A stretch of 64,000 bases of DNA from Diadema setosum. Taxonomy: Eukaryota; Echinodermata; Echinoidea; Diadematoida; Diadematidae. Below, one piece after another: positions 1 to 64,000 of this stretch. Both the position numbers and the translations under genes were made by a program. The notes below the pieces were generated by a model. It was not told where the DNA came from. It searched no databases and saw only the letters and a program-made list of their open reading frames with translations. The stretch covers positions 25,934,658-25,998,657 of the forward strand of contig CM067079.1 of NCBI GenBank assembly GCA_033980235.1, given 5' to 3'. Position 1 is the first letter of the stretch, and each line of letters begins with the position of its first letter.

Positions 1-60
1 ATGATGGCAGCGGGGAACGCTTCTCTCGTTCCTCCCCCGTTTTATTCTGCGGCGGTCTGA
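1..60 (+). CDS. Possible 3' end of a coding exon (very tentative)
   Basis: The first 60 bases are GC-rich compared with what follows and are open in frame 1 to a TGA at 58-60, encoding 19 residues rich in Ala and Pro. The composition drops sharply to T-rich sequence after the stop, as at a CDS/3' UTR border. Frame 3 is also open, to about base 160, so the frame is not certain. No splice acceptor is visible because the window begins here. I do not recognise the peptide. Confidence 0.2.
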   Translation: MMAAGNASLVPPPFYSAAV

Positions 61-3000
61 AAGAATCCTACCTCAAGATCCCTGTAGAGTGTGCAAATCC
101 CTATAGACTTATACACAGGATCAGTGGAGCCATTGGGTACCCATGGTCATTAGGGGGTTAAGTGTGTGTAGCCACCACACAGCAAGTTGCATGGGATTGT
201 CACTAAAAATTGGAAGAGATTCTGTCGGCTAGTGGCTTTATTTTTATTTTTTTTTTTCCCTGTCACTTCAACTAATCAGTGACCTACCTGTAGGCAGTTT
301 TGCACATTTATTGTTAAGTTTTTGCACTTTTTTGCACATACAAAGAGCATCAATTGTGCTCTCAGATATTATGTATTTAGACAAAAATGATCAGTCAAAT
401 CTATGCAAATCATATTGCCAGTCTAAGACTGTGTGATCATATCTTGTTCATTTTTTTTTCTCATCCATGTTTTATTTGATTTCATTCATCAGTTCAGTCC
501 ATTTTTATACCTTGACCTATATCAGTCTAGGGGGATAAATTGTATGAGTGATACACCGCAGAGGTTTCTAAATGACACCTACATTCACTTCATCTCAATT
601 CCTGTGACATTCAAATTTCTGTTTGTGCCCCACCAATGTGAGATATTATTAATTATGTCTAAAAAAAACAGCCAGTTTTAATCAAGTTATTGTCATTTAG
701 CTCAGATCAAAATCCGAAGCAAAAAGTATCACCCTTTTGGGTAATTAGTAGATGACCAGATTTTTTTTTTCTAACATGGAAAACAGATTTTACAAAATTT
801 CAATTAAGATTGTTGTCGTTTCCCTCTCTGCTTTTTCACCCTCAAATAGCAACGATAGGTAGACTTTTTTTGTATTGCACAGTCCCATGCATTGGCAATA
901 ATGTTGCATTTATAAAATGAAAGACCAGAAAGTTAAGCTCTGCAGGTGAATGATCAGTAAAGGTCATGAGATAAGGAAATCATTTGAACTGCCATTCACC
1001 TCACCCTGTTGGCTTGATTTGATCTCCGATCTGCTTGTCCTTCTGAATTTGATTAGTGGCTACTTATCGGAGCGTTTCTTACAAAATCCAAACAAAATGG
1101 CATATCAGTGTGCATTTTTCTATGATTTGTATGATTAGGGTGTACTCGTGGACATTCTCTTGTCTTTCATAAGCAATAAGATCGTATTTTGACGGTCGTT
1201 TTTGCCCCGTCCATGGAGCCACCCCCCAGTAACTTCACTCAAGAGTTTGTTAGCCAGTCGTTTCTCGTACTGTAACGCTGCGTTACTCACACGTGCTGTA
1301 TGCTTGCTCGGAATCACATGATTCTTAATCTGTTTTCTTATCTTTTGGAACATTTTCAGCAAAGTTCCCTTTGTGAGAAGTTGTTTTGTGCCGGTGGTAG
1401 AGTCATTATGATGTCAACAGCTCCATTTAATACTCATTATGCAAGAGGAGTTTTTGTAGTTTGTGTATTGTAGATGTTCCAACAGTGAGTAGATTCAGGT
1501 AAAGTGCAGTGTAAGGTTTGTAATTTATGGGAACATGTCTGTGAGTAAAGTATAAAAGGTGTGGAAGGTTGGAGAAACGGCGCTTCACCAGATACGGACA
1601 GGTGCATGTTGGAAATGAGAAACTAGACTTGCCCCACTATCAAACAAGTATTTGACTTGCACCAGTCATGAACAAAAATACCTCTTAAAGAAGAATTATT
1701 CCAGGCTCTGTAGAGATGAACAGGCAAGATGGCCGTTTGTGTATGCTAAAAATTAATGTCAGTGCAAACTCAAGAGTCAAACAGTATCGTTAAATGAGAA
1801 AGAAATCCGAAGCTTCATTGTCTCCCCACGACAGTTTTCCCCAACTGAGACATTCCACAAATATCAATCAGATGTGAATAAAAAGCCACTTCAGCCAACG
1901 ATGCATCTATAGCCTTTCCTTCCAACCATACTGACATATCAACAAGTCATGCCAACTTTTGAACAGAAAGGAAAAGTGAAAAATTTTGGTGCATTTTCTA
2001 AACAGAAGCACCAGCATGCAAGATAACAACTTCTCACTACGTCTACCTTCACTCAAACGATATAATGAAAATTATGAACATGCTGTGCATTTCCTCGTAT
2101 CGTGAAAAAGTTAAAAAACAACACGAAGATTTAAAGGGAGAGGTCAGCATGGGATGATTGACTGCATGAATACTTCTGTGTTTGAAGCATCTGGCACTGC
2201 ACCCAGAAGTGTTCAGCAGTTACCGCGCACACCCTCGAGAATGGTGCTAGAAAACGTTTTGTTGAGTCGAGATGATTAATCGATGCTAACTGGGTTTAGT
2301 GACTGCCGAGCACTTCCGTATGTATATTTGCAAGCGTTACTCGTCTCCCAGATCGGGCAACGGCGGGAGGGCGCCGTTGGGTCTGTTTTGCGACTGATTT
2401 TACAGTATTTTTAGTGCAATTTGTTCATTTCGACTTCACGCAGGTCACCATCGGAGACAGAAGTGCGCTGTGATTTGTACAAATTTTTTGAGCAGATGAG
2501 AAAGAGAGCAAGAGAGAGAAATAGAGAGCTAGGGGGCCTTCTGTACAGATTATCGCATGTTGTTCCGTTGTCTTGTACCGGTATTAACTGCTACATTCAA
2601 TGCTGTTTTGCCCTCGCGATGGCGTCACAATTTGTTACTGCAGAGCCATGTGCATACCAGAGGCTCGTTCTTGTGTCATGTCCAAGAGACCGTTAGACAT
2701 TTAGATATCGAGGGTCACAGAATTCTTTTCTTTTCTTTGCGCCCCAGAAAAGGGCAACTCCCTTGAAGGTGGCGTTTTGAGGAAAGAGGTCTTGCTTTCA
2801 AATACCAGGCTGCATTTTGGGAAGTGTGGTAAAATGCTTGTCGTGTAAAAAAAAACAAACAAACCTAAAACTGTATGTAAATTATGTATCTTAGCAAGAT
2901 TTGTTTTGTAGTTCGCTTACCTACTTGTCTCAGGGAAAAAAAAAGAAAGAATAAGAGCAAGATTAATTCTTAGTTATCATTTTTGTTTTGTTTTCCTAAA

Positions 3001-5520
3001 TAGATAACACTGACGTGTTACCAAAGTCTCAATGCTGCCATATTATTTAGGTGAAGAAGCAGAAATCTGGTCGCGTAACTGCGTCGAAGCAGTGTCAGTA
3101 ACCAATAACCAGAGTCGGGAGTAGCCTCAATATTCCAGACCTCTGAGGCAGAGGCATGGAAAAAACGGAAAGAAAAGAAAACAAGAAACAATCATCCGTG
3201 TTTGATGTAAAGACAGCCATTAGCACTGGTTAAACGTAATAACAGTTCGAACTGAAGTGAATATGTTACTGTCTGGAAGCGACAAGAAAATTGATCATGT
3301 GAACAGACAGGAGTGTATAAGTACTGAACTGTGCATCCTGAATGCAGAAAGTGGACTGGGTTGTTTCCTCACTACAGACCGGTCGGGTAGTTTTTTTTAA
3401 CTTTGATATGCTTTGCTTTAGTTTTTCTTTTTGTTTTGTTTTTCGGCAAACGCTAAGTTGCGGAAGAAACGGACTGTGCAGTGTCTAAAGAGGCATAATA
3501 TATTATACCAGAGATGGGTAGAGAATATTTCATTTTTGTGTTGTTGTTGTTTTTTTTTCATCCTGTAATAATAACGCAAGAGAACTATCTGTACAAATGT
3601 GAACAATACGGAGTTAGCAGAGAGATGACAGTGTAAAGAGAGTCTTTGGTTTCAGAGCAAGTAGAAGGTTTTAGATTTTTATGATGTGTCTCATGTGTAA
3701 AGTATTAGACAGAGATGTTTTATATCAGATTGTAAAGGAAGAGGATGGTGTGGAACAGGAAGGTAGGAAGAAGGAGCGAAAGAAAGAGAGAGAGAGAGAG
3801 AGAGCGTGAAAGAGATGGATAGTTTCAAGAGCAAACTGAATAGTGGAGGCCATACGTAGAATATTTTATGAGAGTTATGGTCGAAGATGATTCACTGCAC
3901 CTGTGGTTTTGAGTCCTGCTACCTGCAGAACGGAAAGGAAAAATGATAAAGGTCGAGCTGACGGAGCCTTCCCCCAAAAAAATGTGTTCAAACTTTAAAG
4001 AGAAATGAGGGGCAGTTCATTCTGTACTTAAAAAGGACAAGTTTCCAGAGGGCAAAAAAGTAGCCAACCAGAATGCAAACTGCAGTTCCACGCATTGTTT
4101 TCTGCGTAAATCACGACATCTTTGATTGAATTTTATCGGATGTTTTGGAGAGGTTAATCCTTATGTTTCTTCGTCAAAAAAAAAAGGTGCTTCAGATGTA
4201 TTCTCATGAATGTGTAAATTCCGTTTTTGTTGGCCTATACTAATGTGTGTATCTTCTACATTGTGTGTAGAAAGTGTCTATGTGACCAAATTTGAGTAGT
4301 GAAAAGTTTAACATCAACTTGGAGTAAGTAATGTTTGGTACTAAAATAACAACAACAAAAAAAGAGATGTACACTCTGATTAGAAACTCTGAATATTCAC
4401 TATGCTCTCCAATATACTTTTGTATTGTGTAAATATACTGTACAAAGTGTGATTTTGTTTTTCTTTCATGCTTTTGGAAAGATTTAACACCTGTAGTGTG
4501 TACATTTGCCATAGTGGAAGTTAGAAATTCCTGTTTTATAACTGAGATGACTTTTTTTTCTCTCAATTTGCACTGAAGTATTCACAGATTGTGAGTTGAG
4601 ACAAAAACGATATGAGTTTCGTTGGCCAAGGATAGAGAGAAAATCTAGGCCGAAACGCATTAATTTCTGTGAAGATTTTTGTGAAATGCTTCATTGGCAG
4701 AAATTTGTATATTGTGTAGCTGTTTCTGACAGAGTTTCGTTTTGAGTTGAACACTTCCTCTCTCGTATACAATTTGTTTCCTGAATTCTGAAGTGTGTAA
4801 ATGTCATTCCATAAACCGAAGATGTTAATTGACTTGAGTTGAATGATTTTCTGTTTATTACATTATGCATGTTTCGGGCAAACATGCAATGGTTTGGTAA
4901 TTCTGTGATTAAGCTATTTTCTTGAGATATGTGTGAACCTAAACATAGCTACTTGAATATGTTAGAGCATTGCCTATATGTGTACATTTTTGGTGATTTT
5001 TTTTTCTCTCCTTTGTGAAGATTGAATGCCACCATAGATATCTGGTTCTTTTTTCCCCTCTATTTGTATTTGATTTTCAGTGGTATTTTCATGTGTCAAT
5101 GGTTGAAATTCTAGCTCATCATTTTTTCCCTAAAAAATTCTCTTCTTTTCACTGATTGTAAATCATTGCATTTTGTATTTATTGAAAACTATGAGAAGGG
5201 TATTTATTATGAGCTATTGTGCCAGAGTGATATGTTGAAAGGGAAGATGTCATCATTGGCATTTTTCAGCTGTTTATTTTTTTTTTCCTCCTGGTTTTTC
5301 TTTTCCTTTTTCCTTTTCCTTTTTTTTATTTTTTATTTTGGTTTCAGTTTGACATTGTGGGGTGTAGAAAATTTGTATACATACCAAACAAGGCTGCCCT
5401 ATGTCCAATAAAAAAACAAAAATATGAAACAGAGAATGGTTACCATGTTGTGGATCTCATTTTGTGTTGAGTTGTGGTGTGGTAGAAATGTTTTCAAATA
5501 AATATACTTGTAGTGTCTCT
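61..5520 (+). other. T-rich non-coding stretch, possible long 3' UTR
   Basis: No ORF here looks like protein. The plus strand is clearly T-rich with many TGTGTAAA-type words, including a Pumilio-like TGTAAATA near 4429. AATAAA-type signals occur near 5407 and 5497, after which the composition changes. This fits a long 3' UTR of a gene ending at the left edge, but ordinary intergenic DNA is equally possible. A (GA)n run lies at 3785-3805. Confidence 0.25.
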
Positions 5521-5744
5521 TAATTCTGGTGATCAGCTTTTAGAAATGAAAACTAAAAAAAAAAAATGTTTTCACAATATTACAAGCTGAGATATTGGAT
5601 TATTGGATCATCCATACATATGTTTGAATTTTTGTGCTGTTGTTTGAAAAAAGTTGTCATTACTTGGTACTTTTACAATTGTAGTCTCCTTTGTTTTGAC
5701 TGATTTTCTTGTACATGTACAACAGAACAAAATCTAACATTTTC

Positions 5745-5905
5745 ATTTCATGTATTTCCACTTTAAATCATTATTTGGTTTACAAAGTTTGCATGAAAAG
5801 AAAACAAAAAAACATTTTACCAAGTATGATAATGGCAGAATCATGAGAAGCAAAAATATGCTCATTGAAAATGATCCCTACACAAGTATTGTGATGTAAA
5901 TACAT
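5745..5905 (-). repeat. Non-LTR retrotransposon 3' end fragment
   Basis: This segment is similar to the sequence split by LTR element copy 1 (12925-13055 plus 18942-18990). The two share the TTTCATTTCAT tail, the TTGGTTTACAAA word and the ATGATCCCTA word. It is the 3' end of a minus-strand LINE or a SINE that shares its tail. Because it lacks the LTR element, it acts as an unoccupied copy of that insertion site. Confidence 0.55.
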
Positions 5906-5969
5906 TTCGTGAATTATCATTTGCCATTAGGTTGAAACAAACATAAAACATTAAAAAAAAAGTATGCAA

Positions 5970-6198
5970 TAGAATAGACCAGTTCGTAGTTCCACTTTGC
6001 GCATGAGCAGAAAAAGGTCATTTGTGACAACAGGCATTTTGGTTTGTTAATTCACTGAGATAAGCATCTGTGATGTGATGATTATTCATATATCCTTATA
6101 TTGATATGGACTAGATGGTGCTTGCCAGCACGTCCACCTGACAGCAAGGCTGCATGGTATTTGGCAATATCAAAAGAAAATGTTCATGCATTCAATAC

Positions 6199-6233
<35 letters not shown>

Positions 6234-6470
6234 GATGCCTCCTGAAATGTCAATTGGCCATTCTGGTCACCTGGTCTAAACGAAAATTAATTCTTTGTTT
6301 GAATATGAACTCCATAAATTGTTTCGTCGGGCAAGCTTATGCATTATGTCGCTTTGAAAACGAGTAAAGTGCGTAACCAACTGAGAAGAAAGAAAGGTCA
6401 TTTGTACCAATGTATTTGTACCAATGTGTACATGAGCTAATTATGAACTGGCTTATACCCATAAAATATT
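5970..6470 (+). repeat. Dispersed repeat R1, copy 1
   Basis: It matches the reverse complement of 30565-31015 over most of its length. Shared words include GCATGAGCAGAAAA, CACCTGACAGCAAG, GGTATTTGGCAAT and GCATTATGTCGCTTTGAA. Both ends carry a GGTCATTTGT word in direct orientation. A run of about 31 A at 6200-6230 interrupts this copy. No coding capacity was seen; the class is unknown. Confidence 0.65.
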
Positions 6471-7117
6471 GGGGAAGAAGTCATATCAAATGACAAAGAT
6501 GAGAAGGGGAGGAGATTCTACATCTGGCTGTACATCATGTTGATGTCTTTGTACACACCTGATTGTGAAAAAAAAAAACAACCCACATGTCTACCTTAGC
6601 TTTTCTAGTAACCTGCCAATAAAAAGCAACAACAACAAAATAAAAGCAAAACACACTCACAAACACACAATTTGTTTTCCCTCGATCTCTGTTGGTTTCA
6701 TTCTCAAATCATACATAACTGGATATCAAATAAAACATACAAATACAGCTCAAAGACAAAATCAACGCCATTTTTCAATGTTTACTGCCATATTCTCTCT
6801 CTCTCTAACATCGACAACGGAAAAAATAAAGTCAAACCAACTGAACTATACTAACTAAACAATACTATTATTTCACTTGATCATATTATGAAACCATATT
6901 TCCTTTGAATGTGTAAACATAATCCACTCTTAGGATAGTGAAATTATATGCAAAAAATACAACAACAACAACAAACAAAAACATTATACAACTCCAGAAC
7001 GAAATCTTTCATAAAAGCCCTATCATCCCCTCCCAACTAAACAAATATATATCTATCATATCCTATTATGAGTGATCTTACCATATACTGTAATTCTTAC
7101 TACAAATCATTGATGGG
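6471..7117. other. AT-rich non-coding sequence
   Basis: A-rich sequence with short runs of A and CAA repeats. The ORFs are low-complexity and not protein-like. No gene was recognised. Confidence 0.5.
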
Positions 7118-7360
7118 CGGTGATTTGGCTCAGTCGGTAGATAGCGCGTCTACCTCCAGACTGATTCAAAGGACCTGGGTTCGATTCCAGTGTCTAACTG
7201 AACAATGTTTTGTGTAATCATACCGTCCCCTCTAGTAAGAGGCAAAACTCTCTGTCCCTCGGATAGGACAAGGAAATGGAGGTCCCGTGTGTGAAAGAGC
7301 CGCAAATCAAAATATCTCGCTTCATTCATTCTTCGTAAAAAGCAGAGGAAGTGTGAGAGA
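7118..7360 (+). repeat. tRNA-derived SINE
   Basis: An A box (TGGCTCAGTCGG, 7126-7137) and a B box (GGTTCGATTCC, 7178-7188) are about 40 bp apart, as in an internal Pol III promoter. A tRNA-unrelated body follows (GATAGGACAAGG, GGAGGTCCCGTGTG). The acceptor stem does not pair, so this is a SINE and not a tRNA gene. Confidence 0.75.
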
Positions 7361-7816
7361 ATATTGAGATTTCATTAAGAGACATCCTAGTGCTTCTTTT
7401 ACTGATTTGAAACCCGTTTATAATACTGTTATCCCATAAAGCCCTATAAACGGCATCTCAATAGTTTGTGATCTTTGTTATCTTTCAAACTTTTTAAAAT
7501 CTTTTATCATGTCCCAGTAATTTGTACAGTAGAAGAAAAATATATTTCTTTTAGCTATCGTCTTACTATCACTACTCACTATCATCTTATTAAATTGGTT
7601 GCAGAATTATCAACAGCCTCTAATTCAAAATGGCTAAAATGCATAAGTGATCAGTAAATTGGCAACAGATTTGGGAAGATTCAAGTTTCATTTTTTTTTT
7701 TTTGGTCTCCAACTGCTAAATGTTGTAATTTCTTTGTTCTGATTTTGTGCAGATCTAATGACTCTATGACCAATACCGTCTAAGTAGTCCAGGCGCAGGG
7801 ACCCAGAAAAAATGAC
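7361..7816. other. Unassigned sequence between SINE and inverted repeat
   Basis: AT-rich. Nothing recognised. Confidence 0.4.
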
Positions 7817-9103
7817 TTCGTTCAACCCACCCCGCAGAAAAGGTTTGACTGCATAGGGTGGTCGGTTGGACTCTCTGGAACACCCCTAGGTAGTATGTGA
7901 TTCGAAATTGTGGTATCAATAAAATTTTACAGGCCATTTTAGTTGCGACAAGACCTTATTGTTCGAAAAAGAGTCTGCGCACGCAAAGACTAGTACACGC
8001 ACTGGGCACTGCTACAGGCGCCAGTGCCAGTGGTGCGTGTAGTAGTCTTAGCGCACGCAGACTTTTTCCTCGGCAAACAAGGGTTTTTGCCAGCAAACTC
8101 ACTAGCTGAGGTCAGTGTAGTTTAGTTTCTGGCCGTTTTTATTTCGTGTTTATTTTTTCCGAGTTGCAGCAAGCCGAGTGAGGTTGCATACCCAGTGATT
8201 GTGACCCCAAACCGTTCGGGCGTCGCAATCACTTGGTATGCGCCTTCGCTCGGCTTAGCACAATAAAGTGGGCTTCTACACATGCGCAAGCTGCAACTCG
8301 GAGAGATGAAAACGAAATAAAAACGACTAGAAACTAGATTGGGGTCGGTTACGGCTGGCACTGAAAATTACAACATAATCACAGTTTTTGCAGTTATTTC
8401 ATAAATAATTCCTCAAAACACCGTAAAACCATATATATATATGTTGCTAGAGATGTCAGCAAAACAATGGGATACATTGTAAGTTAAAATATTGTGCATG
8501 GTTACCATGGTAACCAGATGTATACAGGTGATTGATAACCCCAAAAATGCCTCCAACTGCTGCAAACTTTGGTATTTTTCGTTCAGTTTTTTTTTTTTTT
8601 GTAGATAGGTGAATTAAAAACAAACATTCCTATTGATTATTGTTCAAAGAAGTTTTTCCTGTTGCCATGGCAACCAGTAATATCCAATCAGGATTCAGCT
8701 GTCAATACTTAAGAACTAATGCCCATATTTTCAAAAAGCTCAATAAGCATGTCATTCTGCATAATTGTACAATTTACCGTACTTTTAACACATATTTGAT
8801 TTCAAATTACAGGCAAATGTTGTTTCCACCAATGTATGGACACAAAATTCCCTTCAAAATCTATGTTAATACAGAGAGCAAAGCCGACGATATTCTGATA
8901 TTAGCTTTTTAGAGTATATATTTACAGAGAAATGGTTATTCGAAACAACCTTGGAAAAGAGCAGAAGAAAGCAATTGATTGTTCTTGTTCTTAAAGGAAA
9001 TTTATTCAAGAATGCAGACAAATTCCTTTCTAAAGAAGGAATATACACGTACACTGCATTATCCATCAATGGAATTAAAAGCGTACTTTTCGTTGGTAAG
9101 CTA
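7817..9103 (+). repeat. Left arm of a 4.7 kb inverted repeat
   Basis: About 1.29 kb that matches the reverse complement of 11122-12485 nearly base for base. It starts TTCGTTCAACCC and ends TTGGTAAGCTA. It has a smaller internal hairpin: the CCGAGTTGCAGC word near 8160 reappears inverted near 8290. The palindromes GGTTACCATGGTAACC and GTTGCCATGGCAAC also lie inside. No transposase is visible. A foldback-type DNA transposon or an inverted segmental duplication would both explain it. Confidence 0.8.
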
Positions 9104-9251
9104 TATATATTTGGACAACTTGTGGTGATATTTCATAATCAAGTTCGAATTTCCCATTCTTTGTTAAATATGAATTCAATTTTTCATTTCTTGTTACGCC
9201 TGTTACTAGAGCTCACAGTGTGATGGATTGACTTTCAGTACTTTGTTATAC

Positions 9252-9285
<34 letters not shown>

Positions 9286-9979
9286 AGTATTTTAGCTTTA
9301 TTTTCAACAAGTTTATTTGTGGATCGAGGTATTTGTGAATCAGGGTATTTTAAGGACGTCTCAGGGTCAGACAATTCAGACAATCAGACAACTTTCTGTC
9401 TCAAATATACCATCAGCATTTATGTTTGTACCACACCAGCGTGCGATAAAAGTGAAAAAAAAATATCTCGAGTGTAAATACTTTTTCGTGCTTTTCGTGG
9501 ACTGTAAGTGCACGAAATTTGAATCATTCTGTTTGTTATAGGCTATATCTAAAGTGTAGATACATTTTTTGTGCTTTTCGTGGACTGTAAGTGCACGAAA
9601 TTTGATTCCTTCTGTCGATATAGGGTATCATTATTTGGACAACTTATTGTGATATTTCATAACCAAGTTCGAATCGTCAGTTCTTTGTTAGATATGAATT
9701 TCTTGTTATGCCTGTTACTAGAGCTCACAGTGTGACTGACTTTCAGTACTTTGTTATACATTACAGTACAAGTTTTGTAACTTTTTTGTTCAACAATTTT
9801 ATTTGTGGATCAAGGTATTTTAAGGACATTTCGGGCTCAGATAACTTTCTATTTTCCACAGTCATAAGTTTGCCACAACAAAGTAGGATAAAGTGAAAAA
9901 AATATCTGGAATCCAGACATGCACGTTTGTTTATTTTGCCTTACGTGCTCATGATCACCCATTGTAGGTCGGGTCTTAA
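9104..9979 (+). repeat. Left part of the inverted-repeat loop, with internal direct repeats
   Basis: The segment starting near 9111 (GGACAACTTGTGGTGATATT) is repeated from about 9634 (GGACAACTTATTGTGATATT) and includes TGTTACTAGAGCTCACAGTG. A second pair, around the word CGTGGACTGTAAGTGCACG, lies at 9483-9535 and 9564-9620. A (TA)n run is at 9255-9283. Together these suggest an older local tandem duplication. Confidence 0.6.
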
Positions 9980-10963
9980 CCCTATAAAGCCCAAGCTATT
10001 TTGACCCCTTCCAGGCCCAAGGGGGGGGGGGGGGGGGGGGGGGGCGGCACATTGTGCCCCCTACATAATTTCTTTATTATATGATGTATGACCGTCATAT
10101 TTGGCACATGGGTAGAGCAACTCATGCTCTACATGACCCAACATTTCTCAAGGTTACCCACTAACTGCACTATTTCCCAAAATATAAAAAATACATAAAA
10201 AATATACTAAAATCATGTTTTTTCTTTCTATTCCTTTATCCCCAGTAAATATGTTGTTATTTTATATTAATTATTTTCATATTTACTACAAAGGAAGAGC
10301 AAGTCAACGTTCACTATTTGTTATGGTTGAAATTTCTCAAGGTCAACATGCGGGGGCGTAATTCATTACAATATAAAGAAATAATTTATATGAAACCTAT
10401 TACGTATTGCTTGGAATGGGTGCATATATATTTGTATCACATTTCATATTTCCAAAATACTGAAATTTTAAGTATACAGATTGATATTATGATAAACAAA
10501 TGATATTGCTTGTGTGAAGATAACACAAAATAATAAGGTAATCTTTGAAAAATGCTGTATTTTCGATTATTTCTATTATATCTATTGTTTGATGCCTATG
10601 TTATATAGAAAATAAAGGAAATAATAAGAAGACCATTTCAGGGTAATTCTCAACCATAATTACTTCACATTTCTTTCCTTTAAAAAACTGTAGCCAAGAA
10701 AACCCCAATTTCATCCATAATTATATTGTTAACTGAAATTGAAACAGAAAATCATACAAAATCTGACTAACATGGTTGTCAGTTTACGGTTGCCATAGCA
10801 AACAGGAATATCGGACATACCTAAATTATATATCAAAATGTTTGTAATAAGATTTTAGGAAAAGCCACCAAATTTGGTTGAAATCGGGTAAAGGGTTTAG
10901 GAGCGGCAAATGAAGATATGGTAGGGGGCACAATGTGCCCCCCCCCCCTTGGGCTTTATAGGG
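9980..10963. mobile_element. TTAA-flanked MITE, piggyBac-like
   Basis: Perfect 16 bp terminal inverted repeats (CCCTATAAAGCCCAAG) are flanked on both sides by TTAA (9976-9979 and 10964-10967). A second inverted word, GGCACATTGTGCCCCC, follows inside each end, next to G or C runs. TTAA duplication and CCC-starting ends are typical of piggyBac-like transposons. The 984 bp body has no transposase, so the element is non-autonomous. It lies in the loop of the large inverted repeat. Confidence 0.75.
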
Positions 10964-10967
10964 TTAA

Positions 10968-11121
10968 ACTACCCACCTCAACACTACAAAGTTAACCTGG
11001 ATAAAACGGATAGGACCCCTCATCCCTCATTCTCTCCTTAATGGCATTAATTCATTACTGCACGTTTTAATACAAATTTACATGTCATGACTTTTCATTT
11101 TATTTATTTTATTTTTAACCC
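10968..11121. other. Right part of the inverted-repeat loop
   Basis: A short AT-rich stretch between the TTAA MITE and the right arm. Nothing recognised. Confidence 0.4.
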
Positions 11122-12485
11122 TAGCTTACCAACGAAAAAGTACGCTTTTAATTCCATTGATGGATAATGCAGTGTGCGTGTATATTCCTTCTTTAGAAAG
11201 AATCTGCACTCTTGAATAAATTTCCTTTAAGAACAAGAACAATCAATTGCTTTCTTCTGCTCTTTTCCAAGGTTGTTTCGAATAACCATTTTTCTGTAAA
11301 TTCTAAAAAACTAATATCAGAATATCGTCGGCTTTGCTCTCTGTATTAACATAGATTTTGAAGGGTATTTTGTGTCCATACTTTGGTGGAAACAACATTT
11401 GCCTGTAATTTGAAGTCAAATATGTGTTAAAAGTACGGTAAATGGTACAATTTTTTTATTATGCAGAATGACATGCTTATTGAGCTTTTTGAAAATATGG
11501 GCATTAGTTCTTAAGTATTGACAGCTGAATCCTGATTGGATATTACTGGTTGCCATGGCAACAGGAAAAAAAACTTTTTTGAACAATAAGCAATAGCAAT
11601 GTTTGTTTTTAATTCACCAATCTACAAAAAAAAAGAACTGAACAAAAAATACCAAAGTTTGCAGCAGTTGGAGGCATTTTTTGGATTATCAATCACCTGT
11701 ATACATCTGGTTACCATGGTAACCATGCACAATATTTTAACTTACAATGTATCCCATTGTTTTGCTGACATCTCTAGCAACATATATATATATATGGTTT
11801 TACTGTGTTTTGAGGAATTATTCATGAAATAACTGCAAAAACTGTGATTATGTTGTAATTTTCAGTGCCAGCCGTAACCGACCCCAGTCTAGTTTCTAGT
11901 CGTTTTTATTTCGTTTTCATCTCTCCGAGTTGCAGCTTGCGCATGACTTAATAAATAATTCAACAAAATGGCCGATTTTTTTCTGGTACCCCAGGGTACC
12001 AATTTTATGTCATCATGTGTAGAAGCCCACTTTATTGTGCTAAGCCGAGCGAAGGCGCATACCAAGTGATTGCGACGCCCGAACGGTTTGGGGTCACAAT
12101 CACTGGGTATGCAACCTCACTCGGCTTGCTGCAACTCGGAAAAAATAAACACGAAATAAAAACGGCTAGAAACTAAACTACACTGACCTCAGCTAGTGAG
12201 TTTGCTGGCAAAAACCCTTGTTTGCCGAGGAAAAAGTCTGCGTGCGCTAAGACTACTACACGCACCACTGGCACCGTCTGGCGCCTGTAGCAGTGCCCAG
12301 TGCGTGTACTAGTCTTTGCGTGCGCAGACTCTTTTTCGAACAATAAGGTCTTGTCGCAACTAAAATGGCCTGTAAAATTTTATTGATACCACAATTTCGA
12401 CTCACATACTACCTGGGGGTGTTCCTGGAGGTCCCATCTACCACTCTGTGGGGTCAAACCTTTTCTGCGGGGTGGGTTGAACGAA
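11122..12485 (-). repeat. Right arm of the 4.7 kb inverted repeat
   Basis: About 1.36 kb, the reverse complement of 7817-9103 with scattered substitutions. It carries about 70 bp near 11945-12013 that the left arm lacks, either an insertion here or a deletion there. The outer end GAACGAA mirrors the TTCGTTC of the left arm. No clear target-site duplication was seen outside the arms. Confidence 0.8.
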
Positions 12486-12924
12486 CTCCTTAATTAAGGC
12501 CCGTACAGGAATTAGCGCCTTGACTAAAGTGTCTAATGTTTCTTCAATGCAGTAAAATTCAGAAATGTTAATACTTAACATAAAAAACGATGATTTCTGC
12601 AACAAAATGATCGCGGGTAGTGGGCTTGCATTTTAACGGAACCACCCGAATAATGATTCATATAGTTTGAAGTGGTATGTACACATTTTGCACAGAAAGG
12701 ACGGAAAAATGCTTTGTATGATTGGTCTCAACAAAAATCCACGGACTTTCCATTTTGTTATGTCTTCTAACAAAATCGCGATGTGATTTCTTTGATAAAT
12801 TTATTGAAATTCTAATTACATACTAATATTAGAATTCTATCATCGCATTGGTCCTGAACTGCCCTGTCGTATTTCACATACCAATACTGAGTTTGACCAA
12901 ATCTTGTGAAATAACGCTTCAATT
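12486..12924. other. Unassigned AT-rich sequence
   Basis: Nothing recognised between the inverted repeat and the LINE tail. Confidence 0.4.
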
Positions 12925-13055
12925 ACTCATTTCATTTCATTTCATTTCATTTATTTCCACTTTCATAATTGGTTTACAAAATTTGCATAAAAACAAACGA
13001 ACAAACAAGAATGCCTGGTATCAAATATGATAGTGGCGGAATCATGAAAAGCACA
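12925..13055 (-). mobile_element. 3' tail of LINE, distal to the LTR insertion
   Basis: Read on the minus strand this ends in repeated AAATG units (12925-12955), a typical tail for CR1/L2-like LINEs and their SINEs. It continues the sequence that resumes at 18942, so LTR element copy 1 split it. The last four bases, CACA, are the left target-site duplication. Confidence 0.65.
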
Positions 13056-14202
13056 TGTTACGACCACAATCACTCTGAGAATGATCGCACAAAAGAAACC
13101 ATCAACTAATGTTCAGGCGGTTTATTAACAGTGATATTGTGGGTACAGACTCGTAATCGGTTTTCACATCAGTACAATAACGATCAATACAAACAATTAC
13201 AAATCGGTAATAGAATCACTTACGTGCATTACAATCCAAAATTTGAAAGCAAGTAACCCTTTGACAGTGTCCAGATACGATGTTCGATGCACAGATGAAT
13301 GATCCGCGATGCACCGATGAATGATACCTCAGACGTAAATCCAGAGGCGCAGGTTGTGATAATCCTCGTTATTAATCCGGGGTAAAATCCAAGTTATGTG
13401 TCCACAGCAAAACGTGTAGAATCCAGACGTTATGACGATCACGTTCAGTTGATGTGTTGAATGACGATTCACTTTATATTGTCCAGCAAGGAATCCAGCC
13501 CGTCACAGCTTTGCCGTAATAATGTCCGTTGACACTAAAATATGGAGTCTATCTCCAGCGTAGGCAAATTAATTCTCTGCAGGCAAAATGTCTCCCAGGC
13601 CTTATCTCCACAAACACAGTTTGTATAGCAGGTCAGCAGGTAACACAGGACTGACTATAACAAGTCGCTTCAGAGCCAGAAGTGACGTAACTCTCAGAGC
13701 AGAGGTGTTGGGTACTCTGCCTACAGCAGAATTTCTCCAGCTTATATACTATCCATTCACCCCTTTCTAGTACATTCTGTAATTCTCTCCAACCTGGGGC
13801 TACATACCTGAACATACTAGCAAGTCCAAATTCCAGGAATCCTGGATGACTCACTTCCTAATATGTGCATAACATCATTGCCAAAATTAACTACCAATCA
13901 CATTGGGCTACAAGGGCAGTGCCTCACTCAGCCAGCACTTCCTAGAATTTTCTGGAATGGGTTAAATCATTCTAGATTGAGTGAGCTATAATGTATTTCC
14001 TGTCACATGCATACATGTACTGTAGCTACATTGTATACCACATAGAAAATTCTCCACTGATCTGGTCAGCCTGTATGTACTATATCTAATATCATATAGA
14101 ATGTTCTCCATTAATCTGGTCTACCTGTGTACATACACATTAAACAACCATGCATACAGCCTTGATACATGTACATAACTACTTGTGTGTACATTTGTGA
14201 CA
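13056..14202 (-). repeat. 3' LTR of copy 1
   Basis: In element orientation it runs from 14202 (TGTCACAAATG) down to 13056 (CGTAACA). A good TATA box (TATATAAG) lies on the minus strand near 13743-13750, and an AATAAA signal at 13121-13126. These suggest a U3 of about 0.45 kb, a long R and a short U5, which is inference. Confidence 0.9.
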
Positions 14203-14216
14203 CCATCCCCCATGGG
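14203..14216 (-). other. Polypurine tract, copy 1
   Basis: Directly next to the 3' LTR, the minus strand reads CCCATGGGGGATGG, ending at the TG of the LTR. It is a weak tract broken by a T but is in the right place and is the same in copy 2. Confidence 0.55.
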
Positions 14217-14218
14217 AA

Positions 14219-14250
14219 AAAGAAAGCCTTGCCGTAGCAAGGGTTTCTTT
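14219..14250 (-). ncRNA. Conserved hairpin beside the polypurine tract, copy 1
   Basis: On the element strand two 14-base arms (AAAGAAACCCTTGC and GCAAGGCTTTCTTT) pair at 13 of 14 positions around a four-base loop UACG closed by C-G. C(UACG)G belongs to the very stable UNCG tetraloops. It lies in the non-coding stretch between the integrase stop and the 3' LTR and is also present in copy 2. Role unknown; an RNA export, packaging or priming signal is possible. Confidence 0.6.
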
Positions 14251-14530
14251 TACCTTCACAATTTCTCATTGTTATTTACAACGAATGTGAGGTACAATCC
14301 ACGTCAAGCAACAATAATCACATACTATCACATGTCTTTTGTGTAGCTGCATTAATTCCATGTTCTCTTTTCATGGATACCATTTACATTGATATTGCTT
14401 GGATTCTCGAAGCTTATACAATCATGTCAAACTGTTTTGCATACATTAATGGATATGCTAAACACATACACTGTAAGTGATATGCCGGTGGAAACTTTTC
14501 ACCCTTAACTTCTACTGTGCTATCCACTAT

Positions 14531-17500
14531 CTATGTCACACCAACTGACTTTCTGTCATAGCACTCTTTCAACATGTTGACATGACACATTCTCTGTTCT
14601 TTGCATCTGTCTGGTGTACTGACTACGTAGTTCACGTCATTGAGTTTCTCTTTGACACAGTATGGGCCACTGAACTTGGCTTTCGGTGGTTCACCTTGTA
14701 TGGGCAGCAATACAAGAACTTTGTCACCTGGTTTGAAGGTTCGGGCTTTGGCATTTTTGTCTGCCTTTCTCTTCATTGAATCTTGTGACACTTTCAAGTG
14801 TTCCCTAGCTACCTCACAAGCCTTTGAAAGCCTTTCACGAAACTTCGACACATAGTCAAGTAGGTGGACCTCATCATCCTCAGTCATGAATTTCTCTTTG
14901 ATGAGCTTCAGTGGGCCCCTAACTTCATGACCGTACACCAACTCAAATGGGCTGAAACCCGTCGACTCATTTGGGGAGTCCCTCGTTGCGAACAGCAGGA
15001 AAGGGATGCCCTTATCCCAATCCTCGGGATACTCCTCACAAAATGCCCTAATCATTGTCTTTAGGGTCTGGTGGTAGCGCTCCAACGCACCTTGGGATTG
15101 GGGATGATAAGCTGACGACTTCAGCTGCTTCACACCCAAACGATACATCACCTCTTGAAATATGCCTGACATGAAATTTGACCCTTGGTCAGACTGCACT
15201 TCCTTTGGCAACCCATACCTAGTGAAAAACTGCACTAGAGCATCTACCACAGCCTTAGCAGTGATATTTCTTAATGGGATAGCCTCTGGAAACCGTGTAG
15301 ACATATCCATGATTGTCAAGAGGTACTTATGACCCGACCTAGTCCTAGGCAAAGGTCCAACACAGTCAACTAGAACCCGACTGAATGGTTCTTCAAACGC
15401 AGGTATCGGAATCAATGGCGCCGGCTTCACTGAATGCTGTGGTTTACCAGCCACCTGACATGTGTGACAAGTCTTACAGAACTCAGCCACATCCACATTC
15501 AACCCTGGCCAATAGAAATGCCTCATGATCCGATCCTTTGTCTTTCTGACGCCTAAATGGCCGCCAACTGGTAACTCGTGAGCAATCCTCAAGATCTCAC
15601 CGCGGTAACTAGGAGGGACAACAACTTGACGGACCACCGTCCAATCCTCATCAGCTGGCCTATGGGGAGGTCTCCACTTCCTCATCAAAATGCCATCTTT
15701 GACATAATAGCACTCAGGGACCTTTTCAGCCTCAGCCTCAGAACACGCCGTCTGAGACAAGCCTTTCAACTCAGAGTCTGCCTGCTGTGCTTCAACCAAG
15801 GAAGACTTGCTAAACAGCCCATCACTGTTAGCCTCGGAGCCTAATACAGCAACCCCATCATTCAAATCCTTGAAAAAAGTTTCTGCCAACCAAACACCGG
15901 AATTCTCCTCCACATCAACAGAATCCGCATCATCTTGAACAGCTCTACGAGCCTGAGACCTAGTCACAACACAATCTGGGAAAATCCCAGGAAACTCCTC
16001 CTGCAACTGCTCAGTTTCAGCAACCACCACTGGTTTATCCGAAACAACTGGAGACGCAACCACCTTGTCCCCAGCCAAGTCATTCCCCAACAGGAAGTCA
16101 ATGCCTGCCATGGGCAACTCAGGAACAACTCCAACAGTAACAGGACCAGAAACTAGGTCACACTTCAAATCCACTCTATACAGCGGAACTGACATATAAC
16201 TGCCATCAACAGTCTGAATCAAGACTTTTGCATTCACTGCACTATCTGGTGGAAAAGTCATACCACCATCCACCATCAACGACTGAGAGGCCCCCGTATC
16301 CCGTAGGATGACTACTGGTTTACCTGCCTCACCAGAAGTACATGGGGTCACCTCACCATCAAACAAAAAGCTACGATAGCTCTCATCCACCTGCTTCAGC
16401 CTATCTTTGAATTTGGGAGATCGACTTTCAATGGCCTGTGTTTCACTGAACGGGACACTATTTTCGGGTAGGACACTTTTTGACATGACAAATCCCATGT
16501 CCTTCTTTGTTTTGTTTTGCAACTTCCAACACTGTGACTTTACATGCCCTGTCTTGTTACAGTGAAAACATTTGATGACATTTGCACTTGTACTGGACCC
16601 TTTGTCAGATTGATGCTGTGGTGCAGACAACATTCCTGAACCAGCATTCTGTTGGTTGCTCGACTGATTTTTCTTATTTCCAGAGAAATTTCTGAAAGGT
16701 GGTCTGTTTTCATGTCTGTGAGTTAGCTCATACTCATCAGCCATAAAGGCTGCTTTATGCAAACTTGTCACCTTGTGATCTTCCAGATGCAACCTCACAC
16801 TGAAAGCAACACTCTTTTTGAATTCTTCCAAAAGAACAACCTCACGTAGGTTATCAAAATCCTGATCCACTTTCAGGGATCTATACCACCTATCGAACAT
16901 CATTTCTTTTTCACGAGCAAACTCAACATGTGTCTGGCCTGGTTTGCGGTACGAATTTCTGAACTTATGTCTGTACGCCTCTGGCACCAACTCATAAGCA
17001 TTCAACACTGCCTTCTTGACTGTAGCATAGTCACGTGATTGCTCTTCAGATAGAGACGAGTACACATCGGCAGCTTTGCCGACAAACACACTTTGAAGGA
17101 GCAAGGGCCAAAATTCCTGTGGCCAGTTCAAACTGTTAGCCACCTTCTCAAATGACACAAAATATGCATCAACTCTGTTTTCTTCAAACTTTGGCACCAA
17201 TCGAATGTTCCTAGCCAAATCAAATTCAGGGGGAGCCCTTTCACGATTTCCAACAGTCTGTGCATGAGCCAATTCCATCTCACGCAATTTCAATTGTTGC
17301 TCCATTTTCTTCTCTTCAATTTCAAGTTTCTTCATTTCAATTTCTCTTTGTTCTCTTTCCCTCTCTCTTTCTAATCTCATCTTCTCTTTCTCCATTTCCA
17401 TTTGCAATTTAGCAAGCTCAAGTCGTGTTTGATCTGACATTTGAGCTTGATTTGGAGTGTCAATTTCTTCTTTGAGCTCCATGTGACCAGCTACCAAGTC

Positions 17501-17653
17501 AAGAATTTCTGCCTTTCTTACACCTTGTGGAACATCTACATTTAAATGCTGTGCAATAGCAGTCAAATCACATTTGCGTAACCTTTGCAAATCTTTGAGG
17601 GACAAATCTGTCCTCTGAACAAATGCCTGAACATCCATTGTACTGATTGACAT
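14531..17653 (-). CDS. Gag-protease-integrase polyprotein, copy 1 (no RT)
   Basis: 1040 residues from ATG at 17653, the first ATG shared with copy 2; the frame stays open upstream but has no ATG. In order: a SAP-like helical head (about 19-58), a Glu/Arg/Lys-rich coiled coil (about 75-135), a capsid region (about 145-310) whose C-terminal half resembles the SCAN fold, and a CCHC zinc knuckle (C362, C365, H370, C375). Next come an aspartic protease with DTGAS (D452), a linker, and integrase with HHCC (H692, H699, C729, C732), catalytic D763, D822, E858 (spacing D-35-E) and a GPY motif near 996-998. The protein ends 40 residues later. No YxDD or RNase H motif occurs. In the family the product would form particles, mature them and insert cDNA; cDNA synthesis must come from elsewhere. 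No frameshift or stop was seen. Confidence 0.9.
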   Translation of the reverse strand: MSISTMDVQAFVQRTDLSLKDLQRLRKCDLTAIAQHLNVDVPQGVRKAEILDLVAGHMELKEEIDTPNQAQMSDQTRLELAKLQMEMEKEKMRLEREREREQREIEMKKLEIEEKKMEQQLKLREMELAHAQTVGNRERAPPEFDLARNIRLVPKFEENRVDAYFVSFEKVANSLNWPQEFWPLLLQSVFVGKAADVYSSLSEEQSRDYATVKKAVLNAYELVPEAYRHKFRNSYRKPGQTHVEFAREKEMMFDRWYRSLKVDQDFDNLREVVLLEEFKKSVAFSVRLHLEDHKVTSLHKAAFMADEYELTHRHENRPPFRNFSGNKKNQSSNQQNAGSGMLSAPQHQSDKGSSTSANVIKCFHCNKTGHVKSQCWKLQNKTKKDMGFVMSKSVLPENSVPFSETQAIESRSPKFKDRLKQVDESYRSFLFDGEVTPCTSGEAGKPVVILRDTGASQSLMVDGGMTFPPDSAVNAKVLIQTVDGSYMSVPLYRVDLKCDLVSGPVTVGVVPELPMAGIDFLLGNDLAGDKVVASPVVSDKPVVVAETEQLQEEFPGIFPDCVVTRSQARRAVQDDADSVDVEENSGVWLAETFFKDLNDGVAVLGSEANSDGLFSKSSLVEAQQADSELKGLSQTACSEAEAEKVPECYYVKDGILMRKWRPPHRPADEDWTVVRQVVVPPSYRGEILRIAHELPVGGHLGVRKTKDRIMRHFYWPGLNVDVAEFCKTCHTCQVAGKPQHSVKPAPLIPIPAFEEPFSRVLVDCVGPLPRTRSGHKYLLTIMDMSTRFPEAIPLRNITAKAVVDALVQFFTRYGLPKEVQSDQGSNFMSGIFQEVMYRLGVKQLKSSAYHPQSQGALERYHQTLKTMIRAFCEEYPEDWDKGIPFLLFATRDSPNESTGFSPFELVYGHEVRGPLKLIKEKFMTEDDEVHLLDYVSKFRERLSKACEVAREHLKVSQDSMKRKADKNAKARTFKPGDKVLVLLPIQGEPPKAKFSGPYCVKEKLNDVNYVVSTPDRCKEQRMCHVNMLKECYDRKSVGVT

Positions 17654-17773
17654 TGTCACATGTATTACACACAATGTACAGTTGAACAATCAACTCACTG
17701 GTATTTTGTCTGTACCAATATTCTGGATTCCGGAACGTTCCAAATTCTAAGTTTTGGCTTTAAAATTCACTTC

Positions 17774-17791
17774 TCGGACACAAGCCCCCAA
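17774..17791 (-). other. Primer-binding site, copy 1
   Basis: Three bases (AAT on plus/ATT-type spacer) after the 5' LTR end, the element strand reads TTGGGGGCTTGTGTCCGA. A site starting TGG fits pairing with a tRNA 3' CCA end. TGGGGGCT resembles sites for tRNA-Pro, but the match becomes poor further in, so the tRNA is not certain. Confidence 0.5.
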
Positions 17792-17794
17792 TTT

Positions 17795-18941
17795 TGTTAC
17801 GACCACAATCACTCTGAGAATGATCGCACAAAAGAAACCATCAACTAATGTTCAGGCGGTTTATTAACAGTGATATTGTGGGTACAGACTCGTAATCGGT
17901 TTTCACATCAGTACAATAACGATCAATACAAACAATTACAAATCGGTAATAGAATCACTTACGTGCATTACAATCCAAAATTTGAAAGCAAGTAACCCTT
18001 TGACAGTGTCCAGATACGATGTTCGATGCACAGATGAATGATCCGCGATGCACCGATGAATGATACCTCAGACGTAAATCCAGAGGCGCAGGTTGTGATA
18101 ATCCTCGTTATTAATCCGGGGTAAAATCCAAGTTATGTGTCCACAGCAAAACGTGTAGAATCCAGACGTTATGACGATCACGTTCAGTTGATGTGTTGAA
18201 TGACGATTCACTTTATATTGTCCAGCAAGGAATCCAGCCCGTCACAGCTTTGCCGTAATAATGTCCGTTGACACTAAAATATGGAGTCTATCTCCAGCGT
18301 AGGCAAATTAATTCTCTGCAGGCAAAATGTCTCCCAGGCCTTATCTCCACAAACACAGTTTGTATAGCAGGTCAGCAGGTAACACAGGACTGACTATAAC
18401 AAGTCGCTTCAGAGCCAGAAGTGACGTAACTCTCAGAGCAGAGGTGTTGGGTACTCTGCCTACAGCAGAATTTCTCCAGCTTATATACTATCCATTCACC
18501 CCTTTCTAGTACATTCTGTAATTCTCTCCAACCTGGGGCTACCTACCTGAACATACTAGCAAGTCCAAATTCCAGGAATCCTGGATGACTCACTTCCTAA
18601 TATGTGCATAACATCATTGCCAAAATTAACTACCAATCACATTGGGCTACAAGGGCAGTGCCTCACTCAGCCAGCACTTCCTAGAATTTTCTGGAATGGG
18701 TTAAATCATTCTAGATTGAGTGAGCTATAATGTATTTCCTGTCACATGCATACATGTACTGTAGCTACATTGTATACCACATAGAAAATTCTCCACTGAT
18801 CTGGTCAGCCTGTATGTACTATATCTAATATCATATAGAATGTTCTCCATTAATCTGGTCTACCTGTGTACATACACATTAAACAACCATGCATACAGCC
18901 TTGATACATGTACATAACTACTTGTGTGTACATTTGTGACA
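17795..18941 (-). repeat. 5' LTR of copy 1
   Basis: Same length and nearly the same sequence as 13056-14202. It carries the promoter for the element transcript, which reads leftward through the polyprotein. Confidence 0.9.
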
Positions 18942-19444
18942 CACAAAGCAGGCTTATTGAAAATGATCCCTAAACAGCTATCATGATGTAAAAAAAAACT
19001 TAATGGTTCAGAAATTACAAACTTTATTACTTGTATATCTATACCGTCTATACCTGAACTTACATTACTTTTCATTTCCTCTACAATTGCTATTATCTCT
19101 TTTTTAGATATTGGCTTTAAAAAAAAATATTATTTTTATTAGGGAATTTCAAATGTTAATCATATGAATTCTTATTTCCCTTATCAATACAGATCTGCAG
19201 TTTCTTACCAATACTAACAAAAAGTCATTTAAAAAAAATCAGCAATATCTGTATTATTTGGTATCTTTTCATTCCCAATCTATATACCCTTTAAGAGATT
19301 ATTAATAATTTTTCATGTTGATTAATTTTTTACTCGAAATTTTTCATTTAAATATATCTTTTTGCTTGCCTTATTGTGTTACATAATTCCCAAATTTATT
19401 ATATGCCTCTTTTCTATAAGGGGTTGGTTTCTTAACATAAAGGA

Positions 19445-19478
<34 letters not shown>

Positions 19479-21336
19479 ATACATGCTTATTTTTTTTTTT
19501 TTACGACAAAGCTTAATCAAATCCTCAGTCAACCATGGATTCTTATTCTTCTTCTTATAACTGTATGATTCATAAGGAAAACATTCATCATAAATATCTT
19601 TAAATACTTGCAAAAAACTATCATATTTAAAATCAACACTTTATCAATATAATTTTTTTCCATTCAACATTTTTCAATTTGTAAAAAAGAAAAATCATAT
19701 TTTATTGAGTGATATTACGCTTTACATAAATGGGGAATGGTTTGCTTAAAATTACAATGGGCGATGGATGAGGACATTGGCAAGTGATCACTTATATCAC
19801 TAATCAAAATTCTGGAATGAGTGCAGGTATCAACATTATTTTGTAAATATATTATCCAAAAAAAGTGACAGAGGTCGCAATTATCCGAGTGGGACTTTTA
19901 ATTAAAGTTTCCAAATAAAATCCATACAAAATTAATTAATTAACAACATTTATATAGCGCATTATCACATGAAATGTCTCTAAGCGCTACAGGAAAAGAG
20001 GAGAAAAAAATATCCATAAACAAATCAATTTTTCGCTAAGTCTAAATTCAAATCACCCATTTTAAAACAATTACATACACGTAGATTTACCTTATTTACC
20101 TCATAAATTTGCACATTCACTCAAAAATATCACTGTTATAATTGGGGGACGGTATACCACACCCACAATTGTTGTTGTTGTTTTTTTTACATTTAGCATT
20201 GTTATTTTACTAAAAATACTTTCAAACGCCTCTGCTATAACTGTCAACTCTTGTCTACTAAATGCGTGTAAAGAATTATGAACATAAATTATACACCTGT
20301 TCCACCACCCCATTTGTTAACTCTCTTATTACAAAATGAATTACATTCATCTAAATTATAAACTTCAACTGAAGAAGATTTATTTAACCAAGTTTCAGTT
20401 AGTCCTACTACCTTAGAATTATGATCAGTACTGCTTATATACATATTCAAATTATCGAAAATTTTCGGAAAACTTCTACACAATTAATATGAACTAACGA
20501 AAATGAATTAGAAAATTTTAGCATCTTTATATTTTGAGTTAAACGTTAAAGGCGGGCACATCAAAGTAAGATTCAGGTAAGTTTTGTCCGTCATGGATCG
20601 TATCACACATATACATATTTTTCATATGAGAATATTTAACGGAAAGACAAAATATTCACATCATTAAACACAAGTAATTTAACATAGCTGCTGGAGTTTC
20701 AGAAGATAACGGAGACAAGGTACTGAATAGTAAAATACTGGTACATCATGAAGTACATGGCATTAATGAACACAATATATGACATACAAAACTATAATCT
20801 TGATTGCAGTGAAACAATAAGCAGAATAACATAAATTTGAGTAGAGGATTGTATTTGACACGTATACTTTGTATAAACAGTAATAAACAGGTAAGTATAC
20901 TATGTATTTAAGTAGTAAAAAAATATAGCATTACAAAAGTGATTAAGTGTTATTATGAATCAGCTTCATTCAACTATAATTGTCAATGTAATTTGTTGAT
21001 GTCTTCTTCGCAGGTGATTAGTTTTGTTGCTGTCTTGCCCCCCGAGGCACTGATGAGGGCAATTATCCGTCCATCAGAGGACCGGGCAGCTGTGATGTTT
21101 TTGAAACATGAGCCAGTGACAGCAGTCTTTGATTTCTTTTTGTCAGGTCTTCTGCGTTGACAATCCCTGATCCCTTCGGCTTTTTGCGATTGGTGATGAT
21201 TTCCTTCCTCTTTCTGTAGCTGGTTAGCTTCACGATGATCGGTCGAGGATTGGACTCGATACTTTGACACTATTCTTTGATTTCTTACATGAGGTTTCGA
21301 AGTTTGTCGAATAGTTTCCGACTTTACGGTAAACAC
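18942..21336 (-). mobile_element. Degraded CR1/L2-like LINE (ORF1, endonuclease, start of RT)
   Basis: Read on the minus strand. ORF1 remains lie at about 21270-20985: an RNA-binding segment with PIIVKLTSYR and EDLTKRNQ in one frame, then SSDGRIIALIS in another, so it is frameshifted. ORF2 endonuclease is at about 20490-20100, with GLTETWLN and GVVYRPP signatures split over two frames. Linker and RT-onset words (NPWLTEDLIKL near 19530, VSSGIDGIDIQVIK near 19060) follow. After that the sequence jumps to the 3' tail, so most of RT is deleted. The LTR element then split the tail. The LINE is dead. Confidence 0.7.
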
Positions 21337-21345
21337 TGTAAACTT

Positions 21346-21510
21346 CTGGGCGCCATTTCATAAAGGGTGTTAGGATAGCAACTCTTGCTGGAATGGCAAC
21401 TTCCCATAGCAACAGCCAATGCAGGAAGCTGGATTCTTGTCGTTACCATAACAATTGCCATTCCAGCAAGAGTTCCTACCATATCGACTTTGTTAATGAA
21501 GTAGGGCCCT
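21346..21510. mobile_element. Palindromic MITE, GGGCGCC/GGGCCC ends
   Basis: The left part (GGGCGCCATTTCATAAAG, then CTCTTGCTGGAATGGCAAC) is mirrored by the right part (GCCATTCCAGCAAGAG, then GAAGTAGGGCCC). The whole folds as one imperfect hairpin. No coding sequence. Confidence 0.6.
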
Positions 21511-22572
21511 GGTGTTTGACCATTTTTGACCTTTACCTTGAGCCTCAAGTCAACTGCGAGCATCAAATGAGTGACTTGTCTTTACCATGGCACATCTGGC
21601 TTATCAATATGCAAAGTTTGATTGGAGCTATCATCAGATTTCTCGTTGGATAAACGCTCCTGAAATGTCAATTTCGCCTGTGATCATGTCCCTTTGACCT
21701 TTATCCCTAATCTTATTTTCCTTTAGTCACACACGTATAATTCTGGATAGGGTCAGTATGCTACCTCAACATGCACCCGAACTAAAGAGATACATCACTG
21801 TACATGTAGCAGTCAAGTCGTACTGAGGGAGAAGGGAATTAACTACCAGCCCGTTTAAGTAGAAACTTTCTTTCACATGTGCACAGTCAAGTCATGCAGG
21901 CCAGATAGTCACTAACTGGTGTCAAAGTTTTTGCCTTTCATCTAACATAAAAAAAAAAATGTATGAAATGCGTAGGATTAATGGCTCAAAAATATTTTGT
22001 TTGAGTTAGTTAGTTTAGTCCTTTTTATGAAAATATATCTCCAAAATTTCAGGAGAGTTAGTACGTTTTTGTTTTTGTTTTACTTTTTATGTATTACCTG
22101 AAACAACGGAAGAACGTTTTTGTATTATATGGCGATATAATGTGGCCAGAAATTATTGTATTATACAGACGGACAGTTTGTGTCGTTATACAATTGGCCT
22201 ACTGGCCTGAACTCCATTCGATAAGCTAATACATTTCAAAGCATGTGCTGTATTATCATTCGTCAAGCACAGAAATTTCGCAAGCTCCGGACAAGCTCAG
22301 ACTTTGGACTTTGCATGGACTTTACCCAACTGCACTGGAGATGATCAAACACATAAGCACGTGGTTATAAGATCAAGTTCATTTTCTATTTTTATTTTGG
22401 TACGTTTATGTTGTTTTTATTGCCCATATTACTGCCTAGAAATTAAGCCCGAAAGGAAACAAATACAAATAAGCATCAGAAAGACACATCTTCTCGTAGT
22501 GTGAGCATTGTATTCAACAGTCACGTTGACTGGTTGACGGCGTTCATAGTTTGATCTCCACACTCAACGGCC
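21511..22572. other. Upstream region of the first TMEM254-like gene
   Basis: No coding signal. Presumably contains the 5' UTR and promoter of the gene starting at 22573; no clear TATA box was identified. Confidence 0.4.
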
Positions 22573-23200
22573 ATGATGCAGCAGTCCAAAATGGCGCCTA
22601 GTAAGGGAGATCCAAACTATTTCGAGCTTCCAAGCGTGATCATCATGTTCCTAATTGCATTCGGCATGACTTTGACTGCTGTAAGTAATTACTTTTAATG
22701 AACAGAAATCTGTTCAGTTTGGGCGCTGTGTGTTTTTTTTTTTTTCATTTTATTCAATGTCAATGTTTATTGCAGCCATAACTGGGTGCTTCAGTATGTC
22801 CAAATAAGGGGTCATCCCACGAGTCATACAACTCACGGGTTCGACATTGAAAAAAAAAAGGTCCATGAGTCAAGTAGCCCACGAGTCATACAGCCCATGA
22901 GTTCGACACATGGCCAATAAAGCCCATGAGTTCCACACTAGGTAAAAACATTCCACGACTTCTACATTACAACACGAGGCTTATGTGTCGGTCTCGTGGG
23001 CCTTGTTTGCTTAATGTCGAACTCATGGGCTGTATGACTCATGACCTGTATGACTAATGGACCTTTTTTACCATTATTTTATTAACAAGATAATGTCAAC
23101 GTAAAGTTTACGTTCTTCTCGAACTATGAGTCGCGTTTGCTCCTACTTATACATTAAAGGATGGTATAGTTTTGGTTGAGACGGGACTTCATGTTTCCAA

Positions 23201-23242
<42 letters not shown>

Positions 23243-26200
23243 TAATGAGAAACCTCTTATGGATTATAAAAGCATAAAATTCTCAGAGGTATTGGAAGTT
23301 TATTTGATGAAAATTGGGTTTAAGATGGCTGAGATATCCAAAACCTAAGTAAAACAAAGGGATTCTAATAAAAGGTGGGTCTCACCTTTTATTAGGGTCG
23401 CTTTGTTTTGGATATCTCAGCCATCTCAAAACTAATTTTCATCAAATAAACTTTGAATTCCTCTTAGAATTATATCCTTTTTCATATTTCTCAAGAGGTT
23501 TCTCGTTATCTGAGAAAAAAAAATCAAAAACGTTGGAAACCTTAAAGCCAATCTCAGTGGAAATTGTACCATCCCTTTAAGAAGTTTACAACCTCGTACA
23601 TTCTTCAAGTTCTTCTCGAACTACGAGTCGCGTTTGCATCTATACTTTATAGGGTCGACACAACGATTGACATGTATAGACGTACAAACGTGAGCTATAT
23701 AAACATGTTCTAATGAATAGCAAATAGGTTTATTGAGTTATTTAGTATAGATACTTGCAGTAACAATCATATGATATCTAAAGACCAATTATTTAGATGA
23801 AGAGAATTTATATTGATCCACCATGCAACATACAAGTATAAATGTGAACTTTTCGTCGTGCTGAATTCAGATTCTCACCTTCGTCCATGTTTTCGCAAAC
23901 AGATGTGCGTTTACGCTCCGAACTTGATACCTTTCAACTACCTGGGGTTCATCGGGGATCTGGCTCGATACCTGGCCTACGAAAGACCGAAACTCATCGC
24001 AGGGATGTACGTGGCATTATAATCTTCATATTTATTGCTGAATTTGTACTAAAATCTCGATGTTCTTCTCATAAGAACAAAGACAAGGACAGAAAAACAG
24101 ATTGAAAATAAAATCCAGTGGGGCTGGACGTAAGAAAATATAATTTCCACGAAGCTTTGTGAAGTGCTGATGGATTGGCAGAGAATTCCATTCGTTACGG
24201 AAAGATAATGCTAAATATATGATTCATTAAAACAGAGTTAAAAACCGTTGAAATGCGACTTTTGGTCGTCCCGCGAGGTCTCGGGTTCGAATCCCGCTGA
24301 GTTTTACATCTCTGGACAAGGGATGAGGTTCTTACCCACCCAGCAAATCCCAGTCCACCAAAGTGTGTAAAAATGAGCACCTGGCAATTATGGAATTATA
24401 TAACCGTTAGCATTGTCCAGCAGAATGTCACGGCCCTATGATAGAGCAGCGGCAATACTGACGAGGGTACCCTGTGAAATATGACCAATATTATTTTCAT
24501 TGTCATGATTAGAATCCAGAAAAGCATGAATCACTACACGATAATGAATTGCAATATAGTCATCAACTCTGTAAGGAGGTGCTTGGGTTACGTTAGTTCA
24601 CGTTTTCTGGTCGATGCATATCATTTTATATAATGGCCTCTTTGTCAAAACTTATATGTGACTGTATTCGTACGTGTAAAGATTGGATCCTAATTTGGGA
24701 TTATTTTCTTTCATTCTCTCCGCAGATGGTTCGGAGCAGTCGCAATTCACATATCTGAGGCAATATACGCTTTCTATCTGGCTGGGTGAGTAAACCACAA
24801 GAAGGAAACTTTTTTTTTTCCCCATGACCAATACTTTTATTTTCTTTCATTGTTTATTGAACAAAATCAAACCAAACAATGTATTACAGGAATTATACTG
24901 TCTTTTTATGATTACACAAATCCAAAATATGTCATTTAAGAGACGTCTGTATTATAAAAAACATAACTTTTCAAAGTATCAAAATCGAATTTAAAATTGA
25001 AGAACCAATTTTCTGTCTTCTTTAGCAGATAAATAATACTTTAGATCCTTATTGCGTTTTAACTGAGTTGTGAGGCCAGTAATAGTAAAAGTTTTGGCTT
25101 GGAATTGCAAATCCGATATAAATGCAATACTTAAACAGTAAACTAAAAAACGTTAGAAACTTGTTAAAGCAATCAAGCATTTGTCGAGAGAGATGGAAGG
25201 TGCAACGATTTGATTCCCTTCTCATTGATAATCTATTAAATTATAATAGCAGTCAAAATTGACTTTACATTGAAACATTCGCAAGAATATGAATAAGTGT
25301 ATCATGATCTTTGCCACAAAATGTATAAAAGAGAAATCTGTTCTTTTGATTTTGATCAAGAAGTCATCAAAAGTAATTTGTTTTTAAAAATAACCATGCG
25401 CAATTTCACACATTTATTTTATTTGTATATTCTGTTAAAGAAAGAGAATAAATTTTGAATTTGAAAAATTTGAAATGTGAACAATTTTTGTTTGGAATAT
25501 CTCAAGATGTACAGAGGCGAGCATTGTAGTAAGCATTAAATGAAGTTATTTCTATGCATTTTCTCCATGACCACTATACATGTATATGCCTTATTGCATC
25601 TTTGCATCTCTGTTGAAAAACAACGCAGAAGAAACAGCAAGGTAGTCAGATATCTCGGTGTACCGACCTATGACTAAGTCAGATACTTCGGGTACACACA
25701 CACACACACACACACACAGAGAAATACATGCACACAAACTGATGCGCGGCGACAATTTTTTTTTTTTTTTTTTTTTTTTTTTACCGAGGAGAAACAAAAT
25801 CTCTTTGAAAGAAACTTAAGGGGGTACGTACTAATGGAATAAAGTGTCACCAGTTTACCTCATAAAGTCGGATCATGTCCCAGGATCCATGTTAAAGGTT
25901 TCTCTGTATTTGTTTGCCTTTTTTAACAATTGGTACCTAAAGCCTCAGAATTCCAATAGTGCTTTATTTGCTTTCCATTGATGCCCGTTTTCATTGAAAT
26001 CATCACATTACACTGACTGTTGCATAATAGGATCATTGCAAAGAGATTTTTCTCCTCCTCCTCACCTACTCATTATAAGCTCTTTTGGATCATTGTCACT
26101 TTAAATATTGCATATAGGAAGAAAGGCATCACCGGCTGTGCGCGCATCAAATGGTTCATCTCCACGCTCTGCTTTGGGATAGGCTCACTTGGAATCCTCC

Positions 26201-26376
26201 TCAAATACGATCCCACCGAGGAGAGGGTTGTTGTCAAAACGGATCAAAAGTGGAGTGGAGAGAATCGCCCCAAGATCAAGTTCGTGCAAGTTTTCCGAGA
26301 CGAGAGCGATGACGATTCCGGTGGCGACATTCAAGAAGACAACGGTAGTCATGACAACAACAGTCGGTGTTCATAG
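22573..26376 (+). CDS. TMEM254: TMEM254-like membrane protein A (four exons, 176 aa)
   Basis: Exons 22573-22680, 23903-24006, 24726-24785 and 26118-26376, all joined by GT-AG introns of phase 0, 2, 2. The start is the first of two adjacent ATGs, beginning MMQQSKMAPS. The body matches the small TMEM254 (DUF4499) family: a first hydrophobic segment (about 19-44), an IPFNYLG loop, a second segment with H79-x-x-E82-x-x-Y85-A (about 67-90), then KKGITG and a third segment WFISTLCFGIGSLGILL (about 103-119). It has an acidic tail of roughly 50 residues (DESDDDSGGD) that copy B lacks; the vertebrate protein is about 123 aa. Molecular function is unknown for the family. Codon frames join cleanly across every intron, supporting a working gene. 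Confidence 0.85.
22840..23075. mobile_element. Palindromic MITE in intron 1 of TMEM254-like A
   Basis: Words such as CCCATGAGTTCGACA, GAGTCATACAGCCC and GGTCCATGAGTC recur in direct and inverted orientation. The right half (GTCGAACTCATGGGC, then AATGGACCTTTTTT) mirrors the left. Short, non-coding. Confidence 0.55.
23158..23576. mobile_element. TTAA-flanked palindromic MITE, copy 1
   Basis: TTAA flanks it at 23154-23157 and 23577-23580. The ends AGGATGGTATAG and GTACCATCCCT are inverted. The middle has the inverted pair GGCTGAGATATCCAAA / GGATATCTCAGCCATC and TTTATTTGATGAAAAT / ATTTTCATCAAATAAA. A (GT)n run at 23207-23239 sits in the left half. A 45 bp host word (TTCTTCTCGAACTA...CGCGTTTGC) occurs on both sides of the element. 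Same family as 36035-36417. Confidence 0.75.
24195..24490 (+). repeat. tRNA-derived SINE-like repeat in intron 2 of TMEM254-like A
   Basis: A B box (GGTTCGAATCC, 24284-24294) is followed by a unique body that ends GAGGGTACCCTGTGAAATATGACC. The A box is degenerate and no cloverleaf forms, so this is not a tRNA gene. Confidence 0.55.
24880..25480 (-). mobile_element. Decayed LINE-like fragment in intron 3 of TMEM254-like A
   Basis: Minus-strand translation near 25330-25240 gives FCGKDHDTLIHILA, similar to the Cys/His region near the C-terminus of LINE ORF2 proteins. The rest is AT-rich with many stops. Weak call. Confidence 0.3.
25690..25785. repeat. (CA)n and poly-T runs
   Basis: A (CA)n stretch at 25695-25718 and a T run of about 26 at 25757-25782, within intron 3 of TMEM254-like A. 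Confidence 0.9.
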
Positions 26377-29007
26377 GCTGGTGATATTGCATGCTATGTG
26401 TCATCTAGGGCCTATGCACAAGAAAGTCGCCTGATTGAAGAGTGAATGGCTTTTGATATCACGTTTCGGGCGCTCCTGTATACGAAGGCCAAAATTTACT
26501 CTTGATTGGTCTTCACTCAGAAAGCACCAGTGTACTTGCAACGGTGACACCGTATAGTATTCCTGTAAATACCTCTAGTCGGATATTGAGTAGCAACAAA
26601 CAAACAAACAAACAACTTCCCATTGCAAATCTTGGGACTGGATTGAAACAAAGAATACATTAGACTTTTGGGTGTCATTCATGTAATCCTTTATTTCATC
26701 GTGGGGAGGGGGTATTTGCAATGGATCACACGGCAAGCAATGACCACTGAGACTGGTAAAGTTATAGGTCCTCTTTTGGCAGCTCTATCGAGTCGCGCCA
26801 AGTCACCTGTGCAGACGACCTTTGGCTGTGGTTTAATTGTGTTGTTGTTGTTGTTTTTTTCGGGGGGGGGGTGTGGTGGCTACCTCTTTACGTAGGAAGA
26901 AGTAAGTTGTGTTTCGTATCAGTTTTTTTTTAATTCTTGTTTGATTGCTTTAACTTTGCCTCGTATCAAGTAAGTAAAAGAAAATACCTTTTGCGCTATG
27001 ATAGTGTTCTGCCTGTTAACAACAACAACCCAACAGAAACAAGACCATGTGTATAAATCATTGATGGGTTTTTTTAGCAAGGTGCATAAAACCGTGATCA
27101 AATGTGTGTGTGCGTGTCTTTGTTTGAATGTTTGTATATGCATTTGACCAAGAAAGACGAACTTCCTATTTTTATATGTGTACCTATTTGTTTGCGAATC
27201 GTACTGTCAAGTTTAGCCCTGTTTGAGTGTTTGCTGTCGTCGTGTCTATCCAGGATATTCGTATAGTAAGGACCACGTTCGTTCTGCAATGATGACAATG
27301 CTTGTAAAGTGACAGCACGGATTCAATCTACTGTAACCTGGCTCAGCATAGTCCAGAGAATGTGAATGTTACCCGTCCTGTAATATAATCTTCCGTGTGC
27401 GTGACCTGTTTCCTAAATTTAAACAAACAAACAAACAAACAAACAAACAAACAGCGATTAATATTGCCTCACATTTAAGATTGTCACAAACTTGAATCCG
27501 TCCCTCACTGTGTATAATGGCCTCTATGTCTAACCTGATAAATATGAAATATTAGATGTTGAAATATGTTTTGTAGTTTCCACACGAATACGGCATATGA
27601 GATGCGTCGTTTATAAGTATTTTAACAGGATAGTTGAAGAACCATTTCATTGAGCTTAATTTTTTGGAGACTGAAATGTAAGATCGCAAATCACACTTCA
27701 GACATTTCCTACGTTTCAATGAAGATAACCCCCCCCCCCAGAAACTCAGGAAATTTTACTTGATATATAAAGGACCAAAATATTGAAATATTGCATGAAA
27801 ATATCCTTCATCTTATTGTTATTATCAGATTTTATATTTTGATATGTCACTGAAGAGTGCTGGCTTAAATCTGTTTATGTATTTTAGGTATGTAATGTAA
27901 CATTTCTAGATTGTTTATTTTATAGTTCCTTTTTTTTTTTTTTTTTTTTTTTTTTACAATTGAAGGGTTTAGACACTACATCAATTTTTGCCTCTTGTCA
28001 ATTATGTCGAAAGTGCAATTTTGTTGCGGAATAAATTCTCGAGAGAAAATTTCTACGATATACGTTCTGTGTAGCCTTTTTATTGTAAGATGCAGAGAAA
28101 TGTATTTTAAGCAGAAAGCAACTTCTGACGACTCACATTTCCTTACATTCAAAACATTTCTTCGAATGTCATCGCGCTGTGTATTATTCATTTCCCTTTT
28201 TCATAAGATTCCTTTGTATTTTCCTCCTTCCTTTTTTTTTCTTTTTCTAATCTGTTCTATTTAATCATCTTTTCATTTATCACAAGACTCTATCTTCATT
28301 TCATTTCAGTTATTTCTTTATTTTGCTCATTCATTACTCAATACATTTATTGTACCTAAACCCATTCAGCAAGATTACGAAACGATGAAACATATGAGAA
28401 TTGCTACGCTTAATGATTTCTTTCAGCTAACCAAATTTGCGTCCTGTTTCTATGGTCAATTTATATAATAGATCGTAATGAAAATCTCACGAATACAATG
28501 AATTAAAACCCCACACTTGTACTATTTGTAGGTTCGTTTCAACATTTTTCTTAAAGGGTTTGTGCAAAAAAAAAAGGGTCTGAACTTTGTATCTCTTGTT
28601 TTCTTGATGCGATTTTGTTTGTTTTGCGTTAATCGTGTAACTAACTTCGATGGTATTGTTTCTAAAATAAGATGACGTCTGACCTAACCGTTACTGCGAT
28701 TAGATTAGTGTTTTACTCGACCTTTGGCTTGCGTTCTTGAAAATCGAATAAGCAAGGCAACAGTGTGTTCAAATAAGGGCTTTCAACGCAACAATGGTGG
28801 TGCTGTAGCGTGTGTGATAACAATAGTCTCGTGCACGATGGTCGCTAAGTATAGTTTTCAACGGACGCACGTTCTTCTATAGCTTGCACATTTTACAACA
28901 CAGGTGTTTCCTAGATCTGCAGCAACAAGGCCAGGCTCTTCTTTGCCTTATATCCTGATATCACTGGACTACATAGTTATTTAGTGTGTAGTAGCATATC
29001 AGTCGCG
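26377..29007. other. Intergenic region between the two TMEM254-like genes
   Basis: Holds the 3' UTR of gene A and the upstream region of gene B. Simple repeats: G run near 26862, eight or nine CAAA units at 27420-27453, C run near 27731, T run at 27930-27956. ORFs seen here are AT-rich and not protein-like. Confidence 0.5.
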
Positions 29008-32000
29008 ATGGCGCAGATAGTTGGACCAAACTATTTCCGACTGCCCAACGTCTTGGGCATGATCCTTACGCTGTTACTGCTGGGTATATTTCCGGTAAGT
29101 TATAAGAACTTAAGAAGAATTGGCAGCTGCATTGTGTCAGTAGACGACATTTCAGGCTTTTATTTCTTTTATATATTCTTCATAGTTGCATAGTCACTAA
29201 TGCAGTGTCTACGCTGGTGATCTTTTACTGGATTTTATTATTATGGGCTGCCTCTCCTACAGAAATGAGTGTTGATACCTAGCTGCAGTGAAGAAGAAAA
29301 AAAAATCGTAGCAGAAGGTCATTAATTGCTTTCCATGTTTGCTAGTGCATGTGTGTGTGTGTGTGTGTGTGTTCGAGATTGCATATGTGTGGTCAATTAC
29401 TATTATTTTCATAACGCACATGCTGGGGTATAGAAGCGTACGACGCCCAAGCCCATAAACAGCCTTCGTTTCACATTAACGTTACATGGAAACCGTTCGA
29501 GACTTGCTTTGGGAGAACTTTGACGCATAAGCAACACACGTGGCACAAACGTCATTGTGAGCTGCTATTTGTCCTCGCAATAGTGACGCTTTCCATAACT
29601 TTCAGGCCAGTTATCATCTAGTATCTGTTTGCCTTCTCTTAAGGTAAACGTAAGAGAAGGCAAACAATGTGTAGTATCTTCTGTATATGCTTTTTTGCCT
29701 CTACCCATTCTTCCATGCCTACTCAGAGGCATTTTAAGTTAGCCTAGGACTATTCCTCTGCACTATTTTATCGCATAAATCGTAGGCCTACATGTATATT
29801 ATATGCAAGGCAAATATTTCCAAGCTAAATTGGCAAGCCATGCCAACGTAAAAGTACTGATGTGTATATTAAGGATCTCTGTTATTGGAATGATTACTGG
29901 TTGAAGGTTCCTTGGGAATAAGTTTTTAATCCCTTAGCTATGATACAGAACATTTCATTCTTGTTGTCTGATATTATATTACATGCTTACTGCTTATCTG
30001 CAGAAGAAAAAGAGGTTGTCATTCATTAATATCAATGTGTCATCCCAACTCTATGTTGCCAATTTGCAGATCTGCATGTACTTTCCTGACAAGATTCCGT
30101 ATGGCTCTCTCGGTCCTCTTGGGAGCGTCTTCTACTACATGGCACACAACATACCCGTGTTTATCGCCAGAATGTGAGAATCCTTTAATTGTCTCTGCTA
30201 CTCTAAGTGGCGTCACACTATCCCGAAATTTTCACACTGGTGGCAACACGCATATGGAATTTTCAGTTTCGTGCGGAGTTGGCCTCGAACTTGGTCCAAA
30301 GCTTTATCCAGAAGTTTAGCCAAAGGACACGCGAAGGAAACGCAATGGCTACACAAAGATTTTGCCACCGCTCACAAAGTTGCTGCAGGAGTCTGTATGA
30401 GAAACTCGGGTCTTACGAACGCTTAAATGCCTTCACGATTGACCCAATACGATCAGAGCCGAATTTGAATCTTTCCTTTATCGTATGTCCATCTTGTCGC
30501 AGGGACACGAATATTTACATACATACAGACAGACGTTTTGAACGATTGAATGACTGAATAAGCCACCTCGGAGATAGCTCATGTGCACATGGGTACAAAT
30601 GACCTTTCATTTTTCTCATTTGGTTAGACACTGCACTCAATTCAAAGCGACATAATGCAGCAGCTTGCCCAACATAGCATTTCATGGAACTCGTATTCTA
30701 ACAAAGAATGGACCTGTGTAGATGAAGTGATCAGAATGTTTTGTCAATCAACACTTTGGGAAGCATCCATTTCATTGTGCTGTTTTGAATACATTAACAA
30801 ACTTTTTCTGTTAACATTGCCAAATACCAGGCTTGCTGTCAGGCGGATGTACTGGCAGGCAACATTTATAAGGATTACAAATAATCATAGTTTAAAGATG
30901 CTTTGGTCAGTGAATTTAAAAACCAACCTGTCTCTCGGTACAAATGAACCTTTTCTGCTCATGCTCAAACTGGAACCCCGAACTGGCTTATTAGTTACCG
31001 CTCTAATGAAGCGTTGAATGCTTTAATAGCTTAGCAGGCGTCACACTGCCTCGAAGTTGAGCAAAGATTTACACACGATAAAGAAAATTTCCAAATTCGC
31101 CTCTGCTCGTATGAAGGCTAGATTATACGGCCATTCGTACAACGTATATAAACGCCAGTGGAGCTTCTCGGCTTGATAAAAGAAGATTGTACACTATTTG
31201 TACTTGCTTTGGTTATTGTCCTGCTTTTGATTAAACTCGGGACCAACTTCGTCCGATATTGCAAATTCCATAGTCGTATTGCCATCTTGTGTCAACTTCG
31301 GGACAGTGTCACGTTAGCCTTATAGAAAGCAACCACGTGATGAACCAACTGCTTGAAGTCTCCATCCCTGAGGCTATGGTCACAACCCCCAAAATCAGCC
31401 TGCTCGGCGACCGGTCGGCGAGTTTTTAGCTAAAACCGGTCGGAGAACGACCGGTGACCGACCAGTGACCGACCAGGCGCCGCTGATTTTTAGGGCATCG
31501 GTCGGTCGCCGCTGAAGTTTTAACGCGGAGTTAAAATTTCAGCGGCGACCGACCAGTTTTCACTCGCTGCCCAAAATACGCTCGGTGTCCGAGCAGGAAC
31601 CGCCCAGGTAGTGACCTAATCGAGCGGTCGCTGCCGAGCGATTTAGGGAACAAAAATAATAGAGACAAAAATGACAACAGCACAGAAGAAAACCAAGAGA
31701 ATAGATCGAGCGGTCGCCGTCGAGCGATTTGGGGACTAAAATGACAGAGGCACTGAAGGAAATCAGGGCCTAGATGGAGAAGATAATCTAGCGCAATGTG
31801 GAAGAAGCTGCAGGGGGAGGGATAAGAGGCAAGGAAACCCCACCAACATATCAGCATCTCAACATCTCGGCAACCAACATGAGGGACATTGAAGTCAGAG
31901 GCAACCATTTCGGGGCAAAAGAGATGAAAGCTAAAAGTTAGTGTCGATATGTTGACGTAGTAAAATATGGTTTGGTTACCTTATCATTCATTAAATGCCT

Positions 32001-33925
32001 GTTGATCGAAGAAGAAATGAATCACAAGAGATGGGGAAAATTAAAATATGAAATCAAATAGGAATAGCAAATTCTGTAAAATATAGAAGCAAAAAAGATA
32101 TTTTGGAAAATTCTAATCTATTCTAATCTTTGTTCCATCTTGGGTGTTCCTCCCTCTTGTTTTATTTCCTAATTTCTAGTTATCTGTGGTATCACATGGC
32201 GGAGTTTTGTTACTTGATAATTTAACTATTAGATGTTTTGCCTCAAGATTTCTTTTAATCAATTAATTAATTAATTAACACATCACAAATCACATAGGAA
32301 CATTAATAAACACAGGTAGCTCGTGAGAAATTTCCGGCAGAGACCGGCGGGTGGCCGCCGGTACGCCAACGGGTCACCGATAGAGATGACCTATCGATCA
32401 CCCGTCGGTCGCTGAGCAATTTCGTAAAAATCGGCCGGTGGCCGGTGGGAGATCGTCCAGTTGCCGATGGGGCATCGCTTGGTGATTGCTCGGACTCTGC
32501 TCGTTGCAGATCCCCACATTTCGCCAAAATTTTACTGAAATCGCTCGGTGACCGACGGGAAATCGACAGGGCGCTGCTCGGTCATCGCTAGGATTTTACA
32601 GCCTGCTCAGCATCTCAAAAAACTGCTGAGCGGTGCCAAAATTCCAGCAGCGACCGAGCAGGCTACAAATCGGTCGGTCGCCGCTCTGAGTTGTGACCGT
32701 AGCCTGAATATAAGATAATTATATTGGATTGCCTTCCTTAACCAGAAACAGCAATTTGGGACGGAACAGTCTTTAGCCTTGTTAGGATTAATAAACCTAG
32801 GAAACAAACAGACGCACACACAAACACATTATACATAGGACCCTATACATGTACATTTTGCATGTACACAGCATACATGCATAAACACACACACGTATAA
32901 GATATTGCCATAGAAATTTATAACCCGATCTTTTCTGCGTACCGTATCAACACTGATCAAAACCTTTGTTTACTATTATATTTGTGATAGAGAATCAGAG
33001 AGAACGATTGCAAAAAAAAAAAAAATCGTTAATGCGATGTACAGTGTACTCTTTCTTTTAAATTACATTTCGATCTTTCTCAATTTCATCCCACAGATTT
33101 TACGTGATCGTCGCTGTTCATATCATGGAAGCCCTGTATGCATTCAGCCTGTCAGGGTAAGTTCAAAATAAGAATTATGGAAATAAATAACTATGAATTG
33201 CACCAAAACCTAAACTCAGCCCCCTTCATTCAATCAGAATAGCATCACGTGACACATCAATGAAAAGATCTGAGAAAATTTATAGACTGTCCCTCCACTT
33301 CCTTTGTAACGTTTTGAAGGGTTGGTCAATTGCAAATCCGTTCTCATATTGCAACTTTAAAGATGCGTAGACCCTGTCTTATGAAGAGTCATAGTTGATT
33401 ATATAGTTGATTTCTATCATAAGTCAATGGCAGCCTGTGTGTTAAGAAAATTTAAAATCGATTATATCTTTTGATAAAACGGGGCCCCGGAGTGGAAATG
33501 GGTCTAAGCGTAAGCGCTAGAGAGGAGTCGATAGCATCAGTGTCTGTAGGAAATTTGCGCCGTATGCCCAAGCAAGCATTCGATTACACCACCTGGGGCC
33601 CGTTTCATAAAACTTGTTTTCAGTGACAACTGCCACATTTCTTTGACAAATTTGCTTTCAGCCAACCAGATGCAAGGATTTCAGTAGCTTGTCACATCTA
33701 TGACAACTTGTCACTGATGACAAGTTTTATGAAACGAGCTCCGGGTCTGTGTGCCTTTAAAAGGTTTTCGACTTTTCTCTATTGATCTTTTTCCATTGTA
33801 GGAAGGTCGGGATAGAAGGCCTTTACCGTGTCGCGTGGTTCATATCAACACTCATCTTTGGAATTGGATCTCTACGATGGCTGCTTAAAGCGAGAGCGGA
33901 CATGGCGGTTAAGCACAAGGTTTAA
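29008..33925 (+). CDS. TMEM254: TMEM254-like membrane protein B (four exons, 124 aa)
   Basis: Exons 29008-29094, 30070-30173, 33097-33156 and 33802-33925. The splice phases are the same as in gene A (0, 2, 2), and exons 2 and 3 have the same lengths (104 and 60 bp). Start at ATG 29008 (GCG before, G at +4); the frame is open upstream but has no ATG. Three hydrophobic segments are seen (about 11-33, 60-83, 95-112). IPYGSLGPLG precedes the second and H72-x-x-E75-x-x-Y78-A lies inside it. KVGIEG and WFISTLIFGIGSL follow. The tail is short and basic. The length matches vertebrate TMEM254. Its position 2.6 kb downstream of gene A, same strand and same structure, shows tandem duplication. Family function unknown. 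Confidence 0.87.
30565..31015 (-). repeat. Dispersed repeat R1, copy 2, in intron 2 of TMEM254-like B
   Basis: Reverse complement of 5970-6470, with matches along its whole length but without the poly-A run. ORFs here are repeat-derived. Confidence 0.65.
31372..32704. mobile_element. Non-autonomous DNA transposon with CGGTCG-rich ends
   Basis: Terminal inverted repeats GGCTATGGTCACAAC and GTTGTGACCGTAGCC, flanked by TGA on both sides (31369-31371, 32705-32707), suggesting a 3 bp duplication. Both sub-terminal zones (31400-31760 and 32330-32700) are packed with CGGTCGG, GACCGACC, CGGTCGCCG and GCTCGG words on both strands. The middle is AT-rich. There is no transposase. Superfamily unsettled: 3 bp suits PIF/Harbinger or CMC, but the target is not TWA. 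It lies in intron 2 of TMEM254-like B. Confidence 0.7.
33365..33492. mobile_element. Short palindromic MITE in intron 3 of TMEM254-like B
   Basis: Left word AGACCCTGTCTTATGA is mirrored by TTTGATAAAACGGGGCC. In between lies an AT-rich imperfect hairpin. Confidence 0.45.
33594..33746. mobile_element. Short palindromic MITE, GGGCCCGTTTCAT ends
   Basis: Left GGGCCCGTTTCATAAAACTT is mirrored by AAGTTTTATGAAACGAGCTC. Inner words on dihedral sides (CAGTGACAACTG, TGTCACTGATGAC) also pair. It lies 55 bp before exon 4 of TMEM254-like B. Confidence 0.6.
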
Positions 33926-34681
33926 AGAAGCCTTCAATCCCGTGTCAACCACATAGAAAAAGGGAAATTGGTCTAAAGTTTAGGGCATTTAAAACATTTC
34001 AGAAGCATTCCCGTAAAGGTATGCTCACAATTTGCAAATGTAACAGTCAATGACAGTATTTTACCTCACAATATAATTATTTAGAATTTAACGATAGAGG
34101 TGCTCGTTAAAAAAAAGAAAAGAAAGAAAAAGATAATTGCAAAGGGTACTATTACAATAATGTTTACAGCCGAAATACCAAACATTACGTAGTACAGAGA
34201 CGATTATAAGCGGTTTGTCCCGCCATGGAGAGATTTGACGTGTTTCTGTAAGACTTTTTTAAAGAGGTATTATGCTGCATTTTAGGATTTCTCATGCTGC
34301 AAGCAGGGCGCACGGAATTCATCTTTCTCCGATGCCCGAACACAAACAGTGTTCCATTATACAGTCCACTCTGTGATAATGCCTATGTATTGCTTCTTAA
34401 GATCGCTTTCGCTAATGACCTTAATACAGATAGAGTAAAATAAAAATATAGATACCTTTACTAACAGCAGTAGGAATATGTACGCTATTGTTGACGCTGC
34501 CACTTCTTGTACTAAAAACGAGGATGATAATGATACATGTAATAAGTTTGGTGAACACTATCATAACAATTACTGTCTTTTGTCATCTTCAGTGTTCCCA
34601 CTATTATTCCATCCGTCATTGTCCGTGGGCCATGTCGTTATTATTACCAGGTTATACCCTCTGATATACCTGGCCCAAGCT

Positions 34682-34976
34682 GTTTCGTAAAGTTATCCGT
34701 AAAGTTACACACGACTTTGCGAACGACTTGAATATGCCAAGCAAAGTGGACGTCCCAATCACTGTTAATTTCAATATCTGAGGATGAAATTTAAGATGAT
34801 AATAATTATTCTTACATTTTAACACACGTTTTTAGTTGGAAGTGTATTTTTTGCCCCAATGTAGATGAAATATTGACGTACAGTCGAATCTTCATGAGAG
34901 CATAAGGGGAAAAAATGGATATACGCATAAAATCATATTCCAGGTCGTAAAGTCGTGCGTAACTTTACGAAGAGCA
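34682..34976. mobile_element. Palindromic MITE with CGTAAAGTTA ends
   Basis: TTTCGTAAAGTTATCCGTAA, then ACACACGACTTTGCGAACGAC, at the left is mirrored by GTCGTAAAGTCGTGCGTAAC, then TTTACGAA, at the right. The middle is AT-rich. Confidence 0.5.
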
Positions 34977-36030
34977 CTAAACAAAACAAAATAAAAAAAA
35001 AAAACAGAGAAAAAACAGAGTATTGAACAGGGCCCTGTATGGGTCAAGAAGGACTCGGTGCATGGGTTAAGAACATCTTGTCCTGGGACGCAGGCACTTG
35101 ACAGGATTCAACTTTGGACCTCCGACTGAAAGTCTTATCCACTATATATCACCCACAGCGCCTCCACCGCAGTGATGGTAAAAGATGGTATACTATAGTA
35201 TAGTATTTTCTCAAGAATGGAAATTAGGGTGATAGATCTGATGAAAGAAAACAACGATTGTAATACAGCGCGACTATAATTCCGTCGCGATGACTTTATT
35301 TTGTGTGCCTCGAATGATTCTAGTTGGCTGTACGGGCTTGCAATGACCTGTTCTTTGATATGGAGCTCGATATTTTGTTATTGCAGAATAGATTTTATAG
35401 AATCTGTGCCAAGAAAACTTAGGGTTGAGACAGACACTAAGCAATTTAGAAAATCTCTGGGAGACTTTTTTAAAGCACACAGAGAGTTATCTAGATTACC
35501 ATGCGCTGTATACGATCAAGTCTTTGTTATTATTATCATTATTACTGTTATCATTGCTGTGAAGCTTAAATGGAGGATAAGAAAAAGCATTATGCATTTC
35601 GATAGAAAGTTTGTGTACATTTGTCACAATGCTAGTCGATATTGAATTTTTATTCAATGCTGATATTGTGTTATGTGATTCATCCGGGATCAGTGTATAG
35701 ATTGTGTTATCATGATCCAACATTGAGTTTTAGCAGACATGTACAGTGTTTGCTCCATCTGATGTGCGATACATTATAGGATCCCTCCTCGTACGCATGC
35801 ACCGTTCTTATGTCTGCTAAGTGTCAATAAGTATTACTGACTTTTAATATCTAATTTTGCATTATGATATAAATGAGGACTACAGATGCACTCATCATGT
35901 GAAATGGAACATTGTCAACTTCTGATTATTAATTTCTCTTTATTCAATTCAATTCAGTTCAAATAAATCTACTTGGAACTTTCTGCATTGAAGATATATT
36001 ACATATGAAATACAGTCATTTACTTTTGTT
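34977..36030. other. Non-coding region with possible LINE remnant
   Basis: Plus-strand residues SVPRKLRVETDTKQFRKSL (near 35405-35460) faintly resemble the C-terminal end of LINE ORF2 proteins, but the surrounding sequence gives no support. The rest is AT-rich. Confidence 0.25.
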
Positions 36031-36034
36031 TTAA

Positions 36035-36417
36035 AGGGTGTGTACAGTTCTGGTCGGGGTGAGGATTTATCTTTTAACGTTTTGCGAGATATTCAGAAAC
36101 CACTCTATGAGATGTCAAAGAGCGTGCAATTCTAAGGGGTATCAAAAGTTTATTTGATGAAAATCGGTTTTGAAATGTCTGAGATATCCAAAAACAAGGT
36201 GAAACAAAGAGATCCTAATAAAGGTGGGGCATGTCGCCTTTTATAATAATCACTTTTTGGGATATCTCAGCCATTTGAAAACCAATTTTCATCAAATAAA
36301 CGTTGAATCCTTCTTAAAATCACATGCTCTTTCATATTTCATAAGAGGTTTCTCATTATCTCACTTAGGAATGTTCAAAACATGAATCCCCACCTCAACC
36401 ACTACTGTACAGTCCCT
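36035..36417. mobile_element. TTAA-flanked palindromic MITE, copy 2
   Basis: TTAA at 36031-36034 and 36418-36421; ends AGGGTGTGTACAG and CTGTACAGTCCCT. It shares the inner inverted pairs TCTGAGATATCC / GGATATCTCAGCC and TTTATTTGATGAAAAT / ATTTTCATCAAATAAA with 23158-23576. A decayed half copy follows at about 37365-37570 (GGCTGAGATATCCACGAAC). Confidence 0.75.
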
Positions 36418-36529
36418 TTAAAGACAATAAAACTTACAGTGTGTACATCCGAACACAACTTTCCGAACACATCCGAACACAACATTCTCGGTGTTTGATG
36501 GGATATTAATCACATTGAGTGATAGTTTT

Positions 36530-37125
36530 AGTTTTGAATTGTACACATGTGTTTCATTTTCATTTTCATGCTGACGACAATGATGATTATGTTTTAAGAG
36601 GTTAGAGGTTTAGGGTTGGGGGTCGGGAGGAAATCCAGGAATCTCCTACATTTATGTTGACGTATTTTTTTTTTCAGCTTTTGAAATTAATGTGTGAATA
36701 TATCTATAAATGAAGTCAAGGGTTGGATGATTATGTTGGAATTGTATTGTGTTTTGTTTTTTATTTTTTATGTTTTGAAGTTTGATAAGGATTATGGAGT
36801 TAAGGGGTGGGGATCAGGGGTTCAGTGATAATTTTTTAATGATTGTTAAATGTTTCTTAGGGGCGACATGTGTGGGTTCACATGCCTACGGGCAATAGTA
36901 AATGTATTTACTTTTGTGTGCCATGACCCTCATGTAGTCTCCATTCATTTCATTTTCATTTTGTGTAACGTGTACAGTACAGTGTATCCTTTGTAATGTT
37001 CATTCTGGTTTTTGTTTCATGTTTGTGATTTTAGTGATATGTATCCTATATTTTTTACCTGGTCGAATAAATAATAATAATAATAATAATAATAATGATA
37101 ATAATAATAATAATAATAACAACTG
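36530..37125 (+). mobile_element. LINE 3' UTR with (AAT)n tail
   Basis: A non-coding stretch with GGGCGACATG, GGTTCACATGCC and CATGACCCTCATGTAG words ends CCTGGTCGAATAA, then (AATA/AAT)n at 37070-37120. The shape is a typical 3' end of a non-LTR element. Class inferred. Confidence 0.45.
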
Positions 37126-38329
37126 AGATATACTTGTAAAGATTAAAGAAAAGAATAAGAGCACAAGTCGATTTTGAACCACTCGGGTTAAAGTGAATCA
37201 CATGATCTGACTGAAACATGGCGCATGTATTGGGAGTGTGAAAGAACAAAAACGTGCAAGTATAGTCACCAATCTACCCACTCATAACATTTACTTTGCT
37301 TGTCGTGGAAATTGTACCCATTTTTACAGATACATACTCCATCAAGCTAGAGATAATGCTCCTGTGCTTCAAGGGGTCCGTGGTATAATGGAATTTCAGG
37401 TTTTACCCTTTTGAGAAATATTATTAGAAGCCACCTATTTTTATAGAAAAAAATGCAGAGCATACAATAATAACCGGAATTAAGGTCTACTTGATTAAAT
37501 TCGGGTTTTCTTTATGGCTGAGATATCCACGAACAAGGTAAAACAAAGTGGTCGTAATGAAAGCGTATGATGACATTGCTCAAATGTTTTCTGTAAATTA
37601 AGTTATAATCTATTAATCATACCGTAATACTCTATTCAGCTCTATACATTCGCACTATCAAAACTGGAAATGATGTATAAAGAAAACAAAATTGAGAGAA
37701 ATTTGAAACAATAATAAACACTGACGGTCCACGTACACGGCCCTGTATGGCACGTGAACCTGCAATCAGCTGAGCTCAACGAATGTTTTGTTTTCTATAT
37801 AAATTGTTTCCTGTATAAAATGTTTTCTATGAACGAAATTACTTCCCGGCCCATTCAAGGGCTTTACAAGTTTAGCTAGTCATGTTAGTGGTTAAGTTTA
37901 TGAAGAAGTATGTCATGATTTAATATTCCTGTCCAAGGCCTTGGAGAAGTCTACAGACACCGGCAGGGTATTGGCACTTACCGATGGCCAGAGACACTTT
38001 TCCTGCATAATGATAGAATTGCATGTGATCTATGATGTCTTTGATTTTACCAAAAAGAAATTGATTCCTAAACAAAACGTCCATATTATTTCAGAAAAAA
38101 TATGTAACTGTTGCAGATATGCTAGGCAAATGTGAAGTGGGTCTCTATATGTATTTAGATCTTTCCTGTAACTTAAGAGTTAAATTATAGCGTGTATTTC
38201 ACTCTTCTTTATTGTGTTAACAAATGAATTTTTCAGATGTGAGTCTCTTCTATTTTTCTCCCTCTACACAAACGAAATTTGTTAAGATCGCACCTGCTGA
38301 TCTGTAAATTAACAAACATGTCGGTAAAA
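37126..38329. other. Non-coding, repeat-rich sequence
   Basis: Contains the half MITE at 37365-37570. No gene was recognised; ORFs are short. Confidence 0.4.
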
Positions 38330-38425
38330 AGGAACCAGTGGGACTCGAACCTGTCATCTACTGCTTTCCGGGCAGCGATACTAGCAGCAGGCTGTCCCTG
38401 GCTGCCGGCAATGACTTGATGAACA
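38330..38425 (-). repeat. tRNA-derived SINE fragment
   Basis: The minus strand has a B box (GGTTCGAGTCC, 38341-38351) and tRNA-like flanks (GGCAGCCAGGGACAGCC upstream, CACTGG downstream). A true cloverleaf is not evident. Confidence 0.4.
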
Positions 38426-38664
38426 TAACAAATACTAAGCTCCGAAATGTTTTTTTTTTTTAAAATTGCCAGATTGTATCTGGCACTAACCTTGTGTTTT
38501 TGACAGATTAGGTTATGAAATAAAAGTTTAAAAACTTAATGTATTTATGAATATATTATTAACCAGAATTTTGTCGTAGTCTAAAAAGGTAAACTTAATG
38601 CATTTATATAATATTCCATCTTTACGTGGGAAGACCAAACAGAGTTGGAGGGTACCAACGAACA

Positions 38665-38672
38665 ATTATTTT

Positions 38673-38716
<44 letters not shown>
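38665..38716. repeat. (GT)n microsatellite
   Basis: About 25 GT units, nearly pure. The antisense His/Thr ORF over it is an artefact. Confidence 0.95.
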
Positions 38717-38718
<2 letters not shown>

Positions 38719-39074
38719 AAGCACGCTGTATGGTATATATGAGATGTCTTTACATCTTTGCTTGTGTGTAATATAAAACGCTGTTGACGCTTGCAACAAT
38801 TTTCCGAATAAATGAGATCTAAATCTCAAAATCTCTGGTACGGTAGTTTTCATCATATCAAGTGGGTCATCGCTTTCTGATTTTTCTGTCATTGCTGTAA
38901 ATGCGTGAATCTTCTTCTTTTTTTCTTTTTTTTTTGGTCATACTTCATCTATGCGTCTTTATCCAAGTCATGCTTCTGTGATTTTCATTTTGAATTTTGA
39001 GTGAGATGTGATTTTACAATCAAGGAGTTTTCTTTAAAAAAAAAAAGAATCGTGAGTAAAGAATAATTTCTTAC

Positions 39075-39207
39075 CGGGGGTTTGGCATGTCACAATTTTG
39101 TTCTGTTTCGAAAGCTCTTGGTCCGCCACGCCCATCAATGGAGCTGTTCCAGTCTGGATGTAAATGGACAAGAACACTGGCTACCACCAGAACGGCGTGC
39201 CAAGCAC
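39075..39207 (-). CDS. Candidate isolated exon, unknown product
   Basis: The minus strand has TTTTCGCAG before 39207 and a good donor CCCCG|GTAAGA at 39075/39074. The 133 bp between are open in one frame: 43 residues starting with a hydrophobic run (AWHAVLVVASVLVHL), then a polar stretch with one Cys (QNCDMPNP). No partner exon was found. The acceptor lies in the edge of a palindromic MITE (39216-39420). It may be a real exon of a secreted protein or chance. Confidence 0.25.
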
Positions 39208-39215
39208 CTGCGAAA

Positions 39216-39420
39216 ACGGTTACAGCTCGTTATTCCGAAGGTTCGTTATTCCGAAGGCTCTTTATTCCTAAGATTCGTTATTCCGAAGGTTCATTGTTCC
39301 GAATGTCATTTTCGGGTTAATCTTCGGAATAACGAACCTTCGGAATAACGCCACAAATTTTCGGATTAACGACCCTTCGGAATAACGAACCTTCGGAATA
39401 GCTAACCTTCAGAATAACGA
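39216..39420. mobile_element. Palindromic array of TTCGTTATTCCGAAGG, copy 1
   Basis: The left half has several direct copies of CGTTATTCCGAAGGTT. The right half has the inverse AACCTTCGGAATAACG. The outer left end reads ACGGTTACAGCTCG. Non-coding; it would fold as one long hairpin. Confidence 0.7.
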
Positions 39421-41083
39421 TACACGGCATACTCTCAGTGATGCATGTTGCCGTAACCATGGACCTACTACACATATGGACCTAGATGGACCATGAACGG
39501 AGGTCTTTCTTTGATCCAATTTTCACCACCGCCACCTGATTTTGTGAATCTTCATGAGTACATTCAGACGTTTGGATAATGACGATTGTGTAATCGTGCA
39601 TCACCACTGACAAAAGAACCCGGTTTCCCTCATTTCAGTCATATTCGGCTGAGGTGCCTTTTCAGACTCAACTACCTTTGAATAAACACCAATGATCGGG
39701 AGTACCAAGCCTGAAACAAGGACAAATTTTGCGTCACAAAATTGGTAATTACTGAAGCGGCCACTTGCGGCCATGCATGTAGCATCCCTGAATGGCAAGA
39801 CAAGCATATCGTCTACTCTCACTGCCCATGCTTACTCTGAACAAGAAGGTTCAAGAGAATGGAGTCACAACTGTCGTATTTCCTTTGAAGTCATGTTCGA
39901 TGCCGCCACTCGAAAGTATTTGAAGCATGTGGCAAATTGGATCTGCCGCGCAGATAGGAAGACAATTGACTCATTTCTCATTGCATAATCATCAGCCATT
40001 TTCTAACGAAAATATGTCTTTGTGATGGTAATTACTTTTCACCATCCCTATACTTATAAAAGATAGGTGGTATACATGTATAGATAATGTATATCATCTA
40101 ACCCTTATTCCACGAGTATCACGTTGGACCCTCTTGTTTTTCTTCATTGTAATGTTATTTGTTATCGGTTGTCAAAGTCAAGCTTTGTGCTTATTCTTGG
40201 CAATCGTTCTGTAGGTAAATTATTAAGATGTTACTCATGTAATTGTATTACAGATGCATTGTATGATTGACGAAAAGATGATAATTGTTGAAAGTATACT
40301 ACCATTATTTTGTACTTTGTTTATGAAATTGCAGAAAGTTGAAGTACTTGAAAAAATGGCATACAGAGAATGAATATATCAAATAAAATAAAATCAAAAT
40401 TATAGCGTATAAATTTCACATTTCAGTTATGAAATTGACAAATTTTAGACAAGAAAATTGCCTTTATTGTTCATTTTGGTCTTTAAATAATTCATTAATT
40501 ATTTGTTATTATCATTTGTGATTAGATATAGGAAGGAAACAAAGGATAGACAATAAATTATGACGGTGAAGGTTGTCTTCTTTTGAAGCATTATGACTAT
40601 GTCTCGCATGTAATAATTCAAGCTAAAATGAGTAATCTATAGTCCTGTATAACATAAATTTCAAAACTGTAAGTCAGAACGGTAGATATGTAATCGTAAG
40701 AACAAGATGAATATGTAACCACACAGCAATAACAATGCTATGTGCTTAAAAAACCCACATACAAACATGTAGTCATGATAAAACAGCATTATATCATTAG
40801 AACAATCCCTTTTCTATAACTAATATACACACATACAAACGACAAACCAGAATTTACCTGAATGATATTTTTCTCACATCCATCAAAGGACATAAACAGC
40901 AAACTGTGACCGTAAACACACGACTTACCTTTGTAACATTAACCATTTTTTTTAGAGTTAACTACTATCTATTACAGGTGAATTTAAATGCATTTTTATT
41001 GAATCCAATTTGAACTGTTCCTAATGACCATTGTATGGTACAATTTACATTCAAACTGACATTGTTGTATATTTGGGTGCTGT
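39421..41083. other. AT-rich non-coding region
   Basis: A 73-residue minus ORF at 39601-39822 is the longest; its residues do not match a family I know. A possible LINE 3' end (AAATAAAATAAAATC) is at 40380. Otherwise nothing. Confidence 0.35.
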
Positions 41084-41312
41084 TCGTTATTCCGAAGGTT
41101 CGTTATTCCAAAGGTTCGTTTTTCCGAAAGTTCGTTAATCCGAAACACACAAATTTCCTATACCTGGAGGTTCGTTAATCCGAAAATGAAAGAGGGTTCA
41201 TTAATCCGGACATTTGTGGCGTTATTCCGAAGGTTCGTTGATCCAAAAATGAAATTCGGAAAAACAAACCTTCGGAATAACGAACCTTGGGAATAACGAA
41301 CTGTAACCGTTA
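41084..41312. mobile_element. Palindromic array of TTCGTTATTCCGAAGG, copy 2
   Basis: Same repeat words as 39216-39420, in the opposite overall orientation. The right end reads CGAACTGTAACCGTTA, the mirror of the left end of copy 1. Variants TTCGTTAATCCGAAA also occur. Confidence 0.7.
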
Positions 41313-43440
41313 ATTTCTTCGCCCCATAATGTTTTCTTTAATTAATCGTTCATCATAATGTGTATTATGCTTTGCAACAATACATATGATTATGGGATAT
41401 TGTCAATTCTTGTTATTTATATCGTAATGAAAATGGAATGCAGAAATGAACTAAACCAATCCCTTATAGCAATTATTATGTCATTAGTGACATCCCACAA
41501 AACGTTGTGTCAAACAATGTATGTTATATGCTGAATTAATCCCTGCTGCAACGTAATAATGACGTGCAAGGTTTGCCTCAGTGAAATTAAACTGCTTGTG
41601 AATAAAGTGATGATTTATATAATAGACTTAATGGACCACATCACGAGGCAATTTAAAAACAATGTTTAATCGATGATCCTTTAATAATAAACTTACCCAC
41701 CTTCAAAGTCACTAAAACTGCATCTTTTGAAAGCTGATTAGTTTACTCCCATCTCGCAACTTCTGCTGTTGGGATTGATCTTAGAACACCTGAAGTGTTT
41801 CTGCATAACATTTGCAAATGTTACCCCATGATAGAAATCAAACCTGGACAATACTTTCAGTGAAGAGTATTGTGGCTTACGTTTTCTCTATTGAGTTGTT
41901 CAAGTCGCTTGAGAAGATTCTTCCGCATTTGTTTTTCAGCAGAGTGTTTTGTTTCTGACGATCTTCTCTGATTCTTCCCCTCGAGCGATTTAGCAACGCT
42001 CGAATCTCTTTAACAGTAAAACATAGATATAAAATCACAATAAAGATGCGTTTTGAGTGTTGACTAATTACAAGGAGAATCGTTATACAAACAAACATCC
42101 GATTAAAGCCAGATATCTTATATGATCGTAAAAGATTCTCTCCACCCCGCAAAAAGAGCACAATTTATTTTCACTGTGTCTGCGTTCGAATAAAGTAGAT
42201 GTGTGATAATGAATACCTTTTATATTCACAAGGATCTCTCAAAAATGGAATCCAGTAGCGGCATGAGCATCATGCAACAAACCATCAACTACACTTACAC
42301 GTCAAACAAACAGCTTCGCGTCTACTGAACATCGGATTATCTTTCTCGCACTTCTTTTGTTTCAAGGAAGCTCGTTACGGCGAACACTATTTCGATTGTA
42401 CCAGAATAGATGCGAAATGTCCTTGGTAGTCAGAGCGGATGTCTGTTCACACAGTTGCCACTTGTCGACAAGAAGCAGTAAAAATCTTTTCTCATTCTAG
42501 ATGACTTTATAACCACAAGAAACGAGAAAGGAATAACATACTACGTCGCTCACTACGACCGCAATCAAACTGGAAAAGGTGGCAATAAGAAGCAAGGTCG
42601 CGAGGAAATTTATGGTATATAACAAGTTGTTTCGTTTACTGATACTATTTCAAAGGGATATCCCATTTGATTTTGTACGTTGTGGAGAAACGAGTCTTCT
42701 CTAGTGATAAATAAAATCCACGCAAATTAAACTGCCATCGCGAATCACAAAAGTAAGTTGCCGGAGATCGACTATTACTGGAAGATGTCTGCTTATTACA
42801 ACCTTATAAACTCTTTTCATTTTTTTTTGTAGTGATATCTTTAATACCCAGTGGCAAGACCAATCTCTAAAGTGAAGCCTTATAAACTGGATGGATTGCT
42901 TTCATCTTATGATAGCATTTCTATAAATTGCATATTTGGGCGAATATCACAACTGGATAAGATTTAGTTACAACACATTTTAGTTCTTGCTTACATGATG
43001 ACCAACTAACAAACTCTTATCAATTGTTATTTCATGTTTAAGAAGAATATTCCTTTGTTATGTTTTTTTTTTTACAAAAATTCTTTGACAAATTGATGTC
43101 AAGGGTTAAGGTTTCTTCAACTTTTCAAAATATGCACTCAGTATGAAATTCTAACTTCCAGCGACATTGATTTATTTAAAAAAGGATAATATATGTATCA
43201 TACTGATATGTCGTTGTATGATATAATTACATTTCACTCCGTCAAATTAAGGCGGCCAAAACCACCATAGAACTCATTTCAACAGTTCTGACATTCATAT
43301 TTCTTAAAATGAAAGGTTCTCCTATTTTTGTTTCAATGAATTCATTGTGCACCTGATGAAACATCCGTAGTCGTCTCGAATTCTTTTAATCCATAAAATA
43401 GGCATTCCTTGAATAGCTGTTTGAATTTAAACTAGGATGA
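41313..43440. other. Non-coding region, no gene recognised
   Basis: AT-rich. A minus-strand stretch at 41880-42020 is open and basic, with a GTAAGC donor-like site at its end, but has no partner. Too weak to call an exon. Confidence 0.35.
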
Positions 43441-43449
43441 TTACACAAA

Positions 43450-43559
43450 TAAAGTTTTTTTTTTTTTTTTTTTGGTACAATTCCTGTACCGTCACCATAT
43501 GTGTGTATCTTTCAAAGTATTCATTCATATATATCTGTCCAGGTAAATAGATTTTGTAT

Positions 43560-43631
<72 letters not shown>

Positions 43632-43649
43632 CGTAAATCTATTTCTCTG

Positions 43650-43692
<43 letters not shown>
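43450..43692. repeat. Compound T, (CA)n and (TA)n microsatellites
   Basis: T run at 43456-43473, (CA)n at about 43562-43591, (TA)n at about 43592-43630 and again at about 43652-43690. The Tyr/Ile ORFs over it are artefacts. Confidence 0.95.
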
Positions 43693-43693
<1 letters not shown>

Positions 43694-44280
43694 CCAATGG
43701 AGACTTATGTTAATAAAGAAAGAAACAAGCAACTCCGTAAATATGCTTCAGATGATAATTATGTAATGATTTCTACGAGTAAACACATCAATTGAAAATT
43801 TCTCACTGCCAATTACAACTTTCATGAAAGATTTGGTGACACATTTGTGTATTTCTGGGCAAACAGAGATGGTACCTGTAACAACAGTGACTATGCTAAA
43901 ATCTAATGTAATAGCTAAAGCCCGCGTATGATATACCTAGTTTTTCATATTTCATTAATACAATCATACAGAATCACACTATTTACATACCAATTTCGCA
44001 GTTCTTACTCTACTCATCTATTCCTTTTAGCGAAAATTACTTACACAAAATTTACATAATTCATGAACATATGAACATAAATTGACGATAAATAAATCGA
44101 TGTGTTTAACGAATGAAGCAATGAATATATCTGTAATTGACGCACATCCACACACCGGAGGAGGCAAAGATTTGGACCGGAGATTTGGAAGGCGGGGGAA
44201 AATGACAAATTCCGTGTAAACTGTATGCATGTGCATGATTTCACTCAAAGTATGCACCAATTAAATCGTTGACTTTCAGT
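43693..44280. other. Non-coding region
   Basis: AT-rich. Nothing recognised. Confidence 0.4.
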
Positions 44281-45010
44281 TCTGAAATAGTAAAATCTCT
44301 CTCTCGCTCGGTCCTTTTCCCGCAATACATTTAGATTTACAGATTTGCGAATGTTTCATTTAAGTGTGCATCAGATCCATTACTTATTGTAATAAATGTA
44401 AAAGTTCCCTAATCCTCTTTTAATTTACTTTTCTCCCTCTCGGTTCCCATCCATTGATTTAGACTCTGTACACTTTGGGGGTTGACAATTATTCCGAATG
44501 ATTCCACAAAAGTGTGCATCAGATCTTTTTATGTCAATCCTAAAAATGCAAAAGTTCCGTCGTGTGGGAGGGGACTGCCCTTTTCACACCCTCCATTTTC
44601 CCCTGACAACTTCCATGTATCATTAATTTTAGTAGACCAGCACAGTGATAACGCACACTCGGAAAGAGAGCTGAGATACCACGATTTATTCATTTAATCA
44701 TCCATGAATATTTCTTTTTCTTACTTTTGTTTTATAAAATTCAACAATTCACTAAAAGTGTGCACCATATCGCTGAATTTCAGGTCTGAAAGTGCAAAAT
44801 CTTCCTCGTGCGGGATACCCCCATCCCACACCCCCCTCCCTCCCTCGCTCGGTCGCTCCGCTCCCTTGCACTGATATTATTCAAACTCCAAGTTCCCCTC
44901 TCCCAATCGTGACACAACGGATCGACGCCCGTGCTCCTCCCATTCTTTCCCCCTCTCGGTCTCTCTGCTTTCTCACATAATATTTTCCATGTTTTGTCCC
45001 ACCCCACTCC
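44281..45010. repeat. Degenerate repeats with GTGTGCATCAGATC and CTCGCTCGGTCGCTCC words
   Basis: At least four diverged units share the order GTGTGCAYCAGATC, CTGAAAGTGCAAAATC or AATGCAAAAGTTCC, CTCGTGYGGGAGG, then pyrimidine-rich CTCGCTCGGTC. The same words recur at 63700-64000. It is non-coding and probably part of one transposon family. Confidence 0.55.
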
Positions 45011-45610
45011 ATCGATTAACGTAACAATGTCCCCGGGGATGATTGCTTTAGATAATAGAAACGTAGTAGATATAAGGACATTACTACATTATTACATTCA
45101 AAAGAAATAGATATCAGTAATTCCATTGTATTGATTTCATTGTTGCATTATACAGGGCGATGCTACGTTTTTAAAAGTGGGAATGTCTAAAATCGTCTTT
45201 CAAAAACTAAAGCAAAAGAAAAGAGAAACAGCAACCAAAAGGTCTTCATATTTTTGAGGTGTGATTTTCGACCGAAAGTCGGCTGATAAACAAAAACAAA
45301 ACAAAACAAAACGAAAAGAACAAAAAGAGTCTTCATATGTTTTTGCTGCCACTTCCCTCCCACCTTATATTTCATGCAAAAAAAAAAAAAAATCGGGGAT
45401 GCCAACATGCAATCCCTTGGTCTTTTGCAAAAAAAAACAAACAAACAAACAAACAAAAAAACAAACAAAAAAAACCCAGAAAAAAACCAGTCCCCCACCA
45501 AGCTCCACAAGCCTATAGTGTGTGTATGTGTGTGGCACACATACACAAATTATATAATGCTTCTGACCACACGAGCAAAGAGAATGGGTTTGGGACGAAC
45601 ACCGAACTAG
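45011..45610. other. Non-coding with A-rich low-complexity runs
   Basis: CAAAA and CAAAC runs at 45290-45320 and 45430-45490. The long ORFs over it on both strands are low-complexity artefacts. Confidence 0.6.
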
Positions 45611-45700
45611 GGCTTTCAATAGCTCAGTGGGTCAGGGTGTGAACCACACACTGCCATACACACCGATTGACCTCAGTCCAAAATTACAATTTTGTATAGA
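45611..45700 (+). repeat. tRNA-derived SINE 5' fragment
   Basis: A box TAGCTCAGTGG (45620-45630) followed by a degenerate B region. Truncated. Confidence 0.35.
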
Positions 45701-46406
45701 GCAAAACCTGACACCTAACTTCAAAATAAATCTAGAATTTAATGAAACTGATTAATGCTATCGTTTTTAAATTACCTCCAAAAATTGTACACTTTTCAGC
45801 TATTGCTCATATCAATGTCAGTGTTATCTGATATATAGTTTTTGAACTATTAAAGGATCAAAAGTGGGAAATGTTTTTTGTAACACCTATACCTGCCGAG
45901 TTCTAGTAGATTATTAGAGACCGCAATACAATGAAACGACATTTGCAAAGAAACCAGGAGTGGCATAGGGGAAGAGGAGCCACGTAAAGTATCAGCGACC
46001 TGATATTGAGTAGCTAGAGTCACGTTTATAGCTACTATCACTTTTGTTTGACACGTACTTGACACGTAACTGACGGGATGTATTACATATATATATATAT
46101 ATATATATATGCGTATGTATATCAATTTTCAAAAAGAGAAAGAAGTGAAGTCTTTTATTACACCTATACACCTTCCCATAAAGAGAAATGCCACCGCCTA
46201 CAAACAAAGAGGGACTGGTTATTTATCTTTATAAGCCGTGATGAAATTTGTGTCATTACCGCGCTACTCTGTGCTAATTGCCAAATTTTGAAATTTCATC
46301 GTACTAGAATATATATTCCGCCCATCAAAGAAACATGTAATATTAGCTGAAGATATACATGTATCTACGACTGCCGAGTACTAGTAGCTTAGTAGAGACA
46401 GCAATA

Positions 46407-46883
46407 CCGTATGTCCCCCCCTCCCCCCCCCAAAAAAAAAGAATTACAACGGGACCCTTCCCATTGATGTCTTTAAACTAGTGAATCAATCTAAATACAA
46501 ATTCCGGGTATGAAACTATAACTCATTGACCACATCTTAAAGAAAACCCCATTCGATTTGCTTCAGTAGTCAAAGAGATATGATGAGTTTTGTAGAGGAC
46601 GTCAGAAATCTCTTCCATCCAAGTTCTGTCTATTGTATTCACACGCAAGAGCATCGAAGTGCTAAACTTGGAAGAATCAGATTCATGACATGCTTTACAA
46701 CAATCCACATTTCTCTGTGACCGCTCATCCAAATTGAATGAGATTTTCTGCAAAATAGAGCTAAAATGTTATCTTTTAAGACTGTGAAGTAGCATTTAGA
46801 CAGCTTAGTGACATTTGGTTTTATCAATGCGAAAAACTGATTGTTTTTTTTTTTTTTTTTTTTGGGGGGGGGGGGACATACTG
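46407..46883. mobile_element. TA-flanked MITE, Tc1/mariner-like
   Basis: Ends CCGTATGTCCCCCC and GGGGGGACATACTG are inverted, next to C/A and T/G runs. TA lies on both sides (46405-46406, 46884-46885). The uninterrupted block A at 45928 reads GCAATACAATGAAACG, so the insertion point is exact to the base. No transposase. Confidence 0.75.
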
Positions 46884-47014
46884 TACAATGAAACGACACT
46901 TGCAAAGAAACCAGGAGTCGCATAGGGAGAGAGAATCTACGTAAACTATCAGTGACCTGATATTAAATGGTTAGAGTCATGTTTATGACTACTATACACG
47001 TAACCGACGGGATG

Positions 47015-47067
<53 letters not shown>

Positions 47068-47068
<1 letters not shown>

Positions 47069-47485
47069 AGGTCTCCACACTAACTTTTTTGTTCAATTTC
47101 AGTTTTTTGGTGGAGAGAAAGAAAAATCTGGTGGCCCCGAAAAAACCCCAATAAAAACATTAAAAGTCCTGTTTTTTTTTTAATGAGGCAAATATCTAAG
47201 TTTTATCATAGTAAGAATTGGAAGTTGGACATATCTAGAACCTACTCTAGAACAAACTCGCAACACCCACTCTCATGCACTCATTCAGTCCTTTTCATCC
47301 ATCCTTTAAAGAAATTTAATTGCTAATTTCCGGTGAAAAAAGTTACGAATTAATTGACACCGTACTTTTCCAAAAATTTTGGTGGCCCGAGGCGGGCCTC
47401 CAAATTTGCCCCTTTTTTGAAATTTGGTAGCCTAACTTTCATTTTTGGTGGCCCCGGGCCACCGGGCCACCGTTATGGTCGAGCC

Positions 47486-47488
<3 letters not shown>
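47068..47488. mobile_element. MITE with CAGGNCTC ends inside (TA)n
   Basis: Starts CAGGTCTCCACACTAAC and ends GTTATGGTCGAGCCCTG (inverse of CAGGGCTCGACC). It sits between two (TA)n runs (47020-47065 and 47489-47528). TGGTGGCCC words recur inside. Probably TA-targeting and non-autonomous. Confidence 0.6.
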
Positions 47489-47529
<41 letters not shown>

Positions 47530-47530
<1 letters not shown>

Positions 47531-47960
47531 GGAACAAAGTTCATGCTGTATTCACCAACGGTTTATTTCTGCACACAAATTTTCGAGCGACTCACTCTTT
47601 CTCAAGTGTTGATACTGAGAGAACAATAGCAAAAATTTAGCCATAAGAATATTGAAACCGTGTTACCAAGGATGTGCGCTTTAAAGCATCAAAGCTGGGC
47701 ATTCTAGCACCCAGCATCGACACACTGAAGATTATCTATACACTAGAATTAAAGTTAATTTATGTGTATGTTGATTTGAAAGGAATAAAATTCTCCTTTT
47801 TCACACCACCGCAGCTGCGTCTTCAGAGGAATTACTTGTAAATCAATCGTGCCAATTTTTATTTATGTATGCTTTTACAATCGTTGTCATTGTATTATGA
47901 CGTAATAATGCACTGTCGTCAGGATGCGCGCTTATTATTTCGCCAACACGTTTATAAATT
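47530..47960. other. Unassigned insertion in the tandem repeat
   Basis: The minus strand of the left part (CTTGAGAAAGAGTGAGTC, then GTGTGCAGAAATAAACC) looks like the 3' end of some retroelement, possibly Penelope-like, but no coding part is present. Confidence 0.3.
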
Positions 47961-48599
47961 ATCAAAGAGAGAGAGAGAGAGAAGTGAAATCTTTAATTAC
48001 ACCTATATACCTTCCCACAAGGAGAAATGCCACCGTCTACAACCAAAGAGCGACTGGTCATTAATCTTTATAAGCCGTGATGAAATTTGTGTCGTTACCG
48101 CGCTACTCTGTGATAATGGGCAATTTTGAAATTTCATCGTACTTAATATATCCTTCCCATCACAGAAACATGTGATATAAGCTGGAGATATATCTACGAC
48201 TGCCGAGTACTAGTGGATTAGTAGAAACAGGAACACAATGAAACGACATCTGCGTCAAAAGAAACAAGGGGTCGCATAGGGAGCATATTGAGTTTTTGGA
48301 GTCATGTTTATAACTATCATTATAGATATTACTCTTGTTTGACACGTACTTGACACGCTACTGACAATGATGAATTATGATATATTACGAATCACTTAGA
48401 AAGCAAGATGAACTTGCAGGATGAACTAATGTCACTATGGCGTTTGGTATGCCTCCTGATCGGTCTATAGTACGTCTTAACAACGTGTGATGACAGTTTA
48501 ACATAATTGGCAAAATATTACAATGACATGTTTGTCACATATGTTTTGAATATTCCCTGGATGAATGGCTATTGATTATTTCCTAACAGAACATGTATT

Positions 48600-49250
48600 T
48601 AGCACTTTCAATTGACCTTTGACCTTTTGACTTTTGACTTTTTGGCAAAATAACTTCCCCGAGAATGTATGTTTCGTTATACATGTACACACTAAGCTTC
48701 AAGAAAAACCCTGCAGACATTGCATAAGTATGAGGTAAAAAGTAAGGTATCAACCTTGCCACTTGATCCCTGACCTTTGCCCCCATAAAGTCCCTAGATA
48801 ATCACTGCCAGTCAGTACATGCATACGTATTAACTTTCCTAAAAATACCCTGAACCATTTCCGAGATATGGAGAAAAATATGAAAAATCAACATTTTCAC
48901 TTAACATTTGACCTTTGACCTCATGACCCAAAACTCTGTCTAGAGAATCTTTTCTTGGTATGATAGTACATGTACAAACTAAGTTTCAAGAAAATACCTT
49001 CAGTCACTGCTTAGATATGGGGGAAATAGTAAAATTTTAAAATTGACCTTGACCTTTGAACTTTGACCTTGAGCATGTGCACCCCATAGGCACAACTTCG
49101 CCCACTAATACATATACATGCAAAGTTTCTTTAGGATACCTCAAACGGTTTTTTTTAGTTACGCAGTCCACTATGATTACGGACTGACGGGAGGACCAAA
49201 GGGCGAAAAACCCGAAAAACCCGAAAAACCCGAAAGCCTGCGGAGACGCT
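48600..49250. repeat. Dispersed repeat with TGACCTTTGACCT units
   Basis: Three to four diverged units of about 140-190 bp each carry TTGACCTTTGACCT, then ACATGTACA..AACTAAG.TTC and CC..GAGATATGG. The end is ACGGACTGACGGGAGGAC, followed by three 9 bp CCCGAAAAA units (49203-49230). Non-coding. Confidence 0.65.
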
Positions 49251-50167
49251 TCGTGGCGGATGCATTTTAAAAGAGAGAGAAAACCTTTCAACATAGTAGT
49301 GGACTGAATACTCAGTATGATTTGTATGATTTGTAGCATTCATTGATTTATATGGGGAAATCCCATAATAATTAAGTTGCTTCGACTTGAAGTCATACGA
49401 TAAGAGTAAGAGTCTGTATGTGAAAAAAAAAAACTGGAAGAAAATAGATTCGTAGAAGGAAAGATTGTACCGGTTTATTGTAGGCTTAATATTATGTTTA
49501 CAAGAAAGAATAGATTGTAACATCTTATTGGATCCGACGCGACGTTTCCAAATGTTGAATTAAAAATATTGATTAAACCTTATAATTATGTTTTGAGGAC
49601 TAAAAACTTTGATTATGTTCTGTTATTATTCATGATATTGCAGAGACTTAATTTGAACTGAATTTATTTTCCCTCTGTTAAGTTTGCTCATACAGTTTTA
49701 TCCCTTCCCATGCCATCCACCATGGCACACCTCTTTCACAATATGGTACACTCCACTCTCCTTCTATACCTACCAAGGCACATCTCCATGTCCTACCAGT
49801 AACTGAGCTATTGTTTGAATTTCCCTCCCTTTCTCCTGACTGGTTTTCTCTGTAATGAATATTTATCTGTCCAACCATCCCTGTTACGAATTTACATAGG
49901 AGTCATGAATAGTAATTCACCCTCTGTTGAGATCCTGTGATGAGCCTCTTGAATATTCAGATCCTTCGGTGACCTATTTGTGTACAATGAATATTTATTG
50001 AATGGCAAATGCCTGGATAAGATATACACTAAAATTGCTGGGAAGGACAGTTCGCCAGCAGATCTCGTACAAGCAAGACCGTGTGTCAGCTGCCTCCTAC
50101 TACCACCAAGTTGTACTGCCTCTAAGAATGTAATACCTCCAAATATTCCCATACTGACGGATTATTT
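49251..50167. other. Non-coding region
   Basis: AT-rich, no gene recognised. May include the degraded upstream part of the LINE at 50168. Confidence 0.35.
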
Positions 50168-50737
50168 GTGGAGAATAAGGTTTTGAAAGTAAGGGATTTG
50201 TATTATTACCTTGGTCAATTTATGTACAGTTTGTGTAATAATTCACTTCCTCTAGTTTTTGAAAATATGTTTAATAAGAATAAAAATATTCATAAATACC
50301 CCACTCGTCAAACAGATGAGTATCATTTGCCCCTTACCCGAACTCTATTTACAAAATCCACGTTTATTTACAGTGGCCCCAAATTTTGGAATTCCCTTGG
50401 GAAAAAATATAAAAGATTCCATTAGTTTGAAATCATTCTCTAATAATTTAAAGAAATATTTGATTAGCTCATATGTACCCCATGATTAGTTTGACTGTTT
50501 GGAATTGTTGTTCTTTTTTCTTCACCCTGCATCGAGAATGCTGACCTGCCCTTCGCTCTCTCTACTCCCCCCTCTCTCTCTTTCCCTACTCTCTTCTGTG
50601 TGTGCACAATGTATGGGGATGCAAGCACGTGTGTGTACGTGCGTGTGTGTGCGTATGTGTATGTGTGTACGTGCGTGTGTGTGCGTAAGTGTGTGTGTGT
50701 GTGTGTGTGTGTATGTGCTTGTGTGTGTGTGTGTGTA

Positions 50738-50783
<46 letters not shown>

Positions 50784-51125
50784 CATGTGAAAGCGTATAC
50801 TTCATGTAACCATCCGATTCGATTGAATGAAAACTGTATACTTTCAATGATTAGCTTGTACGGTACATGTATCGTTGTATTGTGTTATAAAGTCATATAT
50901 AATTGATGTATTGTAGTAATGTAACGTAAGTGAGGGGACTGCAATCTGCAAGTTCGCTTTTTAGCAGCCCCTCAATTTTCATTTCCATGAAGTTCTTTTA
51001 AGAACCAATGTGTATTATTATGTTCCAATATGTAATCATGTCAAAGTGTATTACCTGTGTTTGATTGGAAATGAAAAAAAAAAAAAAACATGCATGTGAA
51101 CATGCATGTGTGAAATGAAATGAAA
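50168..51125 (+). mobile_element. 3' end of a CR1/L2-like LINE
   Basis: Residues KYPTRQTDEYHLPLTRT and SGPKFWNSLGK (50290-50410) form the conserved C-terminal block of LINE ORF2. A frameshift follows; the next frame gives SFSNNLKKYLISSY to 50489. The 3' UTR has GGGGACTGCAATCTGC and GCAGCCCCTC, then an A run and TGAAA units near 51107-51125. A GT-rich microsatellite (50625-50790) lies in the UTR. Confidence 0.7.
50625..50790. repeat. GT/GTAT-rich microsatellite
   Basis: About 165 bp of GTGT, GTAT and GTGCGT units. ORFs on both strands here are artefacts. Confidence 0.95.
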
Positions 51126-51246
51126 GAATATGAGAGCGAACCCGGAGCCCTACAATATTTATTTGATGTTTATCTATGGTACTTTAAGTGAAGAACAAAT
51201 GAACTTGTGAGCTGTCCAGCACATTAAGAAAAAATGCCAGTCTTCT

Positions 51247-54200
51247 CTATTCTTCCTGTGGATAATTATTATAGGGACGCATTCCGAACACCAAATCCCT
51301 TTTTTTAAGACGATAATAAATCGAAAGATGTTGTGAAGCGTCAGTCAAGTCAGTCGGGTGAGACGTTCTGATGCATTGGATTGTGCCATTCACGATTGAG
51401 ATCAGCGTTGGATTTCCACATAGCTCGGAATAGGCGGAAAGCATGTGAATTCGTCCGCGGTAAAACACCAAACCATAGGGCCAAATGTTGCGCACAGTAT
51501 AGAAAATGCGAGGGGACGTGGTTCCGTCCATCTGCGCGCGCATGATTTTCAACGTTCCACCGTCTATTGAGTGAAAGAACCAATACATCTGACGCCCTAT
51601 ACGGAAGAAAGAATATGAATAGTTTTATTTTGTCATAGGGGAAAGGTATATAAACGTTTTATCTGATAAATAAAGTAAAATGCTATACGTAAATTGCGTA
51701 CTCATTCATTTTCATTACGGTAATTTATGTAGACAAAAACCCTAAAATGTAAGCATTTGTATACATTGTGTAAACATAGATCACTATCTGCGGATGTGTG
51801 TGTGTGTCTGTGTTTGCATGTTTGTGTGAATCTGTGTGTTTCTGAAGTATTACATGTACCAACAAATTATGTGTTACACAAAGGACGAGGTGACTCGCTT
51901 TTTATCGACTATTAATTCTGATGAAATGTTTCAATCAAGAGTCAATATTGGTTACTGTAGGTTTTCCCGCCAAATTTTATCAGATTTGCATTCGATTTTA
52001 GCGATGAGGTCATGCAAGTTCGAGTGTATTTGAATGATCACCGAGGTCGATATTCAGAAAGGTAACTAGTTCAATCAATTTAATTTTATCAGGATGCGAT
52101 TTCATGAGTTTCTCACATAAGGGTGTAAAAGGGCATTCAAATTAAAAATGCAAGCTAAACGCATTCAAATTCAAATCGTTTTTGCTTTTATTCTTTGTAG
52201 TTATTCAGTTGTTTAAAAATGCAAACTTAGTACCTTCAAATGTGATTTTTTACTCATACTAGCTAATAACTCGCAATACCCCACTTTCAAACACATACAT
52301 TTTCATTTTATTCATACATGATTTTACAGCCGCTGCTACACTACAGAGTATGCCTGAACATCTCAAATACAGACAGAATTAGTGAAAGAAGCATGACCTT
52401 GACAACCAGCAAAATTGGCGATATAACCCTTTGGTGAAACAGGTCTATATACGGCTGATCCGATTGCAGCAACTTATGATATGGAAGCGGGGAACTAAGG
52501 GATGGAATCAAAATGGATCAATATGGATTTGGCCGGACTTATAGGACCCCTAATTCTGGGATATAGCTATTTCCTAAATGTTACATCCATACTGTTTTGG
52601 ATGAATTGAAAGTGACAGAAAGGTCGACAGGAAAGACATATGAAGAGTTTGTTTGCAAAAACTGATAAGTCCATTTTTGAAGATTTTGAAGTACGGTCTG
52701 TTACGACCAAAATCACTCTGAGAATGATCGCACAAAAGAAACCATCAACTAATGTTCAGGCGGTTTATTAACAGTGATATTGTGGGTACAGACTCGTAAT
52801 CGGTTTTCACGTCAGTACAATAACGATCAATACAAACAATTACAAATCGGTAATAGAATCACTTACGTGCATTACAGTCCAAAATTTGAAAGCAAGTAAC
52901 CCTTTGACAGTGTCCAGATACGATGTTCGATGCACAGATGAATAATCCGCGATGCACCGATGAATGATACCTCAGACGTAAATCCAGAGGCGCAGGTTGT
53001 GATAATCCTCGTTATTAATCCGGGGTAAAATCCACAATGTATGTCCACGGCGAAACGTGCAAAATCCAAAAGTTATGACGACCACGTCCAGTTGATGCGT
53101 TGAATGATGATTCACTTTATAATGTCCAGCAAGGAATCCAGCCCGTCACAGCTTTGCCGTAATAATGTCCGTTGACACTAAAATATGGAGTCTATCTCCA
53201 ACGTAGGCAAATTAATTCTCTGCAGGCAAAATGTCTTCCAGGCCTTATCTCCACAAACACAGGTTGTATAGCAGGTCAGCAGGTAACACAGGACTGACTA
53301 TAACAAGTCGCTTCAGAGCCAGAAGTGACGTAACTCTCAGAGCAGAGGTGTTGGGTACTCTGCCTACCTCAGAATTTCTCCTGCTTATATACTATCCATT
53401 CACCCCTTTCTAGTACATTCTGTAATTTTCTCCAACCTGGGGCCACATACCTGAACATACTAGCAAGTCCAAATTCCAGGAATCCTGGATGACTCACTGC
53501 CTAATATGTGCATAACATCATTGCCAAAATTAACTACCAATCACATTGGGCTACAGGGGCAGTGTCTCACTCAGCCAGCACTTCCTAGAATTTTCTGGAA
53601 TGGGTTAAATCATTCTAGATTGAGTGAGCTATAATGTATTTCTTGTCACATGCATACATGTACTGCAGCTACATTATATACCACATAGAAAATTCTCCAC
53701 TGATCTGGTGAGCCTGTATGTACTATATCTATATCATATAGAATGTTCTCCATTAATCTGGTCACCTTGTGTACATACACATTAAACAACCATGCATACA
53801 GCCTTGATACATGTACATAACTACTTGTGTGTACATTTGTGACACCATCCCCCATGGGAAAAAGAAAGCCTTGCCGTAGCAAGGGTTTCTTTTACCTTCA
53901 CAATTTCTCATTGTTATTTACAACGAATGTGAGGTACAATCCAAATCAAGCAACAACAATCACATACTATCACATGCCTTTTGAATAGCTGCATTAATTC
54001 CATGTTCTCTTTTCATGGATACCATTTACATTGATATTGCTTGTATTCTTGAAGCTTATACAATCATGTCAAACTGTTTTGCATACATTAATGGATATGC
54101 TAAACACATACACTGTAAGTGATATGCGGTGAAAACTTTTCACCCTTAACTTCTACTGTGCTATCCACTATCTATGTAACACCAACTGACTTTGTGTCAT

Positions 54201-57200
54201 AGCACTCTTTCAACATATTGACATGACACATTCTCTGATCTGTGCTCCTGTCTGGCGTACTGATCACATAGTTCACATCATTGAGTTTCTTTTTGACACA
54301 GTATGGGCCACTGAACTTGGCTTTCAGTGGTTCACCTTGTATGGGCAGCAGTACAAGAACTTTGTCACCTGGTTTGAAGGTTCGAGCTTTGGCATTTTTG
54401 TCTGCCTTTCTCTTCATTGAGTCTTGTGACACTTTCAAGTGTTCCCTAGCTACCTCACAAGCCTTTGAAAGCCTTTCACGAAACTTTGACACATAGTCAA
54501 GTAGGTGGACCTCATCATCCTCAATCATGAATTTTTCTTTGATGAGCTTCAGTGGGCCCCTAACTTCATGACCGTACACCAACTCAAATGGGCTGAAACC
54601 CGTCGACTCATTTGGGGAGTCCCTCGTTGCGAACAGCAGGAAAGGGATGCCCTTATCCCAATCCTCGGGATACTCCTCACAAAATGCCCTAATCATTGTC
54701 TTTAGGGTCTGATGGTAGCGCTCCAACGCACCTTGGGATTGGGGATGATAAGCTGACGACTTCAGCTGCTTCACACCCAAACAATACATCACCTCTTGAA
54801 ATATGCCTGACATGAAATTTGACCCTTGGTCAGACTGCACTTCCTTTGGCAACCCATACCTAGTGAAAAACTGCACTAGAGCATCTACCACAGTCTTAGC
54901 AGTGATATTTCGCAACGGAATAGCCTCTGGAAACCGTGTAGACATATCCATGATTGTCAAGAGGTACTTATGACCCGACCTAGTCCTAGGCAAAGGTCCA
55001 ACACAGTCGACTAGAACCCGACTGAATGGTTCTTCAAACGCAGGTATCGGAATCAATGGCGCCGGCTTCACTGAATGCTGTGGTTTACCAGCCACCTGAC
55101 ATGTGTGACAAGTCTTGCAAAACTCAGCCACATCCACATTCAACCCTGGCCAATAGAAATGCCTCATGATCCGATCCTTTGTCTTTCTGACGCCTAAATG
55201 GCCGCCAACAGGTAACTCGTGAGCAATCCTCAAGATCTCACCGCGGTAACTTGGAGGGACAACAACTTGACGGACCACCGTCCAATCCTCATCAGCTGGC
55301 CTATGGGGAGGTCTCCACTTTCTCATCAAAATGCCATCTTTGACATAATAGCACTCAGGGACCTTTTCAGCCTCAGCCTCAGAACACGCCGTCTGAGACA
55401 AGCCTTTCAACTCAGAGTCTGCCTGCTGTGCTTCAACCAAGGAAGACTTGCTAAACAGCCCATCACTGTTAGCCTCGGAGCCTAATACAGCAACCCCATC
55501 ATTCAAATCCTTGAAAAAGGTTTCTGCCAACCAAACACCGGAATTCTCCTCCACATCAACAGAATCCGCATCATCTTGAACAGCTCTACGAGCCTGAGAC
55601 CTAGTCACAACACAATCTGGGAAAATCCCAGGAAACTCCTCCTGCAACTGCTCAGTTTCAGCAACCACCACTGGTTTATCTGAAACAACTGGAGACGCAA
55701 CCACCTTGTCCCCAGCCAAGTCATTCCCCAACAGGAAGTCAATGCCTGCCATGGGCAACTCAGGAACAACTCCAACAGTAACAGGACCAGAAACTAGGTC
55801 ACACTTCAAATCCACTCTATACAGTGGTACTGACATATAACTGCCATCAACAGTCTGAATCAAGACTTTTGCATTCACTGCACTATCTGGTGGAAAAGTC
55901 ATACCACCATCCACCATCAACGACTGAGAGGCCCCCGTATCCCGCAGGATGACTACTGGTTTACCTGCCTCACCAGAAGTACATGGGGTCACCTCACCAT
56001 CAAACAAAAAGCTACGATAGCTCTCATCCACCTGCTTCAGCCTATCTTTGAATTTGGGAGATCGACTTTCAATGGCCTGTGTTTCACTGAACGGGACACT
56101 ATTTTCGGGTAGGACACTTTTTGACATGACAAATCCCATGTCCTTCTTTGTTTTGTTTTGCAACTTCCAACACTGTGACTTTACATGCCCTGTCTTGTTA
56201 CAATGAAAACATTTGATGACATTTGCACTTGTACTGGACCCTTTGTCAGATTGAGGCTTTGGTGCCGATGAAGTTTCAGAACTCGTGCCTTTTTCAGGAC
56301 CAGCATTCTTTGGATTGCTCGACTGATTTTTGTCTCTTTTATTTCCAGAGAAATTCCTGAAAGGTGGTCTGTTGTCATTTCTGTGGGTCAGCTCATACTC
56401 ATCAGCCATCAAGGCTGCTTTATGCAAACTTGTCACTTTGTGATCATCCAAATGTGACCTCACACTGAAAGCAACACTCTTTTTGAATTCTTCCAAGAGA
56501 ACAACCTCACGTAGGTTATCAAAATCCTGATCCACTTTCAGGGACCTGTACCACCTATCGAACATCATTTCTTTTTCACGAGCAAACTCAACATGTGTCT
56601 GGCCTGGTTTGCGGTACGAATTTCTGAACTTGTGTCTGTACGCCTCTGGCACCAACTCATAAGCATTCAACACTGCCTTCTTGACTGTAGCATAGTCACG
56701 TGATTGCTCTTTTGAGAGAGATGAGTACACATCGGCTGCTTTGCCGACAAACACACTTTGAAGGAGCATGGGCCAAAATTCCTGTGGCCAGTTCAAACTG
56801 TCAGCCACCTTCTCAAATGACACAAAATATGCATCAACTCTGTTTTCTTCAAACTTTGGCACCAATCGAATGTTTTTGGCCAAATCAAATTCAGGGGGAG
56901 CCCTTTCACGATTGTCAACAGTATGTGCATGAGTCAATTCCATCTCACGCAATTTCACTTGTTGCTCCACTTCAAATTTCTTAATTTCCAGTTCCTTTTC
57001 TCTCAATTCCATTTCTCTAGCCCTTTGCTCTCTTTCTATTTCTCTTTGTTTTTCCCTTTCCTTCATTTCCAATCTCATCTTCTCTTTCTCTATTTCCAAT
57101 CTCGCAAGCTCAAGCCGTGTTTGATCTGAAATTTGAGCTTGAACTGGAGTGTCAATTTCTTCTTTGAGCTCCATGTGACCAGCTACTAAGTCAAGAATCT

Positions 57201-60200
57201 CTGCCTTTCTTACACCTTGTGGAACATCTACATTCAAATGCTGTGCAATGGCAGTCAAATCACATTTGCGTAACCTTTGCAAATCTTTGAGGGACAAATC
57301 TGTCCTCTGAACAAATGCCTGAACATCCATTGTACTGATTGACATTGTCACAATGTATGACACACAGTATACAATTGAACAATCAACTCACTGGTATTTT
57401 GTCTGTACCAATATTCTGGATTCCGGAACGTTCCAAATTCTAAATTTTGGCTTTAAATTCACTTCTCGGACACAAGCCCCCAATTTTGTTACGACCAAAA
57501 TCACTCTGAGAATGATCGCACAAAAGAAACCATCAACTAATGTTCAGGCGGTTTATTAACAGTGATATTGTGGGTACAGACTCGTAATCGGTTTTCACGT
57601 CAGTACAATAACGATCAATACAAACAATTACAAATCGGTAATAGAATCACTTACGTGCATTACAGTCCAAAATTTGAAAGCAAGTAACCCTTTGACAGTG
57701 TCCAGATACGATGTTCGATGCACAGATGAATAATCCGCGATGCACCGATGAATGATACCTCAGACGTAAATCCAGAGGCGCAGGTTGTGATAATCCTCGT
57801 TATTAATCCGGGGTAAAATCCACAATGTATGTCCACGGCGAAACGTGCAAAATCCAAAAGTTATGACGACCACGTCCAGTTGATGCGTTGAATGATGATT
57901 CACTTTATAATGTCCAGCAAGGAATCCAGCCCGTCACAGCTTTGCCGTAATAATGTCCGTTGACACTAAAATATGGAGTCTATCTCCAACGTAGGCAAAT
58001 TAATTCTCTGCAGGCAAAATGTCTTCCAGGCCTTATCTCCACAAACACAGGTTGTATAGCAGGTCAGCAGGTAACACAGGACTGACTATAACAAGTCGCT
58101 TCAGAGCCAGAAGTGACGTAACTCTCAGAGCAGAGGTGTTGGGTACTCTGCCTACCTCAGAATTTCTCCTGCTTATATACTATCCATTCACCCCTTTCTA
58201 GTACATTCTGTAATTTTCTCCAACCTGGGGCCACATACCTGAACATACTAGCAAGTCCAAATTCCAGGAATCCTGGATGACTCACTGCCTAATATGTGCA
58301 TAACATCATTGCCAAAATTAACTACCAATCACATTGGGCTACAGGGGCAGTGTCTCACTCAGCCAGCACTTCCTAGAATTTTCTGGAATGGGTTAAATCA
58401 TTCTAGATTGAGTGAGCTATAATGTATTTCTTGTCACATGCATACATGTACTGCAGCTACATTATATACCACATAGAAAATTCTCCACTGATCTGGTGAG
58501 CCTGTATGTACTATATCTATATCATATAGAATGTTCTCCATTAATCTGGTCACCTTGTGTACATACACATTAAACAACCATGCATACAGCCTTGATACAT
58601 GTACATAACTACTTGTGTGTACATTTGTGACACGGTCTCTGTCATAAAGTACAAAATAATACCTTTTAAATTATATATTGGTCACTATGTATAAAGGTAT
58701 ATTTTTGAAGTTATGGTCAAAAGAAGCAAAAATTTTCTTATTATTCTCTTTATTTTTCTTGACCTTTAATCGCAAATATCTCCATTTGACAAATATGGAC
58801 TTATCGGTTTTTGCAAACAAACTCTTCATATACATCCATTAAAATTACGATAATTAAATGAGACTTTGAAATGAAAATGAAATTATATCATCCAATCGTA
58901 TGAAAAAAAGGCCAGTAGAAGTTGTGTTATGTTGATGGAATTCGAACCTTCAAAGTGCGAAGTTGTGTTTTTATAAATGAAATCGAAGTGGTATATGGCA
59001 CGAATTTGAACGTCTACCAAGCTTGCATGCCAACCTTGAGTCGTTAAATTGAATGAATTTCTCTCTAAATTGCATGAAATATAATCTAATATGAATGACA
59101 CGAAATGAAATTGAATACTCGAAGAATTAAAATGAAACGTGAGAGAGCACAGCAGTGACCAAAATCATTTGAATATGAACTCCTTTTCATTATTTCGAAT
59201 GCAAATCTGATGAAATTGAGTGGGAAAACCGATAATAGAATACAAAGGCAGGATCGAGGAGCAGATCGATAAGTTGATCTATGGGTCGGCACGTGTGCTC
59301 AAGTACCTGCACGAAACAAGAACAATTCGACTACTGTGTAGTCTACATATCAGCTTAATGTATGTTTCCTCTTTTCATGCAGCCAATTTACCTTTCGAAC
59401 AGTTACTTGGCACTTCATTTATCATCTCACCTTGAACAAAGACAACTTCCAGAAATTCAGTGCGAATTCTGCGCGGGCAGAGGCACAAAGAACATGACAT
59501 TTGCAGCAAGACAGCTTCAAAAGAAGTGTCAAGACCAGAACAGGGACCGATAGACGAACAACAACAGTTACAATTTATGAAGATTCAGACTTGGAGTTCA
59601 CAGCCGGAATATGGCATCCTGTAATAACCTAAACGTTTCGATTCCTTTGACCTTGAGCTTTGATCTATCTCCTGTGTAATTTCAGGCAATTCGACTTATT
59701 CAGTACATAATGATTCATTATCACCGGATATTTCACATGAGTTATCCCTACATAATTTGCATAAATCATTGTATTTTGACAATAGGACGGTGTTCTTTGA
59801 CCTATATACCACAACCAATGTAATGTTCATTAAAAACATTTGCTAATTTATTCGTAAACCTTTAAAGCACCACCTTGAATGGGGACTGGACAGTGTACAG
59901 TGATGTTGGACCTTTATCTTTTAGCTTTTACCAATGCAATTTTAGAAACAACTGCCTACTTATCTTTTTGCCCACTTGCTCAGCAATTCTATACGACATG
60001 CATCGTACTTGGCAAAGAGTTATAAAAACAAAACAAATGAATTTAACATCACCAACTTCAATAAAGTGATGTGGGTGCGACGCACAGACGGACCGACAGA
60101 CAAATATGAATCATATACTTTTTTTTCAGAGTCAATTACAAAGATCAAATAAAAAAGAAGATGAAGAAGAGGTACGAGTTTATCCATTAGTGTGTACAAT

Positions 60201-61413
60201 TTAAGCCGTCAATACTCAATTTTGAAAATAACATACCGGGAATGTCTAATTCAAAGTTCTCTTCAGCGGCGAGTGTCGTGTACTCGATTCCGAGATCATA
60301 CAATATCTGTCTGTTCTTGAGATCCATGTCCGCTACGTAGATTCCTCGTTTCACGAAGTAAACCCTCCTTCAAAGAAAGGCAATACCATTAGTTTTAAAT
60401 ATAATGAAACATTTTTGTTATTGCTGTTGATGATGTGCTCATGTATCAATACTGTGTTTATAGGAGATTATAATTATGTAGCTAGGAGTGAATGCGCGCG
60501 TGTGTGTATCTTTGTTTTAGTTTCATTGAATTTATTGTATCGGGTTTCAAATGTGATTAGTCATTTTTTTTTTTTTAAAGCTGAACCCCTCAGAAGACCA
60601 GCATAACCATGAAGGACGAGCTGAGCAGGGCAATCCATCCGTTCACCTTCGGTTTTCTATTCCAATTGTATCGCACCATTATTATTTTGTGATTTTACAG
60701 TAAATAAAAAACCCAAATAAATATATCAACTACTTCACAAGTAATGCTATTGAACTTTATTATTGTGGGCCAATAAAATCCAAGAAATATAGAAGGGAAA
60801 TTGATTGGGTATACTTCATGAAATATTAAAAACATCATTTCACGAAGAGAATGTTGACATTATACAACTATTTATGTTTTTGATTTATGTTATCAAAAAT
60901 ATTTATAGATTTATAAATAAAAAAAGAATCTAATATCGTTTCACTGGTACAAAATTGAAATTGCATGGCTTTGAAGGATGTAAAGGGGAGACTGGAGTCC
61001 AGTATGAAATTTGGCTAATAAATCCCTAAACATGAAACTTCGCAATTAAAAGCAACTTAAATGTCATCAAATATGTTCCGAGCCCAAACCCCCTAATAAT
61101 AATAAGATAGCGAAATTTCATTTCATGTATTTTCCACGATTCGAGTATTCTAACTGTTCTGTATTTAAATGTCGTTTTAATTTCCTCACGTTCAACATCT
61201 ACGGGATGATTTCGAAAGCTTGAAACCCCGTTTTTTACCGAGTTCTTTACCTTTCGTAAGGATGAATTTCAAAGAAGTTGAAGAATCTAATACCAGCAGC
61301 TACAGTTTCAACTGTCGAGGAAACTTCGCTCCTAATTCCTTTTCTTCTGACGAAACCGGCAGTGCTCCAGTACAGGAATCCTCCAAATTCATCCACTTCC
61401 ATATCATTCACCT
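51247..61413 (-). CDS. YWTD beta-propeller (LDL-receptor class B) protein, partial gene
   Basis: Three minus-strand exons join in frame. Exon 61413-61251 gives FGGFLYWSTAGFVRRKGI. Exon 60367-60237 gives RVYFVKRGIYVADMDL, NRQILYD. Exon 51596-51247 gives RQMYWFFHSIDGGTLKIMRA, QMDGTT, WPYGLVF and ends at TAG. These follow the LDL-receptor class B blade pattern (YW.., I.RA.mDG, wP.GL). Junction phases are 2 and 1 and fit exactly; donors are GTAAAG and GTATGT. The class is found in extracellular parts of LDLR/LRP-type receptors and related secreted proteins. The 3' end carries no transmembrane or cytoplasmic part, and the 5' end is not seen, so the product is incomplete or unusual. The 8.6 kb last intron contains LTR element copy 2. 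Confidence 0.6.
52699..53844 (-). repeat. 3' LTR of copy 2
   Basis: TG...CA in element orientation (TGTCAC to GTAACA). It differs from the copy 1 LTRs at a few per cent of positions, most densely near 53030-53125. Confidence 0.9.
53861..53892 (-). ncRNA. Conserved hairpin beside the polypurine tract, copy 2
   Basis: Same two 14-base arms and UACG loop as in copy 1, again about 15 bases from the 3' LTR. Its sequence is unchanged while the stretch between hairpin and stop codon carries several substitutions. Confidence 0.6.
54172..57345 (-). CDS. Gag-protease-integrase polyprotein, copy 2 (no RT)
   Basis: 1057 residues from ATG 57345, which aligns with the start of copy 1. Same domain order: SAP-like head, charged coil, SCAN-like capsid, zinc knuckle (C379, C382, H387, C392), protease DTGAS (D469), and integrase with D780, D839, E875 and GPY. 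It differs from copy 1 mostly in the coil (extra REQRAREMEL-type segment) and in the Gln/Asn/Ser linker before the zinc knuckle (extra EKGTSSETSS). From the knuckle to near the end only a handful of residues differ. The frame is fully open. No RT or RNase H. Confidence 0.9.
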   Translation of the reverse strand: MSISTMDVQAFVQRTDLSLKDLQRLRKCDLTAIAQHLNVDVPQGVRKAEILDLVAGHMELKEEIDTPVQAQISDQTRLELARLEIEKEKMRLEMKEREKQREIEREQRAREMELREKELEIKKFEVEQQVKLREMELTHAHTVDNRERAPPEFDLAKNIRLVPKFEENRVDAYFVSFEKVADSLNWPQEFWPMLLQSVFVGKAADVYSSLSKEQSRDYATVKKAVLNAYELVPEAYRHKFRNSYRKPGQTHVEFAREKEMMFDRWYRSLKVDQDFDNLREVVLLEEFKKSVAFSVRSHLDDHKVTSLHKAALMADEYELTHRNDNRPPFRNFSGNKRDKNQSSNPKNAGPEKGTSSETSSAPKPQSDKGSSTSANVIKCFHCNKTGHVKSQCWKLQNKTKKDMGFVMSKSVLPENSVPFSETQAIESRSPKFKDRLKQVDESYRSFLFDGEVTPCTSGEAGKPVVILRDTGASQSLMVDGGMTFPPDSAVNAKVLIQTVDGSYMSVPLYRVDLKCDLVSGPVTVGVVPELPMAGIDFLLGNDLAGDKVVASPVVSDKPVVVAETEQLQEEFPGIFPDCVVTRSQARRAVQDDADSVDVEENSGVWLAETFFKDLNDGVAVLGSEANSDGLFSKSSLVEAQQADSELKGLSQTACSEAEAEKVPECYYVKDGILMRKWRPPHRPADEDWTVVRQVVVPPSYRGEILRIAHELPVGGHLGVRKTKDRIMRHFYWPGLNVDVAEFCKTCHTCQVAGKPQHSVKPAPLIPIPAFEEPFSRVLVDCVGPLPRTRSGHKYLLTIMDMSTRFPEAIPLRNITAKTVVDALVQFFTRYGLPKEVQSDQGSNFMSGIFQEVMYCLGVKQLKSSAYHPQSQGALERYHQTLKTMIRAFCEEYPEDWDKGIPFLLFATRDSPNESTGFSPFELVYGHEVRGPLKLIKEKFMIEDDEVHLLDYVSKFRERLSKACEVAREHLKVSQDSMKRKADKNAKARTFKPGDKVLVLLPIQGEPLKAKFSGPYCVKKKLNDVNYVISTPDRSTDQRMCHVNMLKECYDTKSVGVT
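57466..57484 (-). other. Primer-binding site, copy 2
   Basis: Same TTGGGGGCTTGTGTCCGA as copy 1, next to the 5' LTR on the element strand. Confidence 0.5.
57487..58632 (-). repeat. 5' LTR of copy 2
   Basis: Appears identical to 52699-53844. Followed by CGGTC, the right target-site duplication. Confidence 0.9.
59379..59553 (+). mobile_element. LINE reverse transcriptase fragment
   Basis: Residues LEQRQLPEIQCEFCAGRGT, then FAARQLQKKCQDQNRD, match the conserved RT block before the first catalytic motif of CR1/RTE-like LINEs (LPE.QCGFR.GRGT...AARQLQEK). The frame ends at TAG at 59551. It is short and isolated, in the intron of the YWTD gene. Confidence 0.75.
59554..60236. other. Intron sequence of the YWTD gene
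   Basis: AT-rich; nothing recognised. Confidence 0.45.
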
Positions 61414-61670
61414 CTGTGTTTAGCGTGTAGTAAAAATGCAATCTTCTTTTAGCATGTGGCATTGGTAAAATCTCTTTAATATTTATTGCTTATCTTTTTT
61501 AACCTTTGATATTGCAATCGTTTATACGAGGAATTGGACTGTTCTCAACAAAGAATTTGTTAAGATTATGATTAAGAGTAATCAGGGCCATAAAATAGAA
61601 GAAATTCTAAATGAACTTAAAATGATATCACTACAATTAAGTGAATTCAGTGAGTGCAGAACCAAGATAT

Positions 61671-62855
61671 AGGTTTTCCCGGCCAATTTCGCACTTTTGT
61701 CAGCCAGTTTGATAGAAGGTTCATTCAACTTAGTAGAAACCCTCGTTATCGCACAGTCTGTTTTCAAAATTGCAGCTTGTGCGATTAATCAATGAAATTT
61801 GCACATGTTGCTTTCGAATTCGTAAGCGGGACATTCAAATTGATTGGTATATTCTACGTTCATTCAAATTCTCATCACTTGCCGATAAGGGTATTTGAGT
61901 CATTCAATTAGGCGAATGGTCAGTCAAATTCCAAATACTTTCCGTTCAATTTTAGGTCATGTTATCTCTAAAAAAAAAAGAAAAAAGGTGAGAACAATTA
62001 AACTTGTATTTCTTTTTAACTTTTTTTTTCATCCACACACTATTAAGCAGTAAAGATATCATATTTTTGACCCTGCATAACTCGAGTTTGTTGTTCTGTG
62101 CCTCCCCTTTTCTTTCATACATGTCATTGATAGGCCTACATGTAACAATACTGCAGATTAACTTCATCTTCTTTTACACCGAACCTATGAACATGCAGCG
62201 CGCTAAGCGAGTGAACCACACGGCTCTTCCAGAGTGTCGGCCAGTTCTAGAAGGTCAAGGCTATATGATCATCAAAAGTTCCTATGCTTCTGCCATTTTT
62301 ACCTGGCACCTGTTCGGAATGTTCACTCGGAATAAAGCGCTCAACGGCCAGATAAGTTGTAGCCACATCTCCTATCATCGGACTGGGAGACTCAATAAGC
62401 ACATTGAAAAAAAGCTGTTGCCAAAATATCTAGAATGAATACATAAATACGAACTGTAAAGTAATGATGGTTACGAAGCAACTCTGATGATTAAAAAAAA
62501 ACGTATAATGAAGAACCAAAGCATAAACATTCTAATTATGTGCTAAACTGACTGCAAAAGGTGTTAAATTAGATACCCAAAATGAATTCGAATGAAGGAG
62601 TGCAGCATATCACGTGACTAAATCATTCTAAAGTGAATGAACGAGTGACGAAATGTTGTTTGTCTTACGAATTTCGATTGAGAAAAGTATTAATTAGAAT
62701 GAGATTAAAGGTAATTTGAATGCTCCAAAATGAATTAGAATGAAGAGAACATAAAGTTGAAACACCGAACATGCCATCTACGCTAAATTTTGCTATATTC
62801 AATGCAATAATAAGGAATTGGTTTGACAAATGTGCGAAATTGGCTGGGAAAACCT
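61671..62855. mobile_element. MITE with AGGTTTTCCC ends and CATTCAAATT arms
   Basis: Left AGGTTTTCCCGGCCAATTTC, then GCACTTTTGTCA, is mirrored at the right by TGACAAATGTGCGAAATTGG, then CTGGGAAAACCT. The inner arms (about 300 bp each) are rich in CATTCAAATT at the left and GAATGAATTAGAATG at the right. About 600 bp in the middle hold a candidate exon. It may be one element or two facing fragments. Confidence 0.5.
62303..62382 (-). CDS. Candidate upstream exon of the YWTD gene
   Basis: The minus strand has TCTCCCAG before 62382 and CCAG|GTAAAA at 62303. The 80 bp give PMIGDVATTYLAVERFIPSE, HSEQVP and end in phase 1, which fits the AG-starting exon at 61413 exactly. The plus strand is also open here over a longer stretch, so the assignment is uncertain. 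Confidence 0.3.
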
Positions 62856-63204
62856 GTGAAAACTGACTGCAAAATTGATTCAGTCACATTTTGCCCATGT
62901 ACTTTTTCAACTTGTATGTTTATTGAGTCATGTAAACAAATGACGTGTATCTAAATTTCATTTGGAAATGTAATAGTTACATTGTACCTAATTTGCTTAT
63001 ATGAAATTGTCATATTGTATGTTTTGGCCGGAAATGAAATAAAAATGAAATGAAATGAAATGAAATGAAAACATCAGTGAATCTTGAAGAAAATCGGACA
63101 AACAAAAAAAGAGGTGTAAATGGTGACGTTTTAATTAAACCAACATTGATGCCGTCTGCACTAGGGAAAGCTACACGAATTCATAATGTCTGTAGAAGGA
63201 TCTC
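62856..63204 (-). other. Non-coding; repeat tail (TGAAA)n
   Basis: Five or six GAAAT units at about 63040-63069 close a likely LINE or SINE 3' end on the plus strand (GGCCGGAAATGAAATAAAA). Nothing else recognised. Confidence 0.4.
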
Positions 63205-64000
63205 ATACGCACACACACACAGTATATAGCATGGGCGTAAATCCGGGGGGGGGGGGGATGGGGATGCATCCCCCAGAAATGGAGGGGGGGGGTGGCCTGT
63301 ACAATCATCCCCCCTGAAATTAAAAAAAAAATGGAAGAAGCAGAAATGTGATTGTATCAATTTCGGCATAATTCATGACCTTCTAACTGTCGCCTTCAGA
63401 GAGTTAGCAGAGCTTAACAGTATTCTGTCTTTTAGGATATGTATACATAATTTTCTCAAGCGCTCGCGAACAAAAAAAAAAAAAATCGACGTAAGGAACG
63501 GTCCAGACGTTGACAACGTCAAATAATACAGGTCTACACGTATACAATGTATGACGCCCCAACTCGCCTATCTGCAAATTACGTACGGCAACAAACAAAC
63601 AAACAAACAAACAAGCAAAAAACTATACCATCACAATAGACCCCCCTCCATATACAAAACATATAAAAACACATGAAAAGCTCCCCCACCCACTGGGTCG
63701 CTTTCGATAGACTTTGTACACTTTTGAGATTGACGTGTGCAACAGATCTTTCACTTACAAAAGTTCCCTCATATGCAAAGGTGTTGGATGGGGGGGGGGG
63801 GGAGGAAGAGGATGATTACCCCATGAAAGTATTGGAGGCAAACATATCATTTTGTTCCTCCCTAGATGTGGAAATTTTCTTTCTTTTTTGATAGAAAACT
63901 GTCGAAATATTTCACCAAAAAATGGCTGAATTTCTATTCTGAAAATACAAAATCTCCCTCATGCGAGAGGGGGATAAGCCTACCCCCTTCCATACCCTCC
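63205..64000. repeat. Repeat-rich right edge
   Basis: 63225-63330 has the word GGGCGTAAATCCGGGG with G and C runs, a widespread repeat motif. 63593-63615 has CAAA units. 63700-64000 has the GTGCAACAGATC, AAAATACAAAATCTCCCTC words of the family at 44281-45010. No gene. Confidence 0.5.

What the first reader, a model, noticed from the sequence alone, without database searches (positions are those of the whole stretch)
13056..58632. A recently active LTR family encoding Gag, protease and integrase but no reverse transcriptase
Seen: both full copies (13056-18941 and 52699-58632) have intact LTRs, target-site duplications and one open frame with zinc knuckle, DTGAS protease and a complete HHCC / D,D-35-E / GPY integrase. 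The frame then stops, and only about 330 bp of non-coding sequence remain before the 3' LTR, so RT and RNase H cannot fit. Known: Gmr1-like Ty3/gypsy elements of deuterostomes carry integrase before RT, and their Gag is the source of the SCAN fold. Inferred: a founder lost RT-RH after integrase, and the family still moves using RT from another element while supplying its own particle and integrase. Non-autonomous LTR elements usually lose coding capacity or keep Gag alone; keeping a clean Gag-PR-IN set points to selection for those proteins. It could also be a domesticated or parasitic particle system.
Basis: partly seen in the sequence, partly recalled or inferred. Interest (0 to 1): 0.88.

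Follow-up and report, generated by a model that had tools for sequence, protein, structure and literature searches.

The report
Jumping gene missing its copying enzyme
Two young copies of a sea-urchin-like jumping gene keep intact genes for their shell, protease and integrating enzyme but have lost the enzyme that copies RNA into DNA, so they most likely borrow it from a complete relative.

Summary
Two LTR elements (13056-18941 and 52699-58632, minus strand) have LTR pairs 99.91% and 100% identical, different target duplications and unrelated flanks. Each has one open frame (1040 and 1057 aa from ATG): SCAN-type capsid, zinc knuckle, protease, complete integrase. No reverse transcriptase (RT) or RNase H fits in the remaining 327-328 bp.

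New here: the closest relative (P0001, 89% identical in integrase) has RT and RNase H directly after integrase. Our TAG stop sits where it has glutamine, and homology runs about ten codons past the stop, so RT loss is derived. The frames look selected (dN/dS 0.21; 0.045 in codons 401-1000), and 224-225 of 235 conserved columns are kept. A near relative (P0002) lost RT differently. In an unnamed host, 74 of 227 fetched relatives show the mirror image: Gag-PR-RT-RH without the integrase core.

Best reading: a semi-autonomous Gmr1-like Ty3/gypsy family that supplies its own Gag, protease and integrase and borrows RT-RNase H. The semi-autonomous LTR families I found described keep Gag or Gag-protease; Gag-protease-integrase is a new variant. 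Genome-wide counts and an RT donor could not be tested: the genome search failed 27 of 27 times.

The parts
13056..18941 (-). Element A, RT-less LTR retrotransposon, 5886 bp
13056..14202 (-). A 3' LTR, 1147 bp
   Evidence: 99.91% identical to the 5' LTR
17795..18941 (-). A 5' LTR, 1147 bp
13052..13055 (.). A target-site duplication CACA (left); right copy 18942-18945
17775..17790 (-). A primer-binding site candidate, 4 nt after the 5' LTR
   Evidence: sequence; the tRNA was not tested
14531..17653 (-). A ORF, 1040 aa: Gag-PR-IN, stop TAG at 14531-14533
16730..17224 (-). A capsid (SCAN-type) domain
   Evidence: Pfam SCAN 29.2 bits against cut-off 27; HMM cover 1.0
16529..16570 (-). A CCHC zinc knuckle
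   Evidence: motif
16010..16342 (-). A aspartic protease, DTGA at 16289-16300
14546..15718 (-). A integrase: HHCC, D,D-35-E, GPY
14203..14530 (-). A non-coding remainder after the stop, 328 bp; the first 33 nt still align to the relative's frame
14218..14251 (-). A RNA hairpin before the polypurine tract
   Evidence: 91-nt fold -32.2 kcal/mol, z -4.54
14203..14211 (-). A polypurine-tract candidate
   Evidence: sequence
52699..58632 (-). Element B, RT-less LTR retrotransposon, 5934 bp
52699..53844 (-). B 3' LTR, 1146 bp
   Evidence: 100% identical to the 5' LTR
57487..58632 (-). B 5' LTR, 1146 bp
52694..52698 (.). B target-site duplication CGGTC (left); right copy 58633-58637
54172..57345 (-). 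B ORF, 1057 aa: Gag-PR-IN, stop TAG at 54172-54174
56395..56889 (-). B capsid (SCAN-type) domain
   Evidence: Pfam SCAN 30.6 bits; capsid-like fold in the model
55651..55983 (-). B aspartic protease
54190..55359 (-). B integrase: HHCC, D,D-35-E, GPY
53845..54171 (-). B non-coding remainder after the stop, 327 bp

Best explanation
This is a semi-autonomous LTR retrotransposon family of the Gmr1-like (integrase-first) Ty3/gypsy type. A founder with the order Gag-PR-IN-RT-RH lost everything from about ten codons past the present stop to the 3' untranslated region, and a Gln codon just upstream became TAG. The shortened element keeps LTRs, a primer site, a polypurine tract and an apparently working Gag-PR-IN polyprotein. 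Shown: anatomy, recent insertion of both copies, derived loss, coding constraint between the two copies. Inferred: its RNA is packaged in particles made of its own Gag, possibly mixed with the partner's; RT-RNase H enters as part of the partner's full polyprotein; the partner's RT makes the cDNA; and its own or the partner's integrase inserts it. Because the frames stay constrained, the element's own proteins probably favour its own RNA (cis preference). Complete relatives of this clade are single long frames, so an RT-less copy also makes a Gag-rich product that such elements would otherwise need another mechanism (such as splicing) to obtain.
Confidence: 0.72

Rival explanations
1. Passenger with borrowed constraint: the RT-less copies contribute nothing. 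They move on the proteins of RT+ sisters, and their frames look clean only because template switching keeps importing sequence from RT+ copies that are under selection.
For: Divergence between A and B is mosaic: 0.4-1.2% in 250-column stretches of NC/PR, 10-17% in parts of gag, about 3% in the LTRs and 3' region. Recombination of this kind is reported between the wheat Cereba and Quinta lineages (PMC11302176 passages).
Against: A and B share the TAG, the same deletion and two changed conserved residues, and in protein are closer to each other than to P0001 in all 9 windows that could be compared. Constraint reaches the integrase, close to the deletion.
Confidence: 0.18
2. Splice-derived copies: a subgenomic RNA of an RT+ element, spliced from the IN-RT linker to the 3' region, is repeatedly packaged and reverse transcribed, so each RT-less copy is a fresh by-product.
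For: BARE1, also a single-frame element, makes a spliced Gag RNA (PMC3735527 passages). The junction lies just after integrase in both copies.
Against: Both copies share TAG in place of Gln upstream of the junction, which an RT+ parent could not carry without readthrough; P0002 has a different end. Splice sites could not be checked, for want of RT+ DNA.
Confidence: 0.06
3. Domesticated or non-transposing particle gene spread by other means.
For: Intact Gag with a capsid-like fold. Zebrafish Bik-1, a recently active Gag-only family, has a developmental role (PMC10996621, first of six parts).
Against: Two LTR-bounded copies with near-identical LTRs and target duplications and a conserved integrase point to recent retrotransposition.
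Confidence: 0.03

Closest known systems
P0001 and P0004, RT-bearing echinoid-like relatives
   Same: Same Gag, PR and IN; P0001 is 89%, P0004 81% identical in integrase; P0004 is one frame from Gag to RNase H
   Different: They carry RT and RNase H after integrase; P0001 is an N-terminally incomplete record that starts inside Gag
P0002 (1172 aa, 30 cluster members, 35.9 kb contig)
   Same: Gag-PR-IN without RT, same family
   Different: Runs about 105 residues past the place of our stop, the last 70 or so unlike P0001; a search with this tail found only itself and P0001 at 53%: probably an independent RT loss
Wheat RLG_Sabrina_SA and RLG_WHAM ('semi-autonomous'; PMC9744471 passages)
   Same: Intact partial frame, no RT, moved by a likely autonomous partner
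   Different: Gag-protease only; they lack integrase
Zebrafish BHIKHARI-1 (PMC10996621, part 1)
   Same: Recently active animal LTR family without RT, coiled-coil plus capsid Gag
   Different: Gag only, no pol component predicted; related to the lokiretrovirus clade
TR-GAG (PMC8704663 passages) and RLG_Quinta (PMC11302176 passages)
   Same: Non-autonomous LTR elements with intact Gag; TR-GAG transposition was observed
   Different: Gag only, or Gag plus an unknown domain
Barley BARE2 (PMC3735527 passages)
   Same: One polyprotein function missing, supplied by a sister
   Different: It lacks Gag synthesis and keeps pol
Integrase-core-less relatives P0137, P0167 and others
   Same: Same clade, single frame, one pol enzyme removed in frame
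   Different: Opposite enzyme lost (IN core, RT kept); nearest to P0154, not known from this host

Membership tests
Gmr1-like Ty3/gypsy | Integrase upstream of RT | tested here: inconclusive
   The window copies have no RT to order; nearest RT-bearing relatives P0001, P0003, P0004 have IN then RT
Gmr1-like Ty3/gypsy | Gag related to the SCAN domain | tested here: met
   Pfam SCAN above cut-off in both ORFs; link to Gmr1 stated in PMC4592553 passages
Gmr1-like Ty3/gypsy | Placement by phylogeny with named Gmr1 elements | not tested
   The integrase tree held no named Gmr1 reference; the label rests on domain order in relatives and on SCAN
Autonomous LTR retrotransposon | RT and RNase H encoded | tested here: not met
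   control P0001 positive
Semi-autonomous LTR retrotransposon | Intact LTRs and at least one intact protein under constraint, RT missing | tested here: met
Semi-autonomous LTR retrotransposon | Autonomous partner with matching LTR ends, primer site and polypurine tract in the same genome | not tested
   The genome search did not complete (27 of 27); no DNA of P0001 was available
TR-GAG / Bik-1 type | Gag is the only protein | tested here: not met
   Protease and complete integrase present
Domesticated retroelement gene | No LTRs, immobile | tested here: not met
   Near-identical LTR pairs and target duplications; present mobility itself was not tested

The most novel reading that the evidence does not exclude
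Integrase-first (Gmr1-like) elements repeatedly split into complementary halves: RT-less Gag-PR-IN copies (this window; P0002) and integrase-core-less Gag-PR-RT-RH copies (74 of 227 fetched relatives), each kept as an open frame and, at least in the second case, multiplied. Since complete members are single frames with no shift between Gag and Pol, the split would be a genomic way to set the Gag:RT:IN ratio: a division of labour between element copies rather than plain parasitism.
Probability: 0.15. Interest if true: 0.85.

Novelty: new variant of a known kind. Interest (0 to 1): 0.6.

Why it matters
The semi-autonomous LTR families I found described keep Gag or Gag-protease. One that keeps a constrained integrase while lacking RT shows which proteins an element gains from making for itself, and integrase-first domain order explains how such a deletion can leave a clean Gag-PR-IN. 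With the mirror-image integrase-less relatives, it makes the question of cis preference versus shared proteins in LTR elements, and of how single-frame elements set their Gag:Pol ratio, testable by counting and sequencing copies.

Tried and rejected
Whole-genome counts, RT+ partner and empty sites: the genome search on the window's own assembly was asked 27 times and never answered. Viral contigs gave no relative. Prokaryote contigs gave three contaminant loci too distant for an LTR comparison. Rfam gave no match in the window at its gathering scores. P0002's last residues resemble ours, but the alignment places our end about 100 residues earlier, so the likeness is taken as chance. I first suspected zebrafish BHIKHARI and dropped it: Bik-1 encodes Gag only, and the nearest named relatives are echinoid. 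RT-less-looking rows P0017 and P0029 run into RT and stop there; P0006 is a gene model; P0045 (297 members, ends in the linker) and P0164 are leads only, because cluster size may count fragments. Literature: 10 searches (at most 20 titles listed per search; passages seen from ten papers and one part of an eleventh). None of what I saw describes a Gag-PR-IN family without RT; one search returned no paper; most subscription papers are not in that library. A line about the 'last 25 residues' printed was typed text, not a computed result, and is not used.

Full report
Observation. Both lie on the minus strand. LTR pairs differ by one base in 1148 aligned columns (A) and none in 1147 (B); the duplications are CACA and CGGTC; matching between copies ends at the element edges. 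A and B are 95.7% identical over 5945 columns (185 mismatches, the rest gaps), far less alike than their LTR pairs, so they are separate recent insertions of an older lineage. Each holds one frame: 1040 aa (17653-14531) and 1057 aa (57345-54172) from ATG. Pfam finds SCAN, H2C2 integrase zinc domain, rve core and p58_C above cut-off, and no RT or RNase H at E up to 1. The same library finds RVT_1, RT_RNaseH and RT_RNaseH_2 in the relative P0001. After the stop 328 and 327 bp remain; no stop-to-stop stretch in those, or in the three LTRs checked, passes 80 aa. tblastn of six relatives, five of which carry RT, matches the window (E <= 1e-3) only over the Gag-PR-IN stretch of the two elements and 33 nt beyond.

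Origin. A protein search with the integrase part (3291 hits, best 120 listed) puts the host near echinoids: the best named hits are Lytechinus pictus at 80-81%. The host identity is inferred. The best hit, P0001 (89%), starts inside Gag and continues into RT and RNase H. Our stop aligns with its Gln, and about ten codons past the stop still align in frame. So the frame once ran on, and the loss is derived. In an integrase tree of 78 sequences (132 before near-duplicates were dropped), A and B pair (0.992) and join P0001, P0002 and P0034 (0.994); in that group of five only P0001 has RT, but 14 of the 21 sequences of the surrounding clade (0.934) do. P0002, 91.5% identical to P0001 over 944 columns, is also RT-less but ends differently: a search with its last 113 residues found only itself and P0001 at 53%. 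P0034 sits on a 3.2 kb contig, joins A and B with support of only 0.135, and is not informative.

Caveat on selection. Divergence is mosaic: nucleotide divergence is 0.7% in NC/PR, about 3% in LTRs, integrase and 3' region, and 6-10% in gag; synonymous change differs 4-fold (odds) between codons 1-400 and 401-1000 (p 9e-7). Part of the gag difference lies in a coiled coil with indels. Recombination is therefore likely, and part of the constraint may have been accumulated in RT+ copies. The shared TAG and shared deletion argue that the ancestor of this 3' part was already RT-less.

Mirror image. A search with the Gag part (1410 hits, best 120 listed) brought a surprise. The two listings hold 227 different proteins. 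With HMMs for seven domains built from 18 complete relatives, these 227 plus A and B fall into 45 classes: 36 complete from capsid to RNase H, and 62 with capsid, PR, integrase C-terminus, RT and RH but no integrase zinc domain or core. At any coverage 74 of 227 are of that kind; 65 share one junction motif with small variants (9 did not match my pattern), and all 70 that I compared are nearest to P0154, at 87-98% identity. YIDD is present in 70 of 74 and DTGA in 73. P0137, P0167 and P0184 aligned to P0154 show one in-frame loss of roughly 240 residues. So the same clade also has a multiplied integrase-less form. Limits: these are database proteins of unknown host, chosen by likeness to our Gag and by length, so counts are not genome frequencies; a predicted intron cannot be excluded; they were not seen in the window's host group. 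Among the same 227, 21 have Gag and integrase core without RT; judged by their ends, many are broken or contig-cut copies, and P0002 is the firmest second case.

Mechanism. Shown: structure, youth, derived loss, constraint between the two copies. Inferred: RT-RNase H from a complete sister enters particles built wholly or partly of this element's Gag; cDNA is made from the element's RNA through its own primer site and polypurine tract; the element's or the sister's integrase completes insertion. Complete relatives are single frames (P0004, 1557 aa; the L001 contaminant contig has an open frame of 1586 codons). In BARE1, a single-frame element, splicing raises Gag (PMC3735527 passages); an RT-less sister would provide the same excess genomically. 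This last step is a hypothesis.

Comparison. Wheat Sabrina_SA and WHAM keep Gag-protease (PMC9744471 passages), Quinta keeps Gag plus an unknown domain (PMC11302176 passages), TR-GAG keeps Gag and moves (PMC8704663 passages), zebrafish Bik-1 keeps Gag (PMC10996621, first of six parts). Keeping integrase without RT is the difference here. I file it as a semi-autonomous LTR retrotransposon of Gmr1-like type, with the clade label resting on SCAN and on domain order in relatives, not on a tree with named Gmr1 references.

Verdict. Real, young, constrained and unusual. It is a new variant of a known kind; its partner and copy number remain to be found.

Noticed in passing
P0127-P0227: A multiplied family of Gag-PR-RT-RH polyproteins with an in-frame loss of the integrase zinc domain and core, the mirror image of the window's elements; 74 of 227 fetched relatives, all 70 compared nearest to P0154.
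   Followed up: partly
window 14218-14251 (-), same sequence in copy B: Strong RNA hairpin with a UACG loop just before the polypurine tract (z -4.54 for the 91-nt piece); no Rfam match.
   Followed up: partly
L001 1-6369 (NZ_JASJAV010000046.1): A contig filed under a Breoghania MAG is an animal-type Gmr1-like element whose first and last 129 bp are identical, as in a circular molecule: contamination, perhaps an extrachromosomal circle.
   Followed up: partly
L002, L003 (NJBF01000089.1, NJBF01000101.1): Contigs filed under a Heimdallarchaeota MAG carry animal-type Gmr1-like polyproteins.
   Followed up: no
window 14531-17689 versus 54172-57363: Mosaic divergence between the two copies, suggesting recombination among element lineages.
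   Followed up: partly
P0045: 1156-aa Gag-PR-IN protein, 297 cluster members, ending in the IN-RT linker, 93% identical to complete P0067: possible further RT-less family in another host.
   Followed up: no
window 51247-51588 (-): 113-aa ORF that looks like LDL-receptor class B (YWTD) repeats (recalled likeness, not tested), perhaps a host exon.
   Followed up: no
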